Position numbers and translations under genes: made by a program
Notes under the pieces: generated by a model
What the model was told of the DNA's origin: nothing
Databases searched by the model: none
Seen by the model: the letters and a program-made list of their open reading frames with translations, nothing else
Shown here: piece by piece, positions 1 to 64,000 of the stretch
Position numbering within the stretch: position 1 is the stretch's first letter
Layout of the letters: every line of letters begins with the position of its first letter
Assembly: GCA_016190665.1 (NCBI GenBank)
Contig: JACPQD010000104.1
Location: forward strand, 124,001 to 188,000
DNA length: 64,000 bases
Origin: Chloroflexota bacterium
GTDB lineage: Bacteria > Chloroflexota > Dehalococcoidia > JACPQD01
Direction: 5' to 3'

Positions 1-22
1 CGAGCCTGGTTTGGCTGTCCAT
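1..22 (-). CDS. Start of an unidentified gene running off the left edge
   Basis: An ATG on the minus strand at 22 is preceded by a GGGAGGA ribosome site with about 7 nt spacing. The visible codons read MDSQTRL and run off the window. Only seven residues are present, so no function can be given. It would be the last gene of the minus-strand group that includes the TIGR04076-like gene. Confidence 0.4.
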
Positions 23-55
23 AATGGTATCCTCCCATGGGCCTGCCAGCGCCTG

Positions 56-322
56 CTAACGTCGCATCCTTCTCAGCTCAAAGGTAACGGGGTTCTTGCC
101 ATCGGGGCAGGTCGATGTGCCCGTCTCAGGATCGTCCGACCAGGGAAATGAGCCTCCGAATCGGAGCACTCTTGCCGTGGGGAATATGGCCTGGAAAGCG
201 CTGCAGCACAACCCGGCGGGCGTGTGAAGGCCCATGATGAACTCGTCGCCAACTTTATGTCCCGCAGCGCAGTGGCCCTCCTGACAGATTACCTTGGCCA
301 GAACTTCATAGCTCGCTGCCAT
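56..322 (-). CDS. TIGR04076-family small protein
   Basis: This 88-residue protein has the features I associate with the uncharacterised TIGR04076 family: an early C-x4-C-AAGHKVGDEF stretch, a central GLCCSAFQAIFP segment, then VLRFGGSFPW and a C-terminal CPDGKNPVTFELRR. The family is small and soluble and its function is unknown; the conserved Cys and His could bind metal, which is inference. I chose the ATG at 322 because AGGAGG lies 6 nt upstream. A GTG at 337 in the same frame would overlap the stop of the upstream dUTPase-like gene. The gene directly follows that gene and is probably co-transcribed with it. Confidence 0.75.
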   Translation of the reverse strand: MAASYEVLAKVICQEGHCAAGHKVGDEFIMGLHTPAGLCCSAFQAIFPTARVLRFGGSFPWSDDPETGTSTCPDGKNPVTFELRRMRR

Positions 323-333
323 TTCTTGCCTCC

Positions 334-861
334 TCACACGTTCTCCCTCTGATAGGCGCCATTGTAGCCCTCTGCCACCGGCTTTGACAAGTAGTGGAAA
401 ACCATCTGAAGGACCCGCGCATTCCTGGCCACATCAAATCCGCACCTGTTATAAACGACTACCAGTGATTGGGAGCGACCCTCATAGCCCGCGTCCCATA
501 CCGCATTGTGAATGCTGACTCCACAACGCAGGAGGCTGGAACGCGGGTAGGCGAAGGCGGCAATGTGCTTTGGCAGGTGCACCACCTCATTGTAGGTCAA
601 TAGATAGGGGCCAGGTGGTAGATGCACCCATTCGTCCTGTTCAAAGGGTAGCTCAGCGCACTGGGAAACGGTTCTGACGGGACCAGCGCCCACGCGCCCC
701 GCGGTGGTGAATCCCATTACCGAACGCAGGGTCAAATCGATGCCATTGACCTGGACTTGACTCTCCGGGTCGATAAGGCCCTCGACGAGAGGCGGGGTGG
801 CCGCCAGGCAGCGCAGTATAGCCTCGCGGCCAAGAACACCGTGTTCAGGCAGATCTTCCAT
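334..861 (-). CDS. dUTPase / dCTP deaminase-like nucleotidohydrolase
   Basis: This 175-residue protein belongs to the DCD-DUT superfamily, which hydrolyses dUTP or deaminates dCTP in the cytoplasm and keeps uracil out of DNA. The family motifs are visible: PRSSLLR (phosphate-binding motif), then the hairpin AVWDAGYEGR containing the catalytic Asp/Glu region, then QMVFHYL and a C-terminal YNGAYQ. Length fits the archaeal-type dUTPase branch. The sequence alone does not separate the two activities, although AVWDAGY with no deaminase-type Glu-Arg pair favours dUTPase. An AAGGTGG site precedes the ATG. It sits between a membrane protease gene and the TIGR04076-like gene, all on the minus strand with short gaps. 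Confidence 0.8.
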   Translation of the reverse strand: MEDLPEHGVLGREAILRCLAATPPLVEGLIDPESQVQVNGIDLTLRSVMGFTTAGRVGAGPVRTVSQCAELPFEQDEWVHLPPGPYLLTYNEVVHLPKHIAAFAYPRSSLLRCGVSIHNAVWDAGYEGRSQSLVVVYNRCGFDVARNARVLQMVFHYLSKPVAEGYNGAYQRENV

Positions 862-867
862 GGCCTG

Positions 868-2139
868 CTATTCCCACCTTTTTCGCCGACATACGACAAA
901 GGCTGCTGTTGCGAGCCATAGAATGGCGAGCGGAAAGAGAAAGAAAAGCCCCAACAGGGAGGCGGCCAGGGCGCCGAAGGCCTGAAATCCGCCAAAGGTA
1001 GACTTCTGGGCCAGTGCTTGTTCTGGCGTCACCTCAGTTTCAATTGCGGCCCTCCCCAGATGGGGCGGCAACCCCATGCTGTCCCGCCAGTCGAGCTCCA
1101 GACCATCGGTGTTCCACCCGTACACCTCTCGCAGTGCATCATCGAAGGACTTCTTATCCTTCAGCATCGCCATCAAATAGCGCAGCTTATCCCCACCGCC
1201 GGTTTCGATGATGAATCTGGCCACGCTGTAGGCTTGCCCGTAGAAAAGCCAGACCTTTCCTGGCTCGCGGGGGTCTGGGACCTCCGTCATCGACTGCAGG
1301 CTATAGAGGACATCCTGCTGCACCGCCCGCTCCAGCGCCTGGGCGTGTTCCGGGGCCAGGTCGCCCTCCGCCAGGAGGGCCAGCCCTTCGTCCAACCAGC
1401 TCGGGATGTAGCCAATGCCCTGCCGCACCGCGATATGGCTCAGTTCATGCGCCAGGGTTCTGGCTGTGTCCGGCCGACCGCCCAGAAGAAGGACCGTTTT
1501 TGGCGAGACCTGCAAGCCAAAGGTGGGCAGCTTGGGGTCCGAGTCGCGGCTTTTCCAGGGAAGGGCGTCCCTCATCTCGAGGACGGACGGGTATACCAAT
1601 ACTTCGACGGTCAGCTCCTTGTCTACGCCGGCTATGAGCGCCGCGCGGCGGAGGTCGGCGACCGCCTTGTCCAGTAGTTGATGCGCGTAGGTTTCGCCGC
1701 CGCGATACCAGGAGATTCTCACGCCGTCCCTCTCGACATGTCGCCAGGTGAACCTCGTGTCTTTGTAAACCACCGTCGTCAGGGGCGTCTCCAGCCTGTT
1801 GCCAGCGGTGTCCTCCAACGACCACGTGTAGGCGATCTCGACGTTAGGGTGGAGATAGGACCCTTCGGCCCTGCTCCCCAGGACGTGCTCGACGCTCACC
1901 TTGCGGCCGGGCGCAAAGGGTGGGGCGGCGGTGCGAAAGGATCCCTCCGCTCCGACCCTGTAGGAGAGCGTGGCTTTCTTCAACGCGTTAGACGTTTCAA
2001 CTTCCAGGCGGAAGATGATGCCATTGGGGAACCGGTTCTCGGCCTCGGAAGACAGTACCTCCAGCTTCCCCTGAGCGGAAACGCCAGGAGCGACAGCCAA
2101 TATGGCGAGAAGCGCTAGAATCAGGGGCATGTGGCGCAT
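868..2139 (-). CDS. Membrane-anchored gluzincin metallopeptidase (peptidase MA-like)
   Basis: The 423-residue product has an N-terminal signal sequence (about residues 1-22, ending VSAQG), a beta-rich region to about residue 125, and a zinc peptidase domain. The motif HELSH places His231, Glu232 and His235; the downstream WLDEGLA supplies Glu251 as the probable third ligand, the gluzincin arrangement of the peptidase MA family. A C-terminal hydrophobic helix (about 388-418) followed by CRRKRWE anchors it, so the catalytic domain should face outside. The substrate is unknown. The upstream Cys-rich gene ends 7 nt before the start. No strong ribosome site is visible, suggesting translational coupling. 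An in-frame ATG at 2130 is an alternative start. Confidence 0.8.
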   Translation of the reverse strand: MRHMPLILALLAILAVAPGVSAQGKLEVLSSEAENRFPNGIIFRLEVETSNALKKATLSYRVGAEGSFRTAAPPFAPGRKVSVEHVLGSRAEGSYLHPNVEIAYTWSLEDTAGNRLETPLTTVVYKDTRFTWRHVERDGVRISWYRGGETYAHQLLDKAVADLRRAALIAGVDKELTVEVLVYPSVLEMRDALPWKSRDSDPKLPTFGLQVSPKTVLLLGGRPDTARTLAHELSHIAVRQGIGYIPSWLDEGLALLAEGDLAPEHAQALERAVQQDVLYSLQSMTEVPDPREPGKVWLFYGQAYSVARFIIETGGGDKLRYLMAMLKDKKSFDDALREVYGWNTDGLELDWRDSMGLPPHLGRAAIETEVTPEQALAQKSTFGGFQAFGALAASLLGLFFLFPLAILWLATAAFVVCRRKRWE

Positions 2140-2145
2140 GGGCCA

Positions 2146-2487
2146 TTAAGGATTCTTGGTTTCTGGGGAGTCCCGCTCGTCATCCATCCCCCAGGTCTGC
2201 ATCAACTTCTTGATGTGGTCCGCCAATCTGGGGCTGGCCCGCAGCCGTTCGATGAATATGGGGCATCCCTCGAGGAGCATATTCTGCGCCGCAGCCGCCA
2301 TCTCCCCCAGAAGCCGCACGATTGAATCATCGCCCATGGGCGAGGCGCCGAAGGCGCCGGGCATGCGAGACAGGAACTGGCGGCGGATATCCTCCGGGTT
2401 CATACGCATCGGGGTGACACAACATTTGTACCAGGGGCACTCTTTACACTGCACCAGCGCCGCCGCTTCGTCCAGTATGTCTGCCAT
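2146..2487 (-). CDS. Cysteine-motif protein of unknown function
   Basis: I do not recognise this 113-residue protein. Near its N-terminus it carries VQCKECPWYKCC (Cys14, 17, 22 and 23 approximately), a compact cluster that could bind a metal or an Fe-S centre. The rest is mostly helical, with a single further Cys in EGCPIF. There is no signal peptide or membrane segment. GAGAGGA precedes the ATG by about 8 nt. It lies 6 nt upstream of the metallopeptidase gene and is likely co-transcribed with it. The coding call rests on the ribosome site, tight spacing and plausible composition. Confidence 0.65.
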   Translation of the reverse strand: MADILDEAAALVQCKECPWYKCCVTPMRMNPEDIRRQFLSRMPGAFGASPMGDDSIVRLLGEMAAAAQNMLLEGCPIFIERLRASPRLADHIKKLMQTWGMDDERDSPETKNP

Positions 2488-2606
2488 ATCTGTGTCCTCT
2501 CCGTAGCCCCGACAGGCGGGCTCCGATACTCAGTCTGTGAAATGGTTTCGCCGCGCCCGTGGTTCAGTCCAAAATACGTTCCGTTCAAATCAGGCGCTAC
2601 AGGTCG

Positions 2607-3713
2607 CTAGACCGCAGCGGCTATTAGCTCACCCATCTCCTTGGTGCCGACCTTAGCCTTGCCGGGCTCCATCAGGTCATAGGTGCGATGCGTCTTGAGC
2701 ACCTTATCCACCGCCCGCTCGACGGCCTTTGCCTCTTTGTCCAGCCCCAAAGAGTGACGGAGCAGCAGCGCAAGGGCCAGGACGGTGCCCATCGGGTTAC
2801 ACTCGTTTTTCCCGGCGTGGATGGGGGCGCTGCCGTGAATCGGCTCGTAGAACGCGAAGCCCCACTGAAGCGAGCCTGCCCTGGATACGCCCTTTACGTG
2901 CTCCGGCCGAAGGTTGGAAGAGGGAGCCATGCCTACGGAGCCCATGAGCATCGCCGCTTGATTGTTCAACATGCCGGTCGAAGAAACATTGTCGCCGATG
3001 ATGACGTCGAAGCTCGCTGGGTTGCGGACGAGCTGCATGGCGCAGTTGTCCGGAGCCATCGCCTCCAATGTCACATCGGGGAAGTCCGACGCCATGTTCC
3101 TGGCAATGGTCCGCCACAGCCGTGAGGTGTCGAAGATGCTGTACTGGCAGACCAGCGTGAGCTTCCCTTTTCGACTCCTGGCCAGCGGAAAGGCAAAGCC
3201 CAAGGCGCGCCTGACCTCGTTCTCAGAGTAAACGAGCGTATCCTCCGCTTGTTGTCCCCGGGAGTTCTGCCACGTCTTTCTCCTGCCGCGGAGAAAGGTT
3301 CCCGCGAAGTCGCGGAGTATCACCAGATCAACGCCCTTCAGGACCTCCGGCTTGAAGGGGGTGCGGTGGGCCAGGGCCGGAATGTACCTCGCCGGGCGCA
3401 AGTTGGCGAATAGCTTGAGCTCGCGGCGCAACTGGTGAAGACCGCTATTGGGGATCACTTTGGCGCCGGGGAAATCATATTTGGGATCGCCGGCCGCTCC
3501 GAAGAGAATGGCGTCGGACTTGCGACACATTTCAAGGGTTTCCGGGGGAAGAGGGGGCAGGCCCTGGTCCATAGCGGCTCCAGCGATGAGGCCATGCTTC
3601 AGGTTGAACTCGTGGTCATAACGTCGTCCCACCTCCCGGAGCACCGTAACCGCCGCGGGCACTATCTCCCTGCCGATGCCATCCCCGGGGAGAATCGCGA
3701 TGTTGAACTTCAT
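2607..3713 (-). CDS. Isocitrate/isopropylmalate dehydrogenase-family protein with altered active site
   Basis: The 368-residue protein is clearly LeuB-like: GDGIG near the N-terminus, ELKLFANLRPAR (residues 98-109, substrate arginines), VILR at 131-134 and GSAPIHAGK at 294-302 (usual GSAPDIAGK). Several catalytic positions differ from the family as I know it. The usual VDKANVL is VCQYSIF, so the catalytic Lys becomes Gln190. The usual GDILSDEAS is TGMLNNQAA, so two metal-binding Asp become Gly247 and Asn251. The Asp in APDNCAMQL (222) is kept. It may therefore have another activity or none, and I avoid the symbol leuB. No leuC or leuD is nearby. AAAGGAAG precedes the ATG. Confidence 0.75.
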   Translation of the reverse strand: MKFNIAILPGDGIGREIVPAAVTVLREVGRRYDHEFNLKHGLIAGAAMDQGLPPLPPETLEMCRKSDAILFGAAGDPKYDFPGAKVIPNSGLHQLRRELKLFANLRPARYIPALAHRTPFKPEVLKGVDLVILRDFAGTFLRGRRKTWQNSRGQQAEDTLVYSENEVRRALGFAFPLARSRKGKLTLVCQYSIFDTSRLWRTIARNMASDFPDVTLEAMAPDNCAMQLVRNPASFDVIIGDNVSSTGMLNNQAAMLMGSVGMAPSSNLRPEHVKGVSRAGSLQWGFAFYEPIHGSAPIHAGKNECNPMGTVLALALLLRHSLGLDKEAKAVERAVDKVLKTHRTYDLMEPGKAKVGTKEMGELIAAAV

Positions 3714-3815
3714 GTCGAACTTCCTTTCCCTTACGATGATAGCGGCATGGTAGCAGAGTTCAGAGTTGCCGTCAAGCCGTTCGTCCTGTAAAAAAGGGAT
3801 TCGGCATCTCTCGCG

Positions 3816-6206
3816 TCATGGGCCGCTCCCGTAAGTGGACTTATACAGCTCGTAGTTCTGATATACTGTCTTGACGAAAAGGTGGGTCTCCGACAAGCCG
3901 ATTTCCTCCACGAAGAGGTCGTCGTCGCCCCGAGGGTTGTTTCTGTTCCACCGCTGGACGTTGCCAGCGCCCCCGTTGTAGGCGGCGATGGCCAGAAAGA
4001 GGTTGCCGCCGAAGTGACGGAGCTGGTTAGCCAGGTACCACGCCCCGAACTCCATGCTCACGGTCGGTCGGTAGAGGTCTTCCAGCACGAAATGATCCCT
4101 GCCTAGAGCTTTGGCGATCTCTCTAGCCGTGGAAGGGATGACCTGCGTCAGCCCCATGGCATCGGCCCCGGATTTCGCCCGAGGCTCGAAGGAGCTTTCC
4201 TGACGCACTAGCGCCAGGAGCAAAAGAGGGTCCAAAGACCCCTTCGCGCTCTCAGCAGCGACTAAATCAGCGAAGCTCTGGGGATACAGGAATTCCCGGA
4301 GGGCTTTGGGCGCTCGCTGGAGCGACGGGTCGGGGGAAAGGCGCAGGAGCCGAAAAGCGGCCGCCATGGACAGAGAGTAGAGGCCCTTTTCTCGGAAGTG
4401 CACTGCCAGAGGATATAGGGCGGCCGGTCGGTTGCCGACCCGACGCAGGAGTCTGTAGAACTCGCCAAGGGCCTCTCCCCGCAGCCCCGCGGCCAGCAAC
4501 TCCCTGGCGCGGCGAAAGCCTGGATCCTGTTCCACTTCGGGACCAAGATTGGCAGACGCCTGGGTCCAGGAAGCAAGCCATGGCTCGATCTCTCCACGCC
4601 CTCTTTCGACCTTGGGCGGAGCTGCCCGCGGCGCCAGCAGAGCTCCGGCCCGAAGAGCGTAGTAGTCATCCAGCCCGTAAGCCGCCGCGCGTTCGAGCTG
4701 CTGCCGCGCTTCTTCCGTCCTTCCGAGCAGCGCCAGAGCTTTGCTGGCCCAAAGGTAGGACCTGGCCCTATGCTTCGATCCAGGACGGCCATCCAGGTGC
4801 TCCTCCCAGGCTGCCAGGGCAGGGCCATATTGTGCGGCCTTGTAGTAGACAAGCCCCTGGCGGAAAAGGGCTTCTTCGGAGCGTTCGCTGGAGGGAAAGC
4901 GCTCCCATAGCTGTCGGTAGGTCTGCGCCGCCTCATTGTGGCGGGGGATTCCCTCCAGCAGCTTGCCCATCTCCCACAGCGCATCACTCGCCAGGGGATG
5001 CTGAGAGCCCGCGACCTCACTCAGCTTCTCCACGGCCTTACCCTGTTGCCCGAGGGCCTGGTGTGCGAGCCCGATGTAATAGCGAGACGGTACGGCTTTG
5101 TCTCCGGCAGGGTTGCTTTCCAGATATCGGTCGAATAGTTTAATAGCCTCGGCATATTGGCCTTGGTTGTAGCGGATCAGCCCCTGCCGGTAGAGGTCCA
5201 CCGAGACGCCGGTATCTTGAAGCCGCTTCAAAGCGCCCGGAGCGAAATTGCTCCAGGGATAGTTATTCGCCAGCGACGTGAAGGCCTTGGTGGCGCCAGC
5301 CACATCGCCGAGCTTCTCGCTCGCCTCGCCGATTCGGAAAAGGAGCCGGGCCCGCTGCCCGTCCTGTCTTGTCACCAACGCTTTCTGGTACCAGGCCAGC
5401 GATTCTCGGGACATGTCCAGTTCCCGATATATGTCACCGGTCTTCTCCAAGACCTCCTGCTTTGTGGAGGAAGGCAGCTCGCCGTCCAGCGCCCGGGCAT
5501 ATTCGTTAGCCGCCTCAGCGAGCTCCCCAGCCTCGGCGTAGGTCTGGGCCATCTGCAATCGGGCGTAGTCTTCAGCGGGGGCCTGCGAAGATATATAACG
5601 CTGGTAACCTTCGATGGCGCCCTTCAAATTCCCTGCCTTTCCACGGGCCGTCGCCAACTGAAGGACGGCGGGGCCAGCGAGGTCGTCCTGGGGATAACCT
5701 CGAAGGAAGTCTTCGAAGGTCTGGACAGCTCGCTGGTAGTCCCTGCTCAGGCGGTGGGTCTCCCCCAGGCGGAATAGGGCTTCCTTAGCTTCTACCGAGC
5801 GAGGACGGGCAACTATGATGCCGCCGTACCCCTCGATTGCCCTGTCGTAGTCTCCGTTTTGCTGAAGTAAGAAGGCTCTCTTGAGGGCTTCCGCTGGAGC
5901 GCCGGAGGCGGGGGGTTGAACGCCGCTTCTGGTACCCATTCCATTGGAGAAAGTGGTCTGCGGCTTGGAGGCGAACGGCGAACGAGGGGTGGCAGGAGTG
6001 GAAGCCGCCGCTGGGGAATCCGGCGTCGATGGCCGAGCCTGCGCGGGGGCTGGAATGGACGCTGCCGGAAGGGCCGTAGCGAAGACAGGCAAACCAGGGC
6101 CGGGATCGTCCGTCTCTGTGGAGCACCCAGCGACCAGGTTGAAAGTCACTATGCAACAGGCCATTATCGTGGGGCCGGCGCGGCCCCTCCACGATCTTGA
6201 AGCCAT
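3816..6206 (-). CDS. TPR-containing SLT lytic transglycosylase lipoprotein
   Basis: The 796-residue product starts with a lipoprotein signal (lipobox LVAGC near residue 28) and a P/A-rich linker. A long series of TPR-like helices (about residues 110-640) follows, with repeated motifs such as GDYDRAIEGY, GNLKGAIEGY and GQYAEAIKLF. The C-terminal domain is a soluble lytic transglycosylase: QESSF contains the catalytic Glu670, followed by GLTQVIPSTA and AIAAYNGG. This enzyme family cleaves peptidoglycan between MurNAc and GlcNAc with 1,6-anhydro product formation. It resembles the layout of Slt70 but with more TPRs. A later in-frame ATG at 6164 is a possible start; the upstream one keeps a basic n-region before the hydrophobic stretch. 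Confidence 0.88.
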   Translation of the reverse strand: MASRSWRGRAGPTIMACCIVTFNLVAGCSTETDDPGPGLPVFATALPAASIPAPAQARPSTPDSPAAASTPATPRSPFASKPQTTFSNGMGTRSGVQPPASGAPAEALKRAFLLQQNGDYDRAIEGYGGIIVARPRSVEAKEALFRLGETHRLSRDYQRAVQTFEDFLRGYPQDDLAGPAVLQLATARGKAGNLKGAIEGYQRYISSQAPAEDYARLQMAQTYAEAGELAEAANEYARALDGELPSSTKQEVLEKTGDIYRELDMSRESLAWYQKALVTRQDGQRARLLFRIGEASEKLGDVAGATKAFTSLANNYPWSNFAPGALKRLQDTGVSVDLYRQGLIRYNQGQYAEAIKLFDRYLESNPAGDKAVPSRYYIGLAHQALGQQGKAVEKLSEVAGSQHPLASDALWEMGKLLEGIPRHNEAAQTYRQLWERFPSSERSEEALFRQGLVYYKAAQYGPALAAWEEHLDGRPGSKHRARSYLWASKALALLGRTEEARQQLERAAAYGLDDYYALRAGALLAPRAAPPKVERGRGEIEPWLASWTQASANLGPEVEQDPGFRRARELLAAGLRGEALGEFYRLLRRVGNRPAALYPLAVHFREKGLYSLSMAAAFRLLRLSPDPSLQRAPKALREFLYPQSFADLVAAESAKGSLDPLLLLALVRQESSFEPRAKSGADAMGLTQVIPSTAREIAKALGRDHFVLEDLYRPTVSMEFGAWYLANQLRHFGGNLFLAIAAYNGGAGNVQRWNRNNPRGDDDLFVEEIGLSETHLFVKTVYQNYELYKSTYGSGP

Positions 6207-6508
6207 AGCCGAGTCACCGCCCGTTCTGATCCACTGCGTCAGTGTCGTTGCCCAAAGGAATCATCGTGAATTAGTGGCGTGGAACGCTAATAAGTTCGGA
6301 CAAGGGTTTCAGCCGTAGGGTGGGTGGAGCCCTGACGAAATCGTCGGACAACCCACTAACATGTGCCGCGTTCTTTCTGATGGGTCACGCTTGGCTCCAC
6401 CCACCGTACGCATAGATCAATGTTACGTTGTGCTAGCGTCATTCTCGAAGTTCTAGAGCTTCCTCAGTTTGCGAACAATATTGGCTGGCCGTGTCGGGCT
6501 TCTCACCA
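6207..6508. repeat. Intergenic inverted-repeat element
   Basis: This gene-free stretch contains an inverted repeat with 17-nt arms at 6315-6331 and 6393-6409 that match at 16 of 17 positions. The arms read GTAGGGTGGGTGGAGCC and its near complement. The 61-nt interior includes a TGGGTCACGCTTGG segment. A similar element occurs near 50.92-51.03 kb. It lies between the lytic transglycosylase and the first binding-protein gene, at the border of the array. No transposase is present. The remainder shows nothing I can name. Confidence 0.6.
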
Positions 6509-8197
6509 CTATTTCGCCAGCCACACGTCCTGTAGCTTCACGTTGTTTGAGATTCCGATACCGGGTTTGAAGTTTCTGACCTCCTTCCAGTGTCCGAGAT
6601 CATATGTGGCCCAATATAGAATGGAGGCCGGCACGAGATCATGCATCCGGCGTTGCATTTCGAACACTGTTTGTCTCCGCCTTACCGGATCAAGTGTACG
6701 TGCCTGCTCATCAAACCACTTGTCTATCCTTTCGTCAGTTATGTCTGAGAAATTGCGCGGCACGCCGCTAATAAACTGCTGACCAAAAACCTGGTCCGGG
6801 TCATCGAAACTGGCCGAACCGCTGAACACGGCGATGTCGTAGTTGCGCTTATACAACAGGTCGAAGGTAGTGGCTGAGTCCCTCACGCTTACCGTCAAGT
6901 CTATGCCGATCTGGGCCAACTGGTCTTTGACGCTTAGCGAGGCTCGTTCCAGTTGCTGAAGATTCCTCGTTAAGACTGTCATTTTTATGCCCCCCGCGTA
7001 CCCGGCCTCGCTGATCAGCCTCTTGGCTTCGGCAATGTCGGCATCCTTGGGCTGTCGGTAGCCGGGCAGCCGCAGCAACTCTTCCTGTGGGAGGCCCCAT
7101 TCCCCCGGAGGCATGAAGCCTCCCACGTCCGCGCCACCTTCCATCGCCACCTTGATTACTTTTGGCCGATCGAGGGTCAGATCCACGGCACGTCTAACTC
7201 GAATGTCGTTCCAAGGGGACTTGCTGGTGGGCATCCATACGGCATGGAAGATCAGTCCAGGATATCTATCCACGACCACATTGTCGCGTAATTCCTTCCG
7301 CACGATCTCAGCCTGCGCGGCAGTTAAGCCGGGCGTGCCAAAGCTCGTCATATGGACCCGGTGCGTCCTGAGTGCAGCTAACCTGGTGGCGGAATCGGTG
7401 ATGATGTACCAGGTGATGCCATCGAGGTAGGGACGGTCCTTGAGGAAGTAGTTCGGGTTCTTAACCAGGCTCCAACTTATTCCAGCCTCGTGCGATTTGA
7501 ACCGGTAGGCTCCTGTACCCAGCACATCCTTCTTCATACTGCCTTTAGCCTCAAAGACGCGTCTGGGCACGACCATCATTCTGCCATCGCCCAGGTTATG
7601 CAGGAAAGAGGCGCTGGGATACTTTAGCGTAACCCTCAGGGTATCCTTATCGGATGCCTCGATCTTGTCAACGGCCTTGAGCCACTCCTGCCGGGGGCTG
7701 ACGACCCCCCTCGGCGGCGTCCGCACTACCTCTAGCGAGAAGCGGGCATCCTCAGAGGTAAGCGGGTTGCCATCGTGCCATTTGACGTCCTTGTGGAGGT
7801 GGAAGATGTAAGCCTTCCCATCGGGGCTCATGTCCCACTTCTCAGCCAGATCACCTATGACCTTAGTTGGTTGCATCGGATCATGTTGGACGATGCCGCT
7901 GTAGGCGGGCACCACAAGGTTCGTCGACTGCAAGGTGCTTTCCTGGAGCGGGTCGTAGCTCGGAGGGTCCCCGTTGTGGCTTATGAGCAGGACGCCGCCA
8001 TACCGGGGTTGTTCCACACTCAGCTTCGCTGTTGGGGACGGCGCCGCGGGAGCCGCGGTCCTGGCGGCTGTCGGGTCGGTTTCTGAAGTTGTCGCCGGGG
8101 CCTTGGGAGATACAGCGGGTGTGGCGGCGGGAGCGCAACTCGTGACAAGCAACGCTAAGAATGTGAGCAAACAGGACAGCGTTTTCTTCGCTGGCAT
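6509..8197 (-). CDS. Family-5 solute-binding lipoprotein, SBP1
   Basis: The product (562 residues) is an extracytoplasmic receptor of the DppA/OppA/NikA type (SBP_bac_5), which delivers peptides, nickel or other small solutes to an ABC importer. Residues 1-20 form a signal peptide with lipobox LVTSC (Cys21). A linker rich in A/P/T runs to about residue 65, and the domain starts at QPRYGGVLLISH. WHDGNPLTSEDARFSLE is the family signature region, and the protein ends DVWLAK. AAGGAG 6 nt before the ATG at 8197 fixes the start. It is the last gene of the minus-strand array. Closest relatives in the window are SBP2 and SBP5. The ligand is unknown. Confidence 0.92.
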   Translation of the reverse strand: MPAKKTLSCLLTFLALLVTSCAPAATPAVSPKAPATTSETDPTAARTAAPAAPSPTAKLSVEQPRYGGVLLISHNGDPPSYDPLQESTLQSTNLVVPAYSGIVQHDPMQPTKVIGDLAEKWDMSPDGKAYIFHLHKDVKWHDGNPLTSEDARFSLEVVRTPPRGVVSPRQEWLKAVDKIEASDKDTLRVTLKYPSASFLHNLGDGRMMVVPRRVFEAKGSMKKDVLGTGAYRFKSHEAGISWSLVKNPNYFLKDRPYLDGITWYIITDSATRLAALRTHRVHMTSFGTPGLTAAQAEIVRKELRDNVVVDRYPGLIFHAVWMPTSKSPWNDIRVRRAVDLTLDRPKVIKVAMEGGADVGGFMPPGEWGLPQEELLRLPGYRQPKDADIAEAKRLISEAGYAGGIKMTVLTRNLQQLERASLSVKDQLAQIGIDLTVSVRDSATTFDLLYKRNYDIAVFSGSASFDDPDQVFGQQFISGVPRNFSDITDERIDKWFDEQARTLDPVRRRQTVFEMQRRMHDLVPASILYWATYDLGHWKEVRNFKPGIGISNNVKLQDVWLAK

Positions 8198-8389
8198 CTG
8201 AGACTCCTTCGTCAGCAACCGTGCGAATAGCCTGCTATGCTAATCAGAGATCCCGAGCACTGCAAACCACTGTCTGCCTACCGCCGGATGGTAAGCCAGA
8301 AACGAGGGTCGGCTCAGACTAGTGTAATATCTCCGTGATAACTATACAATCATTCCCAGGCTAATCATTGTAAACCTGATGTTGAAACA

Positions 8390-9352
8390 CTACACTAGTA
8401 CTTCGCCGTCCCTGACTATTGTCTTCCCGTCAATCTCCACCGTCGCACGCGCCATCAAGCCATCTATGTGGATCCTGCTCATGGTGGTGCCGCCAAGAAG
8501 GGTGTTCCTTCCGAGACCGATGTGCGCCGAGCCGAGGATCGCGCAATCGTATCTGTTTCCCGTCAGTCTGCTGGGTACGGTATGGCTGGTGCCGATAGCG
8601 AACTCCCCGATGTTGGAGGCGCCTTCGTCGGCGAACGCTATCTTCTTCAGTCTTTCTGCATCGGCCAAGCTGCCGGAGATGTCCACTACTTTTCCGTCAA
8701 CCACTTTCAGCACCAATGGTTCGGCGAGCGTATATCCCCAACCGTCCATCTCGCCATCGTAGACCAGAGTGCCGTTGGCAGAGCCCTCGACGGGAGGTAC
8801 AGGAGCTTCAGCATAGTCTGGCACGAGGATGCCGCGCAGGGGATGCATAGGGGTGCCGTGCCTGCCTTTAATGCTCATGGTGATTTCGGTCCCCTGAGCA
8901 GTAGTTAGTCTGATGCTGTCGGCCTGATTGTAAAGATCGACTATCCTTTCGGTACGCTCCTTCATTTCGACAAGGTCTGACAGCGAAACTGGCCGGCGAA
9001 GATAGTCCTCGGAAAGGCCGATCGCGGCGAAGAATCTCGTTCCCTTTCTCACGACCTCCTCGCCTGCCGTGCTGTGCCCGGAGACAGGGATTACCCGTTC
9101 GCCTACAGCAAAAATCGCGTCGGCGGACTTCATGGCCCCAGCCGTGACCTTCGATGGCTCTTGACCGACTACGTGGCTGGCCGCTACCACCATGTAGACC
9201 ACCGTCGCCCCCAACTCTCGTGCGGCGATGGCCACAGCCTGGCCGATGGACTGAGAGCGGGCATAGTCATCGGCCACAACCAGAATATGGTCATCCGGTT
9301 TTACTCGCATACAGGTGCTCGCGATTAGCCTGATGGCGTTAGTCTGCTCCAT
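8390..9352 (-). CDS. M29-like metalloenzyme (aminopeptidase / NicX-like)
   Basis: The 320-residue protein resembles peptidase family M29 (thermophilic aminopeptidases) and its relatives such as the dihydroxypyridine dioxygenase NicX. Likely metal ligands in the C-terminal half are Glu250 in IGEFAIG, His277 in SAHIGLG, and His295 and Asp297 in SRIHIDG. The N-terminal half is a Rossmann-like region (HILVVADDYARS). No signal peptide is seen, so it is cytoplasmic. It begins 40 nt after the SBP2 stop and is probably co-transcribed with it, which suggests it processes what that receptor binds. Peptidase and ring-cleavage activities cannot be told apart from sequence. AAAGGA precedes the ATG. Confidence 0.78.
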   Translation of the reverse strand: MEQTNAIRLIASTCMRVKPDDHILVVADDYARSQSIGQAVAIAARELGATVVYMVVAASHVVGQEPSKVTAGAMKSADAIFAVGERVIPVSGHSTAGEEVVRKGTRFFAAIGLSEDYLRRPVSLSDLVEMKERTERIVDLYNQADSIRLTTAQGTEITMSIKGRHGTPMHPLRGILVPDYAEAPVPPVEGSANGTLVYDGEMDGWGYTLAEPLVLKVVDGKVVDISGSLADAERLKKIAFADEGASNIGEFAIGTSHTVPSRLTGNRYDCAILGSAHIGLGRNTLLGGTTMSRIHIDGLMARATVEIDGKTIVRDGEVLV

Positions 9353-9392
9353 CCGCAGTTCGTCCTTTCCTCAACACTCTCAGCTCAGTTTT

Positions 9393-11087
9393 CTACCTGG
9401 TGAGCCAGACATTCTGGAACTTCAAGTTGTTATAGACCCCGACCCCCGCCTTATAGTCCTTGACTTCCTTGAACACGCCTAGCTGATAGAGCCTCCAATA
9501 GAGCATAACAGCCGGCACCAGTTCGAACATCCGGCGCTGCATGTCCAGCACAATCGTCTTGCGCTTCCCCGGGTCCAGCGCGCGGGCTTGTTCCCGATAC
9601 CACTTGTCGGTCTGCTCATCGCTGAAATCAGAGAAGTTGCGGAGGACGCCGCTCAGGAAGCCCTCCCCCAGTGTCTGATCGGGGTCGTCGTAGCTGGCAG
9701 TGGAGCTGCTGGAAATAGCCGTGTCATAGGTGCGTTTATAGAGGAGATCAAGCAAGGTGGCCTGGTCGAGAGGCCTGACGGTGACATCTATTCCGATCGG
9801 CGCCAGTTGTTCCCTCACTGCAACCGCGCCTCTCTCCCTCTCCTGGATGTTTCTGACAACGGTAGTGGTCTTGATTCCCTGGGCGTATCCCGCTTCTGCC
9901 ATCAGTCTTTTGGCCTCGGCGGTATCGGCGTCCTTGGGTTGGCGATAGCCTGGCGTGTTCTTCAGCTCAGCCTCGGGAAGGCTCCAGGCTCCAGTTGGCA
10001 CGAAGCCGGCTGGGTCACCAACTCCTTCGCTGCTCACCCTTATCACCTTCTCGCGGTCGATCGCCAGGTGCACCGCTCGGCGCACACGGACGTCACTCCA
10101 GGGCGCCCTATTGTGAGGCATCCAGAAGGCGAAGTTGGTCAGGCCCTGGTAAGTGTACAGGGTGATTCTGTCGGCCAACTCCTTTTCGACGACCGCCGCC
10201 TGCGAAGGAGTCAATCCCTGGGAAGCCAGCGCTGTTGCATGTATCCTCTGCGTCCGCAGCGCGGCAAATCTGGTGGAGCTATCCGGGATGATGTACCAGG
10301 TGATGCCGTCGAGATAGGGGCGCCCCTTGATGAAATAGTCCGGGTTTTTCGCCACGCTGAAGGTGGCGCCGCTGGTATGGGCCTTCAACTTAAAGGGGCC
10401 GGTCCCAACTATGTCCCGCCTCATGTTCCCCTTGTCCTCAAACACATGCTTCGGCACAATTAGCATGCGGCCGTCGCCCAGATTATCCATGAAGGAGGCG
10501 CTGGGATATTGAAGGGTTATTTTGAGGGTATCCCTATCAGGTGCCTCGATCCTCTCCACAGCATTGAGCCACTCTTGCTTGGTGCTGACGATTCCCCTGG
10601 GCGGCTTCCTGACAAGTTCAAGTGTGAAGCGAGCATCCTCAGAGGTGAACGGCGCGCCATCATGCCATTTGACGCCTTTGTACAGCTGGAACGTGTAGGC
10701 CGAACCATCAGAGGACATTTCCCACTTCTCGGCGAGATCGCCGATGACCTTGGTCGGCTGCAGGGGATCGTGCTGGACGATGCCGCTGTAGTTGGGCGCT
10801 ACCGGGGCCATGGCGGTGATGGTGATCTCCTGGATGGGATCGTAGCTCCTGGGATCAGCCTCATGAGAGATATTGAGGATGCCGCCGTATCTTGGCTGCT
10901 CGGACACTGCCTTGGGTGTAGGCGTTGGGGCTGCGGGAACGACAGCCGGCTTGGCCACTGGTGTTTCTACCTTTGCCGGGGGGGCCGCTGGTTTCGTAGT
11001 CGGCGTCGGCGACGATACAGGCCCGCAGCTGGCCGCCAGCAATCCCAGCACGGTTGTTGCTACTGCGAAGAGCTTCCCAGTCTGCAT
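9393..11087 (-). CDS. Family-5 solute-binding lipoprotein, SBP2
   Basis: This 564-residue receptor has lipobox LAASC (Cys21) and a linker of P/T/K/A to about residue 65, where EQPRYGGILNISH begins. It ends NVWLTR. It is most like SBP1 and SBP5, sharing the SYDPIQE start of the domain and the FWMP segment in the middle. Its leader and ribosome site (11021-11131) are almost identical to those of SBP4 although the two mature proteins differ greatly, which points to exchange or copying of the 5' end. GGGAGG lies 9 nt upstream of the ATG. It heads a pair with the M29-like enzyme. Confidence 0.92.
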   Translation of the reverse strand: MQTGKLFAVATTVLGLLAASCGPVSSPTPTTKPAAPPAKVETPVAKPAVVPAAPTPTPKAVSEQPRYGGILNISHEADPRSYDPIQEITITAMAPVAPNYSGIVQHDPLQPTKVIGDLAEKWEMSSDGSAYTFQLYKGVKWHDGAPFTSEDARFTLELVRKPPRGIVSTKQEWLNAVERIEAPDRDTLKITLQYPSASFMDNLGDGRMLIVPKHVFEDKGNMRRDIVGTGPFKLKAHTSGATFSVAKNPDYFIKGRPYLDGITWYIIPDSSTRFAALRTQRIHATALASQGLTPSQAAVVEKELADRITLYTYQGLTNFAFWMPHNRAPWSDVRVRRAVHLAIDREKVIRVSSEGVGDPAGFVPTGAWSLPEAELKNTPGYRQPKDADTAEAKRLMAEAGYAQGIKTTTVVRNIQERERGAVAVREQLAPIGIDVTVRPLDQATLLDLLYKRTYDTAISSSSTASYDDPDQTLGEGFLSGVLRNFSDFSDEQTDKWYREQARALDPGKRKTIVLDMQRRMFELVPAVMLYWRLYQLGVFKEVKDYKAGVGVYNNLKFQNVWLTR

Positions 11088-11131
11088 GCGAGTACCTCCC
11101 TTTTTGCACGGTGAGCAATCAAAAAAGCAAG
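11021..11131 (-). repeat. Duplicated SBP leader (copy 1)
   Basis: The ribosome site, start and signal-peptide codons of SBP2 together with about 40 nt upstream are nearly identical to 16756-16867 in front of and inside SBP4. Only a few substitutions are seen, while the coding sequences diverge quickly after the lipobox. Confidence 0.8.
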
Positions 11132-11370
11132 TCGGCGCGCTGAATCTTCAGAGAGCGGTCGGTTAGGATGTCATCTCGCCTCTACGTTTAAGACGCTATT
11201 ATCGGAGGGCGTGCGCCAATCGGCTGTCTTCTGAGCCAATGGTTTTCAAGGCACTGTAGGCCGGAGAGGAACCGGGACTTGCACAAGACAGGAGGCTGCC
11301 GGTCCTTCATTGGTTTTTGTGGCTGATTGCGGAGCTCTTTCCGACTTTCCGCTCTCAGAACGGCCCGTCC
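11088..11370. other. Intergenic stretch between SBP2 and SBP3
   Basis: About 280 nt without a convincing gene. The part next to SBP2 belongs to the duplicated leader. The rest shows no stem followed by a T-run and no repeat I can place. Confidence 0.4.
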
Positions 11371-13047
11371 TCACTTTTCCAGCCACACTTGCACATAGGT
11401 TGAGTTGCTCATACGGGACACGGCAGCGTTGAAGCCCCGCACCTCCTTCCACCAACCGACCAGGTATACGCCCCAGTGTGTGATTGCCGACGGCAACAAC
11501 TCCTGGAGCCTGTCCTGGGCCTGTAACACTATCTCCTTGCGCTTCGCTTCATCCAGCGTCATGTCCTGTTTGTCCAGCAGATCATCAAGCGTCTTGTCTT
11601 TCAATCCCGAGTAATTGCGCCCTGAGCCGGACATATATCGGTCGTTGAGGATGGTGGTTGGGTCTGCGATGTCAAGCCCCTCTTTGAAGTACGTGCAGTC
11701 ATAATCAAGCCTCTGTTGTCGCTCAAAGACCACTGTCTGATCCCTGACATCGATATCCGCCACGATCCCAACACTGGCCAGTTGATCTTTCATGAAAACA
11801 GCGGCATTCTCGTAGTATACTCCGGACCTTGCCAACATTGATGTTCGGAAGCCATTAGGATACCCAGCCTCCGCCAGCAGCTTCTTGGCATCCTCCCGAT
11901 CGGCGTCTTTCGGCTGTCTGTAGCCACGAAGTTTCAAGACCTCTGATTCCGGCTTGGCCCAAGGCCCTTGGGGCATGTAGAGGCCCAGTTCACCAAAGCC
12001 CTCGTCAACAATCTTGATGGCCTGCTGTCGGTCGATGGCCAAGCTAACTGCCTGCCGCACACGAATGTCGTTCCAAGGTGCACGCTCGCCGTTCATGAAG
12101 AAGTTCCACCAATTGCCTGCTTCCGACTGGCCAACTGAGGCGTCTGGCATGGTCTTCTTGACGATATCTGCTTGAGAAGGGGTTAGCCCGTTGGACTGGG
12201 AAGTCATGTTAACCCGGTGCGTCCGGAAGGCAGCGAATCTACTTCCCACATCACGGATGATGTAGAAGGTGACCCCATCCAAGTAGGGCTGACCCTTCAG
12301 AAAGTAGTCTTGGTTCTTGACGAACTCGTAGACTACGCCGGTGGCGTAGCGCTTCAGTTTGAAGGGGCCTGTGCCCACAATGTTGTTACTCATGTGTCCT
12401 TGGGCTTGGATGACGTGCCTGGGCATCATCTTCTGCCACGCGCTCGCGATGTTGGCAATGAAGGCAGCGCTAGGATTTCCCAACTGAAGCCTTACTGCGT
12501 CCTTGACTGGTATGTCGATCTGAGTAATTCCCTTTAACATCACGGAACGTGGGCTGCGTGTGCCCTGGGGAGGTTTGCGGATGCGATCCAAGCTGGAGCG
12601 CACGTCTTCGGCGGTAAAGGAGGTGCCATCGTGCCATTTGACGCCCTGCCGAAGATGAAAGGTATAGGCGTTGCCGTCGGGGCTTGCCTCCCAGCGCTCG
12701 GCCAAATCGGGTATTACCTTCTGCACCTCTACCGGACTATATTGGAGGAGACCACTGTAGCCGGGCGAGACCACCATCAACATTGAACCGGAAGGCTCCT
12801 GGTGCACATCAAGACCTGCTATGTCAGTGTAGTAGCCGATCATAAGGACGCCTCCGTATCTTGGCTGGTCCGCAGCCGGCTTTGGACTGGGGGCGGGCTC
12901 CGCTGCTTTCGGCGACGGCGCTGTTGATGGCTGCGGATCCCTAGCCATCGTTGTCTGCGGAGGGGTCGGGACGGCGGATGGGGTGCAGGCTGCAAGGAGC
13001 AACGCGAGCATCGACATTCCGCACGACAACATCCATCTCATCTTCAT
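11371..13047 (-). CDS. Family-5 solute-binding lipoprotein, SBP3
   Basis: The 558-residue product has a signal peptide MKMRWMLSCGMSML with lipobox LLAAC (Cys21) and a linker to about residue 62, where DQPRYGGVLMIGY starts. It ends QVWLEK. It has no close partner among the other receptors here: the domain opens with DIAGLDVHQEPSG and the central part reads NWWNFFMNGERAPW. The start at 13047 is chosen because GAGGAGG lies 6 nt upstream; an ATG at 13086 in frame would precede this site. It follows the OYE-type reductase by 45 nt and is probably in the same transcript. Confidence 0.92.
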   Translation of the reverse strand: MKMRWMLSCGMSMLALLLAACTPSAVPTPPQTTMARDPQPSTAPSPKAAEPAPSPKPAADQPRYGGVLMIGYYTDIAGLDVHQEPSGSMLMVVSPGYSGLLQYSPVEVQKVIPDLAERWEASPDGNAYTFHLRQGVKWHDGTSFTAEDVRSSLDRIRKPPQGTRSPRSVMLKGITQIDIPVKDAVRLQLGNPSAAFIANIASAWQKMMPRHVIQAQGHMSNNIVGTGPFKLKRYATGVVYEFVKNQDYFLKGQPYLDGVTFYIIRDVGSRFAAFRTHRVNMTSQSNGLTPSQADIVKKTMPDASVGQSEAGNWWNFFMNGERAPWNDIRVRQAVSLAIDRQQAIKIVDEGFGELGLYMPQGPWAKPESEVLKLRGYRQPKDADREDAKKLLAEAGYPNGFRTSMLARSGVYYENAAVFMKDQLASVGIVADIDVRDQTVVFERQQRLDYDCTYFKEGLDIADPTTILNDRYMSGSGRNYSGLKDKTLDDLLDKQDMTLDEAKRKEIVLQAQDRLQELLPSAITHWGVYLVGWWKEVRGFNAAVSRMSNSTYVQVWLEK

Positions 13048-13092
13048 GCTGTGCCTCCTCTGGCAAGCAGACAAAAGGGAATACATCGACTG

Positions 13093-15060
13093 CTATACTC
13101 GTCTCGCAACACGAGCGCCCTCATAGACTGCTTCCATTATCACGCGGGGCTCGTTACAATCGCCCAATAAGTACACCTCCGCGAATTTTCCTTCCAGGGC
13201 CTCAGCTACGTCTCTATTGGCTACCGCTCCGATGGCGAAAACCACTGCGTCTCCTTGAATGAAGCCCTTCTCTCCGCTGTCCTTGTCAACGGCAATTATG
13301 CCCCCTTCCACCACTTCCACCACCTCTGTGCGCGTCAGGACCGTTACGCTGGCTTCCTTGAGGGCCTGAAGCACTCCAAACCTATTATGCATTTCCATAT
13401 CGCTGGCAAGGGTGGCCAACATTTCCACTACCGTGACGGTATTGCCGCAGTGGGCGAGGTACTCTGCGGTCTCCACACCTACCATGCCGCCACCCACGAC
13501 GATAACCCTTTTATCGTGGATTTCTACCTTGCCGCCAAGCACGTCCCAGGCTGTCGGGATGTCCTTTGTTGTAGTAAAGGACTGGGGTTTGACAGGCCTG
13601 GCGCCGGTAGCGACAATAACAACATCAGGGTTCTCCTTTTCTACGAGGTCAGGCGTGACCTCGGTGCGCAGCTTCACTTTCACCCTGGCCTTCGTGATCT
13701 GGGTCTTCAGGTAGTTGCGGAAGAGCTCAATCTTTGCTTTCCCCGGGGGTACGCTAGCCAGGAGCAGGGCACCACCAAGCTCCTCCCCTTTTTCATATAG
13801 ACTTACGTCGTGACCGCGGACGGCCGCAACCCAGGCGGCTTCCATCCCAGCGGGGCCACCTCCTATCACCATGACCTTCTTCTTGACCGAGGCTGGCCTT
13901 ATCGGGAGGAATTCCCCTTCCCTGCCAGTAGCCGCATTAATGCTGCAGCGCCGGGCGCCGCCACCCTGGCGCCTTCTGTAAGAACCGTGCATGCATTCGA
14001 GACATGAGATGCAGGGACGTATGTCTTCGATCGTGCCTTCCCTGGCCTTGTTTGCCCAACGAGGATCGGCGAGCAGAGGTCGGCCTAGACCTATGAAATC
14101 AGCCTTGCCTTGAGCGAGGATACTTTCACAGAAGGCAGGCGTACGTAAGCCACCTCCGCCGATGATGGGGACATTAGTTGCCTGCTTTATCGTCTCCCAG
14201 ATATAGTGCTTCCAGCCTTCGGGCTGTCGCATAACGTCCGTGACCTTGTCGTGGGTATCGTGAATTCCACACGTAACACTGAGGTATGCGGCGCCGGCAT
14301 CCTCGAGTATCTTTGCCATGGCCGGGGAGTCCTTGATAGTTATGCCTCCCTCGACGAACTCCTCTGCGCCCAATCGGAAGCCAACCGGGAAGTTGTCGCC
14401 GACCACCTTCTTCACACGTTTCAGCAACTCGAGGGGAAACCTCATACGGTTTTCCAGACTGCCACCGAATTCGTCAGTCCTCTTGTTAGTGTACGGTGAC
14501 ATGAACTGCTCGCAGAGGTAACCGTGGCCAGCGTGGATTTCCACCATGTCATACCCGACTTTCTTCCCTCTGCCTGCGGCCTCAGCCCATTTGTCCATAA
14601 TCTGATAGATTTCTTCTTTTCGCAGGGGACGGGGTTTGGGACGGGGATGCTCACCAAGGTAGAAGCATTGAACGTCAGAGGCAGAAACGGGCTGTCGGCC
14701 TTCGAGAGTATCGAGAGCGCATGGATACCACTGGCGGCCGGGATGATTCAATTGGATACAGATGGGAACATCTTCAGCGTGGACGGCCTCTACGAGTTCA
14801 TAATGGCCAGCCATAAACCAGTCGGCATCGAGCACGAGTTGATTGAGATTCTTCGTTCCAAAGGGCGACGTCCCGCCGACCGTTATCATGCCGACGCCCC
14901 CGCGGGCCCTCTCTACGTAGTAGTCGATGGTCTTCTGGGTGACCTCCCCGATGGCGCTGGCATAGGCGGTGCCCATGGGGAGCATGACAATCCGATTCTT
15001 CAGGCGGATCGTGCCGAGCACACCTGGTTGAAAGAGCCTTGGGAGACTGTTCTCCTTCAA
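13093..15060 (-). CDS. NADH:flavin oxidoreductase with Fe-S and FAD domains (2,4-dienoyl-CoA reductase type)
   Basis: The 655-residue protein has the three-part layout of 2,4-dienoyl-CoA reductase and trimethylamine dehydrogenase. An FMN-binding TIM barrel covers residues 1-340, with HAGHGYL at 176-182 and FGGSLENR. A [4Fe-4S] site follows at Cys350, 353, 356 and 372. Then come FAD (VMVIGGGPAGMEAA near 397) and NAD(P)H (VIVVGGGMVGVETAEY) Rossmann domains. The barrel reduces an activated C=C or similar group with electrons from NAD(P)H; the substrate cannot be read. The start is TTG, with GGAGG 6 nt upstream. It lies between SBP4 (76 nt upstream) and SBP3 (45 nt downstream), so all three are probably one operon. 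Confidence 0.9.
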   Translation of the reverse strand: MKENSLPRLFQPGVLGTIRLKNRIVMLPMGTAYASAIGEVTQKTIDYYVERARGGVGMITVGGTSPFGTKNLNQLVLDADWFMAGHYELVEAVHAEDVPICIQLNHPGRQWYPCALDTLEGRQPVSASDVQCFYLGEHPRPKPRPLRKEEIYQIMDKWAEAAGRGKKVGYDMVEIHAGHGYLCEQFMSPYTNKRTDEFGGSLENRMRFPLELLKRVKKVVGDNFPVGFRLGAEEFVEGGITIKDSPAMAKILEDAGAAYLSVTCGIHDTHDKVTDVMRQPEGWKHYIWETIKQATNVPIIGGGGLRTPAFCESILAQGKADFIGLGRPLLADPRWANKAREGTIEDIRPCISCLECMHGSYRRRQGGGARRCSINAATGREGEFLPIRPASVKKKVMVIGGGPAGMEAAWVAAVRGHDVSLYEKGEELGGALLLASVPPGKAKIELFRNYLKTQITKARVKVKLRTEVTPDLVEKENPDVVIVATGARPVKPQSFTTTKDIPTAWDVLGGKVEIHDKRVIVVGGGMVGVETAEYLAHCGNTVTVVEMLATLASDMEMHNRFGVLQALKEASVTVLTRTEVVEVVEGGIIAVDKDSGEKGFIQGDAVVFAIGAVANRDVAEALEGKFAEVYLLGDCNEPRVIMEAVYEGARVARRV

Positions 15061-15136
15061 GCCTCACCTCCGATCAGACAATCCGTGATTAGTAGCAGAA
15101 TCCCGGTATATGCCGACATCCTGCCCAGCAGCTTTC

Positions 15137-16822
15137 CTATTTCGCCAGCCATACCCGGTCGAACTTCCCCCAAGGGTGGACACCGGGACCGGGCTTGAAG
15201 CCCTTCACTTCTTTCCACGCGCCCATCTGGTAGAGGTCCCAGAAGAGGATAAGCATAGGAACGAGGTCCGTACTCCTCCTCTCAATCTGGGCCAAGAGTA
15301 CTTCACGCTCCTTCTTATCCAATGTGCGCGCCTGCTTATCGATTAACTCATCCATCATCTTGTCGCTGAAGCCACCGTAGTTGCGGCTGCCTCCGCTGGC
15401 GTAATACGTGTAGAGGGTCTCGTCGGGATCACTGGTATTGGCCGTCCAGTTGATGCAGACCAGATCGAAGGCTCGCCGTGCCATACGGTCTTCAAGGGCA
15501 GCCTGCTGCAACACGACCAGTTCGGCGTTGATGCCAATCTTCGCAAGTTGATCCCTGGTAACCTCCGCTTGCCGGACGTTGGGTTCCGCTGCCCGGAACA
15601 AGAGGGTTGTCTTGAGGCCTCCTGCAAAGCCCGCTTCAGCCATGAGTCTCCTGGCCTCGGCGATGTCAGCGTCTTTGGGGCTGCGATAGCCCGGGAGTTT
15701 CGCCAACTCGTCGGGCTTCATGCCCCAAGGCTGGGGATATATAGAACCGATATGACCTCTATTGCCACCGACCTTGATGGCTGCCTGGTGATCGAAGGCA
15801 AGGTCCACTGCTTTCCTCACCCTCACGTCGTTCCAAGGGCTTCGTTGAAAGTTGAAGGCGAGGGTGAAGCGGGCCTGCGAATCATGGTCGTAGACAACGG
15901 CCTGATCGACCATTTCCCGCTTAACGATCTCCGCTTCCGTGTCCGAGAGTCCCTTCGAGCCGATAAAGGTCATGCGCACCTGCCCGGTGCGGAACGCGCT
16001 GAAGCGAGTGCCTCCGTCCCTGACGACGTAGAATTTTATGCCGTCCAGGTGGGGCACACCTTTGTCAAAGTGGTTGGCGTTCTTTGTCAGCTCCACGCTT
16101 ACCCCAGCATTGGACTCCTTCAGCTTGAACGGCCCTGTGCCGATGGCATCCCGCCGCATGTCGCCCTTGGCGAGGAGGATATGTTTCGGCCCTATGCCAA
16201 TCCAGCCCGTAGCCAGGTTAAGCAGGAAGGAAGCGCTGGGATACAGGGTATTGAGCCTAATTGTATCCTCGCCGATTGTCTCCACACTATCCATAGCTGT
16301 CAGCAAAGCTTCCCCCCGTGGCGAGACGGTCTTGAATTCTCTTGGTCTGTGTATCCTCTGTAGGCTGTACTTGACATCCTCCACGGTGAAAGGCTTGCCG
16401 TCGTGCCACCTGATATCTTTGTAGAACTTGAAAGTGTAGGTCTTGCCGTCTGGGCTTATCTCCCATTTCTCCGCCAATTCAGGCACTATCTTCTGATGCT
16501 CAATGGGATGGAGCCGCACCAACCCCTGGTAAACGTTGAAGAGTATCTGAGAGAAATTCGCCGCCTGAGCTTGCTGTAAGTCAAAGTGGTCAAGATCAGC
16601 GTCCATCGCTCTGGTGAGTATGCCGCCGTACCTCGGCTGGTCTGCTGCTGGCTTTGCGGTCGGTGACGGCGCAGCAGGGGCTGTTGTCGGCTTGGCGACG
16701 CGGGTCTCCAGCTTGGGAGCGACCTCCGCCGGTTTCGCAGTCGGCGACGCTCCAAGCCCGCAGCTGGCCGCCAGCAATCCCAGCACGGTTGTTGCCACTG
16801 CGAAGAGCTTTCCGGTCTGCAT
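15137..16822 (-). CDS. Family-5 solute-binding lipoprotein, SBP4
   Basis: This 561-residue receptor carries the same signal peptide as SBP2 (MQTGKLFAVATT, lipobox LAASC, Cys21). Its mature part belongs with SBP15: both share LFNVYQGLVR, WHDGKPF and the HPWGKFD-like C-terminus, ending RVWLAK. GGGGAGG 9 nt upstream of the ATG at 16822 sets the start, and an in-frame ATG at 17002 lacks such a site. It lies downstream of the AOR gene (186 nt) and upstream of the OYE-type reductase. Confidence 0.92.
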   Translation of the reverse strand: MQTGKLFAVATTVLGLLAASCGLGASPTAKPAEVAPKLETRVAKPTTAPAAPSPTAKPAADQPRYGGILTRAMDADLDHFDLQQAQAANFSQILFNVYQGLVRLHPIEHQKIVPELAEKWEISPDGKTYTFKFYKDIRWHDGKPFTVEDVKYSLQRIHRPREFKTVSPRGEALLTAMDSVETIGEDTIRLNTLYPSASFLLNLATGWIGIGPKHILLAKGDMRRDAIGTGPFKLKESNAGVSVELTKNANHFDKGVPHLDGIKFYVVRDGGTRFSAFRTGQVRMTFIGSKGLSDTEAEIVKREMVDQAVVYDHDSQARFTLAFNFQRSPWNDVRVRKAVDLAFDHQAAIKVGGNRGHIGSIYPQPWGMKPDELAKLPGYRSPKDADIAEARRLMAEAGFAGGLKTTLLFRAAEPNVRQAEVTRDQLAKIGINAELVVLQQAALEDRMARRAFDLVCINWTANTSDPDETLYTYYASGGSRNYGGFSDKMMDELIDKQARTLDKKEREVLLAQIERRSTDLVPMLILFWDLYQMGAWKEVKGFKPGPGVHPWGKFDRVWLAK

Positions 16823-16867
16823 TCGAGTACCTCCCCTCTTGCACCGTGGGCAATCTAAGAAAGCAAG
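16756..16867 (-). repeat. Duplicated SBP leader (copy 2)
   Basis: Near-identical to 11021-11131 (SBP2 leader), covering the upstream flank, ribosome site and signal-peptide codons of SBP4. Confidence 0.8.
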
Positions 16868-17008
16868 CCCGTCCATTGAATTCCCAGAAGAAGGTCGGCT
16901 TGCGCGTGATAATGTGCCTCCACCTGCATCGCCGAATCTCGACAAGGCCAGATTGAGATTCCTTACTGAACCAGCGATAGCGATTGCTTTGCTGTCCCAC
17001 ACTGCTCT

Positions 17009-19018
17009 CTACACCCTGATCCTCCGCCTCTCCAGCTCCGCCGCCACGTCTCCCAGGCCCAATTGCTCCAGTTTCTCCCGCGTGGGTATGCCCGTATCCA
17101 CGTGCCAGCCACGCGCCCGGTAGTAGTCGTCGATGACGGCGTTGAGTTTGTCCCGGTCCACCCAGGACGAGAAGAGGTCCATGTAGAAGTCGTTCCAGGC
17201 GACGTCGTGCTCGCGCCGCCGGCCCTCCCGCGCCAGTATGGCGCGCTCCAGGTTGAAACCGCGTTCGTCAACCTCTCGCATCACCTGCTCGTCCGTCATA
17301 GCGATGCCGGTGACCGCGCTGAGCAATTGCGCCCCGTAGCCGGGATTGCAGAGGAGGTCGGCGGAACGCGGGGAGAAGTTGCGGGGCAGCCCGTAGCGGC
17401 AGATGGGCAGCGCGTCCGTCTCCAGCGCCCGGTGCTGCATATAGATGACGAGGGGTACCTTGCCCTCCGGCGTGCTTTCATCGTAGGCCCGCTCCGAGCC
17501 GAAGAGCTTCAAGGCCAGGTCGCGGCGCAGTCGCCCTATTTCCTCGCGCCTTTCCGCGGGGAAGAAGTCGGTACCGCTGTTGACCACATGTTCCATCTGG
17601 TTCTCGCGACGCACGCCGGTCGAGATTGACAGAAGCCATGTCCAAAGTGGCGACCCCGCACTCTTGCTCTGCCAGTGGACGCAATAGCTGGGCTCGACCT
17701 TCTGGGTGACCTCGTCGAAGACCTCCTTCGCCTTGCGGCGCTCCTCATCGGTCTTCGCGTTGTCCACCAGGCTCCTGAGGTATCGGGACTGGCCTTCGGC
17801 CATCGCGTCGCCGATGCCCTCCCGGTAGGCGACCTTTCTCAAGTAGGCCCGGTAGAACTCGCTGCTCCCCAGCTTGTCCACGGGAAGGCCCGTGTTCCGC
17901 TCAGTCCAGAGCCCGGCGTCGATGAGCAGGCGCGCCCAGGTGGCCCCGTGGAGCTTGTGCCGGGGGTACAGGTGTCCGGTTACCTGCGTCACTGAGAGGC
18001 CCAGCTCCTGGCAGAGCACGCCGAACTCGATGCAGTCCTCGCCCATCTTCTTCTGGCGCCTGTAGAAGAGCCATTCGTCTTCGACGGCGTTCTCGACCTC
18101 GTTGCACTGGCCACCGCCGCTGAGGCCGTCTCTGAACCGGTAGGCCTGGATGCAGCTTATGGGGCAGCCGAAGCAGCCGCCCCAGCGTCTCTGGGCGGTC
18201 CCCTTCGCTATCTCATCCCCGACGGCGGAATCATCGACAAAGGGCACCGCAATGGGGCGCGTCTGCGTGAAGTGCTGGATGGCCCGACGCGGGTTTTGAG
18301 GGAGCGGTTCTCCGGGCTTGCTGGTGACCAGCCGGGAGAAGCGGTTGAAAATATCTATGACCTCTTTGGGCCGCGCGACGGGTATCGACCCCGTGCCGCG
18401 CACGACGATGGCCTTGAGGTTCTTGGACCCCATGACGGCGCCGAAGCCCCCCTCGCCGGCGGCCGCTGCCATTCCGCAGGTGATGACCGCCTCCCGGCAC
18501 AGGTTCTCCCCCGCCGGGCCGATGACCAGCGCCCTCGCCCTGGGGCCGTGGAGCCTGGCGACCTCCGTATCGACGTGGCGGGTGGTCATGCCCCAGAGCC
18601 GGTGGGCGTCCCGAATTTCCACCTGGCCGTCGTTAATCCAGAGGTAGGCGGGCTTGGGCGCCCTGCCTTGAATGATGATGCCGTCATATCCGGCGAACTT
18701 CAACTCCGGGCCGAAGTGGCCGCTGGGAGCGCTGTAGAAGTAGCAGTTGGGCATCGCGTCCGGCGATTTGCTCGCGATGGCGAATCGGCCCACGCCCGGC
18801 CCCAGGGTGCCCGTGGTCGGGCCAGTCATGATGACAAGCTTGTTCTCCGGATCGTAAGCGCCCACGTCTGGCCCGATCTCCTCCCAGTAGACCCGCGCCG
18901 CCATCGCCCTCCCGCCGATGAACTTCGGGGCGTACTTATCCGTCCTCTCCTCAGAGACCTCGCCGGCGGTGAGGTCGACTCTGAGGATCTTGCCTACCCA
19001 GCCGAAGTGGAGTGTCAT
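17009..19018 (-). CDS. Aldehyde:ferredoxin oxidoreductase family (tungsten/molybdopterin) protein
   Basis: The 669-residue protein is an AOR-family enzyme, which oxidises aldehydes to acids (or reduces acids) with ferredoxin, using a tungsten bis-pyranopterin and one [4Fe-4S] cluster. The N-terminal domain begins GWVGKILRVDLTAGEV and contains FIGGRAMAA and the GPGVGRFA segment. Cluster cysteines are visible as CFGCPISC (Cys282, 285 and 289) and Cys540 in DALPIC. AGEGGFGAVMGSKNLKA is a strong family signature. No signal peptide is present, so it is cytoplasmic. It follows SBP5 by 142 nt and shares the minus-strand promoter at about 20.97 kb. It implies anaerobic or low-oxygen metabolism. The substrate is unknown. 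Confidence 0.93.
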   Translation of the reverse strand: MTLHFGWVGKILRVDLTAGEVSEERTDKYAPKFIGGRAMAARVYWEEIGPDVGAYDPENKLVIMTGPTTGTLGPGVGRFAIASKSPDAMPNCYFYSAPSGHFGPELKFAGYDGIIIQGRAPKPAYLWINDGQVEIRDAHRLWGMTTRHVDTEVARLHGPRARALVIGPAGENLCREAVITCGMAAAAGEGGFGAVMGSKNLKAIVVRGTGSIPVARPKEVIDIFNRFSRLVTSKPGEPLPQNPRRAIQHFTQTRPIAVPFVDDSAVGDEIAKGTAQRRWGGCFGCPISCIQAYRFRDGLSGGGQCNEVENAVEDEWLFYRRQKKMGEDCIEFGVLCQELGLSVTQVTGHLYPRHKLHGATWARLLIDAGLWTERNTGLPVDKLGSSEFYRAYLRKVAYREGIGDAMAEGQSRYLRSLVDNAKTDEERRKAKEVFDEVTQKVEPSYCVHWQSKSAGSPLWTWLLSISTGVRRENQMEHVVNSGTDFFPAERREEIGRLRRDLALKLFGSERAYDESTPEGKVPLVIYMQHRALETDALPICRYGLPRNFSPRSADLLCNPGYGAQLLSAVTGIAMTDEQVMREVDERGFNLERAILAREGRRREHDVAWNDFYMDLFSSWVDRDKLNAVIDDYYRARGWHVDTGIPTREKLEQLGLGDVAAELERRRIRV

Positions 19019-19160
19019 GGGTCTTGTTTTTCCTTCTGATAGTCAGTGGGTGTGCCGTTCGCCCGGTTTGGAGCGCCGGATGGCAGGAAGAAGGAACGCT
19101 TGAGGTCGCGTTAGCTATGATTCAAAAGCTGCCAACTGGGGTTTTCAAATCGAGTAGCGC

Positions 19161-20852
19161 CTACTTTGCCAGCCAGACATTCTGAAATTTGAGGTTGCTG
19201 TAGAGCCCGATTCCAGGCTTCAAGTCCTGAACTTGCTTCCAGACGCCCAACTGAGATCCATACCAGAATAAGATAGACGAAGGAACCAACTCGTGCAGTC
19301 TGCGCTGCATGTCCAGCACGATCTGCTTGCGCTTCGCTGGATCGAGCGCGCGGTCCTGTTCGTCTTGCCACCTGTCGAGCCTCTCATCGCTGAAATCGGA
19401 GTAATTAAGGGGGACGCCAGTCACAAAGCTCATCCCGAAGGCCGCGGTGGGATCGTCGTAGGCGGCGTTGGCGGGCCGGACAAGCGTGTCGAAGGTTCGT
19501 TTCACCGTGAGCTCGTTGAAGGTGGTCACCTCCTGCATGGATAGGGCAACATCTATGTTTATCTGCGCCAGTTGAACCTTGAGGATTTCAGCGGCCTTGT
19601 CTATGGGATGGGCTCTCCTCGTGAGTACGGAGGTCTTGATGCCCCGAGCATAGCCCGCCTCAGCCATGAGCTTCTTCGCCTCAGCGATATCGGCATCCTT
19701 GGGTTGACGGTAGCCAGGCATATTCGCCAGTTCCGCTTCGGGGAGACCCCAGTTCCCGGGCGGCATGAAGCTGCCGACGTAAGCCACACCTTCCATAGCC
19801 AGTCTGACCACGTTCGGTCGGTCAATGGTCAGGTCCACAGCGCGGCGCAGCCTGACATCGTTCCAGGGCGCCCTCCCAAATGGCATCCAGAAAGCCAGGA
19901 AGTTCATGCTCAAATACTTATAGACGTTCACTTTATCGGCCATCTCCTTCATGATGACCTCGGCCTGCGATGGCGTCAGCCCCTGAGCGCCGGCCGGAGT
20001 GGCCTGAACCCGGCCTGTCCTGATGGCGGCGTACCTCGTCGCCACATCGGGGATGATGTACCAGGTGATCCCGTCCAGATAGGGCCGCCCTTTTATGAAA
20101 TAGTTGGGGTTTTTCGCCACGCTGAAAGTCGCGCCGCCCGCGAAGGACAGGAACCTGTAGGGTCCGGTGCCGATAATATCCCTCTTCATGTCGCCCCGCG
20201 CCTCGAAGATGCGCTTGGGGATAATAAGCATCCGCCCGTCGCTCAAGTTATGGACGAAGGAGGCGCTGGGATAGCGGAGGGTCATCTTAAGCGTGTCCTT
20301 TTCCGGGGCCTCGATCTTGTCCACGGCCCTGAGCCACTCCTGCCGCGGGCTCATAACCCCCGTGGGGGGCTTACGTACGATCTCCAGCGTGAAGCGGGCA
20401 TCCTCGGATGTGAAGGGAGCGCCATCATGCCACTTCACATCCTTATGAAGCTGGAAGGTGTAGGACAGGCCATCGGGGCTCATTTCCCACTTCTCGGCCA
20501 GGTCGCCGATGACCTTGGTAGGCTCCAGTGGGTCGTGCTGCACAATGCCGCTGTACGAGGGGGCCACCAGAGAAAAGGTATCGAGGGAAGTCTCCTGAAT
20601 AGGGTCGTAGGTCCTGGGGTCGACAGAGTGGCTGATATAAAGGGTGCCGCCATACTTAGGGTCCTGGGCGGCAGCCTTGGGCGTTGCGGCGGGCGACGCT
20701 GGCTTAGCTGAAGCGTCTATCGGCGCCACCGCAGGCGTAGCCGGCCTCGGCGCTTCCTTCGGCGTCGCCGCTGGCGCCGCAGATGGAGCGCAGCTTGCCA
20801 ACAGCACCCCGAGGAGGATCACGCACGTAACAGATGGTGTTCTTGGACTCAA
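19161..20852 (-). CDS. Family-5 solute-binding lipoprotein, SBP5
   Basis: This 563-residue receptor has lipobox LLASC (Cys21), a linker with repeated PAATPK/PA elements, and a domain that begins DPKYGGTLYISH and ends NVWLAK. It resembles SBP1 and SBP2 most. I place the start at TTG 20852 because the signal peptide begins there (MSPRTPSVTCVILL) and AAGGAAGG lies upstream. The frame stays open to an ATG at 20996, which would add a non-signal extension. It is the first gene of the minus-strand array, next to the divergent promoter region. Confidence 0.88.
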   Translation of the reverse strand: MSPRTPSVTCVILLGVLLASCAPSAAPAATPKEAPRPATPAVAPIDASAKPASPAATPKAAAQDPKYGGTLYISHSVDPRTYDPIQETSLDTFSLVAPSYSGIVQHDPLEPTKVIGDLAEKWEMSPDGLSYTFQLHKDVKWHDGAPFTSEDARFTLEIVRKPPTGVMSPRQEWLRAVDKIEAPEKDTLKMTLRYPSASFVHNLSDGRMLIIPKRIFEARGDMKRDIIGTGPYRFLSFAGGATFSVAKNPNYFIKGRPYLDGITWYIIPDVATRYAAIRTGRVQATPAGAQGLTPSQAEVIMKEMADKVNVYKYLSMNFLAFWMPFGRAPWNDVRLRRAVDLTIDRPNVVRLAMEGVAYVGSFMPPGNWGLPEAELANMPGYRQPKDADIAEAKKLMAEAGYARGIKTSVLTRRAHPIDKAAEILKVQLAQINIDVALSMQEVTTFNELTVKRTFDTLVRPANAAYDDPTAAFGMSFVTGVPLNYSDFSDERLDRWQDEQDRALDPAKRKQIVLDMQRRLHELVPSSILFWYGSQLGVWKQVQDLKPGIGLYSNLKFQNVWLAK

Positions 20853-20951
20853 CTGGTTCCGTCCTTCCTTGCACCGATGCGAACGAGCAGATGCGGGTGC
20901 GCCGCCCTTGCACGGCCACTTCCACCTCACGACTGTGGGTCCGGCGCGCGC

Positions 20952-20980
20952 ATTGTCGCACAGAATGAAACCGGTGTCAA
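20952..20980 (-). promoter_or_regulatory. Candidate sigma-70-type promoter for SBP5-AOR
   Basis: On the minus strand, TTGACA (20980-20975) is separated by 17 nt from GACAAT (20957-20952). The -35 box is perfect and the -10 box matches 4 of 6. Transcription would run towards SBP5, about 100 nt upstream of its TTG start. Confidence 0.5.
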
Positions 20981-21122
20981 GGCCGCGAATTGACATGCCG
21001 TTTAGAAGGTATCGACTCGATCAGTTCGGGAATCGATGGCTCACCCGCTTTTTCGCTTTCGCCAGGCACGCTACGCCTGCTTAGTGATTCATCGGATAGT
21101 GGACGACTGCGAGTATCCCCTA

Positions 21123-21151
21123 TTGACACGGCTGAGGGTACACTGTATATT
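21123..21151 (+). promoter_or_regulatory. Candidate sigma-70-type promoter for UGSC-A
   Basis: TTGACA (21123-21128) and TATATT (21146-21151) are 17 nt apart. That gives a near-consensus promoter reading towards the UGSC-A start at 21290, with a leader of roughly 130 nt. Confidence 0.6.
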
Positions 21152-21289
21152 TATGCGCGACATCGAATGCCGGACCAAAACGGCAAAGCCCTTAGGGGCC
21201 ATGACACCGTTGGAGCGTCCGGTGAGAATGGGCGCCGGCCGATGAAAATCGATAGTTGTTGCTCGTTTACGTTTGAAAGGAGGTCTGTC

Positions 21290-21928
21290 TTGACACAAGC
21301 GGAAGGAGAGATAGAGATCCTTGATCCCCATGTCGAGCCGAAGCTGCGAACGTACCGGCTCGCTCCGCGTCCGGCAGACCTCAAGGGCAAGGTGATCGGC
21401 GTTCTGGAGAATACGAAGCCTAACGCCGCGCAGTTTCTCGATCAGCTTCAGAAGGCTCTCTCCGAGCGAGTCGAGCTTGCCGAGGTGATTATGAGGAGTC
21501 ACCACCCTGGCCGGCATGAAGGCGACATGACTCCCACCCTTCATGAGCTGGCAGAGCGTTGCGATGCGGTGGTCACTGGCGTCGGCATCTGAGGGGGATG
21601 CACCACGTTGAGTCTCAACGATGCGGTTCTGCTGGAGAAGCGGGGGATACCCACGGCCCTCCTCTGCGCCGGCAGTTTCTCCACCGTAGGGCAGCTTCAG
21701 GCTAAGGCCCTCGGGGTCCCGTGGCTCCCTATTGTCGTCGCCCCTTATCCCTTTGGCACTCTCTCCCCGGAGGCACTGAAGAAGGCGGCGGACGAGGCTA
21801 TCGATGAGGTTATCTATGTGCTGACCCAGCCGAGCGAGAAACTCGAGGCGGACTACTTCGAGCGCCACGTGAAAGGTCCTAACCCGTTGAAGGTCCCAAA
21901 GCAAGCCTCGGCAAAGGCCGGAATCTAG
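21290..21928 (+). CDS. UGSC-type selenoprotein A (stand-alone Sec domain), TGA = Sec
   Basis: One frame runs from TTG 21290, behind AAAGGAGG at 21276-21283, to the TAG at 21926-21928, interrupted only by TGA at 21590-21592 (codon 101). Around it the protein reads CDAVVTGVGI-U-GGCTT, and downstream LLEKRGIPT is conserved. Reading the TGA as selenocysteine gives a 212-residue protein with a U-x-x-C redox motif. A hairpin follows at 21606-21620. UGSC selenoproteins are known from marine metagenome surveys (recalled, not searched) with no established function that I know of. The next gene, 10 nt on, encodes module B, fused to this domain elsewhere in the window. Sec is strongly preferred over a pseudogene because six paralogues share the same TGA. 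Confidence 0.85.
21606..21620 (+). promoter_or_regulatory. SECIS-like hairpin of UGSC-A
   Basis: The stem is CGTTGA/TCAACG with loop GTC, beginning 14 nt after the TGA. It is placed where SelB-binding stem-loops lie in bacterial selenoprotein mRNAs. Confidence 0.65.
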
Positions 21929-21938
21929 CGATGGACAA

Positions 21939-22982
21939 ATGGCGATGAACCTGGCGTCAAGCAGGATCAAGGTTGGCAACTCCTACGAGGCGGTAGAAGA
22001 CTACCTCTACGAGCATGGCTGGACGGATGGACTGCCCATCGTGCCTCCAACTGAGGACCGTGTACAGCGCATGTTGGCATCTATGAAGCTCGCGCCAGAC
22101 GATGTAATTGGCGTGATTCCAACTGCCCAGGCGGAGGCTACGGCCGAGAAAGTGGCCATCAATGCGGTCATGGCCGGGTGTCGCCCCGAATACCTGCCCG
22201 TAGTTGTCGCCGCCCTTCGCGCCATGCTGGAGCCGGAGTTTGTGCTGGGCCGCGTCCAGGCCACCACCAACCCGGTCGCGCCCTTCCTTGTCGTCAGCGG
22301 GCCGATAAGAAAAGAGCTGGATATCAACTGCGGCCATGGCGCCCTTGGCCCGGGGAGGCGCTCCAACGCCACCATAGGACGGGCGGTGCGCCTGGTTCTC
22401 CTCAACATAGGAGGGGCGGTCCCCGGGGTGTCCGACATGTCCACTTTGGGGAGCTCGGCGAAGTACACCTGCTGCATCGGCGAAAACGAGGAGGCCAACC
22501 CCTGGGAGCCGCTCCACGTGGAGCGCGGCTTCAGCAAAGATGAGAGCACGGTGATGGTCTTCGGGGCGGTTTGCTTCCGGAACATCGTCGAATCGGAAAG
22601 CAGGAGCGCGGGCAACGTGCTGATCACCCTTGCCGGAGGCATGATTGGCCCCGGCGATTATGGCATGTGCTTCATGTCGGGACAACCGGTCCTCATCCTG
22701 GGCCCTGAACACGCCGAGATCTTCGGAAATGCGGGGATGGCAAAGGTAGATGTCAAAGAGGCGCTGTGGGAGAGGGCCTTTCTCCCCCTTTCCAGTTATG
22801 CCCCTGAACAGAGGGAATCGGTGGTCAATGTGTTGAAGCTGCCCGTCATCGAGGGGAAAATCCACTGCTGCCGCAGACCGGAGGACCTCGTCATCATCGT
22901 GGCCGGCGGCTCCGGCAGCCATTCTCAGTACGTCCAGAACTACTCCGGGCTTCCGGTTATCAAGAAGATAACCGACAGCTAG
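21939..22982 (+). CDS. Module B protein, separate partner of UGSC-A
   Basis: This 347-residue protein corresponds to the C-terminal part of the fused UGSC proteins in the window. Conserved blocks in order: YEHGWTDGLPIVPPT (about residues 25-39), NAVMAGCRPEYLP with the invariant Cys, VVSGPIRKELDINCG, TIGRAVRLVLLNIG, and CIGENEEANPWEPLHVERGF. No signal peptide or membrane segment is apparent. I do not know its activity. Proximity and fusion elsewhere imply that it works with the Sec domain, and the Cys in AGC-x-PE could react with the Sec (inference). The start is about 10 nt after the UGSC-A stop, with no strong ribosome site, so coupling is likely; ATG 21945 is an alternative. Confidence 0.85.
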   Translation: MAMNLASSRIKVGNSYEAVEDYLYEHGWTDGLPIVPPTEDRVQRMLASMKLAPDDVIGVIPTAQAEATAEKVAINAVMAGCRPEYLPVVVAALRAMLEPEFVLGRVQATTNPVAPFLVVSGPIRKELDINCGHGALGPGRRSNATIGRAVRLVLLNIGGAVPGVSDMSTLGSSAKYTCCIGENEEANPWEPLHVERGFSKDESTVMVFGAVCFRNIVESESRSAGNVLITLAGGMIGPGDYGMCFMSGQPVLILGPEHAEIFGNAGMAKVDVKEALWERAFLPLSSYAPEQRESVVNVLKLPVIEGKIHCCRRPEDLVIIVAGGSGSHSQYVQNYSGLPVIKKITDS

Positions 22983-23102
22983 ATAGGCGCCCCGATTATG
23001 ACCGGGCCTGTTCGCAGGGAGGCATCGGCCAGGAGCGGACTTCAACCGACGCTTGCTGGTATTGCTGCGACAAGTAGGCCATCCGCAGAAGAGGAGGTCC
23101 CG

Positions 23103-24781
23103 ATGAACACGAAGGCGGCTGCATTCTCCTCGATGGCTTGCATCCTCACTCTTCTGGGACTGCTGGTAGCCAGTTGCGCTCCGGCGGCCGCTCCGGCCGC
23201 CACAAAGGCGCCTCTCACACCAGCTCCGGCTCCAACCGTTCAGACGGGAGCCGCGCCCACGCCTGCCCCTAAAGCGGCGGGGCCCAGGACCGGCGGCGTG
23301 CTCACTGTGGCCAAACGGCTGCCCATACCCCACTTGGACATGCACCAGGAGATCACCGTCAACATGCAGGCGCCGCTGGCCCCCGTCTATAGCTGGCTCA
23401 TCCAGAACGACCCCATAGGGGATGAGAACAAGATAATAGGGGACCTGGCCAAGAGTTGGGATATTACCACGGACGGCCTCACGTACACCTTCAAGCTTCA
23501 AGATGGGGTGAAGTTCCACGATGGCAGGCCGCTGACCTCCACGGACGTGAAGGCCAGCCTGGACCGCATCATCTTCCCTCCGAGAGGCGTGGTTTCCCCC
23601 CGGCAGGGGCTGTATACGGCCGTGGACAAGATCGAGACCCCGGACGCGCTGACCGTGAAGATAAGCCTGAAGCGCGTCCAGGGTTCCTTCCTGCAGCTTC
23701 TGGCCTTGCAGCACAATTTCATCTTCCCCGCGCATATCTTGAAAGAAAAAGGCGACATGAAGAGAGATGTCGTGGGCACAGGTCCCTTCAAGTTTGTCAG
23801 CGAGATGCGCGGCGTATCTTTCAAGACGCAGCGCAACCCTGAGTACTTCGTAAAGGGGCTGCCCTACCTGGACGGGGTGACCTACTACGAAATCCCGGAT
23901 GACCGAAGCAGGATTGGGCTTTGCGGACCGGACAAGTCCTTGTGCTCCCCTCCTGGGTGGAACCCAGCGGCCCTCAAGTGAGCGAGTTGCTGAAACAGGA
24001 ACCGAAATTCGTGGCGCAGGAGGTGGTGCAGAGCGCCAACCTGGCGGTCAGCTTGAACCTCAGAGCCAAGCCCTGGGACGACATACGTGTAAGGCGGGCC
24101 GCCAATCTGGCCATTGACCGCGAGGCGGTGGCCAAGGTGGTGCGCGGCGGCTTCTATCCCGGATATGGCTATGTGGTCCCCAGGACGCCGTGGACTCTTC
24201 CCGAGGAGGAAATCAGGACTACTCCAGGGTTCCGGCAGCCGAAGGCCCCGGACGTCGCCGAGGCCAAGCGCCTCCTGGCCGAAGCGGGCTATTCTACTGG
24301 CCTCAAGACTACCCTGCTGGTGGCTTCCACCATCGCCAACAAAGAGGCCAGCGAGGCCCTTCAGAACGAACTCGCCAAGGTCGGCGTTGAAGTGACCATA
24401 CGAGTCGTCGAGCAAACCGTGCTCAATGAGTGGCGTCTCAAGCGCCAGTTTGAGGCTGCCATGAGCTCGGAGTCGCCGGTCCATTCTGACCCGGATGTGG
24501 TGCTGGGCGGATTCTACCTGACCGGTAGCCCCATGAACTACGGGGACTGGAGCAACGCCAAGTTCGACGAGCTTTTCGTTGCCCAGAGCACAACCTTAGA
24601 TATGGCGAAGCGGGTCGAAATAGTCAGGGAAATGCAAAGGATCATCCATCAGGAGGCGCCCAAGATCAGCCTGACCTGGGCCAAGCGCTGGGCGGTGTGG
24701 GCGCCGGAGGTGAAGAACTGGAAGGCTGGAATCAATCCGTACTATAACCACAAGATGGACCTCGTCTGGCTGGACAAGTAG
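23103..24781 (+). pseudogene. Family-5 solute-binding lipoprotein, SBP6, frameshifted
   Basis: The gene starts at ATG 23103 behind GAGGAGG with signal peptide and lipobox LVASC (Cys25). It reads as a normal receptor to IPDDRSRI and then loses frame near 23915-23920. The second part continues in the +2 frame (ALRTGQVLV onward) to VWLDK and the stop at 24781. Adding a single base in the GGG run at about 23916-23918 restores 560 codons, the family's usual length here. It may be a real inactivation or an assembly or homopolymer error. The mature protein is most like SBP9 (LDMHQEIT..., YPGYGYV-type central part). It follows the separate module B gene by about 120 nt. Confidence 0.85.
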
Positions 24782-24967
24782 CACGCATGCCTGCAGGAGA
24801 AGTCAGGGGCTTGTCCCCCGCCAGTGGAGTTTGGGCCTGGCAGGTCGGACTCGTCCGACGGCTTGGGACGGCTTGTTCTCCGGCCGGAGTTGGGGGGCTA
24901 CCCTGGGTTCCGGCGTGTTTGTTGGCTTACACAAGTCAGTGGATAGCGGCAAAACAGGAGGTCTACC
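24782..24967. repeat. Intergenic region with GTCGGAC hairpin
   Basis: The stretch between SBP6 and SBP7 contains an inverted repeat GTCGGAC-TC-GTCCGAC at 24844-24859. A related palindrome TCGGACGCGTCCGA occurs at 49203-49216, just upstream of UGSC-E. There is no T-run after it, so I do not call a terminator. Confidence 0.5.
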
Positions 24968-26644
24968 ATGCAGACCAGGAACTTGATGGCCAGTTGCTTC
25001 GCAATCGTGGCGCTCTTGCTGGCGGGCTGCGCCCCGCCAGCGGCGCCGGCGTCCGCTCCGAAGGCCGTGGCGCCAAAACCCACGACGGCCGCGACAACTA
25101 CAGCGCCGCCGCCGGGGTCCGCCGCGCCGGCACCAACGCCAAAAACAGCGGGAGAGCAGCCCCGATACGGTGGTTCTTTGGCCCTTCCCGCGGCCGGTGA
25201 CCCGCCAAACCTGGATATCCATAGAAACGTGGGGGGCGTCGTCTTCGGCCGGGTGGGGCCGATTTACAACGGCATAGTCCAGTACGACCAGAGCAACAGA
25301 GTTGTGCCTGACCTGGCGGAGCGCTGGGAGGCGAGCTCTGATGGCAAGGTCTATACTTTCTTCCTTCGCAAGGGCGTAACATGGCACGACGGCAAGCCTT
25401 TTACTTCAGCCGACGCGAAGTTCAGCCTGGAGAGGATTGGACAATATGCGGGTTTGTCACCGTTCACCGGGCCGGTAGACAATACGGAGACGCCTGATCA
25501 GGACACGCTGAAGGTAACCTTGAAGTATCGCCAGGCAGGGTACCTGCCTATCTTGGGTCATGGGAGGATCCTCATTGCGCCGAGGCATCTCGTCGAGGCC
25601 GAGAAGGACCTGAGGCGGGTTGCCATTGGGACTGGCCCCTTCAGGCTCAAGGAGTACCAGGCGGGAGTAAGCTTCAGGGTGGAGAAGAACAGGGAGTATT
25701 TCATCAAAGGACGTCCCTATCTAGATGAGGTTAGCTTCTACACAATAAGAGATGTGTCTACGAGGTTTGCTGCCTTCAGGACAAGAAGGGTCGACATCTA
25801 CGGCCATCCACCCACGAATGGCGAGCTGATGCGCACGCATGCGGATATTCTCAGGAGAGACACTCCTCAGGTGCTAGTGAGGCCTTACGGTTCAATGCAG
25901 GCATATGCTCTCATGCCGAATTGGGACAGGGCGCCCTGGAAGGATGTCCGTGTGAGGCGAGCTGCCTTTCTCGCCGTTGATCGTGAGAAGGGACTGGAGG
26001 TAGTATCAGAAGGCGTTGGAACCCTGGGGATAAGCGTTTTCTACGGCGAATGGGCCCTGCCAATGGAAGAACTGATGAAGGTGCCGGGCTTCAGGAAGCC
26101 CAAGGGCGAGGACATCGCCGAGGCGAAGCGTCTGCTGGCCGAGGCCGGCTATCCCGAAGGCTTGAGAACCACTTTGGTGCTGCGAGGAGACGTGCCGTTA
26201 GCCGAGAAGGCGGCAACATTCGTCAGCGAGCAGCTCTCCACGATCGGCATGGATCTGAGGCTCCAAATCCTTGACTATGGGGTCTACGTCGATGCAAGGC
26301 GTAGGGAAGACTACGATGTCATGGTGATGGTGGCCAACGTTGACCCCCTTGACCCCGACGCCAGTGGTGGTCGTTACATCTCCAGAAAGCTGGGTGCACC
26401 TTGGGCCAGCGGCGACGATGACAAAATACTGGAACTACTCAGCATGCAATCACAGGCAGCAACCGACGCAGAGCGGAAGAAGATAGTTTTCGCGCTTCAG
26501 CACAGGATCGCCGAGGTGGTGCCGCATATCATGATTGCCTGGCAAGGTTCATTCATCGCCTTCTGGCCTCGGGTGAAAGACTACACCGCGGAGAGTGGTA
26601 TCTTCGGGCACAACAAGCTGGAGGATATCTGGCTGGCACAATAG
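24968..26644 (+). CDS. Family-5 solute-binding lipoprotein, SBP7
   Basis: This 558-residue receptor has lipobox LLAGC (Cys21), a linker with several AP/TT repeats, and a domain starting EQPRYGGSLALP and ending DIWLAQ. It pairs with SBP10: both have DIHR, YNGIVQYDQ-type and FYGEWALP segments and a GH-NKLE C-terminus, suggesting similar ligands. AGGAGG precedes the ATG by 7 nt. It is the second of four consecutive receptor genes (SBP6-SBP9) without an enzyme between them. Confidence 0.92.
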   Translation: MQTRNLMASCFAIVALLLAGCAPPAAPASAPKAVAPKPTTAATTTAPPPGSAAPAPTPKTAGEQPRYGGSLALPAAGDPPNLDIHRNVGGVVFGRVGPIYNGIVQYDQSNRVVPDLAERWEASSDGKVYTFFLRKGVTWHDGKPFTSADAKFSLERIGQYAGLSPFTGPVDNTETPDQDTLKVTLKYRQAGYLPILGHGRILIAPRHLVEAEKDLRRVAIGTGPFRLKEYQAGVSFRVEKNREYFIKGRPYLDEVSFYTIRDVSTRFAAFRTRRVDIYGHPPTNGELMRTHADILRRDTPQVLVRPYGSMQAYALMPNWDRAPWKDVRVRRAAFLAVDREKGLEVVSEGVGTLGISVFYGEWALPMEELMKVPGFRKPKGEDIAEAKRLLAEAGYPEGLRTTLVLRGDVPLAEKAATFVSEQLSTIGMDLRLQILDYGVYVDARRREDYDVMVMVANVDPLDPDASGGRYISRKLGAPWASGDDDKILELLSMQSQAATDAERKKIVFALQHRIAEVVPHIMIAWQGSFIAFWPRVKDYTAESGIFGHNKLEDIWLAQ

Positions 26645-26731
26645 TAATTGGTTCGGCCGTCCCCTTTGCGAAAGGGAGAGGTTTGGTTTCGGCTTCGCCG
26701 AGTTAGGTTGTACATCGAAGGAGGTCTTGGA

Positions 26732-28417
26732 ATGATGAGATTTCTCATGACGGTCACATGCTTGACGGTCTTGGGCCTCTTGCTGGCGGGCTGCGCCCCG
26801 GCCCCCACGCCAACTCCTAAGCCACCGGTCGCCCCCGCTAAGTCGGAGGCCCCAGCGGCCAAGGCTCCTGTCGCCCCAGCGCCGCCGGCTCCCTCTCCAA
26901 AATCGGGCGCGGAGCAGCCGAGGTATGGAGGCGTTCTGAGCATCTCGCACGTCATAGATCCACCCTCGCTGGACATGCACCAGGAGATTGGCTTTGCCGG
27001 CAACGTGCTTCAGTCCGCTTACAGCGGCCTTACGCAGTTCAACCCCCAGAACCCTGAAGAGGTTATCGGCGACCTGGCCAGGAGCTGGGAGGTCGCTAAG
27101 GACGGCCTCACGTATACCTTCCGTTTCCACGAGAATGTCAAGTTTCACGATGGCTCCGCCTTCACGGCCGAGGATGCCCGCTTCAGCTTCGAGCGAATGA
27201 TGAATCCTCCCAGGGGGATCTTGTCGCCTCGTCGCGCCGAGCTGTCAGCCATCGGTACGGCGGAGGCTGCGGACAAAGATACCCTGAAGTTCATCCTGAA
27301 ACAGCCGGCGGCTGCCCTCCTCAATGTCCTTTCCCAGGGTTACATCGTTATCTATTCCAAGGCCTTCGTCGAGAAGAAAGGCCACATGAAGAATGACATC
27401 ATGGGAACGGGCCCTTATAAGCTTAAGAGTTATGCTGCCAATATCTCCCTCGAGTATGTCAAGAACCCCGACTACTTCGTGAAGGGGCGTCCCTACCTCG
27501 ATGGCATCACCTTCTACATCATCAGGGATACCGGGACGAGGCTGGCGGCTTTCCGCTCAGGGCGGGTGAAGCTTACTGGACCCGGAGAATCGGGGCCTGC
27601 GCCGTCGGGCGCCGAAACCATCAAGCGAACGCTCCCCCAGGCGGTGATAATGCCCTATCCCGCCAACTCCTTCGGCAATTTCATCCTGAATACTACGGAG
27701 AAACCGTGGAACGATATCCGGGCGCGGAAAGCAGTGCACCTGGCTATCGATCGACAAAAGGCCATCGACGTACTGGGTGAAGGCTTTGGAGAGATTGGCA
27801 CCAACATGCCCGGGGAATGGGGAATCCCCAAGCGGGAGTTGGAGAAAATGCCCGGTTGGCGACAACCGAAAGACGCTGATATCGCCGAGGCGAAGAGGCT
27901 CCTGGCTGAGGCCGGCTACCCCGATGGCGTGGCTCTGAAAAGTCTGGTAAGGGCGGAGAGGACCTTCGAGCAGTTGAGCACTTATGTAGCCGACCAACTG
28001 GCGAAGATAGGCATCAAGCTGGAGTTGGACGTCAAGGAGTTGGCCGTGCGTCAGAAACTGGTCAACGAGGGCGCCTTCAACTCCCATGCCACCATGAACT
28101 CCCTGCCCTATCCGGACCCGGAGAACCTGGTGCGCTTGTGGGCTGCCCCGGCGGGCGCCGATTGGGGCATGAACTGGGCGCGGCTCAGGGATGACAAGAT
28201 TTTCGATCTCCTTGACAAGCAGTCTCGCGCCCTCGACCCGGCGGAAAGAAAGAAGCTGGTGCGCGAGCTCGATCTCCGGATGATAGAGGTGGCGACCCGG
28301 CCGGTGGTCTGGTGGAAACAGTACATCGTGGCCCTGTGGCCGGAGGTCAAGGGCTACGGCAAGCGCAACAGCAATTACAGCTTCGAGAGGTACCAGGACA
28401 TCTGGCTGGCGAAGTAG
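26732..28417 (+). CDS. Family-5 solute-binding lipoprotein, SBP8
   Basis: The 561-residue product has lipobox LLAGC (Cys21) and a K/P/A linker ending at about residue 70, where EQPRYGGVLSISH starts. It ends DIWLAK. It has no close partner among the receptors here; the region NSFGNFILNTTEKPW replaces the FWMP type of the others. AAGGAGG at 26718-26724 gives the start at ATG 26732. The frame is open from 26648, but that part lacks signal-peptide character. The short leader shares the GGCTTCGCCGAG motif with the region at 53.1 kb. Confidence 0.92.
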   Translation: MMRFLMTVTCLTVLGLLLAGCAPAPTPTPKPPVAPAKSEAPAAKAPVAPAPPAPSPKSGAEQPRYGGVLSISHVIDPPSLDMHQEIGFAGNVLQSAYSGLTQFNPQNPEEVIGDLARSWEVAKDGLTYTFRFHENVKFHDGSAFTAEDARFSFERMMNPPRGILSPRRAELSAIGTAEAADKDTLKFILKQPAAALLNVLSQGYIVIYSKAFVEKKGHMKNDIMGTGPYKLKSYAANISLEYVKNPDYFVKGRPYLDGITFYIIRDTGTRLAAFRSGRVKLTGPGESGPAPSGAETIKRTLPQAVIMPYPANSFGNFILNTTEKPWNDIRARKAVHLAIDRQKAIDVLGEGFGEIGTNMPGEWGIPKRELEKMPGWRQPKDADIAEAKRLLAEAGYPDGVALKSLVRAERTFEQLSTYVADQLAKIGIKLELDVKELAVRQKLVNEGAFNSHATMNSLPYPDPENLVRLWAAPAGADWGMNWARLRDDKIFDLLDKQSRALDPAERKKLVRELDLRMIEVATRPVVWWKQYIVALWPEVKGYGKRNSNYSFERYQDIWLAK

Positions 28418-28542
28418 GGAGGAGGTTGGAGGTTGGAGGTTAGAGTGTCTATGGACAGGCGACGGAAGACGTAGGGGCGGTTTCGCGAACCGCCCTCGCC
28501 AGACGCCTCTCGATCTCTTCGCGGTAAGTAAGGAGGCACAGG
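28418..28542. repeat. Intergenic tandem repeat and hairpin
   Basis: Tandem copies of GGAGGTT lie at about 28421-28442. A perfect hairpin GGGCGGTT-TCGCG-AACCGCCC follows at 28475-28495. The hairpin lies 48 nt upstream of the SBP9 start. It is not followed by a T-run, so it looks like a dispersed repeat rather than a terminator. Confidence 0.5.
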
Positions 28543-30240
28543 ATGCTGGCCAGGAATTCGACCGTGGAAGTGTGTCTGTTTATGGTTGCCGTCCTTCTGG
28601 CGACAAGCTGCGCTCCGGCAGCGGCGCCAACGCCCCCTCCGAAGGCAGCGGCGGCTCAACAGAAAGCGGGCGCGCCGGCCGACACGCCGTCCAGAGCGCC
28701 AGCTTCCCCGTCAGCGACCGTGAAGCCCGCACCGGGGCAAGCGAGCTACGGGGGCATACTGACGACCGGTTTGAGGGTCACCATTCCGCATTTCGACACT
28801 CACCAAGTGCAGACCATCGGGGCCCAGTCCCCGTTTGCCTCGGCCTACAACCTGCTCATAGAGTATGACCCTCTAGATGAAACCAAGCTGAAGGGCGACC
28901 TTGCCGCCCGGTGGGAGGTCAGCGCTGACGCCCTGACGTACACCTTCCTGCTCAATGAGGGGGTCAAGTTCCACAATGGGAGGACGCTTACCTCAGAGGA
29001 CGTGAAGTTCAACCTGGACCGCATAGCGTTTCCTCCGAGGGGGATGCTGTCTGTCAGAGCCGACCTGTTTCGGTCCGTCGACAAAATAGAGGCGCCGGAC
29101 GCCAGGACCGTCAGGATAACCTTGAAGCGACCCCAACCATCGTTCCTGTCCACTGTGGCTTTGCCCCTCAACTTCATTTTCGCCCCCGAAGTCATCAAGG
29201 AGAAGGGCGACATGAAGAGGGATATCTTGGGGACAGGCCCTTTCAAGTTGCAGAGCTACACTGAGGGCGTGTCGATGAGGATGCAGCGGAACCCCGACTA
29301 CTTCGTCAAGGGACGTCCATACTTGGATGGCGTAACGACTTACATCATCGTCGATGAAACGGCGAGGATCGCGGCCCTGCGCACGAAGCAAGTGCTTCTG
29401 CTCCCGCTGCATGCGGAGGTGACCGCTCCGCAGGCGGAGGCGCTTCAGAAAACGGAGCCGAGGCTCAAGGTCGAGAAGAAGGTGCAAGTCGCCATGATCG
29501 CGCTCCTCCCAAATCTGCAGAAGAGACCCTGGGATGACGTTCGGGTGCGCCAGGCGGTTAACCTGCTGATCGACCGCGAGGCGGCCGCAAAGGTGGTCCG
29601 CGCCGGAGGACATTACCCCGGCTATGGGTACGTGCAACCCGGATCGCCGTGGGCGCTGGGAGACCAGGAGTTGATGAGCATGCCGGGCTTCAGAAAACCG
29701 AAGGACCAGGATGTGACCGAGGCGAAGAGACTTCTTGCGGAAGCAGGTTACCCCAGCGGGTTCAAGACCACTCTCATGGCCAGCACCAGCGTGCACGTCA
29801 AGGAGGCGGCTGAGTTCAGCAAGACTGAGCTGGCCAAGGCAGGCGTAGAAGCCGAGATCCGCATCCTGGAGACGGGCGTGTACAGAGACAGGCAACTTGA
29901 GGGGGCTTTCGACATCACTGCTGTGGCCGATACCTTGACGGACCCCGACCCTGATTTCGTTCTGGGTGAGCTTTATCTCCCTGGAAGCGCCAGAAATCCC
30001 AGCAAGTGGACGAACAGTGAGTATGAACGACTGTTCACCATTCAGAGCATGGCGACCGACGCTGCCAAGCGCAAGGAGACGGTGGCGGAGATGCAAAGGA
30101 TCCTGCACCGTGAGGCGCCGAGAACCATCGTAACCTGGATAGGCCGCATAGCGGTCTGGTGGGTTGAGCTGAAGGACTGGAGACCGGGCATCAGCGTGTT
30201 CCACAACAGCAAGTTCCAGGACGTGTGGCTGGCCAGGTAG
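28543..30240 (+). CDS. Family-5 solute-binding lipoprotein, SBP9
   Basis: This 565-residue receptor has a signal peptide MLARNSTVEVCLFM with lipobox LATSC (Cys23). Its domain opens GQASYGGILTTGL and ends DVWLAR. It is closest to frameshifted SBP6: both have a HYPGYGYV/SIPGYGYV-like central segment and HREAPR/HQEAPK near the end, so it may be the intact counterpart. AAGGAGG precedes the ATG. UGSC-B begins 23 nt after its stop, so the two are most likely on one transcript. Confidence 0.92.
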   Translation: MLARNSTVEVCLFMVAVLLATSCAPAAAPTPPPKAAAAQQKAGAPADTPSRAPASPSATVKPAPGQASYGGILTTGLRVTIPHFDTHQVQTIGAQSPFASAYNLLIEYDPLDETKLKGDLAARWEVSADALTYTFLLNEGVKFHNGRTLTSEDVKFNLDRIAFPPRGMLSVRADLFRSVDKIEAPDARTVRITLKRPQPSFLSTVALPLNFIFAPEVIKEKGDMKRDILGTGPFKLQSYTEGVSMRMQRNPDYFVKGRPYLDGVTTYIIVDETARIAALRTKQVLLLPLHAEVTAPQAEALQKTEPRLKVEKKVQVAMIALLPNLQKRPWDDVRVRQAVNLLIDREAAAKVVRAGGHYPGYGYVQPGSPWALGDQELMSMPGFRKPKDQDVTEAKRLLAEAGYPSGFKTTLMASTSVHVKEAAEFSKTELAKAGVEAEIRILETGVYRDRQLEGAFDITAVADTLTDPDPDFVLGELYLPGSARNPSKWTNSEYERLFTIQSMATDAAKRKETVAEMQRILHREAPRTIVTWIGRIAVWWVELKDWRPGISVFHNSKFQDVWLAR

Positions 30241-30263
30241 CTGACCGGCAAGGAGAACGAGAA

Positions 30264-32000
30264 GTGAGCGAACCCGTCTACGAGGTGGTCTGGCCGCTGG
30301 GCGCGTCTATGTACAATCCGCAAGCGACCGCTCGAGAAGTCACCGACTTGAGCGGGAAGACAGTCTGCCAGTTGTGGGACTGGGTCTTCCGGGGCAATGA
30401 GATATTCCCCGCCGTGGCGGAGATTCTCTCCAAACGTTATCCGGGCATCAAGTTCGTCCACTACGACGTCTTTGGGAACACCCACAGCCCCAAGGAGAGG
30501 GAGATTGTGGCTCATCTTCCTGAGATGCTCCGCGACCAGGGCTGTGACGCGGTTATCTCCGGGGTTGGCGCTTGAGGCAGTTGCACGCCCGCCGTGGTGC
30601 GGGCAAGCGCGGTTGCCGAGAAGGCCGGGGTGCGCAGCGTCTCCCTCGTATCCACGGGTTTTGTGCGGCAGGCTCATGCCATCGCTAAAGCATTGGGAGT
30701 CGAGAACCTCTCCATAGCCGAATATCCCGGCGTTCCTATGATTGACAGTCCGGAGCAACTGCTTGAGAAGGTAGAACAAGTCCTGGTCACAAAGATTGTC
30801 GACGGGCTGGGCGCCCCGGCGAAGGAGAGCAGCAAACCTTCTGAGCCGCAACCCCGGGACATTGTGTACAGGGGGACGCTGAACGAGGTGCAGGACTTCT
30901 TTTATCGTAACATGTGGACGGAAGGGCTGCCGGTCATCCCGCCGACGATCGACAGGGTGGAGGAATTCCTGAGATTCACTGAGCGCTCCGGAGATGAAGT
31001 GATCGGCGTACTCCTGCCCGAGAATCGCCAGGCCACTGTCTGGAACGTCGCGGTCAACGGAGTGATGGCCGGTTGTCGACCGGAGTACATGCCGCTGCTG
31101 CTGGCAGTAGTGGAGGCGATCTCCGACCCGGAGTTCCGCATTGAGGACGCGGGCAGCACTCCCGGGTGGGAGCCGCTCATCGTTCTGAACGGCCCCATCA
31201 TCAAGCAGTTGGACTTCAACTACGGCTCCGGCGTGATGCGGGTGGGTCGGCAGGCCAATACCAGCATAGGCCGGTTTCTGCGGCTGTACATGCGAAACGT
31301 GGCAGGGCTGCGCATTCCGCCCGGGGACACCGACAAAGGGAGCATTTGTCAGACGTTCAACGTGGCGCTGGCTGAGAACGAAGATGCCGTTGCGGAGATC
31401 GGCTGGCAGCCTTTCAGCGTGGACCGAGGCTTCAAGGCCGGCGACAACGTGGTGACTGTGCAAAGCTGTATCAGCATCAGTCCGCCCTGCTACAGCGGGG
31501 GGACCACACCGCAGGAGCACATGGAGACTATCACGGAGATCATCGGACGCCGGTCCGTGGCCTACTGGACGGGCGTCGGCGCCAAAGAGGGCAGAATGCA
31601 CGTGTTGCTTGCGCTGAGCCCGAGCGTGGCCGGAGTGATAGCCAGGGGCGGCTGGAGCAAGGATGACGTGCGTCAGTACCTCTACGAGAATGCGAAGGTT
31701 CCTGCCGGGCTGGTGGAGAAGCTTACTCGCCAGGCGGGCCCTTCCACGTTCACCTTGCGCCGGTTCGTTGAAGAAGGGTTGATATCGAAGGAGTTCGACC
31801 GATCGGATGATCCTGACAGGTTGGTGCCCGTTTTCCTGAGGCCGGACTTCATCGAAATCGCTGTGAGCGGCGACCCCGGCAGGAACCAGAGCAAGGGATA
31901 TGTGCAGAACCAGAAACAAGGGCCGCCGGTCAGCAAGAGGGTAGCTCTGCCGCCCAATTGGGAGCGGATGATCAAGGAGGATGCAGCCAAGGTATCATGA
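30264..32000 (+). CDS. UGSC selenoprotein B fused to module B, TGA = Sec
   Basis: The frame from GTG 30264 (AAGGAG 8 nt upstream) to the stop at 32000 contains one TGA at 30573-30575 (codon 104). Read as Sec, the protein has 578 residues. It starts with DLSGKTVCQLWDWVFRG and reaches CDAVISGVGA-U-GSCTPA, the canonical UGSC motif. A Rossmann-like half then ends in IAEYPGV. Module B begins near residue 205, with GLPVIPPT at about 221 and VMAGCRPEYMP after it. It belongs with UGSC-D and UGSC-F (U-G-[ST]-C-T-P-A group). The stop overlaps an ATG of the MmgE/PrpD gene, implying one operon with SBP9. Confidence 0.88.
30587..30604 (+). promoter_or_regulatory. SECIS-like hairpin of UGSC-B
   Basis: A perfect six-pair stem GCCCGC/GCGGGC with loop CGTGGT begins 12 nt after the TGA. 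It is the strongest of the seven stems, with G-containing apical loop. Confidence 0.75.
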
Positions 32001-32026
32001 AAGATTCTCAAGCACGAAGGAGAATC

Positions 32027-33433
32027 ATGGACCCCGAAGCCGCTTTCGCCAAGCTCATCATCGAGCAGACCTTCGATGGACTGCCGACGGCAGCCGTCGA
32101 GAAGGCTAAGACGGAAATCCTGGACACTCTGGGTGTCACGCTGGCGGGTAGTGGCGCCGAAGGCGCTGAGAAGGTCGTGGCACTGGCCCGGGACCTCGGC
32201 GTCAAGCCGGAAGAAAGCTCGGTGATCGCCTACGGCATCAAGGTCCCCGCAACGCACGCCGCTTTGGCCAACGCCTTTATGGCCCGCAGCGTGGACTACG
32301 ACGACTGCCATGATCTTGCCAGACTCCATGCCGGCGGCGTGGTCATATCGGCCGCCTTCGCCACCGCGGAGCGCAAGGCCGAAGGTCCCGAAGAGCGCAA
32401 GCGAATCGGGAGCGGCGTCAGCGGCAGGGAATTCATCACTGCTGTAGTGCTGGGCGTTGAGGTCATGAGCCGGCTTGGCCTGGCCAGGCAGGAGGACCGG
32501 TGGGCGGGCTGGGCTGCCACAGTGCTCTATGGCTGCTTCGGCGCCGCCGCCGCCTCAGCGCGGCTTCTCGGACTGAGCGAAGAACAGGTGTTGAACGCTC
32601 TGGGAATCGCCTACGGCAGGGCCGCAGGCAACCAGCAGTCAATGAGGGAAGGAGTCCTCACCAAGAACCTCGATGTCGGGGGCGCAGCCCAGGGAGGCGT
32701 GTTCGCCAGCCTGGCGGCGATGAGAGGCCTTACCGGCGCACATCGATGTTTCACCGGCGACCTGGGCATATTCAAGCTGTATCACAAAGGCGCTTATGAC
32801 CCGGTGAAGCTCACCGAAGGACTGGGCGAGACCTTCGAGATCTCCAATTTGGGTTTCAAACCGTATCCGTGCTGTCGGTTCAACCACACCTTCATCGATC
32901 TGGCTATTGCCCTCCGGCAGGAGCACGAGATAGAGCCGGAGGACATCGAGGAAGTGGTCTGCTACATCGACCAGGAGCCGCACCTGGAATTCCACCCTCT
33001 TGAGGAGAAGCAGAACCCCATCACCGTGACCGAGGCCCAATTCAGCGTTCCCTACTGCGTTGCCACTGCCCTGATAAACGGGGCCGTTCGCCTGGATGAT
33101 TTCAGGCCATCGGCCATCGCCGATCCGCGCGCGCTCGCCTTGGCGCGACAGGTGACGCCGAAGCTCGATACAACGTTATACCGAATGAAGGAAATCCCGC
33201 CAGCCGTCGTCGAAATTCGAACGAAGAACGGGGTTTATGCCGGGCGCACCGAACACCCTTATGGCGATCCGAATAAGCCCATGGCACAGGAAGCGCTGGT
33301 CCGCAAGTTCTTCGATTGCGCCGCGCACGCGAGGAAACGACTTTCAGAGCGCGATATATCGAAGGTGATGGACATGGTAGGCAAATTGGAGGAACTCGAC
33401 GACGTCGCGGAAGTGATTCGAATCCTGAGTTGA
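32027..33433 (+). CDS. MmgE/PrpD family protein
   Basis: The 468-residue protein belongs to the MmgE/PrpD family, which includes 2-methylcitrate dehydratase and itaconate-related enzymes acting on small carboxylates in the cytoplasm. Typical features are the N-terminal helical region with ILDTLGVTLAGSG, AFMARSVDYDDCHD, the glycine-rich AYGRAAGNQQS, and a second domain with KPYPCCRFNH. Length is normal. The start at 32027 follows GAAGGAGAATC; an upstream ATG at 31997 overlaps the UGSC-B stop. No other propionate-pathway gene is close, so a methylcitrate role is not supported by context. It may handle a hydroxyacid taken up through one of the adjacent receptors. Confidence 0.88.
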   Translation: MDPEAAFAKLIIEQTFDGLPTAAVEKAKTEILDTLGVTLAGSGAEGAEKVVALARDLGVKPEESSVIAYGIKVPATHAALANAFMARSVDYDDCHDLARLHAGGVVISAAFATAERKAEGPEERKRIGSGVSGREFITAVVLGVEVMSRLGLARQEDRWAGWAATVLYGCFGAAAASARLLGLSEEQVLNALGIAYGRAAGNQQSMREGVLTKNLDVGGAAQGGVFASLAAMRGLTGAHRCFTGDLGIFKLYHKGAYDPVKLTEGLGETFEISNLGFKPYPCCRFNHTFIDLAIALRQEHEIEPEDIEEVVCYIDQEPHLEFHPLEEKQNPITVTEAQFSVPYCVATALINGAVRLDDFRPSAIADPRALALARQVTPKLDTTLYRMKEIPPAVVEIRTKNGVYAGRTEHPYGDPNKPMAQEALVRKFFDCAAHARKRLSERDISKVMDMVGKLEELDDVAEVIRILS

Positions 33434-33491
33434 CGTGTTGCGATTCACGTGAGCATTTCCTGGCGACCATCATGAGGAAAGGGGTCCAAAG

Positions 33492-35189
33492 ATGAAGACA
33501 AGAAAGTCGCTGATAACGGCCAGTTGGTTAACGCTCCTGGGTCTGCTTGCGGCGAGTTGTGCGCCGGCTCCGGCGGTCGCGCCCACTGCGAAGGCGCAGG
33601 CTACTGTTCCCACTGCGGCGCCGGCTTCGCCCACGTCCACGTCCGTGGCTGCGCCCAGCCAGAAGTCGGCGGCGCCTGCCCCGACTCCAAAGCCAGCGGC
33701 GGAACAGCCGAAGTACGGCGGTTCTTTGTTTCTCGCCCTCCCTTCAGACCCCCCACACCTCGACATCCACAGGAGTGTGACCCACGCACTCTTCTCACCG
33801 GTGGGAACAATCTACAACGGCGTAGTTCAATTCGACCAGAGCAGCAAGGTGGCGGCGGATCTGGCAGAAAGGTGGGAGGTGAGCCCCGACGGGAAAGTGT
33901 ATACTTTCGTTCTGCGCCAGGGGGTGAAATGGCATGACGGCAATCGATTTACTGCGGAAGATGCCAGGTTTAGCCTGGAAAGAATCAGAGAATATGAAGG
34001 CCTGAAGTTTATTACCGATGCCATCGACAAGGTGGAGACGCCAGATGACCAGACGGTGCGGATTACAATGAAGTATCGTCAGGCGGGGTTCCTACCGATG
34101 CTCGGGCACGGGAGAGCGCTGGTGGCGCCGAAGCACATCATAGAGGCTAAGAAGGACCTCAGGCGGGACGTTATCGGGACCGGTCCCTTCAAGTTGAAGG
34201 AGTATTCATGGGGCGTGAGCTTCAGGGTGGACAAGAACACCGAGTATTTCCTCAAGGACCGCCCCTATCTGAGTACCATCACCTTCTACATAATGAAGGA
34301 CTCGGCGACCCGGTTCGCAGGCTTCAGGACAGGAAGGCTCCAGATTTTCGGCCATCCTCCGACTCACACCGATCTGCTTCGTGCGCGTGCGGATGTCCTG
34401 AAGAAGGAGATGCCTCAAGTTACATTGAGATCCTACGAGGTGCTCCAAGCTTACGGCCTTGTGCCGAATTGGAACCGGCCGCCATGGAATGATGTCAGGG
34501 TACGCCGCGCCGCTTTTCTCGCTGTGGACCGTGAAAAAGGCATCGAGGTTGTGTCTGAAGGGGTTGGAGTAGTCGGGATAAGCATGTTTTATGGTGAGTG
34601 GGCGCTTCCGAAGGAAGAAATGGAAAAGATGCCCGGCTTCAGGAAGCCCAAGGACCAGGACATTGTCGAGGCTAGGCGACTGCTTGCTGAGGCTGGCTAT
34701 CCGCAAGGCTTCAAGTCTCCAATACTGGCTCGATCGGCAATCGCCTTGTACGAGAAGGCAGCCGTCTTCATGATAGACCAGCTATCCAAGGTGGGTATAG
34801 ATCTCACCCTTCAGGTCATGGAGTATGCCATCATCGACGATATGAGAATGAAGCTCAACTACGATACGATGCTGCTGGCGAGTACCATGGCCTTGAATGA
34901 CCCAGACGTTGCCGGCCGGAGCATCTCCTGGAAACTGGGTGGGCAAACGGCGAGCGGTGATGACGAGAAGATCCTGGAGCTGTACGCAAAGCAATCTGCG
35001 GCGCCAACTCTCGAGGAGCGCAGGAATCTGGTCTTCGAATTACAGCGCCGAATTGCTGAGGTCGTGCCTCACGTCTTGATCGGCTGGCAGAATTCCTTCA
35101 TAGCCTTCTTGCCCCAGGTTAGGAACTACACTGCGACTGGCGGTGTCTACTCTCATAACAAACTCGAGGAAATCTGGTTGGCCAATTAG
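33492..35189 (+). CDS. Family-5 solute-binding lipoprotein, SBP10
   Basis: This 565-residue receptor has lipobox LAASC (Cys23) and a linker to about residue 70 followed by EQPKYGGSLFLA. It ends EEIWLAN. SBP7 is its near relative, with shared FYGEWALP, NREYF/NTEYF and HNKLE segments. An AAAGGGG site lies upstream of the ATG. The UGSC-C gene starts 37 nt after its stop. Confidence 0.92.
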   Translation: MKTRKSLITASWLTLLGLLAASCAPAPAVAPTAKAQATVPTAAPASPTSTSVAAPSQKSAAPAPTPKPAAEQPKYGGSLFLALPSDPPHLDIHRSVTHALFSPVGTIYNGVVQFDQSSKVAADLAERWEVSPDGKVYTFVLRQGVKWHDGNRFTAEDARFSLERIREYEGLKFITDAIDKVETPDDQTVRITMKYRQAGFLPMLGHGRALVAPKHIIEAKKDLRRDVIGTGPFKLKEYSWGVSFRVDKNTEYFLKDRPYLSTITFYIMKDSATRFAGFRTGRLQIFGHPPTHTDLLRARADVLKKEMPQVTLRSYEVLQAYGLVPNWNRPPWNDVRVRRAAFLAVDREKGIEVVSEGVGVVGISMFYGEWALPKEEMEKMPGFRKPKDQDIVEARRLLAEAGYPQGFKSPILARSAIALYEKAAVFMIDQLSKVGIDLTLQVMEYAIIDDMRMKLNYDTMLLASTMALNDPDVAGRSISWKLGGQTASGDDEKILELYAKQSAAPTLEERRNLVFELQRRIAEVVPHVLIGWQNSFIAFLPQVRNYTATGGVYSHNKLEEIWLAN

Positions 35190-35225
35190 AGTGGCGACCA
35201 CCTGAAATGCTGAGGAGGTAAAGAT

Positions 35226-35795
35226 ATGAGCGGTCCAACAGGGGTAAAACAGGTGCGAATCAGGAGATCTTTTGTGCCCGTTTTGCTGCCGGAGAACGCT
35301 TCAGTGAGGCGAGAGGCAAAGCTGGCGGAGAGGCTCCCCTCCCTTGACGGCGCCACGGTGGGCTTCTATAACAACCGGAAGGCTTTCGCCGCCAACGCTC
35401 TGCCCGCGGTGGACAAGGTCCTTAAAGAGAGAGGCGTGCGCGAGACGTTTGTGGCGTGGGGAACCAGCTCGAACAGGCCTTCCGACGAAATGCTTTCCAG
35501 TCTCGCCCAGGCGGACGCGGTTGTCTTGGCGGGAGCAGATTGAGGCGCCTGTACCTCGTGGCTGCTGTACGCAGCGATAGAGCTCGAAAAAAGGGGCGTA
35601 CCCACAGTCTCCTTTGTCGCCAGCAACTTCTTGCCCACCGTACGATCCACGGCAAAACGCAGAGGATTTGGAAATCTGAATGTCATCGAGATCCACGGGT
35701 CCCCACTTGACCGGGAGAATGTGGAGCAGCAGGTCTTCACTAAGAGACAGCAGATTACAAGCTCCCTGTCTTCGCCCGAGAAGGCGCTGTCGTAG
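35226..35795 (+). CDS. UGSC-type selenoprotein C (stand-alone Sec domain), TGA = Sec
   Basis: The frame from ATG 35226 (GAGGTAAAG upstream) to the TAG at 35793-35795 has one TGA at 35541-35543, codon 106. Read through it gives 189 residues with ADAVVLAGAD-U-GACTSW, followed by AAIELEKRGVPTVSF. This is the U-G-[GA]-C-T group with UGSC-A, E and G. It stands alone, and its module B is the next gene, 76 nt downstream. The C-terminus after SEKALS is shorter than in UGSC-A. Sec is inferred from the paralogues and from the downstream hairpin. Confidence 0.83.
35561..35575 (+). promoter_or_regulatory. SECIS-like hairpin of UGSC-C
   Basis: The stem is GCTGC/GCAGC with loop TGTAC, beginning 18 nt after the TGA. 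This is the most distant and one of the weaker of the seven. Confidence 0.5.
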
Positions 35796-35871
35796 GCTCT
35801 TTGCTCACAGGGATGGGCAGGATTCACAGGATAGGATGATTTCTTGCTGAGAAAGGAACGCCAGGTACGCT

Positions 35872-37077
35872 ATGGATGACACACTGCGGGCGCCGGCAAT
35901 GCCACAGCCGGAGATGATTGATGAAATCACAGTTGACGATGATGGCCTCCCCCATATCGTTTCGGAGCCGGACGCGGCGCAGGTATTTGATGAATTCACC
36001 AGGCGTGGGTGGACCGATGGCTTGCCCATCATACCTCCCACAGAGCCACGAGTGCGCGCCATGTTGGCCGCTACCCAAAGGGCTCCAGACGAGGTCCTGG
36101 GGGAGATGCCTCCCAGCCAGCAAGAGATAACCGTCGAGCTGGTCGCCATCAACGCGGTGATGGCGGGTTGCGTCCCTGAGCAGCTCCCCCTAGCGCTGGC
36201 AATAATTGAGGCCGCCCTGGAGCCAACATTCAACCTTCGCATGGCCCTGGTCACCACCGTCTCCACATGGCCGGTGGCGATTGTCAACGGTCCGATTGTC
36301 AAAGAGCTCTCTTTGAATCACGGCTGGGGTATCCTCGGATCCGGCTTTCGCTCCAACGCGACCATTGGCAGGGTCCTGACTTTATGTGCTACCACGATCG
36401 GCGGTATCCGGCCAGGCTTCGGTGAGAACAAACCCACGTGCACTCCCCTCCGATACGGGCTCTGTCTCGCTGAAGACGAGGAAGTGTCTGGTCTCTTGCC
36501 GATCCACGTGGAGCGGGGTTTCAAGCCAGAGGACAGCGTCGTTACGCTTATCGAATTGACGAATCCGGTCATGTTGCATTTTCCAAGGACCACGGCAGCG
36601 GCTTCAGCAGTTGGCTGGCTTTCCGCGATAGCCTCTCCCATCGCCCAGATCGTGGCGACTGCCGGAGCCGCACCCGATATCGGCCGGGAAGGCAGCAAGC
36701 AGCTACTGATGATTCCGCCGGTGATGGCACAGCGTCTGGTGAAGGATGGCTGGAGCAAGGACGATATCCGTCACTTCCTTTATGAGAACGCTCGAATGCC
36801 GAGAGCGGAAATACACCGGAGGCGAACGCACCCCAGCATGCCCCAGGACGTCACGGAGACTGAGATCAATATCCGGTATGACACCGTCCCTCGATGGGTA
36901 AGGGCGCAAATGTTGGAACCTGCGCACACTGTGCTAAACGAGATGGTCCCCGTTATGAGAGAGCCAGAGGACCTTCTGCTTCTCGTCGGCGGGGCGCGCG
37001 AGGAAACCTGCCAGGGCGCCTTCTTCCCGGGTCACGATCACTGGCAGGAAGTGGTCAGCAAGAAGATCGAAACATAG
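35872..37077 (+). CDS. Module B protein, separate partner of UGSC-C
   Basis: This 401-residue protein has the module B order of motifs: FTRRGWTDGLPIIPPT, NAVMAGCVPEQLP (invariant Cys), IVNGPIVKELSLNHG, NATIGRVLTLCATTIGG, then AEDEEVSGLLPIHVERGF in place of the more usual GENE-ANPW block. An N-terminal extension of about 40 residues (MDDTLRAPAMPQPEM) is absent from the UGSC-A partner. No secretion signal is seen. With the UGSC-A locus it is the second case where the two halves of the fused protein occur as neighbouring genes. Activity unknown. Confidence 0.85.
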   Translation: MDDTLRAPAMPQPEMIDEITVDDDGLPHIVSEPDAAQVFDEFTRRGWTDGLPIIPPTEPRVRAMLAATQRAPDEVLGEMPPSQQEITVELVAINAVMAGCVPEQLPLALAIIEAALEPTFNLRMALVTTVSTWPVAIVNGPIVKELSLNHGWGILGSGFRSNATIGRVLTLCATTIGGIRPGFGENKPTCTPLRYGLCLAEDEEVSGLLPIHVERGFKPEDSVVTLIELTNPVMLHFPRTTAAASAVGWLSAIASPIAQIVATAGAAPDIGREGSKQLLMIPPVMAQRLVKDGWSKDDIRHFLYENARMPRAEIHRRRTHPSMPQDVTETEINIRYDTVPRWVRAQMLEPAHTVLNEMVPVMREPEDLLLLVGGAREETCQGAFFPGHDHWQEVVSKKIET

Positions 37078-37146
37078 TCACCACAGTAAGATGATTATCT
37101 GGCGCGTGTAAGCTGATGAAATCGCAAATGAGTCTGATTCATTAAC

Positions 37147-38670
37147 TTGTCTATCGAGGTGCCTCGTTTGCTAGCGCAGCAGAATACGAAGTGGGACAAG
37201 ACGGTGGACGTCGCGGTGCTGGGGCTGGGGCTGGCCGGCGCGGTGGGCGCCATAACGGCCCACGATGCTGGGGTCAAAGTTGTCGTCGTGGAGAAGCAGC
37301 CGGCGGACAATCACCACACCTTCAGTAGCATGTCCGGGGGCAGCATTATGCGCCCTTCGACGGTGGAGGGGGGCATCACTTACATGGAGGCCCTGTGCCG
37401 GGTAAACGATGAGTTGTCCTGGACAGATTCTGAAGTGATCAGGGTTTGGGCCGAGTATGCCGTCGAGAACAGGGACTATGTCGAAAAGCTGGGCGGCAAG
37501 CTGCGCTTCATGCGGCGGGGAGCGGAGCACCCAGAGCTTTCCGGTGCTGATCTGATGGAGGTCTGGGGATACCGCGGCTGGGGCTATCGCATGATGCTTT
37601 TCTTCGGTGACCAGGTGAAAGCGCGAGAGATCGAGGTCCTTTACTCAACCCCGGCGAAAGAGCTCATTACGAACTTGCAGGGGGAGGTAGTGGGGGTGCT
37701 GGCGGAGGGTAAGGAAGGGCCAATAAGGATAAGAGCTACCCGTGGGGTTCTGCTCTGCACTGGAGGCTTCGAGTTCAATGAGCAGATGAAGCTCCAGTAT
37801 TTGAGGGTATACCCCAGTTGGTTCGATGGCGCCGGAGCGAATACCGGTGACGGGATCAAGATGGCGATGAAGATAGGCGCCGACCTCTGGCACATGAACT
37901 GCGTCTCGGCCCGTTTCGCCGCCAAGTTCCCGGAGTTCCCCATACCTTTCAAGTTCGATTACGGAGGCAAGGGGTGGCTCTATCGCCAGATCCACGCCAG
38001 CGATGCCCTCGAGCCTGCCGGTTTCATCTTCGTTGACAGATATGGTCGCCGCTTCACGCGCGAGAATATCAAGCTCCACGGCCTCTACTACGAACTGACT
38101 GCCTTCGATACCCATCGCCTGGAGTACCCCAGGGTACCCAGCTACTTCATCTTCGACCGCAAGCGGATGGAAGAGGGTCCTCTGGCTATGACGCATTCGG
38201 GCCCCTCCGGGCCCCACAAGCTCTACGTGTGGAGCAAGGACAACAGGGCTGAGCTGGAAAAGGGATGGATAAGCGAAGGCAGGACCGTGAGGGAGTTGGC
38301 CCGCAAGCTGGGTATGTCCCCTGGCATTCTGGACAACACCGTTAGGGCGTGGAATAAGTCCTGCGCTCAAGGGAAAGACGCCAGGTTTGGCAGAAGCGCC
38401 AACCAGTTGGTCCCCATCGACAGCCCGCCTTTTTATGCCATCAGACTCTTGCCCGGGGGCGCTAACACCCAGGGCGGGCCGCGGCGGAATAGCAAGGCCC
38501 AGATAGTGGACCCTGATGGCGAGCCCATCCCCGGACTTTACGGCGCCGGCGAGTGTGGCTCCCTCTACGGCATGCTATACCCCGTGGGCGGCGGCAACCT
38601 GGCCGAGTGCATCGCCTTCGGCCGCATTGCCGGCGAGAACGCCGCTAAGGAGAGGATCAAGAGTATCTGA
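37147..38670 (+). CDS. FAD-dependent oxidoreductase (fumarate reductase/3-ketosteroid dehydrogenase-type flavoprotein)
   Basis: The 507-residue protein carries an N-terminal dinucleotide-binding fold (VLGLGLAGAVGAITAHDAG, then VVVVEKQ) and the FAD_binding_2 C-terminal closing motif GLYGAGECGS...GGGNLAECIAFGRIAG. This family oxidises or reduces C-C bonds, as in fumarate reductase-type or ketosteroid dehydrogenases. The substrate is not identifiable. No heme or signal peptide is present. The TTG at 37147 is the furthest start and lacks a clear ribosome site; GTG 37159 is possible. It ends 14 nt before the UGSC-D start and shares its ribosome-site region, so co-expression is likely. Confidence 0.88.
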   Translation: MSIEVPRLLAQQNTKWDKTVDVAVLGLGLAGAVGAITAHDAGVKVVVVEKQPADNHHTFSSMSGGSIMRPSTVEGGITYMEALCRVNDELSWTDSEVIRVWAEYAVENRDYVEKLGGKLRFMRRGAEHPELSGADLMEVWGYRGWGYRMMLFFGDQVKAREIEVLYSTPAKELITNLQGEVVGVLAEGKEGPIRIRATRGVLLCTGGFEFNEQMKLQYLRVYPSWFDGAGANTGDGIKMAMKIGADLWHMNCVSARFAAKFPEFPIPFKFDYGGKGWLYRQIHASDALEPAGFIFVDRYGRRFTRENIKLHGLYYELTAFDTHRLEYPRVPSYFIFDRKRMEEGPLAMTHSGPSGPHKLYVWSKDNRAELEKGWISEGRTVRELARKLGMSPGILDNTVRAWNKSCAQGKDARFGRSANQLVPIDSPPFYAIRLLPGGANTQGGPRRNSKAQIVDPDGEPIPGLYGAGECGSLYGMLYPVGGGNLAECIAFGRIAGENAAKERIKSI

Positions 38671-38684
38671 GGAGGATGGACAGA

Positions 38685-40400
38685 ATGTACAGTGCACTGA
38701 GCCCTCTTGGCGAACCAACCATCGAAAAGGCGTCTGCTGCCCCGCGCATTTCAGACTTGAGTGGGAAAACAGTCTGCGAGGTGTGGAATGGAGTCTTCAG
38801 GGGCGACATCACGTTTCCCATAATCCGGGAGCTGCTCCAGAAGCGATATCCAGGCGTCAAGGTGATCCCGTACACCGAGTTTCCTATACCGGACAATCGA
38901 GGAACCACTGCGGAGCTGTTGCGGCGTGTGGATGCGATAGTGGCCCAGGCTATCCAAAGAGGCTGCGACGCTATGATAGTTGGCAATGGTTTCTGAGGGA
39001 CCTGCACGCCCGCGAGTACGCGGCCAGCCGTAGCAGCAGCCAAAGCCGGTATCCCTGCTGTACCGGTCGTAGGCACTACTTTTTTCCGCACAGCCTCCCT
39101 ACTGACATCCTGGGCTGGCGTGCCTGACCTGGGGATTGCCGAATATCCGGGTGCGATCGCACTTCATACGGATGCGGAGATAAGAGAGAATCTTGAGAAG
39201 GTGGCCTTCGACCGGATCATTGAAGGATTGACCAAGCCGGTGAGAAGATCAAGTGTAGCGAGGGAAGGAAAAACGAAGTCAGGGGAAATCGCGTTCGCGG
39301 GCACACTTGAGGAAGTAAACAGGTTCTTCTATGAGAAGGGATGGACGGACGGACTCGCCATAATCCCCCCTACGCCAGAGGCAGTTGAGGAGTTCCTGAA
39401 GTATACGGACCGCTCACCCGATGAGGAAATAGCCGTACTCCCCCAGGCAAACCTGCGCGCTACCCCACGGAATATTGCCGCCAATGCCGTGATGGCAGGG
39501 TGCCGCCCGGAGTTCATGCCGTTGCTGATTGCAGCCGCGGAAGCGATAGGCGACCCGGAGTTCCAGCTAATGAGCATCGGTAGCACCGGCTGCAAGACAC
39601 CCTGGCTGCTGGTGAACGGACCGATTGTGAAACAGTTAGGCATCGAGTACGGCGTGGCGCTTCGCTCGCGTGGCCCGAACCCAGCCATTGGCCGCGCCTT
39701 TGGATTGATGATCCACAACATAGCTGGCTTCAGACCGGGAGAAACATGGATGGGGACCTGGGGCTACTACCTGCCCTTCGTCCTGGCTGAGGATGAAGAT
39801 GCTTGTGATGAGATTGGCTGGGAGCCTTACCACGTGACATATGGTTTCAGCAGAGATGCGAGCACGGTGACGGCGAGAACGACCGTAAACTGGGGTGGCC
39901 AGGGGTGTCCCAGAGCGCCCGTTGCCCCCTCGGCCGAGTCCATTCTCAAAGTTGCCTGTATGCATACGGCGCGGAATACCATGACCGAGTATGCTCTGCG
40001 TTTCGGACCGCGCAACATGGTTGCTGTGCTCCTGACGCGGCCCACCGCCAAAATCCTGGCCGATGCTGGCTACTCAAAGCGCGATGTGGCGAAGTATGTG
40101 TGGGAGAATACGAGGATCAAAGTCGGCGAAATAAACAACATCCTGCAGGCCTGGACCGGCGCCTTCAACGGTATCGGTTTTAGAATACACGACATAGTGG
40201 AGGAAGGCAGACTGCCAAAGTGGTTCGACGTGGGCCCGGAGGAGACCATCCCGATGTTCCCCAGTGCGGACCTGTTGGACATCGTCGTATGCGGAGACGT
40301 GCACAGGGACAAGGTGATGAGCCTCTGGTGTAATTATAACCGGCCCGTCACTAGGGAAGTAAGACTGCCTGCGGGTTGGGGTAAGCTCAAGGGAGGCTAA
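38685..40400 (+). CDS. UGSC selenoprotein D fused to module B, TGA = Sec
   Basis: The frame from ATG 38685 to the TAA at 40400 contains one TGA at 38994-38996 (codon 104), giving 571 residues with Sec. Local sequence is CDAMIVGNGF-U-GTCTPAS, then RPAVAAAKAGIPAV. It is very close to UGSC-F, and both begin MYSALSPLGEPT/MVYNVLSPVGEPT. Module B includes GWTDGLAIIPPT, NAVMAGCRPEFMP and a WGYYLPFVLAEDED block instead of the GENE motif. The start at 38685 is preferred to 38676 because GGAGG lies directly against the earlier ATG. It overlaps the end region of the FAD oxidoreductase. Confidence 0.88.
39010..39023 (+). promoter_or_regulatory. SECIS-like hairpin of UGSC-D
   Basis: The stem is CCGCG/CGCGG with loop AGTA, beginning 14 nt after the TGA. 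Position matches UGSC-F, whose loop differs by one base. Confidence 0.6.
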
Positions 40401-40449
40401 GGGCCCCAAGAGGCTGGCGGCTATCTCGTGTCTGACCGAGGAGGGCGGG

Positions 40450-42153
40450 ATGTTCAGCAGGAACTTTTCCATCGTGGCCAGTTGCTTCACGATCCTGGGA
40501 TTCTTGTTGGCCAGTTGCGCCCCGACGGCGCAGCCTGCGCCTACCTCGAAGTCCGTGGCGCCGCCAGCGGCCACAGCGAAGGCCGTCACACCGGCGACTC
40601 CGAAGCCCGCGGCGCCCAGCCCCAGCCCCGGGCCAGCAACGGAACAGCCACGCTACGGTGGCATTTTGACTGTGGGCATTGGTGGAGAACCGCCGAGCCT
40701 TGATGTTCATCGGGAGAATAACACCTACAACTTCTCGATTACCGCGGGGGCTTACAATGGTCTGGCAAAATATGACCCCCATGCCTGGCCAGAAGTAAAG
40801 GTAGTTCCCGACCTGGCCACAGGCTGGCAGCTTAGTCCTGATGGTCAAGTCTATACGTTCCAAATTGTAAAAGGGGCGAAGTTCCACGATGGCGCTGCCC
40901 TTACCGCCGAAGACGTTAAATTCTCCCTCGATAGAATTCGCGATGCTCAGCTTGGGTTGGCGAACAGCCCCAGACGCCAGCAGCTTGCGAAAATCGCCAG
41001 CATCGATATCCCGGATAGTTACACCGTCAAGATCGCACTGAAAAGCCCGCAAGCTTCCTTTCTTTCCGTCATAGCCGCTTTCTACTTCGCGGTGATGCCG
41101 AAGCACGCGGTCCTGGAGAAGAAGGGCGACATGACGAGGACCGTGCTTGGAAGCGGCGCTTTCAAGTTCAAGGACTACGCAAGAGGGGTCGGCTTTGAGT
41201 TGGAGAAGAATCCCAACTACTTTGTCCCGGGCAGGCCTTATCTGGACGGCGTCAGGGGTTACATAATTGTGGACCCGTTTACCAGGTTTGCGGCTCTCAG
41301 GACCAGGAACGTCCTTTGGTGGGGGTCCTTCCCGTACATGAGCGTGGCCCAGACGAAAATCATTCAAGAGACGCTGTCCGATAAGATAGTCGTTAAGTGG
41401 GAATTCAACCCTGCCTGGTACGGTGTGATGTTCAATGTAAACCGACCGCCCTGGAACGATGTTCGGCTGCGCCAGGCAGTAAGCATGACCTTTGACCGAA
41501 GGAGGATGCTGTCAATTGGGCTCGAGGGAGCCGGTGTAATGGGCATGGCCGCTCAGCCGCCGGGCGAGTGGGCCCTTCCGGAGGAGGAAATGATTAAGGT
41601 CCCCGGCTATGCCAAGCCAGACCTCGAGGGCGCCAGGAAACTGATGGCAGAGGCAGGCTTCCCGAGGGGACTCAAGACTGAGGCCCTGGTTCAATCAACC
41701 AAAGTGCAGAGAGATGTGGCCACGCTTTTCAAGGATGCCGTCGCCCCGCTCGGCATTGCAGTTGACCTCAACGTAGCGGAGACGACAGTTTACAACGACC
41801 AGCGGTTTAGGAAAGCCTTTGCCACTCTTGCCGGCTCTGCTGGTGCCGGGCACACGGACCCAGACATCCTTCTGGGAGACTTCTATGTAACGGGTTCCAA
41901 TAACAACTGGACCGGATACAGTAATCCGAATTACGACGAACTGTATGTCAAGCAGTCACGAACACTCGACGCGGCGGAGCGACGCAAGATCGTTTGGGAG
42001 ATGCAGAGGATGCTGCTCAGGGATGTTACCATTGCCATAGCTTACTGGAGTAACGTTCCTTACGCGTGGTGGAAAGAGGTCAATGGTTTCACTCCACCGT
42101 CCTTGAGCCACTGGCATTCTTATGGGTACCAGGAGATCTGGCTCGCCAGGTGA
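40450..42153 (+). CDS. Family-5 solute-binding lipoprotein, SBP11
   Basis: This 567-residue receptor has lipobox LLASC (Cys23), a linker of AP/TA/KP repeats to about residue 68, then EQPRYGGILTVGI. It ends EIWLAR. It forms a close group with SBP12, SBP13 and SBP14, which share SLD(V/I)HRE, YDPHAWPE, FTRFAALRT, NPAWYG/HPAWYG and PPGEW segments. GAGGAGG precedes the ATG. It follows UGSC-D by 49 nt and a four-helix membrane protein gene follows it. Confidence 0.92.
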   Translation: MFSRNFSIVASCFTILGFLLASCAPTAQPAPTSKSVAPPAATAKAVTPATPKPAAPSPSPGPATEQPRYGGILTVGIGGEPPSLDVHRENNTYNFSITAGAYNGLAKYDPHAWPEVKVVPDLATGWQLSPDGQVYTFQIVKGAKFHDGAALTAEDVKFSLDRIRDAQLGLANSPRRQQLAKIASIDIPDSYTVKIALKSPQASFLSVIAAFYFAVMPKHAVLEKKGDMTRTVLGSGAFKFKDYARGVGFELEKNPNYFVPGRPYLDGVRGYIIVDPFTRFAALRTRNVLWWGSFPYMSVAQTKIIQETLSDKIVVKWEFNPAWYGVMFNVNRPPWNDVRLRQAVSMTFDRRRMLSIGLEGAGVMGMAAQPPGEWALPEEEMIKVPGYAKPDLEGARKLMAEAGFPRGLKTEALVQSTKVQRDVATLFKDAVAPLGIAVDLNVAETTVYNDQRFRKAFATLAGSAGAGHTDPDILLGDFYVTGSNNNWTGYSNPNYDELYVKQSRTLDAAERRKIVWEMQRMLLRDVTIAIAYWSNVPYAWWKEVNGFTPPSLSHWHSYGYQEIWLAR

Positions 42154-42259
42154 GCCCTAAGTGAGGGGTGATGCTGGGGACTAATGGTAGCCGGGTGCCC
42201 GCCGGAAATGCCACACCAGCCACATGACCGCAAACAAAACAAACGCAAGGAGGGTGTCG

Positions 42260-42763
42260 ATGTCTGTGCTGGAAATTCTTCGAATATTGCACATAATCTT
42301 TGGCATATACGTGGTCGGTAGCTACATTTTCCTCATTCTTATCCTCGAGCCCAAGCTGAAGCGTCTGGGCCCTCCCGTTCAGAGCCAGGTTATGCAGGCA
42401 ATAATGCCAACACTCTTGCCTGTCAATGGGACGAGCTTCGTCATGCTTATTGTTACGGGAGTGGCCTTGACGCTTATTGTGCGATCTGACGCTCTCAGCT
42501 CATTATTGGTAACCGGGTGGGGCTGGTCAATGATTGTGGGACTGATTGCTACCGTCACCGCCACTATCGTCGGCTTCGGCATGATAGCGCCCACGGGAAT
42601 GCGCATGGAGAAGATAAGCCGTACCATAGTAAATCGGCCTCCCAGCTCTGAAGAGGGCCGCATGTTGAGCCAACTCGCCTCCCGTGCCGAGACTCTGACC
42701 CGTGTCATGTTTGCCCTTATTCTCGTTGCATTAGCTGCCATGTTTGCCGCTCGCTACGTATGA
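42260..42763 (+). CDS. Small integral membrane protein (DUF2269-like)
   Basis: The 167-residue protein has four predicted membrane helices: LRILHIIFGIYVVGSYIFLIL near the N-terminus, one around GTSFVMLIVTGVALTL, one around GWSMIVGLIATVTATIV, and one at the C-terminus (VMFALILVALAAMFAA). A loop with a PPSSEEGRM stretch separates the last two. The layout and early His resemble DUF2269-type membrane proteins. Function unknown. The start at ATG 42260 is set by AAGGAGG at 42248-42254. It is the only multi-helix membrane protein in the window and lacks the EAA loop of an ABC permease. Confidence 0.75.
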   Translation: MSVLEILRILHIIFGIYVVGSYIFLILILEPKLKRLGPPVQSQVMQAIMPTLLPVNGTSFVMLIVTGVALTLIVRSDALSSLLVTGWGWSMIVGLIATVTATIVGFGMIAPTGMRMEKISRTIVNRPPSSEEGRMLSQLASRAETLTRVMFALILVALAAMFAARYV

Positions 42764-42949
42764 GCTGAGTTCTTTTCCCACCCCCCGGTTCCGAGACCGA
42801 GCTGGGACTTATTGCTGCAGTCAGGGCAAGGGTGAACATCGCTTGTGGGCCGCGAATGCCGATGAAATCTGGGGGAATGCGGACTGATATGGGTGTCTTT
42901 GGCCTCATCAAGCATAGGAGCTGACGGTGGCCACGTCCACGTTCTTCTG

Positions 42950-43085
42950 ATGAGGTCTGCCGTGCGGTGCGTTTTGGAGGCCCAAAGGTGAAAGGAGGAT
43001 CTGAAATGCGGACGACAAAGTGGTCTATCATGGCGACCTGCTTCACCGTCCTGGGACTCACGATGTCCGCCGTAGGCGGGTGCGC
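42950..43085 (+). repeat. Duplicated SBP leader (copy of 51188-51324)
   Basis: The upstream flank, ribosome site AAAGGAGG and signal-peptide codons of SBP12 match those of SBP14 closely: GGCCCAAAGGTGAAAGGAGG and MRTTKW-I--TCFTVLG in both. Weaker similarity extends about 100 nt further upstream. Confidence 0.75.
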
Positions 43086-44775
43086 CCCGGCAGCGGCGCC
43101 AACGCCCATGTCGAAGGCCGCGGCCCCACCACCTGGCACAGCCACGGCCGCTCCGCCACCGGCACCCAAACCTGCGGCGCCGGCCGCTTCGGCCACCGCC
43201 AAACCGGCTGGCCCTGCGCTCACAGCGAAGCCAGCCGCTCCAACAGCAACGCCCAAGCCAGCGGCGGAGCAGCCACGCTACGGCGGCATCTTGACTATTG
43301 GCGTTGGCGGAGACCCACCCAGCCTTGATGTTCATCGGGAGGAAGCAGGCTTTGCCTTCCCGATTATGGCGGCAGCCTACAATAGCTTGGTAAAATATGA
43401 TCCTCATGCGTGGCCGGAGTCAAAGGTGATTCCCGACTTGGCGACGAATTGGGAGCTCAGCGCCGATGGCAAAACATACATATTCCGCCTGGCAAGAGGA
43501 GCAAAGTTTCATGACGGGAGTCCCGTTACCGCCGAGGACGTGAAATTCTCTTTCGATAGGATCCGCCATCCTCAATCCGGGTTGGTGAAGAGTCCCAGAC
43601 GACAACTGCTTGACAATGTCACAAATATCGACACCGTAGATGATTATACCGTCAACATCAAGCTAGGCTATCCGCAAGCTTCCTTCATCGCCTCTACGGC
43701 TATCTTCTTCTTCGCAGTGATGCCGAAACACGTGGTCTTGGAGAAGAACAATGACATGACGAAGACGATGGTTGGAAGCGGGCCTTTCAAGTTCAAGAAC
43801 TACACCGGCGGGGTCGGCTGGGAGATGGAAAGGAATCGGGACTATTTCGTCAAGGGCCGCCCCTATCTGGATGGTCTCAAGGCTTACATAATTCCGGATC
43901 CTTTCACCAGGTTTGCCGCCCTCAGGACCAAGAGCATTCTCTGGTGGGCGCCATTCCCTTATATGAGCGTCGCGCAGACCAGAATACTCGAGGAGACGCT
44001 ATCAGACAAGATAGCCGTTGACTGGGCATTTCATCCCGCTTGGTATGGTGCTACTTTCAACGTAAGCCGGCCTCCGTGGAGCGATGCTCGGGTTCGCCAA
44101 GCCGTAAGCCTGACCTTTGACCGGAAGAGAATGCTGGCAGCAGGGCTGGAAGGAGCTGGCGTGATAGGCATGTCCGCCCAGCCGCCTGGTGAGTGGCAGC
44201 TACCAGAGGAAGAGATGATGAAGGTACCTGGCTATGCAAATCCGGACCTCGAGGGCGCCAAGAGACTGCTGGCTGAGGCGGGATTCCCCAATGGGTTCAC
44301 GGCTGACTTGCTGGTCCGACCAACCAAACCGCACCGGGATACTGCTCTGGTTGTGAAGGATGCAGTGAGGGCGATCGGCATTGATCTCAGCCTCAAGATA
44401 GTGGAGACGGCCGTCTACATGGATGCCCGGTTCAGGAAAGCATTCGACATCACTGCAGGCGGCTTTGGCTTTGGCCTCACGGACCCAGACACTACCCTGG
44501 GCCAGAACTACGTAACTAATGCCGCCGCGAATTTCGGTGGATACACCAATCCGCATTACGACCAACTATATCTCAAACAGTCGCAAGCACTTGATTCGGC
44601 GGAACGCCGCAAGATTGTCTGGGAGATGCAGAGAATTCTGCTCAAGGATGTTCCGATTGCCATAGCGTTTTGGAGTAACGTCCCCTATGCCCGTTGGAGA
44701 GAAGTTAGAGGCTTTACTCCACCAGTGAGCTATTACAATGCAGATCAATACCAAGAAATGTGGCTCGCCAAGTAG
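43006..44775 (+). CDS. Family-5 solute-binding lipoprotein, SBP12
   Basis: The 589-residue product has an unusual lipobox SAVGGC (Cys26) and the longest linker of the set, with repeats of KPAAP/APT to about residue 95, before EQPRYGGILTIGV. It ends EMWLAK. It belongs with SBP11, SBP13 and SBP14. ATG 43006 is chosen because AAAGGAGG lies 7 nt upstream; an in-frame ATG at 42967 would precede the ribosome site. The ThDP enzyme gene starts 37 nt downstream. Confidence 0.92.
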   Translation: MRTTKWSIMATCFTVLGLTMSAVGGCAPAAAPTPMSKAAAPPPGTATAAPPPAPKPAAPAASATAKPAGPALTAKPAAPTATPKPAAEQPRYGGILTIGVGGDPPSLDVHREEAGFAFPIMAAAYNSLVKYDPHAWPESKVIPDLATNWELSADGKTYIFRLARGAKFHDGSPVTAEDVKFSFDRIRHPQSGLVKSPRRQLLDNVTNIDTVDDYTVNIKLGYPQASFIASTAIFFFAVMPKHVVLEKNNDMTKTMVGSGPFKFKNYTGGVGWEMERNRDYFVKGRPYLDGLKAYIIPDPFTRFAALRTKSILWWAPFPYMSVAQTRILEETLSDKIAVDWAFHPAWYGATFNVSRPPWSDARVRQAVSLTFDRKRMLAAGLEGAGVIGMSAQPPGEWQLPEEEMMKVPGYANPDLEGAKRLLAEAGFPNGFTADLLVRPTKPHRDTALVVKDAVRAIGIDLSLKIVETAVYMDARFRKAFDITAGGFGFGLTDPDTTLGQNYVTNAAANFGGYTNPHYDQLYLKQSQALDSAERRKIVWEMQRILLKDVPIAIAFWSNVPYARWREVRGFTPPVSYYNADQYQEMWLAK

Positions 44776-44812
44776 AAGACATAGGAGTCAGATTCTGCAA
44801 TAAGGAGCAGAC

Positions 44813-46453
44813 ATGCCAAGCATGACCGGTGGAGAGGCTGTTCTTCAGTCTCTAGGGCGCCACCAGATAGACACAATCTTCGGGATCGCTGGAAATCAGC
44901 TAGGCGCGTTTTACGATGCCTGGATCGATCACCCGGAGATTCGCGAGGTTGGCGTTCGCCACGAGCAGGGAGCCGCATACATGGCGTTGGGCTACGCTTG
45001 GTCCACGGGCCGGCCTGGGGTCTGCGCGACGATTGGCGGCCCCGGCGCCCTGAACACGGCTTGCGCGATGGCCACGGCCGCATCAGCCAATATACCCGTT
45101 CTACTTATGAGTGGACAGGTCATATCTTCCCAACTGGGGGAGGACAAGAGAGCGCCGCACCAGCTCTATGGTCAGACGGAGATATTCCGGAAGTTGCTCA
45201 AGGGCGTGCGCGTTGCGCACAGTGTCACGGAAATCCCGGACGCCGTAAGCGAAGCTTTCTATGTGATGAGCGATGGCGTGCCTGGCCCCTTCGAGCTGGA
45301 ACTACCTCGCGACGTTCTGGGGGCCAAGGCCGATATACGAATCCCCGAGCCAATCACCCCAACGCCGCCTCAACCGTCAGATCGGGCGGTGCTTGAGAGC
45401 ATCGCGGAAGAGATCGCAAAGGCCTCACGCCCGGCTATTCTAGCGGGATTCGGCGCGGTTCTGTCGGGCGCATCGAAGGAGGTGCGAGCACTTGCCGAGA
45501 TGCTTAAGGCGCCTGTCTACACCTCGTTCAAGTCAAAAGGTATCATAGCTGAGGACGATCCTCACTGTATGGGAGCAACCGGCGAAATGGGCGGCATTAC
45601 CAGCCCGTTTGATCCGGATGCAGACCTCATACTGGCGCTGGGCACGCGCATCAATGTTTGGAGTAAGGGCCCGAGAGCGTTGCCCAAAGGCAAGCGCGTA
45701 ATCCAGATCGATGTTGACCGAAGCGCGTTCGGCGCCGTGTATCCGGTTGCTGTTCCCGTGCTTGGAGACTTACGTCAGACGCTCATTGATCTTCTCCCCC
45801 TACTGAAGGCGAGGAGGTTGGCGTGTACGGATCGAGACTGGCAGGCTCTGAGGCAAGAGCGAATCGAGACCATGCGCCAGGCGGCGCCTGAATCTGTCCC
45901 ACTCCTCGAACGTTTGCGCGATGTATTGCCGAGGAACACGATTGTTACGGCAGACGTTACGGGGCTGGCAGGATGATCAGGCATGGCCTTGGACATGTAC
46001 GAGCCGCGCACCTATCTTACGCCGGGTTATTTCGGCAACCTGGGCCTGGGCTTTCCCACTGCGATGGGCGCTAAGGTTGCCAACCCTGACCGGTCTGTGG
46101 TCAACATTTCCGGCGACGGTGCGTTCCTTTTCAATTTGCAGGAGCTCGAGACAGCCCGCCGGTATGGCATTTCCCTTGTCAACATTATCGTTGACGATGG
46201 TGGATTCGGCATCGTCAAGACGGTGCAACTTGGCCAATTCGGGCGATGCAAGGGGCATGAGTTTGGCAATCCGGACTGGGGCAAACTCGCAGACGCGTTC
46301 GGCGCGCATGGCTTCATGGTCAAGAACCTTGAGGAAGTTCCCGATGCGGTGGAGCGAGCACTGTCTCTGCAGGGACCGAGCCTTGTCGTGGCAAAGCATA
46401 GCACGTTGCCGCCGTTTACGTTCAGCGCCCGTCTCGGGCGACTTGACATGTGA
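44813..46453 (+). pseudogene. Thiamine-diphosphate (acetolactate synthase-like) enzyme interrupted by in-frame TGA
   Basis: From ATG 44813 (AAGGAG upstream) the frame encodes a ThDP enzyme of the acetolactate synthase/benzoylformate decarboxylase superfamily. RHEQGAAYMALGYA holds the cofactor-activating Glu. A middle domain follows, and SGDGAFLFN begins the ThDP-binding part. A TGA at 45974-45976 splits it after DVTGLAG, and the same frame resumes SGMALDMYEPRTYL without shift. In homologues I recall, this position is Trp or Tyr, so a TGG to TGA change is likely. No Cys is nearby and no good hairpin follows, unlike the seven UGSC genes, so Sec is not favoured. Read through, the protein is 546 residues. 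In the ThDP motif, Asn residues are replaced (IVDDGGFGI). Confidence 0.8.
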
Positions 46454-46526
46454 TGGTGCCGGTCTCCATGACTACTTTCCCTTGGTGAAGCCGCTAAGAA
46501 CAATATTTCGACGAAGGAAGAGGGCA

Positions 46527-47255
46527 ATGGACGAGACAAGCATCCAGGAGACAAACAAGGTAATCTGGCGCCACCAGGCGGAGATCGCAGTAGCTAGTCT
46601 CCAGCGGAAGAGGCTGCGGGCTGAGTTTGTGCCTGACCGCAATGCTGCCCGCGAAAAGGTCCTGAGTCTCATACCACCGGGGGCTTCAATCGGGCGTGGC
46701 GACTCGATCACTTTGGACCAGATTGGCGTGTTCGATATACTAAAGCAGTCAGGAGACCATGAGGTTTTCGACCCTTATGAGAGATACGAGAACGGGACGG
46801 CCAAGATAAAGGGCGAGCCACGCCGCGATTTGCAAAGGCGCGCGATGACAGCCGATGTCTTCCTTTCAGGGGCCAACGCTGTTACGCTCGACGGTAAGGT
46901 TGTGGCTACTGATAGCACCGGCAACCGGGTCGCTGCCATGATATTTGGTCCCAGGAAAATCATCATAGTCGCAGGAGTGAATAAACTGGTCCCGAACCTT
47001 GAAGCGGCTTTGGAGCGTATCCATTCGATAGCTGCCCCAATGGATTTTTGGCATCACGCCACCTATCACGGCTTTCCGGGATGGCTTGAGCTTCCTTGTG
47101 TGAAAGCAGGGAAATGCCCTGACTGCGCCCACGCGGAGCGCGGGTGCAATTTCACGATAGTTATCGAGGGTAGCCGCGCCACACCGCCTCAACATTCAGA
47201 TGAACACACGCACAGGCACCACATCGTATTGGTGGGCGAGGCTCTAGGCTTCTAA
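46527..47255 (+). CDS. LUD-domain (lactate utilisation LutC-like) protein
   Basis: The 242-residue protein matches the LUD (DUF162) family found in LutB/LutC lactate-oxidation proteins. Family-type blocks are the early AREKVLSLIPPGASIGRGDS, ADVFLSGANAVT and TDSTGNRVAAMIFGPRKII. The C-terminal KCPDCAHAERGCNF contains three Cys that might bind metal. LUD proteins are thought to take part in lactate or flavin/quinone-linked redox, and this stand-alone copy has no LutA/LutB neighbours. The start at 46527 follows GAAGGAAGAGG. The open frame extends upstream over the ThDP gene in another phase, but that is a shadow. It lies 73 nt after the ThDP gene. Confidence 0.82.
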   Translation: MDETSIQETNKVIWRHQAEIAVASLQRKRLRAEFVPDRNAAREKVLSLIPPGASIGRGDSITLDQIGVFDILKQSGDHEVFDPYERYENGTAKIKGEPRRDLQRRAMTADVFLSGANAVTLDGKVVATDSTGNRVAAMIFGPRKIIIVAGVNKLVPNLEAALERIHSIAAPMDFWHHATYHGFPGWLELPCVKAGKCPDCAHAERGCNFTIVIEGSRATPPQHSDEHTHRHHIVLVGEALGF

Positions 47256-47441
47256 CGGGTTTTTTTCCGCCTTCTCAAGATATTTGGAGTTGCGCCTGTT
47301 TGAGCTTCGCCTGTGCTTTTTTGGCTCGCTCCGGGGGAAGGCGAACGACAGGTACCATTTGAAGTTTTCGAAGTTGAACCAGGGACAACGTAGTCGATTA
47401 CTACGCCGTTAGGGGTTACCGCATCAAGGGAGGCTTTTACG
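47256..47441. other. Intergenic gap between LUD gene and SBP13
   Basis: A TTTTTTT run at 47258-47264 directly follows the LUD stop, but no strong stem precedes it, so a terminator is only possible. No repeat or small gene is seen before the SBP13 ribosome site. Confidence 0.35.
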
Positions 47442-49145
47442 ATGCCCAGTGAGAAGTTTCTCATCGTGGCCAGTTGTTTCACCGTCCTGGGATTCCTGTC
47501 GGCAAGCTGCGCCTCGGCAGCATCACGACCCGCCACAACCACGACCGCTCCGACACCGGCCACAAAACCTGCGCCGCCGACTGCTGCTACCGCTAAGCCG
47601 GCCGGCCCCGCGCCTACAGCGAAGCCGGCGGCGGAACAGCCACGTTACGGAGGCATCTTGACGGTCGGCCTCAGCGTAGACCCCGAAAGCCTCGACATTC
47701 ATCAGGAAGCAGGAGGCTCTACCTTCCCGATTACCGCGGCAACCTACAATGGTCTGGTGAAATATGATCCCCATGCCTGGCCAGCAGTAAAGGTGGTTCC
47801 CGACCTGGCAACGAGCTGGCAGGTCAGCCGAGATGGCAAAGCTTACACTTTCAATCTGGTGAAGGGGGCAAAGTGGCACGACGGCGCGCCCGTTACTGCG
47901 GAGGACGCGAAATTCACTTTCGATAGAATCCGCGATCCCCAGGCGGGGTTGGCAAAGAGCCCCAGACGCCAGCAGCTTGCCAACGTCGCCAGCATCGATG
48001 CCTTGGACGACTACACCGTCAGGGTCGCGCTGAAGAATCCGCAGGCCTCCTTCCTTCCCCTCATAGCCACCGTCTTTTACATCGCGGTGATGCCGAAGCG
48101 TGTGGTCCTGGAGAAGAAGAATGACATGAGGAACACCGTCGTGGGAAGCGGCCCTTTCAAGTTCAAAGATCGGGCTAGCGGGGTCGTGTGGGAACTGGTG
48201 AAGAACCCCAACTACTTCGTCCAGGGTCGACCCTATCTGGACGGAGTCAAGGGCTACATGATTCCGGATTCTTTCACCAGGTTTGCCGCCCTCAGGACGC
48301 GGAATATCCTGTGGTGGGCGCCATTCCCCTACATGACGGTGTCGCAAGCGAAAGTCATCGAAGAGCAGCTCTCAGATAAGATCGCTCTTCAGTGGGCATT
48401 TCATCCCGCCTGGTACGGTGCCATCTTCAACGTGACCAGGTCGCCCTGGAGCGATTTTCGAGTGCGCCAGGCAGTGAGTTTGAGCTTCGATCGGAAGAAG
48501 ATGCTGGCGACGGGACTGCAGGGAGCGGGCGTAATGGGCATGGCCGCTCAGCCGCCGGGCGAGTGGTCCCTCCCCGAGGAAGAGTTGATGAAGGCGCCGG
48601 GTTATGCCAAGCCGGACGTCGAAGGCGCCAAGAAACTGATGGCTGAGGCGGGCTTTCCCGACGGGTTCAAGGCTGAGGCACTGGTGCGGGGCGTCCCCGC
48701 GCATCAGGACGCGGCTGTGCTCGTGAAGGATGCGGTCGCCGCGATCGGCATTAATCTCGACCTTAAGGTAGCGGAGACAGCGGTTTTTAATGACGCGCGG
48801 TTCAGGAAAGCCTTTGGTGTCATCGGAGGCGGTGCCGGCACCGCCCTCATGGACCCAGACATCAACCTCGGCGACTTCTACCTGGGTACTTCCGCTAACA
48901 ATTGGACCGGGTATAGCAATCCGTCCTATGACGAACTCTTCACCAAGCAGTCACAAACGCTCGACATCGCGGAACGCCGCAAGATTGTCTGGGAGATGCA
49001 GAAGATTCTGCTCAGGGACGTCCCAATCGCCCTATCCTATTGGAGCAACGTCCCGTATGCCTGGTGGAAAGAGGTCAGGGGCTTCACTCCACCAGTGAGC
49101 TACTACAACTCCTTCGGGTATCAGGACATGTGGCTTGCGAAGTAG
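47442..49145 (+). CDS. Family-5 solute-binding lipoprotein, SBP13
   Basis: This 567-residue receptor has lipobox LSASC (Cys23), a linker with TTTAPT and AKPAGPAP repeats, then EQPRYGGILTVGL. It ends DMWLAK. It belongs to the SBP11/12/14 group. AAGGGAGG precedes the ATG. The UGSC-E gene begins 113 nt downstream, across a small repeat. Confidence 0.92.
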   Translation: MPSEKFLIVASCFTVLGFLSASCASAASRPATTTTAPTPATKPAPPTAATAKPAGPAPTAKPAAEQPRYGGILTVGLSVDPESLDIHQEAGGSTFPITAATYNGLVKYDPHAWPAVKVVPDLATSWQVSRDGKAYTFNLVKGAKWHDGAPVTAEDAKFTFDRIRDPQAGLAKSPRRQQLANVASIDALDDYTVRVALKNPQASFLPLIATVFYIAVMPKRVVLEKKNDMRNTVVGSGPFKFKDRASGVVWELVKNPNYFVQGRPYLDGVKGYMIPDSFTRFAALRTRNILWWAPFPYMTVSQAKVIEEQLSDKIALQWAFHPAWYGAIFNVTRSPWSDFRVRQAVSLSFDRKKMLATGLQGAGVMGMAAQPPGEWSLPEEELMKAPGYAKPDVEGAKKLMAEAGFPDGFKAEALVRGVPAHQDAAVLVKDAVAAIGINLDLKVAETAVFNDARFRKAFGVIGGGAGTALMDPDINLGDFYLGTSANNWTGYSNPSYDELFTKQSQTLDIAERRKIVWEMQKILLRDVPIALSYWSNVPYAWWKEVRGFTPPVSYYNSFGYQDMWLAK

Positions 49146-49216
49146 CTGTCAGCTCTTAGCTTTCGGCGGTCAGCTACAATGTGCATAAAGCAACTCACCG
49201 TATCGGACGCGTCCGA
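49146..49216. repeat. GCTGTCAGC-type and TCGGAC palindromic intergenic repeats
   Basis: Directly after SBP13 there is a stretch of CTGTCAGCTCTTAGCTTTCGG and GGTCAGCTA. Then a 14-bp perfect palindrome TCGGACGCGTCCGA lies at 49203-49216 and GTCCGACAGGTCCGAC overlaps it. Similar AGCT/TCAGC-rich stretches occur after SBP14 and after the second hydroxyacid dehydrogenase, and a related TCGGAC hairpin lies upstream of SBP7. Confidence 0.55.
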
Positions 49217-49258
49217 CAGGTCCGACAAGCCTGCCCATCTTGGAGAGGAGATCCCTGG

Positions 49259-50893
49259 ATGACCAATACAATCGCACGCCTGGAAGTCCTGAACCCGGTG
49301 GCCGAGGTGCGGCCCAAGGCAGCGACGCCTGCGCGACGGCTCGATTCGCTCAGCGGCAAGAAGATAGGACTATGGTGGAACACAAAGTCCCACGGAGATA
49401 TAGCCCTGAGCGCCGCCGCCGAGGCGATCGAGCGACGCTTCGAAAACGTGGCGTTTGTCCGCTTCACGCGTCAACTGGACCGTCAGCCAGGACCGTACGA
49501 CCTCGTAAAGAAAAGCGGGTGCGATGCAGTAATTGGCACCACGGGCGACTGAGGAGGCTGTACATCGTGGCTTGCCCACGACTGCGTAGAGTTCGAATTG
49601 ATGGGCATCCCCAGCGTTGGCATCGTGTCCTCCGGATTCACGGCCGTTTGGGAGGCCAGGCATCGTGCCATGGGGATGGATGTACTCCCGAGGGTCCGTG
49701 TGGGTCCGGCGCTAACGGAAATACCCCCGGAGCAAGTGCGCGAGGAGGTCCTGGCCCACGCCGACGACGTGTTCGCGGGACTTACCGAGCAGCCCAGAGT
49801 TCCCACGACGCCCGCGGTAGCTTCAGATCAGTTGCTCAGGTATGAGGGACACGACTTTCTCGATGCGCTGCGAATTCTGAACGGCGACTTCATCCATCGT
49901 GGGTGGGGGGATGGGCTCCCTATTGTGCCGCCGACGCCGGAAGCGGTGGAGGCGATGGTCGCCGGCACGTCGCGCCAACGGGACGAGGTGGTCATCATCA
50001 TGGATCCGGGCCGCGGGATAGCCACTGTAGAAAAGATTGCCATCAACTGTGTGATGGCTGGATGTCGCCCGGAGCACCTGCCTGTGGTGATTGCAGCCAT
50101 AGAGGCGATGTCAGAGCCGCTATTCGGCCTCACTGCGGTTGCCCAATCCACAGGCCCCCAGACGCCCCTCCTGGTCATCAACGGCCCGATCAGGCAGCAG
50201 ATCGGCATCAATTCCGGTATTTGCGCCCTGGGTCCCGGATCGCCCTCGTGGGTAAATACAGTTATAGGCAGGGCGGTCCGTTTGGTGATGATGAATGTGG
50301 GCCATGCCTATCCTGGCGTCATGGATATGGATACCATCGGTTCCCCCAACAAGTACAGCATGTGCGTGGGGGAGAACGAAGAGGCCAATCCCTGGGGCCC
50401 CCTGCACGTCGAACGCGGATTTCGTTCCGATGAAAGCACTGTCACCGTTTTCCCTTGCGGGAGCTGCATCGATGTCCCGGACCTGGTGAGCTGCACGCCC
50501 GAGGCCGTATTGACGACCTTCGCTTACACGGCGAACTCCCCACTCTCGCCCACCTGGTTTTACCTCCAACGAGACACTGCCAAGTTCGAGCATTTGCTGA
50601 TGATTTGTCCCGACCACGCTCGGATTATCGCGGACGCGGGCTGGACCAAGAACGACGTCCGGCGCTTCATGTTCCATAATGCGCGCATCCCGGTGGGCGT
50701 GATTAAGAACCCCACGAGGCCCAGCGCTGTGGCGCCCGGCTGGAAATGGGTCCTCAACCAGCCCGACGATGCGCTGGTCCCGGTAGTGCGGGAGCCCGGA
50801 GACTTTCACATCGTCGTGGTGGGCGCAGCCTCGGGGAAATCGGCCTATGTCTGGGACTGGGCGGCGCCGATCACCAAGCCTATACGCTTCTAG
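49259..50893 (+). CDS. UGSC-type selenoprotein E fused to module B, TGA = Sec
   Basis: Starting at ATG 49259, behind GGAGAGGAG, the frame runs to the TAG at 50893 with one TGA at 49550-49552 (codon 98), giving 544 residues with Sec. Motif: CDAVIGTTGD-U-GGCTSWLAHD, then EFELMGIPS. Module B has WGDGLPIVPPT, NCVMAGCRPEHLP, VINGPIRQQIGINSG and CVGENEEANPWGPLHVERGF, the complete set of blocks. It is close to UGSC-G. The start is supported because the frame also opens earlier (49181) without a ribosome site. Confidence 0.87.
49565..49581 (+). promoter_or_regulatory. SECIS-like hairpin of UGSC-E
   Basis: Six pairs TCGTGG/CCACGA enclose loop CTTGC, beginning 13 nt after the TGA. Confidence 0.65.
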
Positions 50894-51244
50894 ACGGTGT
50901 AACATTGATTAATCCGAGGGTGGAGCGAAGCGTGACCCACCGCCACCCATTGGATCTGGTGGGTGCAGTCCCGATTTTCCCGACGCATCAGGGACTCCCA
51001 GAAAGCCCAAGCATCGGGACTGCACCCACCCTACGGCTGGCTTGAGTGGGAAAACAATCTGCGAGGTGTCGAATGGGATATTCAGGGGTGATACGACCCG
51101 CGGAGATGCGGACTAATATCGGTGAGTCTCCAGTCTCATCAAGTGAGCCACGTGGAAGTCGACGGTGGACAAGTTCACCTTCTTCCGTTGAGGTTTAGCG
51201 TTCGGTGCGCTTTGGGGGGCCCAAAGGTGAAAGGAGGACCTGAA
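50894..51244. repeat. Intergenic region: inverted-repeat element, UGSC relic, duplicated SBP leader
   Basis: This 351-nt gap has three parts. An inverted repeat with perfect 17-nt arms lies at 50958-50974 and 51014-51030, next to GGGTGGAGCGAAGCGTGACCC; a related element is at 6.3-6.4 kb. A UGSC gene relic follows at 51042-51085. Then comes the flank and leader of SBP14, shared with SBP12. Confidence 0.65.
51042..51085 (+). pseudogene. Relic of a UGSC selenoprotein gene
   Basis: This stretch matches 38757-38800 inside UGSC-D at 39 of 44 positions by eye and is readable as LSGKTICEVSNGIF. There is no start, no downstream Sec region and no continuation, so it is a remnant. It abuts the inverted-repeat element. 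Confidence 0.7.
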
Positions 51245-51324
51245 ATGCGGACGACAAAGTGGTTTATCGTGGCGACCTGCTTTACTGTCTTGGGACTCGT
51301 GGTGTCCGCCGTAGCCGGATGCGC
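51188..51324 (+). repeat. Duplicated SBP leader (copy of 42950-43085)
   Basis: Matches the SBP12 leader over ribosome site, start and signal peptide; see the SBP12 copy for the shared motifs. Confidence 0.75.
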
Positions 51325-52990
51325 CCCGACAGCGCAGCCTTCGCCTACCCCAAAGGCCGCGGCGCCACCACCCGCCACAGCCACGACCGCTCCACCATCG
51401 GCGCCGAAACCTGCGGCGCCTGCCGCTCCGACCACTGCTAAACCGGCCGGCCCCACGCCCACAGTGAAGCCAGCGGGGGAACAACCACGCTACGGTGGCA
51501 TCTTGACCATCGGCATTGGCGGGGACCCGGTGAGCCTTGACCTTCATCGGGAGTCGTCAGCCTTTACCTTCGGAATTACGACGGGAGCTTATAATGGCCT
51601 GGTGAAATATGATCCCCAAGCCTGGCCAGAATTCAAGGTGGTCGCTGATCTGGCAGCGAGCTGGAATGTTAGCCCCGATGGTAAGGCCTATACGTTTCCT
51701 CTGGTAAAAGGGGCAAAGTTTCACGACGGTACTCCCGTTACCGCGGAGGACGTGAAATTCTCTCTCGATAGAATCCGCGATCCTGAACTGGGGTTGGTGC
51801 GGAGCCCCAGGCGGCAGTCGCTGGCCAATGTCGCCAATATCGATGCCCCGGATGACTCCACCGTCAAGATCACGGTGAAGAATCCACAGGCCTCCTTCAT
51901 TCCCACGATAGGCGCCTTCTACTTCGCCGTGATGCCGAAGCGCGCAGTTTTGGAAAATAAGGGTGACATGACAAAGACGGTGGTGGGGAGCGGCCCCTTC
52001 AAGTTCAAGAGCTATGCGAGCGGAGTCAGCTGGGAACTGGAGAGGAATCCCAACTATTTCGTGTCGGGCCGACCCTATCTGGACGGAGTCAAGGGGTACA
52101 TCATCAAGGATTCGTTCACCAGGTTTGCCGCCCTCAGGACCAGGAGCACCCTCTTTTGGGCGCCAAATCCTTACATGACGGTCTCTCAGGTGAAGGTCAT
52201 CGAAGAGACACTATCGGACAAGATAACCGTAAAGTGGGGATTCATGCCTGCCTGGTATGGCGCCATCTTCAATACGAGTAGACCTCCCTGGAGCGATGTC
52301 CGGCTGCGCCGGGCGGTGAGCATGGCCTTCGACCGCAAGAAAATGCTGGCGATGGGGCTGGAGGGAGGAGGCGTAGTGGGTATGGCTGCCCAGGCGCCAG
52401 GCGAATGGGCGCTTCCTGAAGACGAGATGATGAAGGCGCCCGGCTATGCGAGGCCGGACCTCGAAGGCGCCAAGAAACTGCTGGCGGAGGCGGGGTTCCC
52501 TAGCGGGTTCAGAGCTGAGGCCCTGGTCAGGGCAGTTTCCATGCAGCAGGCTCTAGCCCTGGTTCTCCGGGAGGCTGTCGCTGCCATCGGCATCGCTGTC
52601 GACCTGAACCAGGCTGAGATCGCGGTCTACGAGGACCAGCAGTACAGGAAAGCCTTTTCTATGATTGCAGGCTCGTCTGGGTCTGGGGGCACTGATCCGG
52701 ACATCATCCTGGGCGACTACTACGTGGCTGATTCCCCCAGGAATTGGACCGGATACAGCAATCCCTATTTCGACGAGCTGTACGCAAAGCAGTCTCGAAC
52801 CCTCGACACGGGGGAACGCCGTAAGATCGTGTGGGAGATGCAGAGAATCCTGCTCAAAGACGTTCCCATTGCCATAGCTTACTGGGCTAACGTGCCTTAT
52901 GCCTGGTGGAAAGAAGTCAGGGGCTATACTCCGCCATCAATAGGCCACTACTTCGCCTACACCTACCAGGAAGTATGGCTTGCCAGGTAA
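51245..52990 (+). CDS. Family-5 solute-binding lipoprotein, SBP14
   Basis: The 581-residue product has lipobox SAVAGC (Cys26), a linker with repeated PAAP/TAKPAG to about residue 85, then EQPRYGGILTIGI. It ends EVWLAR. Its leader is shared with SBP12 and its mature part belongs to the SBP11-13 group. ATG 51245 is chosen for the AAAGGAGG 7 nt upstream; the frame is open from 51122 across the intergenic repeat. Confidence 0.92.
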   Translation: MRTTKWFIVATCFTVLGLVVSAVAGCAPTAQPSPTPKAAAPPPATATTAPPSAPKPAAPAAPTTAKPAGPTPTVKPAGEQPRYGGILTIGIGGDPVSLDLHRESSAFTFGITTGAYNGLVKYDPQAWPEFKVVADLAASWNVSPDGKAYTFPLVKGAKFHDGTPVTAEDVKFSLDRIRDPELGLVRSPRRQSLANVANIDAPDDSTVKITVKNPQASFIPTIGAFYFAVMPKRAVLENKGDMTKTVVGSGPFKFKSYASGVSWELERNPNYFVSGRPYLDGVKGYIIKDSFTRFAALRTRSTLFWAPNPYMTVSQVKVIEETLSDKITVKWGFMPAWYGAIFNTSRPPWSDVRLRRAVSMAFDRKKMLAMGLEGGGVVGMAAQAPGEWALPEDEMMKAPGYARPDLEGAKKLLAEAGFPSGFRAEALVRAVSMQQALALVLREAVAAIGIAVDLNQAEIAVYEDQQYRKAFSMIAGSSGSGGTDPDIILGDYYVADSPRNWTGYSNPYFDELYAKQSRTLDTGERRKIVWEMQRILLKDVPIAIAYWANVPYAWWKEVRGYTPPSIGHYFAYTYQEVWLAR

Positions 52991-52996
52991 GCGGCG

Positions 52997-53062
52997 AAGC
53001 TGTCAGCCGTCAGCGATCAGCTATCAGTATGCTGAAGGCTGAAAGCTGATTGCTGAAAGCTA
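52997..53062. repeat. TCAGC-rich intergenic repeat
   Basis: The stretch after SBP14 is built of GCTGTCAGCCGTCAGC, ATCAGCTATCAG and GCTGAAGGCTGAAAGCTGAT units and can fold into several stems. Related stretches are at 49146 and 58625. It is a dispersed repeat; I see no gene in it. Confidence 0.6.
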
Positions 53063-53144
53063 AGATCGTGCGCGTCTTGCGCGCAACTTTATTCCTGGCG
53101 GACTAAGGTTTCGGCTTTGCCGAGTCAGGGAGTCGGTGAAAAAC

Positions 53145-54215
53145 ATGGAAAAGGTCAATGTGTTAGTCGTTTGCAAGTCCTTCATGCACGAAGGCTTTTT
53201 GAAAGACATCGAAGCGGTGGACCCGCGCATCGTAGTCAAGGATGCCACTGGCCTCTTTGCCCAGGAGCTACGCCAGGACGGCATGCCAGATCCGTCTCTT
53301 GAGGACGAGGCGCAAAGGGACTTGGCGCGTGGCCTGGACCCTGGGACGGGGGGACAAAGCCTGGATTCCCTGCTCGAGGAAGCTGAGGTTATCTTCGCCA
53401 CGTTTAAGTATCCTAAGAATCTGTTGTCACGAGCGCCGCGGCTGAAGTGGTGTCAATTTCAGGGCAGCGGCATAGACAAGTATGTCAACACTGAGATCAT
53501 GGATGGCCGCATTAGAGTGACCAACAGCCGAGAAGCCAGTGGCATCCCTATAGGCGAACACGTCATAGGCCTCGTCTTCGCGCTGGCGAGGAACATCCAG
53601 GGACTGCACCTTCTTCAGATGGGAAGGCATTGGGGGCCTCCCTTGCTTGCCGTTGAGCTTAACGGTAAGACGCTGGGTATTTTGGGGATGGGGGCTATCG
53701 GCACCCAGGCGGCAAGGATTGCCAGGGGCATCGGCATGAGAGTCATTGGCACCAGGCGTTCGGCCACAGAGCGAGAGCATGACGTAGGCTACTTTGATGA
53801 AGTCTACCCCTGCCATGCTCTCATCGAAATGCTTGCGGCGTGCGACTTTGTGGCCCTGACACTGCCGCTAACGGCCGAAACCCGGAAGCTCATCGGCGAA
53901 AAGGAACTGCGGGCGATGAAACCTTCCGCCTTCATTATCAACACCTCCAGGGGAGCCATCATCGATGAGCCTGTGTTGATTCGCGCACTGAAGGAGGGCT
54001 GGATTGCCGGCGCGGGGCTGGATGTAACCGAACAGGAGCCGTTGCCTCCGGAGAGCGACCTCTGGGGCATGCCGAACGTGGTCCTCAGCCCCCATCAGGC
54101 TGCCCACACTGACCGGAGAAGCTATCACATATCAAGGCTCTTTTGCGAAAACCTGAAGCGCTACATCTCCGGGGAGCCTCTCGTCAACGTGGTGACCCGG
54201 GAAAGGGGCTACTGA
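53145..54215 (+). CDS. D-isomer-specific 2-hydroxyacid dehydrogenase, copy 1
   Basis: The 356-residue protein is a 2-hydroxyacid dehydrogenase, interconverting a 2-keto acid and the D-2-hydroxy acid. The cofactor fold contains LGILGMGAIGTQAARIA, followed by TRRSA at the end of the second strand, where Arg residues suggest NADP(H) rather than NAD. Catalytic residues in the usual order: Arg in NTSRGAI, Glu in EQEPLP and His in LSPHQAA. The N-terminus MEKVNVLVVCKSFMHEG aligns with the copy at 57.5 kb. A GTG at 53136 is an alternative start nearer the AGGGAG site. It opens a group with a zinc-type dehydrogenase, a small protein and UGSC-F. Confidence 0.9.
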   Translation: MEKVNVLVVCKSFMHEGFLKDIEAVDPRIVVKDATGLFAQELRQDGMPDPSLEDEAQRDLARGLDPGTGGQSLDSLLEEAEVIFATFKYPKNLLSRAPRLKWCQFQGSGIDKYVNTEIMDGRIRVTNSREASGIPIGEHVIGLVFALARNIQGLHLLQMGRHWGPPLLAVELNGKTLGILGMGAIGTQAARIARGIGMRVIGTRRSATEREHDVGYFDEVYPCHALIEMLAACDFVALTLPLTAETRKLIGEKELRAMKPSAFIINTSRGAIIDEPVLIRALKEGWIAGAGLDVTEQEPLPPESDLWGMPNVVLSPHQAAHTDRRSYHISRLFCENLKRYISGEPLVNVVTRERGY

Positions 54216-54249
54216 TTTTCGGCCAGCAGAATCGTCGGAGGAGCAAGAG

Positions 54250-55335
54250 ATGAAAGCGTGGAGACTCAATGCCCGCAGGGAATTCCGGCTGGAGGACGTT
54301 CCGCTACCGGAGATCAAGCCCGGGTGGGCACTGGTAAAGGTAAGGGTTGTGCAGGTTGCCGTCGTCGACCGAGGGCTTGTAGAGGGGATGCCCCACCCTC
54401 ATCAGGCTCGCATAACCAGGATGCTGTCGGAGGGGAATCCGGTGACACCGGGTCACGAGTACTGCGGCGAAGTGGTTCAAATTGGCCCGGGTGTAACCAC
54501 TCTGAAATTGGGGGACCGCGTGAGCTCCACGGGGGGACACATGCATTGCGGAACGTGTAGCATGTGCCGGTCCGGAAGGCAGTCTCTATGTCTGTCTCCC
54601 ATCAGCATGGGTGTTGAGATTCCCGGCGCCTTCGCCGAATACATGTCCGTACCGGAATGGGGGCTGGTGAAGATACCGGATGGGCCCACGGATAATGAGG
54701 TGGCTGCTTTTCAACCCCTGGGCATTTGTGTGGGCAATGTGAGAGGCGCCGGCATCCGGATGGGCGACACCGTGGTGGTAATGGGTCAGGGCGCTATGGG
54801 TCTGGGATGCCTGCAGGTTGCTAAGGTGGCCGGCGCTGGCCAGCTCATAGGAGTGGATGTTCGCACCGAGGCCCTGGACCTGTCCCGGGATTTCGGGGCC
54901 AATGCGGTCGTAAACAGTAGTGAGGCAGACCCCGTGAAAGAGGTCAGGAAACTCACCGTAGACGTCGGCCCTGATGTGGTCATAGAGGCGGCGGGCGGCA
55001 GGGTGGAGGACGGCCTGGCCGGTTTGCGGACTCTTCAGCAGGCGATACAAATGGTCCGGACGGGAGGTAAGATTATTCAAATCGCCAACCTTGAAGGTCT
55101 TCTGGAACTGGACCCTGTTCTGATGCGCAGCAAGAACATAAGCTTAGTTTTCCCGAGCGGCGGCGGCGCCGAAGCTCTAAGATATGCCGCTTTCCTGGTG
55201 GCGACCAAGCGAGTCAAGGTGGAACCCCAGATTTCCCATGTCATGCATGGTCTGGAGAAGGTCCCCGAAGCCATGGAAATCACGGCTAACAAGGTGAAGT
55301 ACCGGGCGACTAACCCCGTGCAGATCGTAGTCTAG
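54250..55335 (+). CDS. Zinc-type medium-chain dehydrogenase/reductase
   Basis: The 361-residue protein belongs to the MDR (alcohol/sorbitol dehydrogenase) superfamily. The structural zinc site is complete: Cys100, 103, 106 and 114 in CGTCSMCRSGRQSLC. TPGHEY supplies His69-Glu70. The first catalytic zinc ligand, normally Cys in a GICGTD-like motif, appears replaced by Val39 (QVAVVDRG), so catalytic zinc binding is doubtful. The cofactor motif is VVMGQGAMGLGCLQVA, followed by VDVRTEA. Substrate unknown, but position between two 2-hydroxyacid dehydrogenases suggests hydroxyacid or alcohol oxidation. AGGAGCAAGAG precedes the ATG, 34 nt after the previous stop. Confidence 0.88.
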   Translation: MKAWRLNARREFRLEDVPLPEIKPGWALVKVRVVQVAVVDRGLVEGMPHPHQARITRMLSEGNPVTPGHEYCGEVVQIGPGVTTLKLGDRVSSTGGHMHCGTCSMCRSGRQSLCLSPISMGVEIPGAFAEYMSVPEWGLVKIPDGPTDNEVAAFQPLGICVGNVRGAGIRMGDTVVVMGQGAMGLGCLQVAKVAGAGQLIGVDVRTEALDLSRDFGANAVVNSSEADPVKEVRKLTVDVGPDVVIEAAGGRVEDGLAGLRTLQQAIQMVRTGGKIIQIANLEGLLELDPVLMRSKNISLVFPSGGGAEALRYAAFLVATKRVKVEPQISHVMHGLEKVPEAMEITANKVKYRATNPVQIVV

Positions 55336-55373
55336 CAGGCACCTAGGAAACTTGAAAGGAGAAAGGTAGTCCA

Positions 55374-55772
55374 ATGGAGAAGTGGATCTGGTTGGTGGAG
55401 CAGGAGTCTTCGGACCCGTCGCAGGACGCGGAGATTCGCAAGTGGCTTGAGACGGTTCATGTTCCCGGCATGCTGGATGTCCCGGAAATAAAGCGCGCCA
55501 CCCTGTACACAAACGTGGGGCCAGAACTGGACGCGCTCAATGTGGTCCGGCATTCGCAAGGTGGGCTGGAGAAGAATCCTCCAGACAGCGGGTGGTCCAA
55601 GGGCCAGGCGAGATATGTCGCGGTCTATGATATCGAGACTGACGACATCAAGAAGACTTGGATTGGAATACGGCAATGGATCGCGGAGCAGCACCGCAAG
55701 AATCCGGGCTTCCGGCATCCGCTGCTGAGGGTGGTGCGCCGCTCCGTGTGGCAGTTGACGAGCCCTAAGTAA
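55374..55772 (+). CDS. Small dimeric alpha/beta-barrel-like protein (EthD-like)
   Basis: The 132-residue protein reads EIRKWLETVHVPGMLDVP followed by KRATLYTNVG, the pattern of ferredoxin-like dimeric barrels such as EthD proteins, where a W/Y-x-x-x-H-x-P motif is common. A second half has ARYVAVYDIETDD and an R/K-rich C-terminus. No catalytic residues can be named. It follows the dehydrogenase gene by 38 nt, with GAAAGGAG upstream of the ATG, and probably belongs to the same unit. Function unknown; EthD-like is only a fold guess. Confidence 0.65.
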   Translation: MEKWIWLVEQESSDPSQDAEIRKWLETVHVPGMLDVPEIKRATLYTNVGPELDALNVVRHSQGGLEKNPPDSGWSKGQARYVAVYDIETDDIKKTWIGIRQWIAEQHRKNPGFRHPLLRVVRRSVWQLTSPK

Positions 55773-55839
55773 AGAGCGCCGCCCAGCGGCCAGTAACCTT
55801 TTCTATATATCCTGCGATGTTCATCTAGGAGTCGGACAA

Positions 55840-57546
55840 ATGGTGTACAACGTATTGAGCCCTGTTGGCGAACCGACCGTGAAGGTCGTCGGCGGTGCCC
55901 CTCGCCTGGAAAACCTGAATGGAAAGACGATCTGCGAAGTGTGGAATGGGGGATTCAGGGGGCAGGTGGCGTTTCCCGTTATCCGGGAGCTACTGCAGAG
56001 GCGGTACCGAGACGTAAGCATAGTCCCTTACACGGAGTTCCCCATTCAGGATGTCATAGGCAGCACGGAACGGCTCCAGGAGCTTGTGGAGATAGTGGTT
56101 CGCCTGGCAAAGGAAAAGGGCTGCGACGCCATGATAACTGCTATGGGCTTCTGAGGCACTTGCACGCCCGCGTGTACGCGGCCGGCTGTCGCAGCCGCCA
56201 AAGCTGGCATCCCAGCGGTGGTTATCACGGGTCCGACCTTCGTGCGGCTTGCTTCCCTGGTGGCCACCTGGGCTGGAGCGCCTGGGCTGGGCGTCGCCGA
56301 ATACCCTGGCGCGGTCCAGCTTCACACAGATGCACAGATACGAGCGAATGTGGAGAAGCTGGTCTTTGACCGTATCGTGGAAGGGCTGACCAAACCGGTA
56401 GACGCGGCGGGTGCGGCGAGCGGCCCCAGAAAGCCCGGCGAGGTCGTCTTCAGCGGGACCCTCGATGAGGTGAGCAAGTTCTTCTCCGAGAGGGGATGGA
56501 CGGATGGCCTCGCCATAAACCCTCCCACTGTGGAGAAGGTCGAGGAGTTTCTTAAGTACACCGACCGCTCCCCAGATGAAACAATCGCCGTACTGCCCCA
56601 GGCCAACCTGGCAGCTACCCCACGGAACATCGCGGCCAACGCAGCGATGGCTGGATGCCGCCCGGAGTTCATGCCGCTTCTGATTGCGGCCGTGGAAGCC
56701 ATCGGAGATCCGGACTTCCAGCTGGTGAGCATCGGCAGTACGGGCTGCAAGACGCCCTGGTTACTCGTAAATGGGCCGATTGTGAAACAGTTGGGCATCG
56801 AATTCGGCGTGGGGGCTCGTTCTCGCGGGCCCAACCCTGCCCTGGGCCGCGCCTTCGGCCTGATCATCAACAACATAGCCGGTTTCAAGCCTGGAGAGAC
56901 GTGGATGGGGACCTGGGGCTACTACTTACCCTTCGTTCTTGCCGAGGATGAAGATGGCTGCGCCGAGGTCGGGTGGCAGCCCTACCACGTTGCGCACGGT
57001 TTCAACAGCGACACCAGTACCGTGACCGCGAGGACTACCGTGTATTGGGGTGGCCAGGGCTGTCCCAAGACGCCTGCTGCCCCCTCGGCGGAGTCGATCC
57101 TCAAGGTGGCCTGCAAACACCAGGAGAGAAACACCACCACGGAGTATTCTTTGCGCTTCGGGCAGCGTAACATGGTTGCCATGCTCATGACGCGCCCTAC
57201 CGCCAAGGTACTGGCCGATGCCGGCTACTCGAAACGGGACGTGGCGAAGTACATCTGGGAGAATACGCGGGTCACCGTGGGCCATGAGAACGATCTGCTG
57301 CAAGCCTTCAGCGGTGTTGGCCTTACGGTGCACGAGCTAGTTGAATTGGGAAGATTGCCGGAGTCTTTCGATCTCGGCCCGGAGGCAACCGTTCCCATAT
57401 TCGCCGACGCCGACCTGATCGACGTCGTCATGTGTGGGGACGTGTACAGAGACAAGTTGATGAGCCTCTGGTGCAACTACAACCGGCCAGTCAGCAGGGA
57501 GATAAAGCTGCCGCCGAACTGGGACAAGCTGTTGGCTCAGAGGTAG
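55840..57546 (+). CDS. UGSC selenoprotein F fused to module B, TGA = Sec
   Basis: The frame from ATG 55840 to the TAG at 57546 has one TGA at 56152-56154 (codon 105), giving 568 residues with Sec. Motif: CDAMITAMGF-U-GTCTPACTRPAV. It is close to UGSC-D throughout, including LNGKTICEVWNGGFRG at the N-terminus and WMGTWGYYLPFVLAEDED in module B. The module B Cys lies in NAAMAGCRPEFMP. AGGAGTCGGAC lies upstream of the start. The second hydroxyacid dehydrogenase starts 5 nt after its stop, so they must be co-transcribed. Confidence 0.88.
56168..56181 (+). promoter_or_regulatory. SECIS-like hairpin of UGSC-F
   Basis: The stem is CCGCG/CGCGG with loop TGTA, beginning 14 nt after the TGA. Confidence 0.6.
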
Positions 57547-57551
57547 AAGCG

Positions 57552-58619
57552 ATGGTCAACGTGCTGGTGGCATCTAAATCGCACACCTACGCGGGCATCC
57601 TGAAGGACCTCGAAGCGGTGGACCCTCGGGTTATCGTCAGGGATGGTACTGGCCTTTTCGTCGAAGAGCTGCGCCAGGCCGGCATATCAGACCGTGCGGT
57701 AGCCCTTTTTGAGGCCACGCTACGCAGGGATGCGGCCCTCGGCATCGACCCCGGCACGGAGGGGCGCTGCCTGGACTCGCTGCTGGAAGAAGCCGAGGTT
57801 ATCTACGCCACGCTCAGATATCCTGAGAACCTGATGTCGCGCGCGCCGCGACTCAGATGGCTTCACATCGGTGGCGCCGGGGTCGAATTCGTGGAGCCGG
57901 AGGTATTGGACAGCGGCATCATGGTGACCAACAGCAAAGGGGCGCTGGCCATACCCATCGCCGAACATGTCATGGCCTTCATCTTCACCCTGGCTAAGGA
58001 CATAACGCGGCTTTGTCAAGCCAGGCTGGAGAGATGTTGGGAGCGGTTCGAGACGGTTGAGCTTACCGGCAGGACGCTGGGGATTGTGGGCATGGGGGCC
58101 ATCGGGAGCCATCTGGCCAGGATGGCGAAAGGCGTAGGCATGAAGGTGATTGCCGCGAGGCGCTCCGCCAATCGGCGAGAGCGGGGTGTCGGTCCTGTGG
58201 ACGAAGTCTATCCGAGAGGCGCGCTCCATGACATGCTGGCAGAGAGCGATTTCGTGACGCTGGCTTTGCCGCTGACAGGGGAGACCCAAAACCTCATTAG
58301 TGAACCGGAGCTGAGGGCAATGAAACCTACCGCCTGCATCATCAACGTCTCCAGGGGGCCCATTATCAACGAGTCGGCGCTGATTCGGGCCCTTAAGGAG
58401 GGGCAGATCGCGGGAGCGGGCCTCGATGTGTTCGACAAGGAGCCGTTGCCAACGGATGACGAGCTCTGGGAGCTACCGAACGTGGTCCTGAGCCCCCATA
58501 TGGCCGGCTCCACCGAGCGGAGAGACTATCACGTATCGGAGCTCTTCTGCGATAACCTGAGGCGTTATGTGGCCGGGCGGCCACTCATCAACGTTGTGAC
58601 CAGGGATAGGGGCTACTAG
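57552..58619 (+). CDS. D-isomer-specific 2-hydroxyacid dehydrogenase, copy 2
   Basis: The 355-residue protein is a paralogue of the one at 53.1 kb, starting MVNVLVASKSHTYAGIL. It has LGIVGMGAIGSHLARMA with the following AARRSA (again NADP-type basic residues), Arg in NVSRGPI, Glu in KEPLP and His in LSPHMAG. Its ATG lies 5 nt after the UGSC-F stop, with a weak ribosome site, suggesting translational coupling between a Sec protein and this dehydrogenase. The two copies may differ in side-chain specificity. TCAGC-rich repeats follow it. Confidence 0.9.
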   Translation: MVNVLVASKSHTYAGILKDLEAVDPRVIVRDGTGLFVEELRQAGISDRAVALFEATLRRDAALGIDPGTEGRCLDSLLEEAEVIYATLRYPENLMSRAPRLRWLHIGGAGVEFVEPEVLDSGIMVTNSKGALAIPIAEHVMAFIFTLAKDITRLCQARLERCWERFETVELTGRTLGIVGMGAIGSHLARMAKGVGMKVIAARRSANRRERGVGPVDEVYPRGALHDMLAESDFVTLALPLTGETQNLISEPELRAMKPTACIINVSRGPIINESALIRALKEGQIAGAGLDVFDKEPLPTDDELWELPNVVLSPHMAGSTERRDYHVSELFCDNLRRYVAGRPLINVVTRDRGY

Positions 58620-58624
58620 AAAGA

Positions 58625-58700
58625 AGCTTTCAGCCTTCAGCAATCAGCGGTCAGCAAGCCATCAGTTTGCTAAAGTCTGATGGCTGAGCGCTGGAAGCTC
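58625..58700. repeat. TCAGC-rich intergenic repeat
   Basis: Units such as AAGCTTTCAGCCTTCAGC and GTCAGCAAGCCATCAG with partly complementary TCTGATGGCTGAGCGCTGG can form a long imperfect stem. It is related to the stretches at 49146 and 52997. Confidence 0.6.
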
Positions 58701-58774
58701 TATCCGCCTTTCTTCTGCGTTTCATGGCCAGGTTAGGGAGATTGCCGCAAGGAAGCGAGACCAGGAGGTTGGAC

Positions 58775-60427
58775 ATGACTTTCCGAGGCAATGCCGGGGA
58801 GGGCATCCTCGAGGTGCTGGGCCCGGTAGCCTTAGTAGGCAGCAAGGCCATCCGTCCGGCGTCCCGCCTTGGAGTTCTCAGTGGCTGCAAGATTGGCCTC
58901 TACTGGAACACAAAGCCGGGGGGAGATCTCGGTCTGGAAGAGGTCGCAAGACTGCTGGAGGAGAGATTCCAGGACCTGAAGTTTGAGAGATTCTCCTGCG
59001 GCCATCCCCATGGCAAGGAGATTCTGGAGAAGGTGGCGAAGAGCGGCTGCGACGCTATAATTGGCGCTACTGCCGACTGAGGGGCCTGCACGTCGTGGCT
59101 TGCCCACGACATGGTGGAGTTCGAGAAGAACGGAATGCCCACAGTGACCATGACGTCCGACGGGTTCGAGACCGATGCCCGAGCTACCGCCAGGGGCCTC
59201 GGCCTGAAACAGATTGCCCTGGCGATGCTCTCATCGCCGCTGACCAACCTTTCACCGCAAGACACACGAAGGGAAGCCGCCAACAGCTTCAGCAGCATCG
59301 TCGAAGGCTTGACGCGGGAGCTCAAGCCTACGCTGGCTGAAGACAAGCCTGCTCTGGAGACCTTACGCTTCGCCGGGGCCGACCGCTATGAGGCCGTCGA
59401 GGAGATGAATCGATTCTTCCTCAGGAACGGCTGGGGAGACGGCTTTCCCCTGGTCCCTCCCACTCTTGAGAAGGTCGAGAGAATGCTGGCGGGTACGACG
59501 CGTTCTCCGAAGGGCATCGTGGCCGCTCTGGAACCGGGGATGGGAGAGGCCACCGTAGAGAAGATCGCCATCAATGCTGTTATGGCCGGATGTTTGCCGG
59601 AGCACATGCCGGTGATTGTCGCTGCGGTGGAAGCCATGTCAGACTTCAGGTTCAACATGAGGAGCGTAGCTTGCTCCACATGTCCCCATGCCCCGATTCT
59701 CATCATAAACGGTCCCATCGCCAAAGAGCTGAACATCAATTCCGGCAAGGGGGCGCTTGGCCCCGGAGCCCAGTCCTTCGCCAACACGGTGATTGGCAGG
59801 GCCATCAGGCTCATCATAATGAATATCGGACTTGCCTATGTGGGCGAGTTAGACATGGATACCATCGGCTCTCCCAACAAGTACAGCATGTGTCTTGCCG
59901 AGAATGAAGCGAAGAACCCCTGGGAGCCTTATCATGTGGAGAGAGGCTTTGACAAGGACACGAGCACCGTTACCGTCTTCGGTGTGGAGTCGCAGATTGA
60001 AGTGACGGACTTGAGGAGCTACACGCCGGAGCATGTCCTCCAGTCATACGCTGGCACGGCCAACGGCGCTGGCGCCTGCTCGGTGAGCGCCTGGCTGCAG
60101 GGCAACCGCATCTGGCAGAATTTCTTGCTCATCTGCCCTGAGCACGCCAAGATCATCGCTGATCACGGATGGTCAAAACGAGACGCCAAGGAGTTTCTCT
60201 ACCACAACGCTCGCATCGAGTGGCGCTATCTCAAGTATGGGAACGCCCTTGACCCGGCGCGCATAGTCCCTTCATGGAGGTGGCTTCTCAATGCGCCCGA
60301 AGACACGCTGGTTCCTGTCTCGGGTGGCCCGGAATGGTTCCATATCGCAGTGGTGGGGGGACCGGTGGGGAAGTCCGCTTACCTGACTGGCGTTGGCGAG
60401 CCGGTAACGGTGGAGATCAAGAAGTAG
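58775..60427 (+). CDS. UGSC-type selenoprotein G fused to module B, TGA = Sec
   Basis: The frame from ATG 58775, behind AGGAGG, to the TAG at 60427 has one TGA at 59078-59080 (codon 102), giving 550 residues with Sec. Motif: CDAIIGATAD-U-GACTSWLAHD, then EFEKNGMPT. Module B carries WGDGFPLVPPT, NAVMAGCLPEHMP, IINGPIAKELNINSG and CLAENEAKNPWEPYHVERGF. It resembles UGSC-E most. It is followed by SBP15 after 74 nt. Confidence 0.87.
59092..59110 (+). promoter_or_regulatory. SECIS-like hairpin of UGSC-G
   Basis: Seven pairs GTCGTGG/CCACGAC enclose loop CTTGC, beginning 12 nt after the TGA; this is the UGSC-E stem extended by one pair. Confidence 0.7.
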
Positions 60428-60501
60428 GGGGCCGGGGGTCTGGGGCTGGGGACTGGTTTTTTCACGTCCAACGGAACTGGGCATCAAAGGAGGATCTTGC
60501 G

Positions 60502-62211
60502 ATGTCAAGGCAGAAGTGGGTCATCATCGTCAGTGTCTTCACTATCCTGGGACTCTTGCTGGCAAATTGCGCTCCGGCGGCTGTAGCCCCCGACATCGAA
60601 TCGAAATCTCCGCTGCGCGCCGCAAGCCCCGTCCCAACCGTTGCAGGTCCCGTGGCTTCCGTGCCCAAACCTGCAGAGCCGACGCCCTCTACAAAGTCTG
60701 CAACTTCGGAGAGTCCGCGATACGGAGGTGTCCTTGCCAGGCTGACAGACCGCGACTCGGCTACCTTTGACCTGCAGCGGGAGCAAGGCGGCGACGCCGC
60801 CACAACCCTCTTCAACGTTTATCAGGGCCTGGTGCGGTTCCACCCCGTTGATCACAAGAGGATAATGCCCGAGCTGGCCGAAAAATGGGAGACGAGTCCG
60901 GACGGTAGAGTCTACACCTTTAAGTTCCACAAAGACATCAAGTGGCACGACGGCAAGCCCTTCAGCATGGACGACGTCGCATACAGCCTGGATAGGATGC
61001 ACGACCCCAAGAAGTACAAGACGATCTCCCCTCGTGGGCAGGCCATGCTCGAAGCTATGGAGAGCGCCGAGGTGGCCGGCAAGGATATGGTCAAGGTGAC
61101 CACTAAGTACCCCAGTGCCTCCTTTCTGGTTAACCTGGCCACAGGTTGGGTCCCGATAGAGCCAAAGCATATCATTCTGGAAAAAGGCGACATGAGGAGA
61201 GACCTCGTCGGTACTGGCCCCTTCAAACTGAAGGAGTTCAACCCCAACGTGAGCATGCAACTGGTGAAAAACCCTGCTTATTACGTAAAAGGGGTCCCCT
61301 ACCTCGACGGACTGGTGTTTTACACTATCAAGGACGCGGCCACCCGCTTTGCGGCCCTGCGCACCGGCAGGGCCAAGATAACGGCCTCGGGCTCCAAAGC
61401 GTTGAGTCCAACGGAAGTGGCGGTCATCCAGAAGGAGATGCCAGACGTAATAGCGGTCTACGAACACGATGCCCAAGCCCGCTGGCTTTTCACTATCAAT
61501 GTGCGCCGTAAGCCATGGGATGACGCGAGGGTCAGAAGGGCAGTAGACCTCGCCCTCGACAGACAAGCGTTCATCAGGATAAACGGAAAGGGCTTCGTGG
61601 GTTCCATGTTCGTCGCTCCCTGGGGCATGAAACGCGAAGAGGTGGAGAAGTTGCCCGGCTATCGCCAGCCGAAGGATCAGGACATTGTCGAAGCAAAGAG
61701 ACTACTGGCCGAAGCCGGTTTCCCGCAAGGCTTCAAGACAACGTTGTTAGTCCGCGCCGAAGCTGCCAGCGAGCGCCAGGCGTTGGTGGCCAAGGACCAG
61801 TTGGCGAAGATTGGCATCGACGCTGAACTCATCATAGCGGAGCGAGTCACGGTCGATGACCGAATCCAGCGACGCGCCTTTGACCTGCTTAACATCAACT
61901 GGGCGGACATGACCGGGGACCCTGACGAGGCTCTCTTCAATTACTACGCTACCGGCGCGGCCAGGAACTATGGTGATTTCAGTGACAGGGAAGTGGATGA
62001 GCTGATCAACAAGCAGGCCCGTACCCTGGTGGTCAAGGACAGGGAGGCCATACTCGCGGAGATCGAACGCAAGATCACCAATCTGGCCCCAATGCCCATA
62101 ATGTTTTGGGATATCTATCAGACAGGCGCTTGGAAAGAGGTCAAGAACTTCAGTCCTGGACGCGGGAGCCACCCGTGGAGCAAGCTGGATTACGCCTGGC
62201 TGGCCAGGTGA
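60502..62211 (+). CDS. Family-5 solute-binding lipoprotein, SBP15
   Basis: This 569-residue receptor has lipobox LLANC (Cys23), a linker with several PVP/KPAEPTPS segments, and a domain starting ESPRYGGVLARL. It ends YAWLAR. It belongs with SBP4 on the other strand: both share FDLQ, LFNVYQGLVR, WHDGKPF and a C-terminal HPW-KLD/HPWGKFD segment. ATG 60502 is set by AAAGGAGG upstream; the frame is open back to 60274 over the UGSC-G end. The aldolase gene follows by 73 nt. Confidence 0.92.
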   Translation: MSRQKWVIIVSVFTILGLLLANCAPAAVAPDIESKSPLRAASPVPTVAGPVASVPKPAEPTPSTKSATSESPRYGGVLARLTDRDSATFDLQREQGGDAATTLFNVYQGLVRFHPVDHKRIMPELAEKWETSPDGRVYTFKFHKDIKWHDGKPFSMDDVAYSLDRMHDPKKYKTISPRGQAMLEAMESAEVAGKDMVKVTTKYPSASFLVNLATGWVPIEPKHIILEKGDMRRDLVGTGPFKLKEFNPNVSMQLVKNPAYYVKGVPYLDGLVFYTIKDAATRFAALRTGRAKITASGSKALSPTEVAVIQKEMPDVIAVYEHDAQARWLFTINVRRKPWDDARVRRAVDLALDRQAFIRINGKGFVGSMFVAPWGMKREEVEKLPGYRQPKDQDIVEAKRLLAEAGFPQGFKTTLLVRAEAASERQALVAKDQLAKIGIDAELIIAERVTVDDRIQRRAFDLLNINWADMTGDPDEALFNYYATGAARNYGDFSDREVDELINKQARTLVVKDREAILAEIERKITNLAPMPIMFWDIYQTGAWKEVKNFSPGRGSHPWSKLDYAWLAR

Positions 62212-62284
62212 ACTGTGCTGGAGTTGGCGGACGCTGCTGTTGGATGTTCGCCTTCTTTGAGAAATAAGAAAGGAGTCATGCATT

Positions 62285-63097
62285 ATGGCAAACAGACTGA
62301 AGAAGGCCCTTGAGGAGAAGCAAGTCTTGCTGGGAATGCAGGCCTTCTCCGGGAGCCCCTCTTTTGTGGAGGTCATGGGCCTGGCTGGTTTCGACTGGGT
62401 CTCGATCGATATGGAGCATAGCCCGGCAACCTTCGAGACGGTTCTACAGATGACTCGGACTGCCGACGCCGCCGGCATAATCCCTCTGGTCCGTGTGGCC
62501 CAGAACGATCCCCGCGAAATACTCCACGCCCTTGACGCTGGAGGGGCAGGGATTATCGTACCCCATGTGAACAGCGCGGAAGAGCTCCGCCGGGCCCTGG
62601 CCGCTTGCCGTTATCCGCCGGATGGGGTCAGAGGCACCTGCATGATGGTCCGTGGCGCGCGATACGGCTTTGAGGAATGGGGCGCCTTCTACCGGAAATT
62701 GAACGAGGATGTGGTTGTCGTGCCGTTGATAGAGGAGCGCGAAGGAGTGGAGGATTTCGACGCCATGCTCGAAGTGGAGGGAGTCGATGTCTACTGGCTC
62801 GCGGTAGCGGATCTCGGACAGTCCTATGGTTTCCCGGGGGCCACCTTCGAGCATCCGGGTATGCGGGCCATAGCCACCGATTTGGTCGCGAAGGCCAAAC
62901 GGGCGGGCAAGGCGATGATGATTCCGGTATCCCCTAGACTGGACCGAGAATACTGCGAGTACCTGGTAGGGTTAGGTTTTCGCCTCCTCAGTTTCGGCAG
63001 TGACATGAGTGTCTTCGCAAAGGCCTGTAAGCAAGCGGCAAGTTATGCGCGTGACATACGAGAGAGTCTGCTGAAGCAGCAGCCCACTGGGCGTTAG
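62285..63097 (+). CDS. HpcH/HpaI family aldolase/citrate lyase
   Basis: The 270-residue protein is a metal-dependent class II aldolase of the HpcH/HpaI family, which cleaves 4-hydroxy-2-oxo acids to pyruvate plus an aldehyde in the cytoplasm. Typical features: GFDWVSIDMEHSP near residue 35, PLVRVAQNDP, the GAGGIIVPHV-type strand (here GAGIIVPHVNSAEE), and GVRG then a G-rich segment (VRGARYG). IEEREGVED contains the metal-binding Glu region. Substrate unknown. AAAGGAG lies upstream of ATG 62285. It lies between SBP15 and a PPC-domain gene, fitting a carbon-acid catabolic role. Confidence 0.9.
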   Translation: MANRLKKALEEKQVLLGMQAFSGSPSFVEVMGLAGFDWVSIDMEHSPATFETVLQMTRTADAAGIIPLVRVAQNDPREILHALDAGGAGIIVPHVNSAEELRRALAACRYPPDGVRGTCMMVRGARYGFEEWGAFYRKLNEDVVVVPLIEEREGVEDFDAMLEVEGVDVYWLAVADLGQSYGFPGATFEHPGMRAIATDLVAKAKRAGKAMMIPVSPRLDREYCEYLVGLGFRLLSFGSDMSVFAKACKQAASYARDIRESLLKQQPTGR

Positions 63098-63118
63098 ACG
63101 ATTCAAAAAGGAGGCGCA

Positions 63119-63649
63119 ATGGCGTATCACTTGGGCGGCAAGATGGGTGAAATCGTTCTCGCCCGGTTTGAGCCCGGCGAGGACCTCTTGTTAGGGCTAC
63201 GATCGGTGATCAAAGAGCGCGGAATCAGGACAGGGGTGATTCTCGACTGCACCGGCAGCCTGGTACGCGCCCGCCTTCAGAAGTTCCTGAAGACCGGCGC
63301 CATCGACAGGACGCCGGTGGGCATCGTGGAGATTGAAGGTCCTCTGGAAGCGAGCGGTCACGGACTCATCGGCCAGACGCGCGGCGCTGGCGGCCTGGGT
63401 GAGTATGTTGATGGAGAACCGTACATCCATGCCCACATCACGGTCACCTCTTCGGAGGGCACTTTCTGCGGCCATCTCATGCCAGGAACCATAGTCCGCT
63501 CTAACCGGGAAATATCACACTTCACCGTGGTGCTGGCGTCCTTCGACGGAGTAGTGCTGACCAGGGTGGGCGATCCGAGCGCGACCGTCAGGGACGAGAA
63601 AGGCCAGGTTATCTCTGGCGGCGGCTATCACGAGCTCACCCCGGCTTAG
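63119..63649 (+). CDS. PPC/DUF296-domain protein
   Basis: The 176-residue protein has the PPC (DUF296/PCC) fold known from plant AT-hook proteins and bacterial stand-alone forms. Visible family blocks: ARFEPGEDLLLGL, ILDCTGSL, EIEGPLEASGHG, and the HAHITVTSSEGTFCGHLMPG stretch with conserved His residues. The three His in YIHAHI/GHLMPG might bind metal, as in some bacterial PPC structures (recalled). No DNA-binding hook is present. The start lies behind AAAGGAGG, 21 nt after the aldolase stop, so both are in one unit. Function unknown. Confidence 0.85.
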   Translation: MAYHLGGKMGEIVLARFEPGEDLLLGLRSVIKERGIRTGVILDCTGSLVRARLQKFLKTGAIDRTPVGIVEIEGPLEASGHGLIGQTRGAGGLGEYVDGEPYIHAHITVTSSEGTFCGHLMPGTIVRSNREISHFTVVLASFDGVVLTRVGDPSATVRDEKGQVISGGGYHELTPA

Positions 63650-63680
63650 GCAGTCCCAGCGAGATCAGGAGGGAGTCCTT

Positions 63681-64000
63681 GTGGGTACGACAAAGTGGAT
63701 CAGCATCGTGGGTTACCTGAGCTCGTTGGGCATTGTACTGGCGAGTTGCGCTCCGGCAACCACGCCGGTTGTGACCGTGGCTCCAAAGCCTGGCCCGCCA
63801 TCGCCTCAAGCAGAGGCGCCGAAGCCAGCCACAACACCTGCAGCTAAGCCGGCTGGCGAGCAACCCAAGTACGGAGGCACTCTGAACGTAGGCTTCACCA
63901 GCGATCCGGCTAGCCTGGACGTCCAGCAAGAGACCAACTACCGTACCTACCTCAGTATGGAACCGGCCTACAGCGGCCTGCTCCAGTATGACCCGCTGGA
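63681..64000 (+). CDS. Family-5 solute-binding lipoprotein, SBP16, cut by window end
   Basis: The first 106 codons are present. GTG 63681 follows AGGAGGGA; the signal peptide MGTTKWISIVGYLSS has lipobox VLASC (Cys23). A linker with APKPGP and KPATTPAAKP leads to EQPKYGGTLNVGF, and the domain then runs off the window. The leader resembles the MRTTKW of SBP12 and SBP14. Its body type cannot be decided from the part visible. Confidence 0.88.
   Translation, partial: MGTTKWISIVGYLSSLGIVLASCAPATTPVVTVAPKPGPPSPQAEAPKPATTPAAKPAGEQPKYGGTLNVGFTSDPASLDVQQETNYRTYLSMEPAYSGLLQYDPL

Follow-up and report, generated by a model that had tools for sequence, protein, structure and literature searches.

The 64-kb window considered here, which is the whole stretch of DNA that was analysed, contains seven genes of the UGSC selenoprotein type. 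The original prediction had described seven frames, each with one internal TGA at codons 98–106 within a U-G-[G/S/A/T]-C-T motif and with no further interruption. On re-checking, all seven are real and have zero other in-frame stops ahead of the terminator. The TGA codons that are read as selenocysteine (Sec) begin at 21590, 30573, 35541, 38994, 49550, 56152, and 59078, corresponding to codons 101, 104, 106, 104, 98, 105, and 102 when counted from the starts given in that prediction, and the motifs in gene order are UGGCT, UGSCT, UGACT, UGTCT, UGGCT, UGTCT, and UGACT. Upstream of every start is a run of purines resembling a Shine-Dalgarno sequence (AGGAGG to GGAG). Five of the genes terminate with TAG and the gene at 38685 with TAA; the gene at 30264 ends in TGA, such that UGA serves in it both as Sec codon and as terminator. 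All seven match the Pfam model PF24696 (UGSC) at 84–158 bits, for which the gathering cut-off is 25 bits, and the alignments are near full length, running from model positions 1–3 to 168–172 of 172. Scores against NCBIfam NF041046 are 51.9–115.6 bits, under the equivalog cut-off of 125 bits. Judged by these profiles, the genes are UGSC members at the family level, as had been proposed, and are placed outside NCBI's narrower equivalog.

Two architectures of the gene are present, and the genes, their described neighbours, and the hairpin mentioned below are all on the plus strand. Five of the seven encode fusions of about 545–580 aa, in which UGSC is followed by a C-terminal domain of ~380 aa, termed U1. 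The other two, at 21290 and 35226, encode a short form of about 190–210 aa, and a separate U1 gene follows each of them. U1 is matched by no Pfam or NCBIfam model and is taken to be the ‘Unknown_1’ domain of the GOS survey (PMC2398784). The first short gene (21290..21928; PF24696 158 bits; Sec TGA 21590–21592 at codon 101; AAGGAGG as its Shine-Dalgarno-like run; terminator TAG) has a stand-alone U1 gene directly downstream (21939..22982), with 39% identity to a fused U1 elsewhere in the genome (C99:145954-146781). The open frame of this U1 gene spans 21891–22982, with ATG/GTG start candidates at 21939 or 21945. The second short gene (35226..35795; PF24696 112 bits; Sec TGA 35541–35543) precedes a U1 gene at 35872..37077, which is 35–38% identical to fusion residues ~200–520 and again has no Pfam or NCBIfam match. 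The fusions are located at 30264..32000 (PF24696 101 bits; Sec TGA 30573–30575; terminator TGA 31998–32000), 38685..40400 (84 bits; Sec TGA 38994–38996), 49259..50893 (107 bits; Sec TGA 49550–49552), 55840..57546 (89 bits; Sec TGA 56152–56154; 72% identical to the gene at 38685), and 58775..60427 (115 bits; Sec TGA 59078–59080).

Interspersed with these genes are solute-binding proteins of the SBP_bac_5 type, of which the window has 14 near full-length paralogues and a fragment at 23921–24781. For example, a lipoprotein of this type at 24968..26644 belongs to the paralogue cluster and matches NCBIfam peptide/nickel solute-binding models below cut-off. Another SBP_bac_5 lipoprotein (40450..42153; PF00496 237 bits) starts 50 bp downstream of the fusion at 38685. 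A further member of the paralogue cluster follows the fusion at 58775; its listed frame (60274..62211) overlaps the fusion, and the true start is probably downstream of the listed one.

The number of UGSC genes in the window is small in relation to the genome from which it comes, a draft of 4,998,043 bp in 107 contigs that is 96.6% complete with 6.1% estimated contamination. A PF24696 profile search of this genome gave at least 150 matches. An iterated HMM, applied to 0.91 Mb around the matches of this search and of another with a full-length protein, catalogued 182 full domains, and TGA occupies the Sec column in 176 of them, a lower bound for the genome. The remaining six have another residue (four Ser, one Gly, one Gln) and have mostly lost the second Cys too. 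The original prediction that no Cys-for-Sec copy occurs holds for the window and for the whole catalogue, in which neither Cys nor TAA or TAG was found in this column in any of the 182 domains. Outside the Sec column, TGA occurs three times among 31,851 domain codons; chance is excluded because the codon is concentrated in one and the same column in 176 of 182 domains. The seven genes of the window thus make up about 4% of the family in the source genome, and the suggestion that unusual Sec capacity is devoted to one family is upheld far beyond seven genes, to at least 176.

Several lines of evidence bear on the reading of these codons. Codon comparison of 47 pairs shows purifying selection past the TGA, where the median dN/dS is 0.116, versus 0.168 upstream. 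The mean folding energy has a minimum at the TGA, where it differs from that of synonymously recoded sequences by z −7.8 (four control offsets stay within ±2 SD), and a predicted SECIS-type hairpin lies just downstream of the UGA, its apical loop commonly starting 17–19 nt after it. An example in the window is the Sec codon and SECIS-like hairpin at 30573..30626, with a minimum free energy of −23.6 kcal/mol. RNAalifold gave no common structure over all 176 regions, probably because the hairpin registers differ between subfamilies, and it did give a consensus hairpin in each of three subfamilies (TS, TT, and TA). As for the column itself, the original prediction had proposed looking among homologues for stop codons of all types and for exchange with Cys. 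No catalogued homologue has TAA or TAG there, and Cys is found in two Bacillota loci (L063 and L064).

The decoding machinery was the other check proposed, in the form of selA, selB, selC, and selD. Here selA (568 bits), selB (353 bits), and selD (386 bits) are present in the source genome, all over curated cut-offs, and selD has an in-frame TGA of its own. The fourth, selC (tRNA-Sec), was not found in the draft assembly by any of three methods, namely the Rfam model RF01852, an anticodon/T-arm sequence pattern, and a class-specific covariance model; the best RF01852 matches are ordinary tRNAs, tRNA-Ser first, and an Rfam scan of the contig stretches with selA and selB gave chance matches only. 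Its absence is the one point that favours a different reading, in which a suppressor tRNA inserts cysteine or another amino acid at UGA. A canonical UCA tRNA-Sec scores above cut-off in nine of 11 relatives from the same class, including one (G027) with 46 UGSC matches, and the missing selC is therefore likely to be an assembly gap. Since these relatives carry the same genes alongside the canonical tRNA, they argue against the suppressor, as do the Sec synthesis and decoding genes themselves and the SECIS-like structure tied to the UGA. Furthermore, a pattern search of the source assembly detected no tRNA with UCA as its anticodon, and UGA is still an ordinary stop in this genome, terminating 43 of 174 UGSC genes and, among the long ORFs that neighbour them, 100 of 341. 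Decoding by a suppressor tRNA is thus highly improbable. The same holds for the proposal of an artefactual copy number, produced by a mixture of strains or species in the metagenome bin; in its favour, the 107 contigs and the estimated contamination of 6.13% could be cited. The 176 genes are spread over 51 contigs, and their identity to the nearest paralogue is 71% at the median and 89.9% at most. Strain mixing does not account for the number, because no pair exceeds 90% identity and a single contig of ~350 kb (C99) holds 25 copies; a second of similar size (C9) holds 22, giving 47 on the two. Several clades of 17–36 copies are exclusive to the source genome, and a relative with only 1% contamination has 46 UGSC matches. 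Both readings, codon reassignment and assembly artefact, were tested and rejected, and we regard Sec decoding and the expansion of UGSC as near certain.

The catalogue also makes it possible to follow the partners of UGSC across the genome. A co-directional stand-alone U1 gene lies within 600 bp of 42 of the 61 short UGSC genes, versus five of the 115 fused ones, and this contrast is what is classically seen when two separate partner genes become fused. The 0.91 Mb examined has 129 SBP_bac_5 paralogues. Within 600 bp, one is found beside 64 of the 115 fused genes, without exception on the same strand, and beside 29 of the 61 short genes, 27 of which have it on the same strand; this count of about half of the modules is a lower bound, as the sequence examined often extended no further than ~2.3 kb past the domain. 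A simple ABC-permease motif was found in one ORF only. Gene order shows UGSC coupled to U1, as an adjacent co-directional gene or as a fusion, and many of the units lie beside diverged SBP_bac_5 lipoproteins. A similar arrangement is seen in G027, a relative from another family: its 29 UGSC domains (28 with TGA) almost always have U1 adjoining, and ten SBP matches are nearby. The diverged copies may differ in their substrates, as the original prediction proposed, and this view is strengthened by their pairing with diverged solute-binding proteins.

The relatives searched belong to the same class, and none of them to the same family. UGSC is present in 132 of the 393 genomes of the class sample, mostly in few copies. 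A first look gave about 207 candidates in the source genome, and the next highest were 50 in G027 and 35 in another relative (G044). A domain tree (n = 226) has genome-specific radiations of 36, 26, and 17 copies together with many older lineages. A separate observation in the class concerns G013 (1.52 Mb, 47% GC), which encodes about eight proteins starting with an RRDFMK signal, of the type typical of reductive dehalogenases. This suggests that the class in question is Dehalococcoidia, within the Chloroflexota.

Clues to function come from comparison with the selenoprotein B subunits of glycine reductase and related enzymes. In hhalign comparisons with UGSC, full-length GrdB proteins of class relatives align through their Sec domain at a probability of 94.6% (E 7e-8) and PrdB-like proteins at 85.7%, with the Sec residues matched to each other in both cases; controls give 0.1–0.2%. 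In direct HMM searches, UGSC genes match positions ~326–406 of the GrdB model TIGR01918 in the same register at ~19–20 bits; the cut-off is 65 bits, and none of them reaches a full-length (~430 aa) match above it. On this basis, homology between the UGSC core and the Sec domain of protein B is very probable. The shared part is the C-terminal Sec domain only, the N-terminal half of GrdB being absent from UGSC proteins. U1 was considered as a homologue of GrdE and rejected (hhalign 0.1% versus the GrdE-like ORFs of locus L180). For these two reasons UGSC-U1 is not itself a glycine reductase, although it may act in a similar manner.

AlphaFold2 models were obtained with a pLDDT of 92.9 for a fusion (the gene at 38685) and 90.5 for the short form. 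The UGSC model has an alternating alpha/beta, flavodoxin-like arrangement, with matches that include WrbA, flavodoxin, and lumazine synthase at modest TM-scores, and it positions Sec directly after a central strand and before a helix. Searches of PDB sequences with UGSC-U1 and short-UGSC profiles returned chance or low-complexity matches only, and no relative of known structure was retrieved from the PDB with a GrdB query. For U1, Foldseek with the fused model gave no meaningful PDB match (best E 1.6e-3, TM 0.16), and a Cys is conserved in 70 of 80 U1 sequences. In the numbering of the protein encoded at 38685, the conserved positions of U1 are W220, C273, E369, W379, and K465.

The predicted fold is relevant to another account of the family, in which the UGSC-U1 proteins are thiol/selenol oxidoreductases, similar to peroxidases or disulfide reductases, that act in redox defence and differ between copies in their partner proteins and not in their substrates. 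A motif of the UxxC kind is characteristic of redox selenoproteins, and UGSC was listed among thiol-oxidoreductase-like or Trx-fold families in the GOS survey, where such a role was suggested for a ‘Trx-like’ UxxC protein (PMC2398784). The model instead predicts a flavodoxin/Rossmann-like sheet, leaving a Trx-like fold unsupported. Moreover, more than 100 copies, many adjoining solute-binding proteins, would suit catabolism better than defence, and the homology is to a substrate-cleaving protein. A role in redox defence is therefore unlikely, while retaining a share of probability well above that of the decoding and assembly alternatives.

The explanation that we prefer, and consider somewhat more probable than all others taken together, is that each UGSC-U1 unit is a catabolic module. 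An SBP_bac_5 lipoprotein would capture a small organic substrate, and its uptake would take place through shared permeases. In the cytosol, the Sec of UGSC, at the end of a beta-strand and the start of a helix in the flavodoxin-like domain, would attack the substrate as a selenolate, leading to cleavage of a C–N, C–halogen, or similar bond. Once oxidised or substituted, the selenium would be resolved by the partner Cys in the UxxC motif, perhaps together with a conserved Cys of U1. A wide range of substrate specificities would have arisen as the module was duplicated and its copies diverged. The homology of the UGSC core with the Sec domain in selenoprotein B leads us to suggest that many imported substrates are cleaved reductively by means of Sec, and we treat this role as a working hypothesis with slightly better than even prospects. 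More tentatively, and with the balance of probability against it in this full form, the UGSC-U1 units could represent a new, modular group of reductive enzymes that depend on selenium, many of them paired with a dedicated uptake lipoprotein, by which the lineage degrades or respires different small organic compounds numbering on the order of a hundred. The organism would then depend on selenium more than any other known bacterium.

As a rule, bacteria incorporate selenium into no more than a few dozen proteins. A single family with at least 176 Sec codons amounts, by rough estimate, to one gene in 25 to 30, and such a density challenges ideas on the cost of UGA recoding and on selenium supply. 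It suggests that unrecognised Sec chemistry lies beneath a whole catabolic strategy, and through the homology to protein B a testable idea of enzyme function becomes available for the uncharacterised UGSC family. Sec genes of this kind are cut short or omitted by standard annotation, and for this reason many environmental genomes probably contain UGSC-type biology that has gone unseen.

Some of what is described here is already known, namely the UGSC family and the fusion of UGSC to ‘Unknown_1’ (PMC2398784). No earlier report of the copy number, the module with the SBP lipoprotein, the link to protein B, or the fold assignment was found in the open-access papers searched, and the scale, the module, and the GrdB link appear to be new. 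With the known UGSC family (PF24696 and NF041046; the GOS and Olavius surveys) the genes share the domain, the U-G-x-C motif, and the predominance of Sec with rare Cys homologues. They differ in the presence of at least 176 copies in one genome, in the recurrent association with SBP_bac_5 lipoproteins, in window scores under the NCBIfam equivalog cut-off, and in a predicted fold that is flavodoxin-like and not Trx-like. With GrdB, GrdF, GrdH, and PrdB (TIGR01918, TIGR04483; protein B of glycine, sarcosine, betaine, and D-proline reductase) they share a homologous Sec domain with Sec in register, and the multiplication of substrate-specific subunits by duplication, as in Cloacibacillus. In that organism a GrdB-like pair has been proposed as the agent of fluoroacetate C–F cleavage (PMC10838667), which shows the range of protein B chemistry. 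The UGSC proteins are distinguished from protein B by the missing N-terminal half, by a U1 partner that is unrelated to GrdE, and by a far greater scale. The largest bacterial selenoproteomes found published in the open-access papers searched are those of the Olavius algarvensis Delta1 symbiont, with 57 genes, and a Methylomirabilota MAG, with 63 (PMC13188914). These are likewise selenoprotein-rich and use the SelABD/SECIS route, but each complete set is made up of many families, whereas the single family described here, with at least 176 copies, is almost three times as large as the larger of them.

Besides UGSC (PF24696), the SBP_bac_5 lipoproteins are a second giant expansion in this genome. 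At least 129 paralogues are found in the 0.91 Mb collected around UGSC matches, and 14 near full-length copies lie at 6509-62211 of the window; permease genes are almost missing near the paralogues, both in these collected regions and in that part of the window. Genes of catabolic type surround the UGSC modules at 13093-19018 and 31958-47255, and include those for an aldehyde ferredoxin oxidoreductase, an old-yellow-enzyme type reductase, MmgE/PrpD, an FAD_binding_2 oxidoreductase, a TPP enzyme, and a LUD-domain protein.

The partner domain U1 is conserved over ∼380 amino acids, and occurs as a stand-alone gene (35872-37077) and as the C-terminal part of UGSC-U1 fusions. It has no model in Pfam or NCBIfam, and fold comparison against the PDB gave no convincing match. 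Within UGSC itself, Sec is replaced by Ser, Gly, or Gln in six copies in the genome (contigs C101, C58, C62, C20, C11, and C17), most of which also lack the second Cys. These copies are possibly catalytically dead paralogues.

Among 341 long ORFs neighboring UGSC in the collected regions, TAG is the most frequent stop codon (193, compared with 100 TGA and 48 TAA), and the window has a GC content of 59%. The preference for TAG is possibly tied to heavy recoding of UGA. In G027, a class relative from a different family, ∼1.5 kb separates the tRNA-Sec gene from a UGSC gene (C102:16143-16634 and, as locus L228, C102:18137-18230). The window's own genome has two more TGA-containing genes, at C9:215040-215648 (locus L188) and C71:101463-101960, which resemble those for protein B of D-proline and glycine reductases (PrdB/GrdB).

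Follow-up and report, generated by a model that had tools for sequence, protein, structure and literature searches.

Since 2008 UGSC has ranked with the most frequent selenoprotein families of aquatic metagenomes, and none of the papers found assigns a function to it. Seven UGSC loci, each with an in-frame TGA, lie in a 64,000-nucleotide stretch of a Chloroflexota genome (hereafter the window), raising the question of whether UGSC works with a partner and, if so, what reaction the two might catalyse. An earlier note on this DNA had described a region, module B, as fused to the selenocysteine (Sec) half in five loci and as a neighbouring gene in two. The loci are as follows:

21290..21928, + strand: UGSC-A, Sec domain alone (PF24696, E 3.2e-46; UGGCT; Sec codon TGA at 21590-21592)
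21939..22982, + strand: module B gene A' (AGCRPE; an open reading frame that aligns with the C-terminal halves of the fused copies)
30264..32000, + strand: UGSC-B, fused Sec domain and module B (PF24696, E 1e-28; UGSCT at 30573; AGCRPE; one reading frame into module B)
35226..35795, + strand: UGSC-C, Sec domain alone (PF24696, E 4.7e-32; ATG start; UGACT; Sec codon TGA at 35541)
35872..37077, + strand: module B gene C' (AGCVPE; an open reading frame, aligned with the fused copies)
38685..40400, + strand: UGSC-D, fused (UGTCT at 38994; AGCRPE)
49259..50893, + strand: UGSC-E, fused (UGGCT at 49550; AGCRPE; Sec98 and AGC Cys269; the protein used for the AlphaFold model)
55840..57546, + strand: UGSC-F, fused (UGTCT at 56152; AGCRPE)
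58775..60427, + strand: UGSC-G, fused (UGACT at 59078; AGCLPE)

The described arrangement holds. Module B is fused C-terminal of the Sec half in five of the seven loci (B, D, E, F and G) and is the next gene in two: UGSC-A, which starts with TTG and has AGGAGG upstream, and UGSC-C both stop soon after the Sec half and are followed on the same strand, after 11 and 77 bases respectively, by the separate genes A' and C'. In the alignment of window copies, these two genes match the C-terminal region of the five fused copies along their length, identity to A' is 31-45% and M-A-G-C-x-P-E is invariant; the AGC-x-PE motif is indeed present in all seven module B copies, as AGCRPE (A', B, D, E and F), AGCVPE (C') or AGCLPE (G). 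If TGA is translated as Sec, PF24696 recognises the Sec halves of UGSC-A, B and C with 101-158 bits (E 1e-28 to 1e-46), above its gathering score of 25 bits, and 32 of the 34 alignment members match this family, the remaining two being module B alone. The NCBIfam model NF041046 is narrower than Pfam's, and its equivalog cut-off of 125 bits was missed by A, B and C (57.5 to 115.6 bits).

The same site carries TGA in 169 of the 175 UGSC copies found in 1.6 Mb of this genome, which gives at least 169 UGSC selenoprotein genes. Sec decoding machinery is encoded as well (SelB, 353 bits; SelA, 568 bits; SelD, 386 bits, whose gene also contains a single in-frame TGA), and the 45 bases after the TGA form a stable predicted hairpin, with a mean folding energy of -17.2 compared with -10 to -13.5 in other parts of these genes (n = 169). 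No tRNA-Sec match exceeded the Rfam cut-off in the incomplete assembly, the best candidates being tRNA-Ser/Leu. Genome-wide reassignment of TGA was rejected because many of these genes use TGA as a normal stop codon; it ends 43 of the 171 module B frames. Judged from these sequence features, namely the conserved TGA column, SelA/SelB/SelD, the hairpin and the use of TGA as a stop elsewhere, the UGSC genes with TGA are selenoprotein genes. The largest bacterial selenoproteome in the published record numbers 63, and selenium enzymes are therefore probably used here on a scale not described before. The copy number would alter views of the maximum size of a bacterial selenoproteome and of the limits on selenocysteine use. 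A copy number inflated by mixing or contamination of the metagenome bin is very improbable: contamination is estimated at 6.1%, but no two of the 171 paired UGSC domains are more than 90% identical, 25 copies lie on one 350-kb contig alone and the clusters are spread over many contigs of one bin.

The pairing seen in the window extends across the genome. Within the same 1.6 Mb, 171 of 175 UGSC genes have a module B on the same strand at a distance of no more than 3 kb. These pairs comprise 116 fusions (114 with UGSC first, 2 with module B first) and 55 adjacent genes (33 with UGSC upstream, 22 with module B upstream), so that both orders are seen, and at least eight changes between the fused and separate states are placed on the module B tree. 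Moreover, the two parts evolve together: the mirror-tree correlation of the 55 separate pairs is 0.69, where 500 shuffles never exceeded 0.19, and that of the fused pairs is 0.92. A mean-field coupling analysis of 249 pairs placed 24 inter-domain couplings among the top 150, but these were scattered and invariant columns give no signal; it was not used as evidence.

The order-level genome search comprised this genome only; in a survey of 301 Chloroflexota genomes, UGSC was found in 32, module B in 32, both in 31 and either in 33 (Fisher p 6e-40). Frequent occurrence of module B without UGSC, which the earlier note had named as evidence against a partnership, was not observed, a UGSC match being missing from only 1 of the 32 module-B genomes surveyed. 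Among 80 named loci from many phyla, UGSC lies beside 78 of 89 module B copies at a median gap of 34 bases, and all six genomes with a module B that lacks a UGSC neighbour hold UGSC elsewhere. By nearest neighbour, 12 of 177 module B copies in the present genome are unpaired; several of them accompany a complete pair as an extra copy or sit at the end of a contig, and such orphans were rejected as counter-examples to the pairing. The association of UGSC with module B is thus far beyond chance. A physical partnership, which the earlier note had predicted from fusion and adjacency, is very likely and is borne out by recurrent fusion in either order, gene adjacency, correlated evolution of the unfused pairs, co-occurrence and a confident two-domain model. 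With a near-obligate partner named, the orphan UGSC becomes a testable enzyme whose two parts can be co-produced.

The two-domain model is an AlphaFold prediction of fused UGSC-E (pLDDT 91, pTM 0.92), and a pTM this high suggests that the two domains hold a fixed position relative to each other. Module B, about 350 residues long, is itself modelled with confidence (pLDDT 94.8, pTM 0.93) and has no clear match among PDB folds: the best Foldseek E was 0.075, and the best VIA-align Z was 6.5, covering residues 208-337 only. Scans of 81 members against Pfam-A and NCBIfam assigned no family and returned only scattered chance matches, and a PDB sequence search and PHROGs yielded nothing. Fumarase/aconitate-decarboxylase matches of module B and a weak dihydroxyacid dehydratase match of the fused model were partial and of low Z, and were not taken to indicate relatives. 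For the UGSC half, the best matches of the model include flavodoxin-, PurE- and CheY-like folds (Z about 9-12) and also a B12-domain-like one; a thioredoxin-like fold is not among the matches listed, but the domain may nonetheless have one.

Part of this pairing has probably been seen before. The 2008 survey by Zhang and Gladyshev (PMC2398784) describes a 'UGSC-containing protein' and a UGSC/Unknown_1 fusion in ocean metagenomes, and module B is probably that conserved Unknown_1 domain. The papers found do not describe the near-obligate nature of the partner, its occurrence as a separate gene up- or downstream of UGSC, its co-evolution with UGSC or its lack of both a family model and a clear fold match, nor do they describe at least 169 Sec copies in one genome.

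A possible chemistry is suggested by selenoprotein B of the glycine/sarcosine/betaine and D-proline reductases. TIGR01917 (GrdB) was matched by 16 of 34 members (best E 2.6e-5), with E values of 2.2e-4 for PrdB and 7e-4 for GrdH; the curated cut-offs of TIGR01917 (602 bits), TIGR01918 and TIGR04483 were not reached, and PF07355 was not matched. On these profile matches, the UxxC site of UGSC appears related, weakly, to the Sec site of GrdB/GrdH/PrdB. The systems built on selenoprotein B (TIGR01917, NF040795, TIGR04483, PF07355) resemble UGSC in the UxxCT site, the weak but repeated profile matches, the need for a second protein, transport genes in the neighbourhood and thioredoxin genes beside some clusters. 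They differ in that UGSC falls below the curated cut-offs, has module B as its partner and includes Cys types, seen in Roseovarius, Arthrobacter and haloarchaea; working with such pairs from hosts that can be cultured would bypass the selenium problem. The GrdE/PrdA partner (PF09338) was not found in this genome, and module B was rejected as its relative, hhalign giving a probability of 0.2% against the GrdE/PrdA profile. A further parallel is FarB/FarE of Synergistota, a GrdB/GrdE-like pair proposed to cleave the C-F bond of fluoroacetate (PMC10838667). It likewise joins a GrdB-like Sec protein to a partner, with its own transporter and one small molecule, and such genes have multiplied in one genome, to eight grdB genes (PMC10838667). 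In contrast, FarE is GrdE-like whereas module B is not, and the present system is about 20-fold greater in scale.

The gene neighbourhood points to imported substrates. Fourteen SBP_bac_5 solute-binding genes are interleaved with the UGSC genes of the window:

24968..26644, + strand: SBP_bac_5 solute-binding lipoprotein (PF00496, E 1.6e-72)
15137-17002: SBP_bac_5 gene (PF00496, E 2.8e-72)
6509, 9393, 11371, 19161, 22998-24781 (frame-split), 26648, 28543, 33492, 40450, 42967, 47442 and 51122: remaining SBP_bac_5 genes (ORF-list similarity and profile)

Over 800 kb there are 108 SBP_bac_5 genes, and 63 of 69 UGSC genes have one no more than 3 kb away (44 on average and 61 at most in 1000 shuffles). 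TctC-type solute-binding genes occur in 32 of 80 foreign loci, a count without a matched background. CoA transferases, dehydrogenases and MmgE/PrpD are further neighbours. The solute-binding proteins next door offer a route to the substrates.

On a narrow balance of probability, we favour the view that UGSC and module B together make up a single enzyme, most likely a reductive one akin to GrdB/PrdB that acts on imported small organic compounds. UGSC would contribute a flavodoxin-like alpha/beta domain bearing the UxxC site, and module B, a separate and unnamed domain, would probably bind and position the substrate. The UGSC selenolate would attack the small organic molecule held by module B, at a polarised C-X bond or at an oxidised group, and the UxxC cysteine would release the product; for D-proline reductase, the proposed mechanism likewise has attack by Sec and release by the UxxC Cys (PMC3091704). 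The selenenylsulphide formed in this way may be reduced again by a dithiol donor, for example thioredoxin. Genes for trxB or trxB-trxA do cluster with module B and Cys-type UGSC on Arthrobacter, Roseovarius and Variovorax plasmids, but of 80 loci, mostly of the Sec type, only 1-2 have a thioredoxin reductase gene nearby, which counts against the scheme. The many paralogs mostly lie near a gene for a solute-binding protein and would be specialised for particular substrates within a catabolic system. Against the two-part enzyme stand the persistence of a few UGSC copies after loss of the Sec/Cys site, the weakness of the GrdB relation, the absence of PF09338 from this genome and the lack of a tRNA-Sec match in the assembly. 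It is a more tentative proposal, for which we lean slightly to the negative, that the pair represents a new two-domain selenoenzyme class with a partner of unseen fold, in which more than 169 versions, each specialised for its substrate and linked to its own uptake protein, would support selenium-dependent catabolism at nearly three times the size of the largest reported bacterial selenoproteome.

The UGSC–module B protein could instead be a peroxidase or detoxifying thiol oxidoreductase, its expansion reflecting a stress response and not catabolism. Redox selenoproteins often carry UxxC sites, the 2008 survey surmised a thioredoxin-like fold and a redox role for UGSC (PMC2398784), and trxB occurs as a neighbour in Cys-type clusters. 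We consider this reading unlikely, since the best-matching folds are flavodoxin-like, the neighbours are solute-binding proteins and the other genes listed above, and over 160 diverged paralogs per genome suit substrate specialisation better than stress defence.

Within the favoured two-part enzyme, the conserved AGC cysteine of module B may have a role. AGC is kept in 165 of 171 paired copies of this genome and in 185 of 190 of a mixed set, and so is not universal outside the window; its Cys is the only one conserved in nearly all copies and is among the most conserved module B residues. The earlier note had suggested a resolving or substrate-linked thiol for the Sec. A resolving partner would form an inter-domain selenenylsulphide, an option to which the near-invariance of this sole Cys and its retention in Cys-type homologs lend some appeal. 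AGC and Sec are, however, lost independently. Five copies from three lineages (C62:25397, C101:25267, C58:14973, C11:30145 and C20:14064) have lost the UxxC site and keep AGC, as is also seen in Sporomusa, and six copies from two lineages have AGG or AGS instead of AGC, yet keep UGGC, UGSC or UGAC. Because of this double dissociation, and because the UxxC Cys within the UGSC domain itself, present in 168 of 173 copies, can fill the role, AGC as the resolving thiol is not supported and seems decidedly improbable. The substrate-linked part of the suggestion, placed within module B, fares better: we see about an even chance that the AGC Cys handles substrate, as a covalent anchor, nucleophile or metal ligand, and acts with the Sec without bonding to it. 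The near-invariance of AGC, its retention after Sec loss and its position amid further invariant residues (N143, G147-R148 and E182 in A' numbering) favour such a role, and the partner subunit of proline/glycine reductase bears a Cys-derived substrate-binding group, pyruvoyl (PMC3091704). On the other side, the AGG clade of five copies manages without the Cys, if functional, a Cys-derived cofactor in module B is hypothetical, and module B is unrelated to GrdE/PrdA by profile. A substrate-handling AGC Cys would refine the two-part enzyme and is compatible with it.

Once TGA is read as Sec, seven UGSC-type Sec sites appear in the window, which covers bases 124001-188000 of a 350-kb contig (C99) of a 5.0-Mb, 107-contig bin. 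Their Sec halves are members of Pfam PF24696 and are arranged with module B as follows:

UGSC-A, 21290-21928: Sec domain only; the next gene, on the same strand, is module B (21939-22982)
UGSC-C, 35226-35795: Sec domain only; the next gene, on the same strand, is module B (35872-37077)
UGSC-B, D, E, F and G: Sec domain and module B in a single reading frame

An alignment of all seven module B sequences spans their length and has 45 invariant columns, which include MAGC-x-PE. The earlier note's account of five fused and two adjacent-gene loci, with AGC-x-PE in all seven, was right wherever it was checked.

Profile searches of the same genome returned at least 150 matches each for PF24696 and module B. 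An exhaustive scan of 1.62 Mb of the bin, picked for such matches, gave 175 UGSC domains and 177 module B domains; in 169 of the UGSC domains the Sec site is TGA. The two are fused with UGSC first in 114 of the 175 and in the reverse order in 2, whereas a separate module B lies downstream of 33 and upstream of 22; only 4 lack module B in the scanned stretch, two of these at contig ends. The first 800 kb, made up of long runs of four contigs, holds 69 of each, and C99 itself carries 25 UGSC copies. The module B tree requires at least 8 changes between the fused and separate states (13 when gene order is included). Where the two are unfused (55 pairs), pairwise distances in one protein correlate with those in the other at r = 0.69 (maximum of 0.19 in 500 shuffled pairings), which indicates that genes encoded apart still coevolve as fixed pairs. 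Two module B copies with internal TGA or TAG (C56:23490-24599 and C94:7469-8539) are probably decayed genes.

The pairing extends to other genomes. In a survey of 301 genomes of the phylum, which is Chloroflexota to judge by named relatives, UGSC was found in 32, module B in 32 and both in 31 (Fisher P = 6e-40). A scan of GTDB species genomes yielded 80 named loci spanning Chloroflexota (including SAR202), Rokubacteria, Beta- and Deltaproteobacteria, Binatia, Poribacteria, Nitrospinota, a Bacillus and a haloarchaeon. At these loci, 78 of 89 module B copies are fused to UGSC or adjoin it (median gap, 34 bases), and Sec is present in 74 of the 78. Six well-flanked copies lack an adjacent UGSC gene, and each of their genomes has UGSC at another place; in the genomes covered, module B is not common where UGSC is missing. 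Fusion in both orders, adjacency, the correlated distances and co-occurrence together make the physical partnership proposed in the earlier note very likely. For an orphan, already known selenoprotein family, this adds a near-obligate partner whose fold has no known counterpart. In plasmid sequences from cultured hosts, module B is annotated by NCBI as 'hypothetical protein' and its neighbour as 'UGSC family (seleno)protein'. On a Paracoccus ferrooxidans plasmid, the UGSC gene (L206:7396-7965) is annotated as two short hypothetical ORFs split at the Sec TGA, with selB 3.3 kb downstream of module B. The Bacillus dakarensis fusion (L127:4398-6260) carries an extra NifU-like C-terminal part (PF01106, E = 0.0019 in one alignment member).

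An AlphaFold model of fused copy E, from a 34-sequence input, had a pLDDT of 91 and a pTM of 0.92. Such a pTM is not expected from random domain placement and was taken as support for a predicted interface between UGSC and module B. Structurally, the closest matches of the UGSC half are alpha/beta domains of the flavodoxin-like kind (PurE, CheY and B12-binding; Z of about 9-12); a thioredoxin-like fold had been supposed in a 2008 survey (PMC2398784). Module B modelled alone reached a pLDDT of 94.8 and a pTM of 0.93, and its model matched no PDB chain confidently (best Foldseek E, 0.075; VIA-align Z of 6.5, covering one third of the chain). In 81 module B members, nothing in Pfam or NCBIfam scored above cut-off.

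The earlier note had also proposed the AGC Cys as the resolving thiol for the Sec. Were it the partner thiol, losing one should relax the other; the data show the reverse. The AGC Cys is near-invariant (185 of 190 copies of module B). It is kept in all five copies, from three lineages of this genome, that have lost the UxxC site (for example, GCSGVWT, ADSGVTV and VGGSN), and Sporomusa is a further example. Conversely, AGC was lost in two lineages (five AGG copies in one clade and one AGS), and all six copies retain Sec. UGSC moreover has its own second Cys (UxxC; 168 of 173), and in the mechanism proposed for D-proline reductase it is this residue that releases the product (PMC3091704). These losses, together with the second Cys, leave the resolving-thiol reading with a low probability, and a substrate-handling role of the AGC Cys inside module B is preferred. 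The Sporomusa termitida fused pair (L204:7323-9047; DMGTSS) adjoins an FAD-dependent oxidoreductase.

The glycine reductase selenoprotein B model matched 16 of 34 alignment members (best, 2.6e-5), and the PrdB and GrdH models also gave weak matches. The partner differs, however: GrdE/PrdA is absent from this genome, and module B has no profile relation to it, so UGSC–module B is not itself a glycine or proline reductase, though it may act in a similar way. A GrdB/GrdE-like pair has been proposed to cleave the C–F bond of fluoroacetate (PMC10838667), so such sites can serve different substrates. SBP_bac_5 solute-binding genes lie within 3 kb of 63 of 69 UGSC genes (shuffled mean, 44; maximum, 61 in 1,000). 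These lipoprotein genes number 14 in the window (6509-52990) and 108 in 800 kb, co-clustered with UGSC. Proteobacterial loci have TctC-type genes instead (32 of 80 loci, a count without matched background), and those of haloarchaea and Roseovarius have TRAP types. Other neighbours encode CoA transferases, dehydrogenases, MmgE/PrpD, aldehyde:ferredoxin oxidoreductase, and OYE-type and FAD enzymes; Cys-type UGSC clusters in three genera include thioredoxin reductase, once with thioredoxin. This neighbourhood and the GrdB/PrdB relation point to a putative enzyme that reduces small organic molecules taken up from outside. No permeases were noticed beside most of the SBP_bac_5 genes, and one such gene in the window (22998-24781) is split into two frames (22998-23981 and 23921-24781) by a frameshift or assembly error.

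SelA, SelB and SelD genes were found in the genome, SelD (C56:50475-51407) being itself a selenoprotein with one in-frame TGA; a tRNA-Sec gene was not found in the bin. The 45 bases 3' of the Sec codon fold with a mean of -17.2 kcal/mol, versus -10 to -13.5 elsewhere in the same genes, in line with SECIS hairpins of bacteria. Of the 171 paired module B frames, 43 end in TGA as an ordinary stop. Identity between any two of the 171 paired UGSC domains is at most 90%, so strain mixing does not account for their number. The bin's UGSC genes with in-frame TGA, at least 169, outnumber any reported selenoproteome; the largest bacterial ones named in a 2026 review have 57 and 63 genes (PMC13188914). 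In a survey of 5,200 genomes, the entry for the UGSC-containing protein gives 26 and 33, read here as counts of organisms and of genes (PMC5029168). One fused copy (C101:30913-31467) may have a double Sec site, as TGA occupies both active-site positions (UGTUT).
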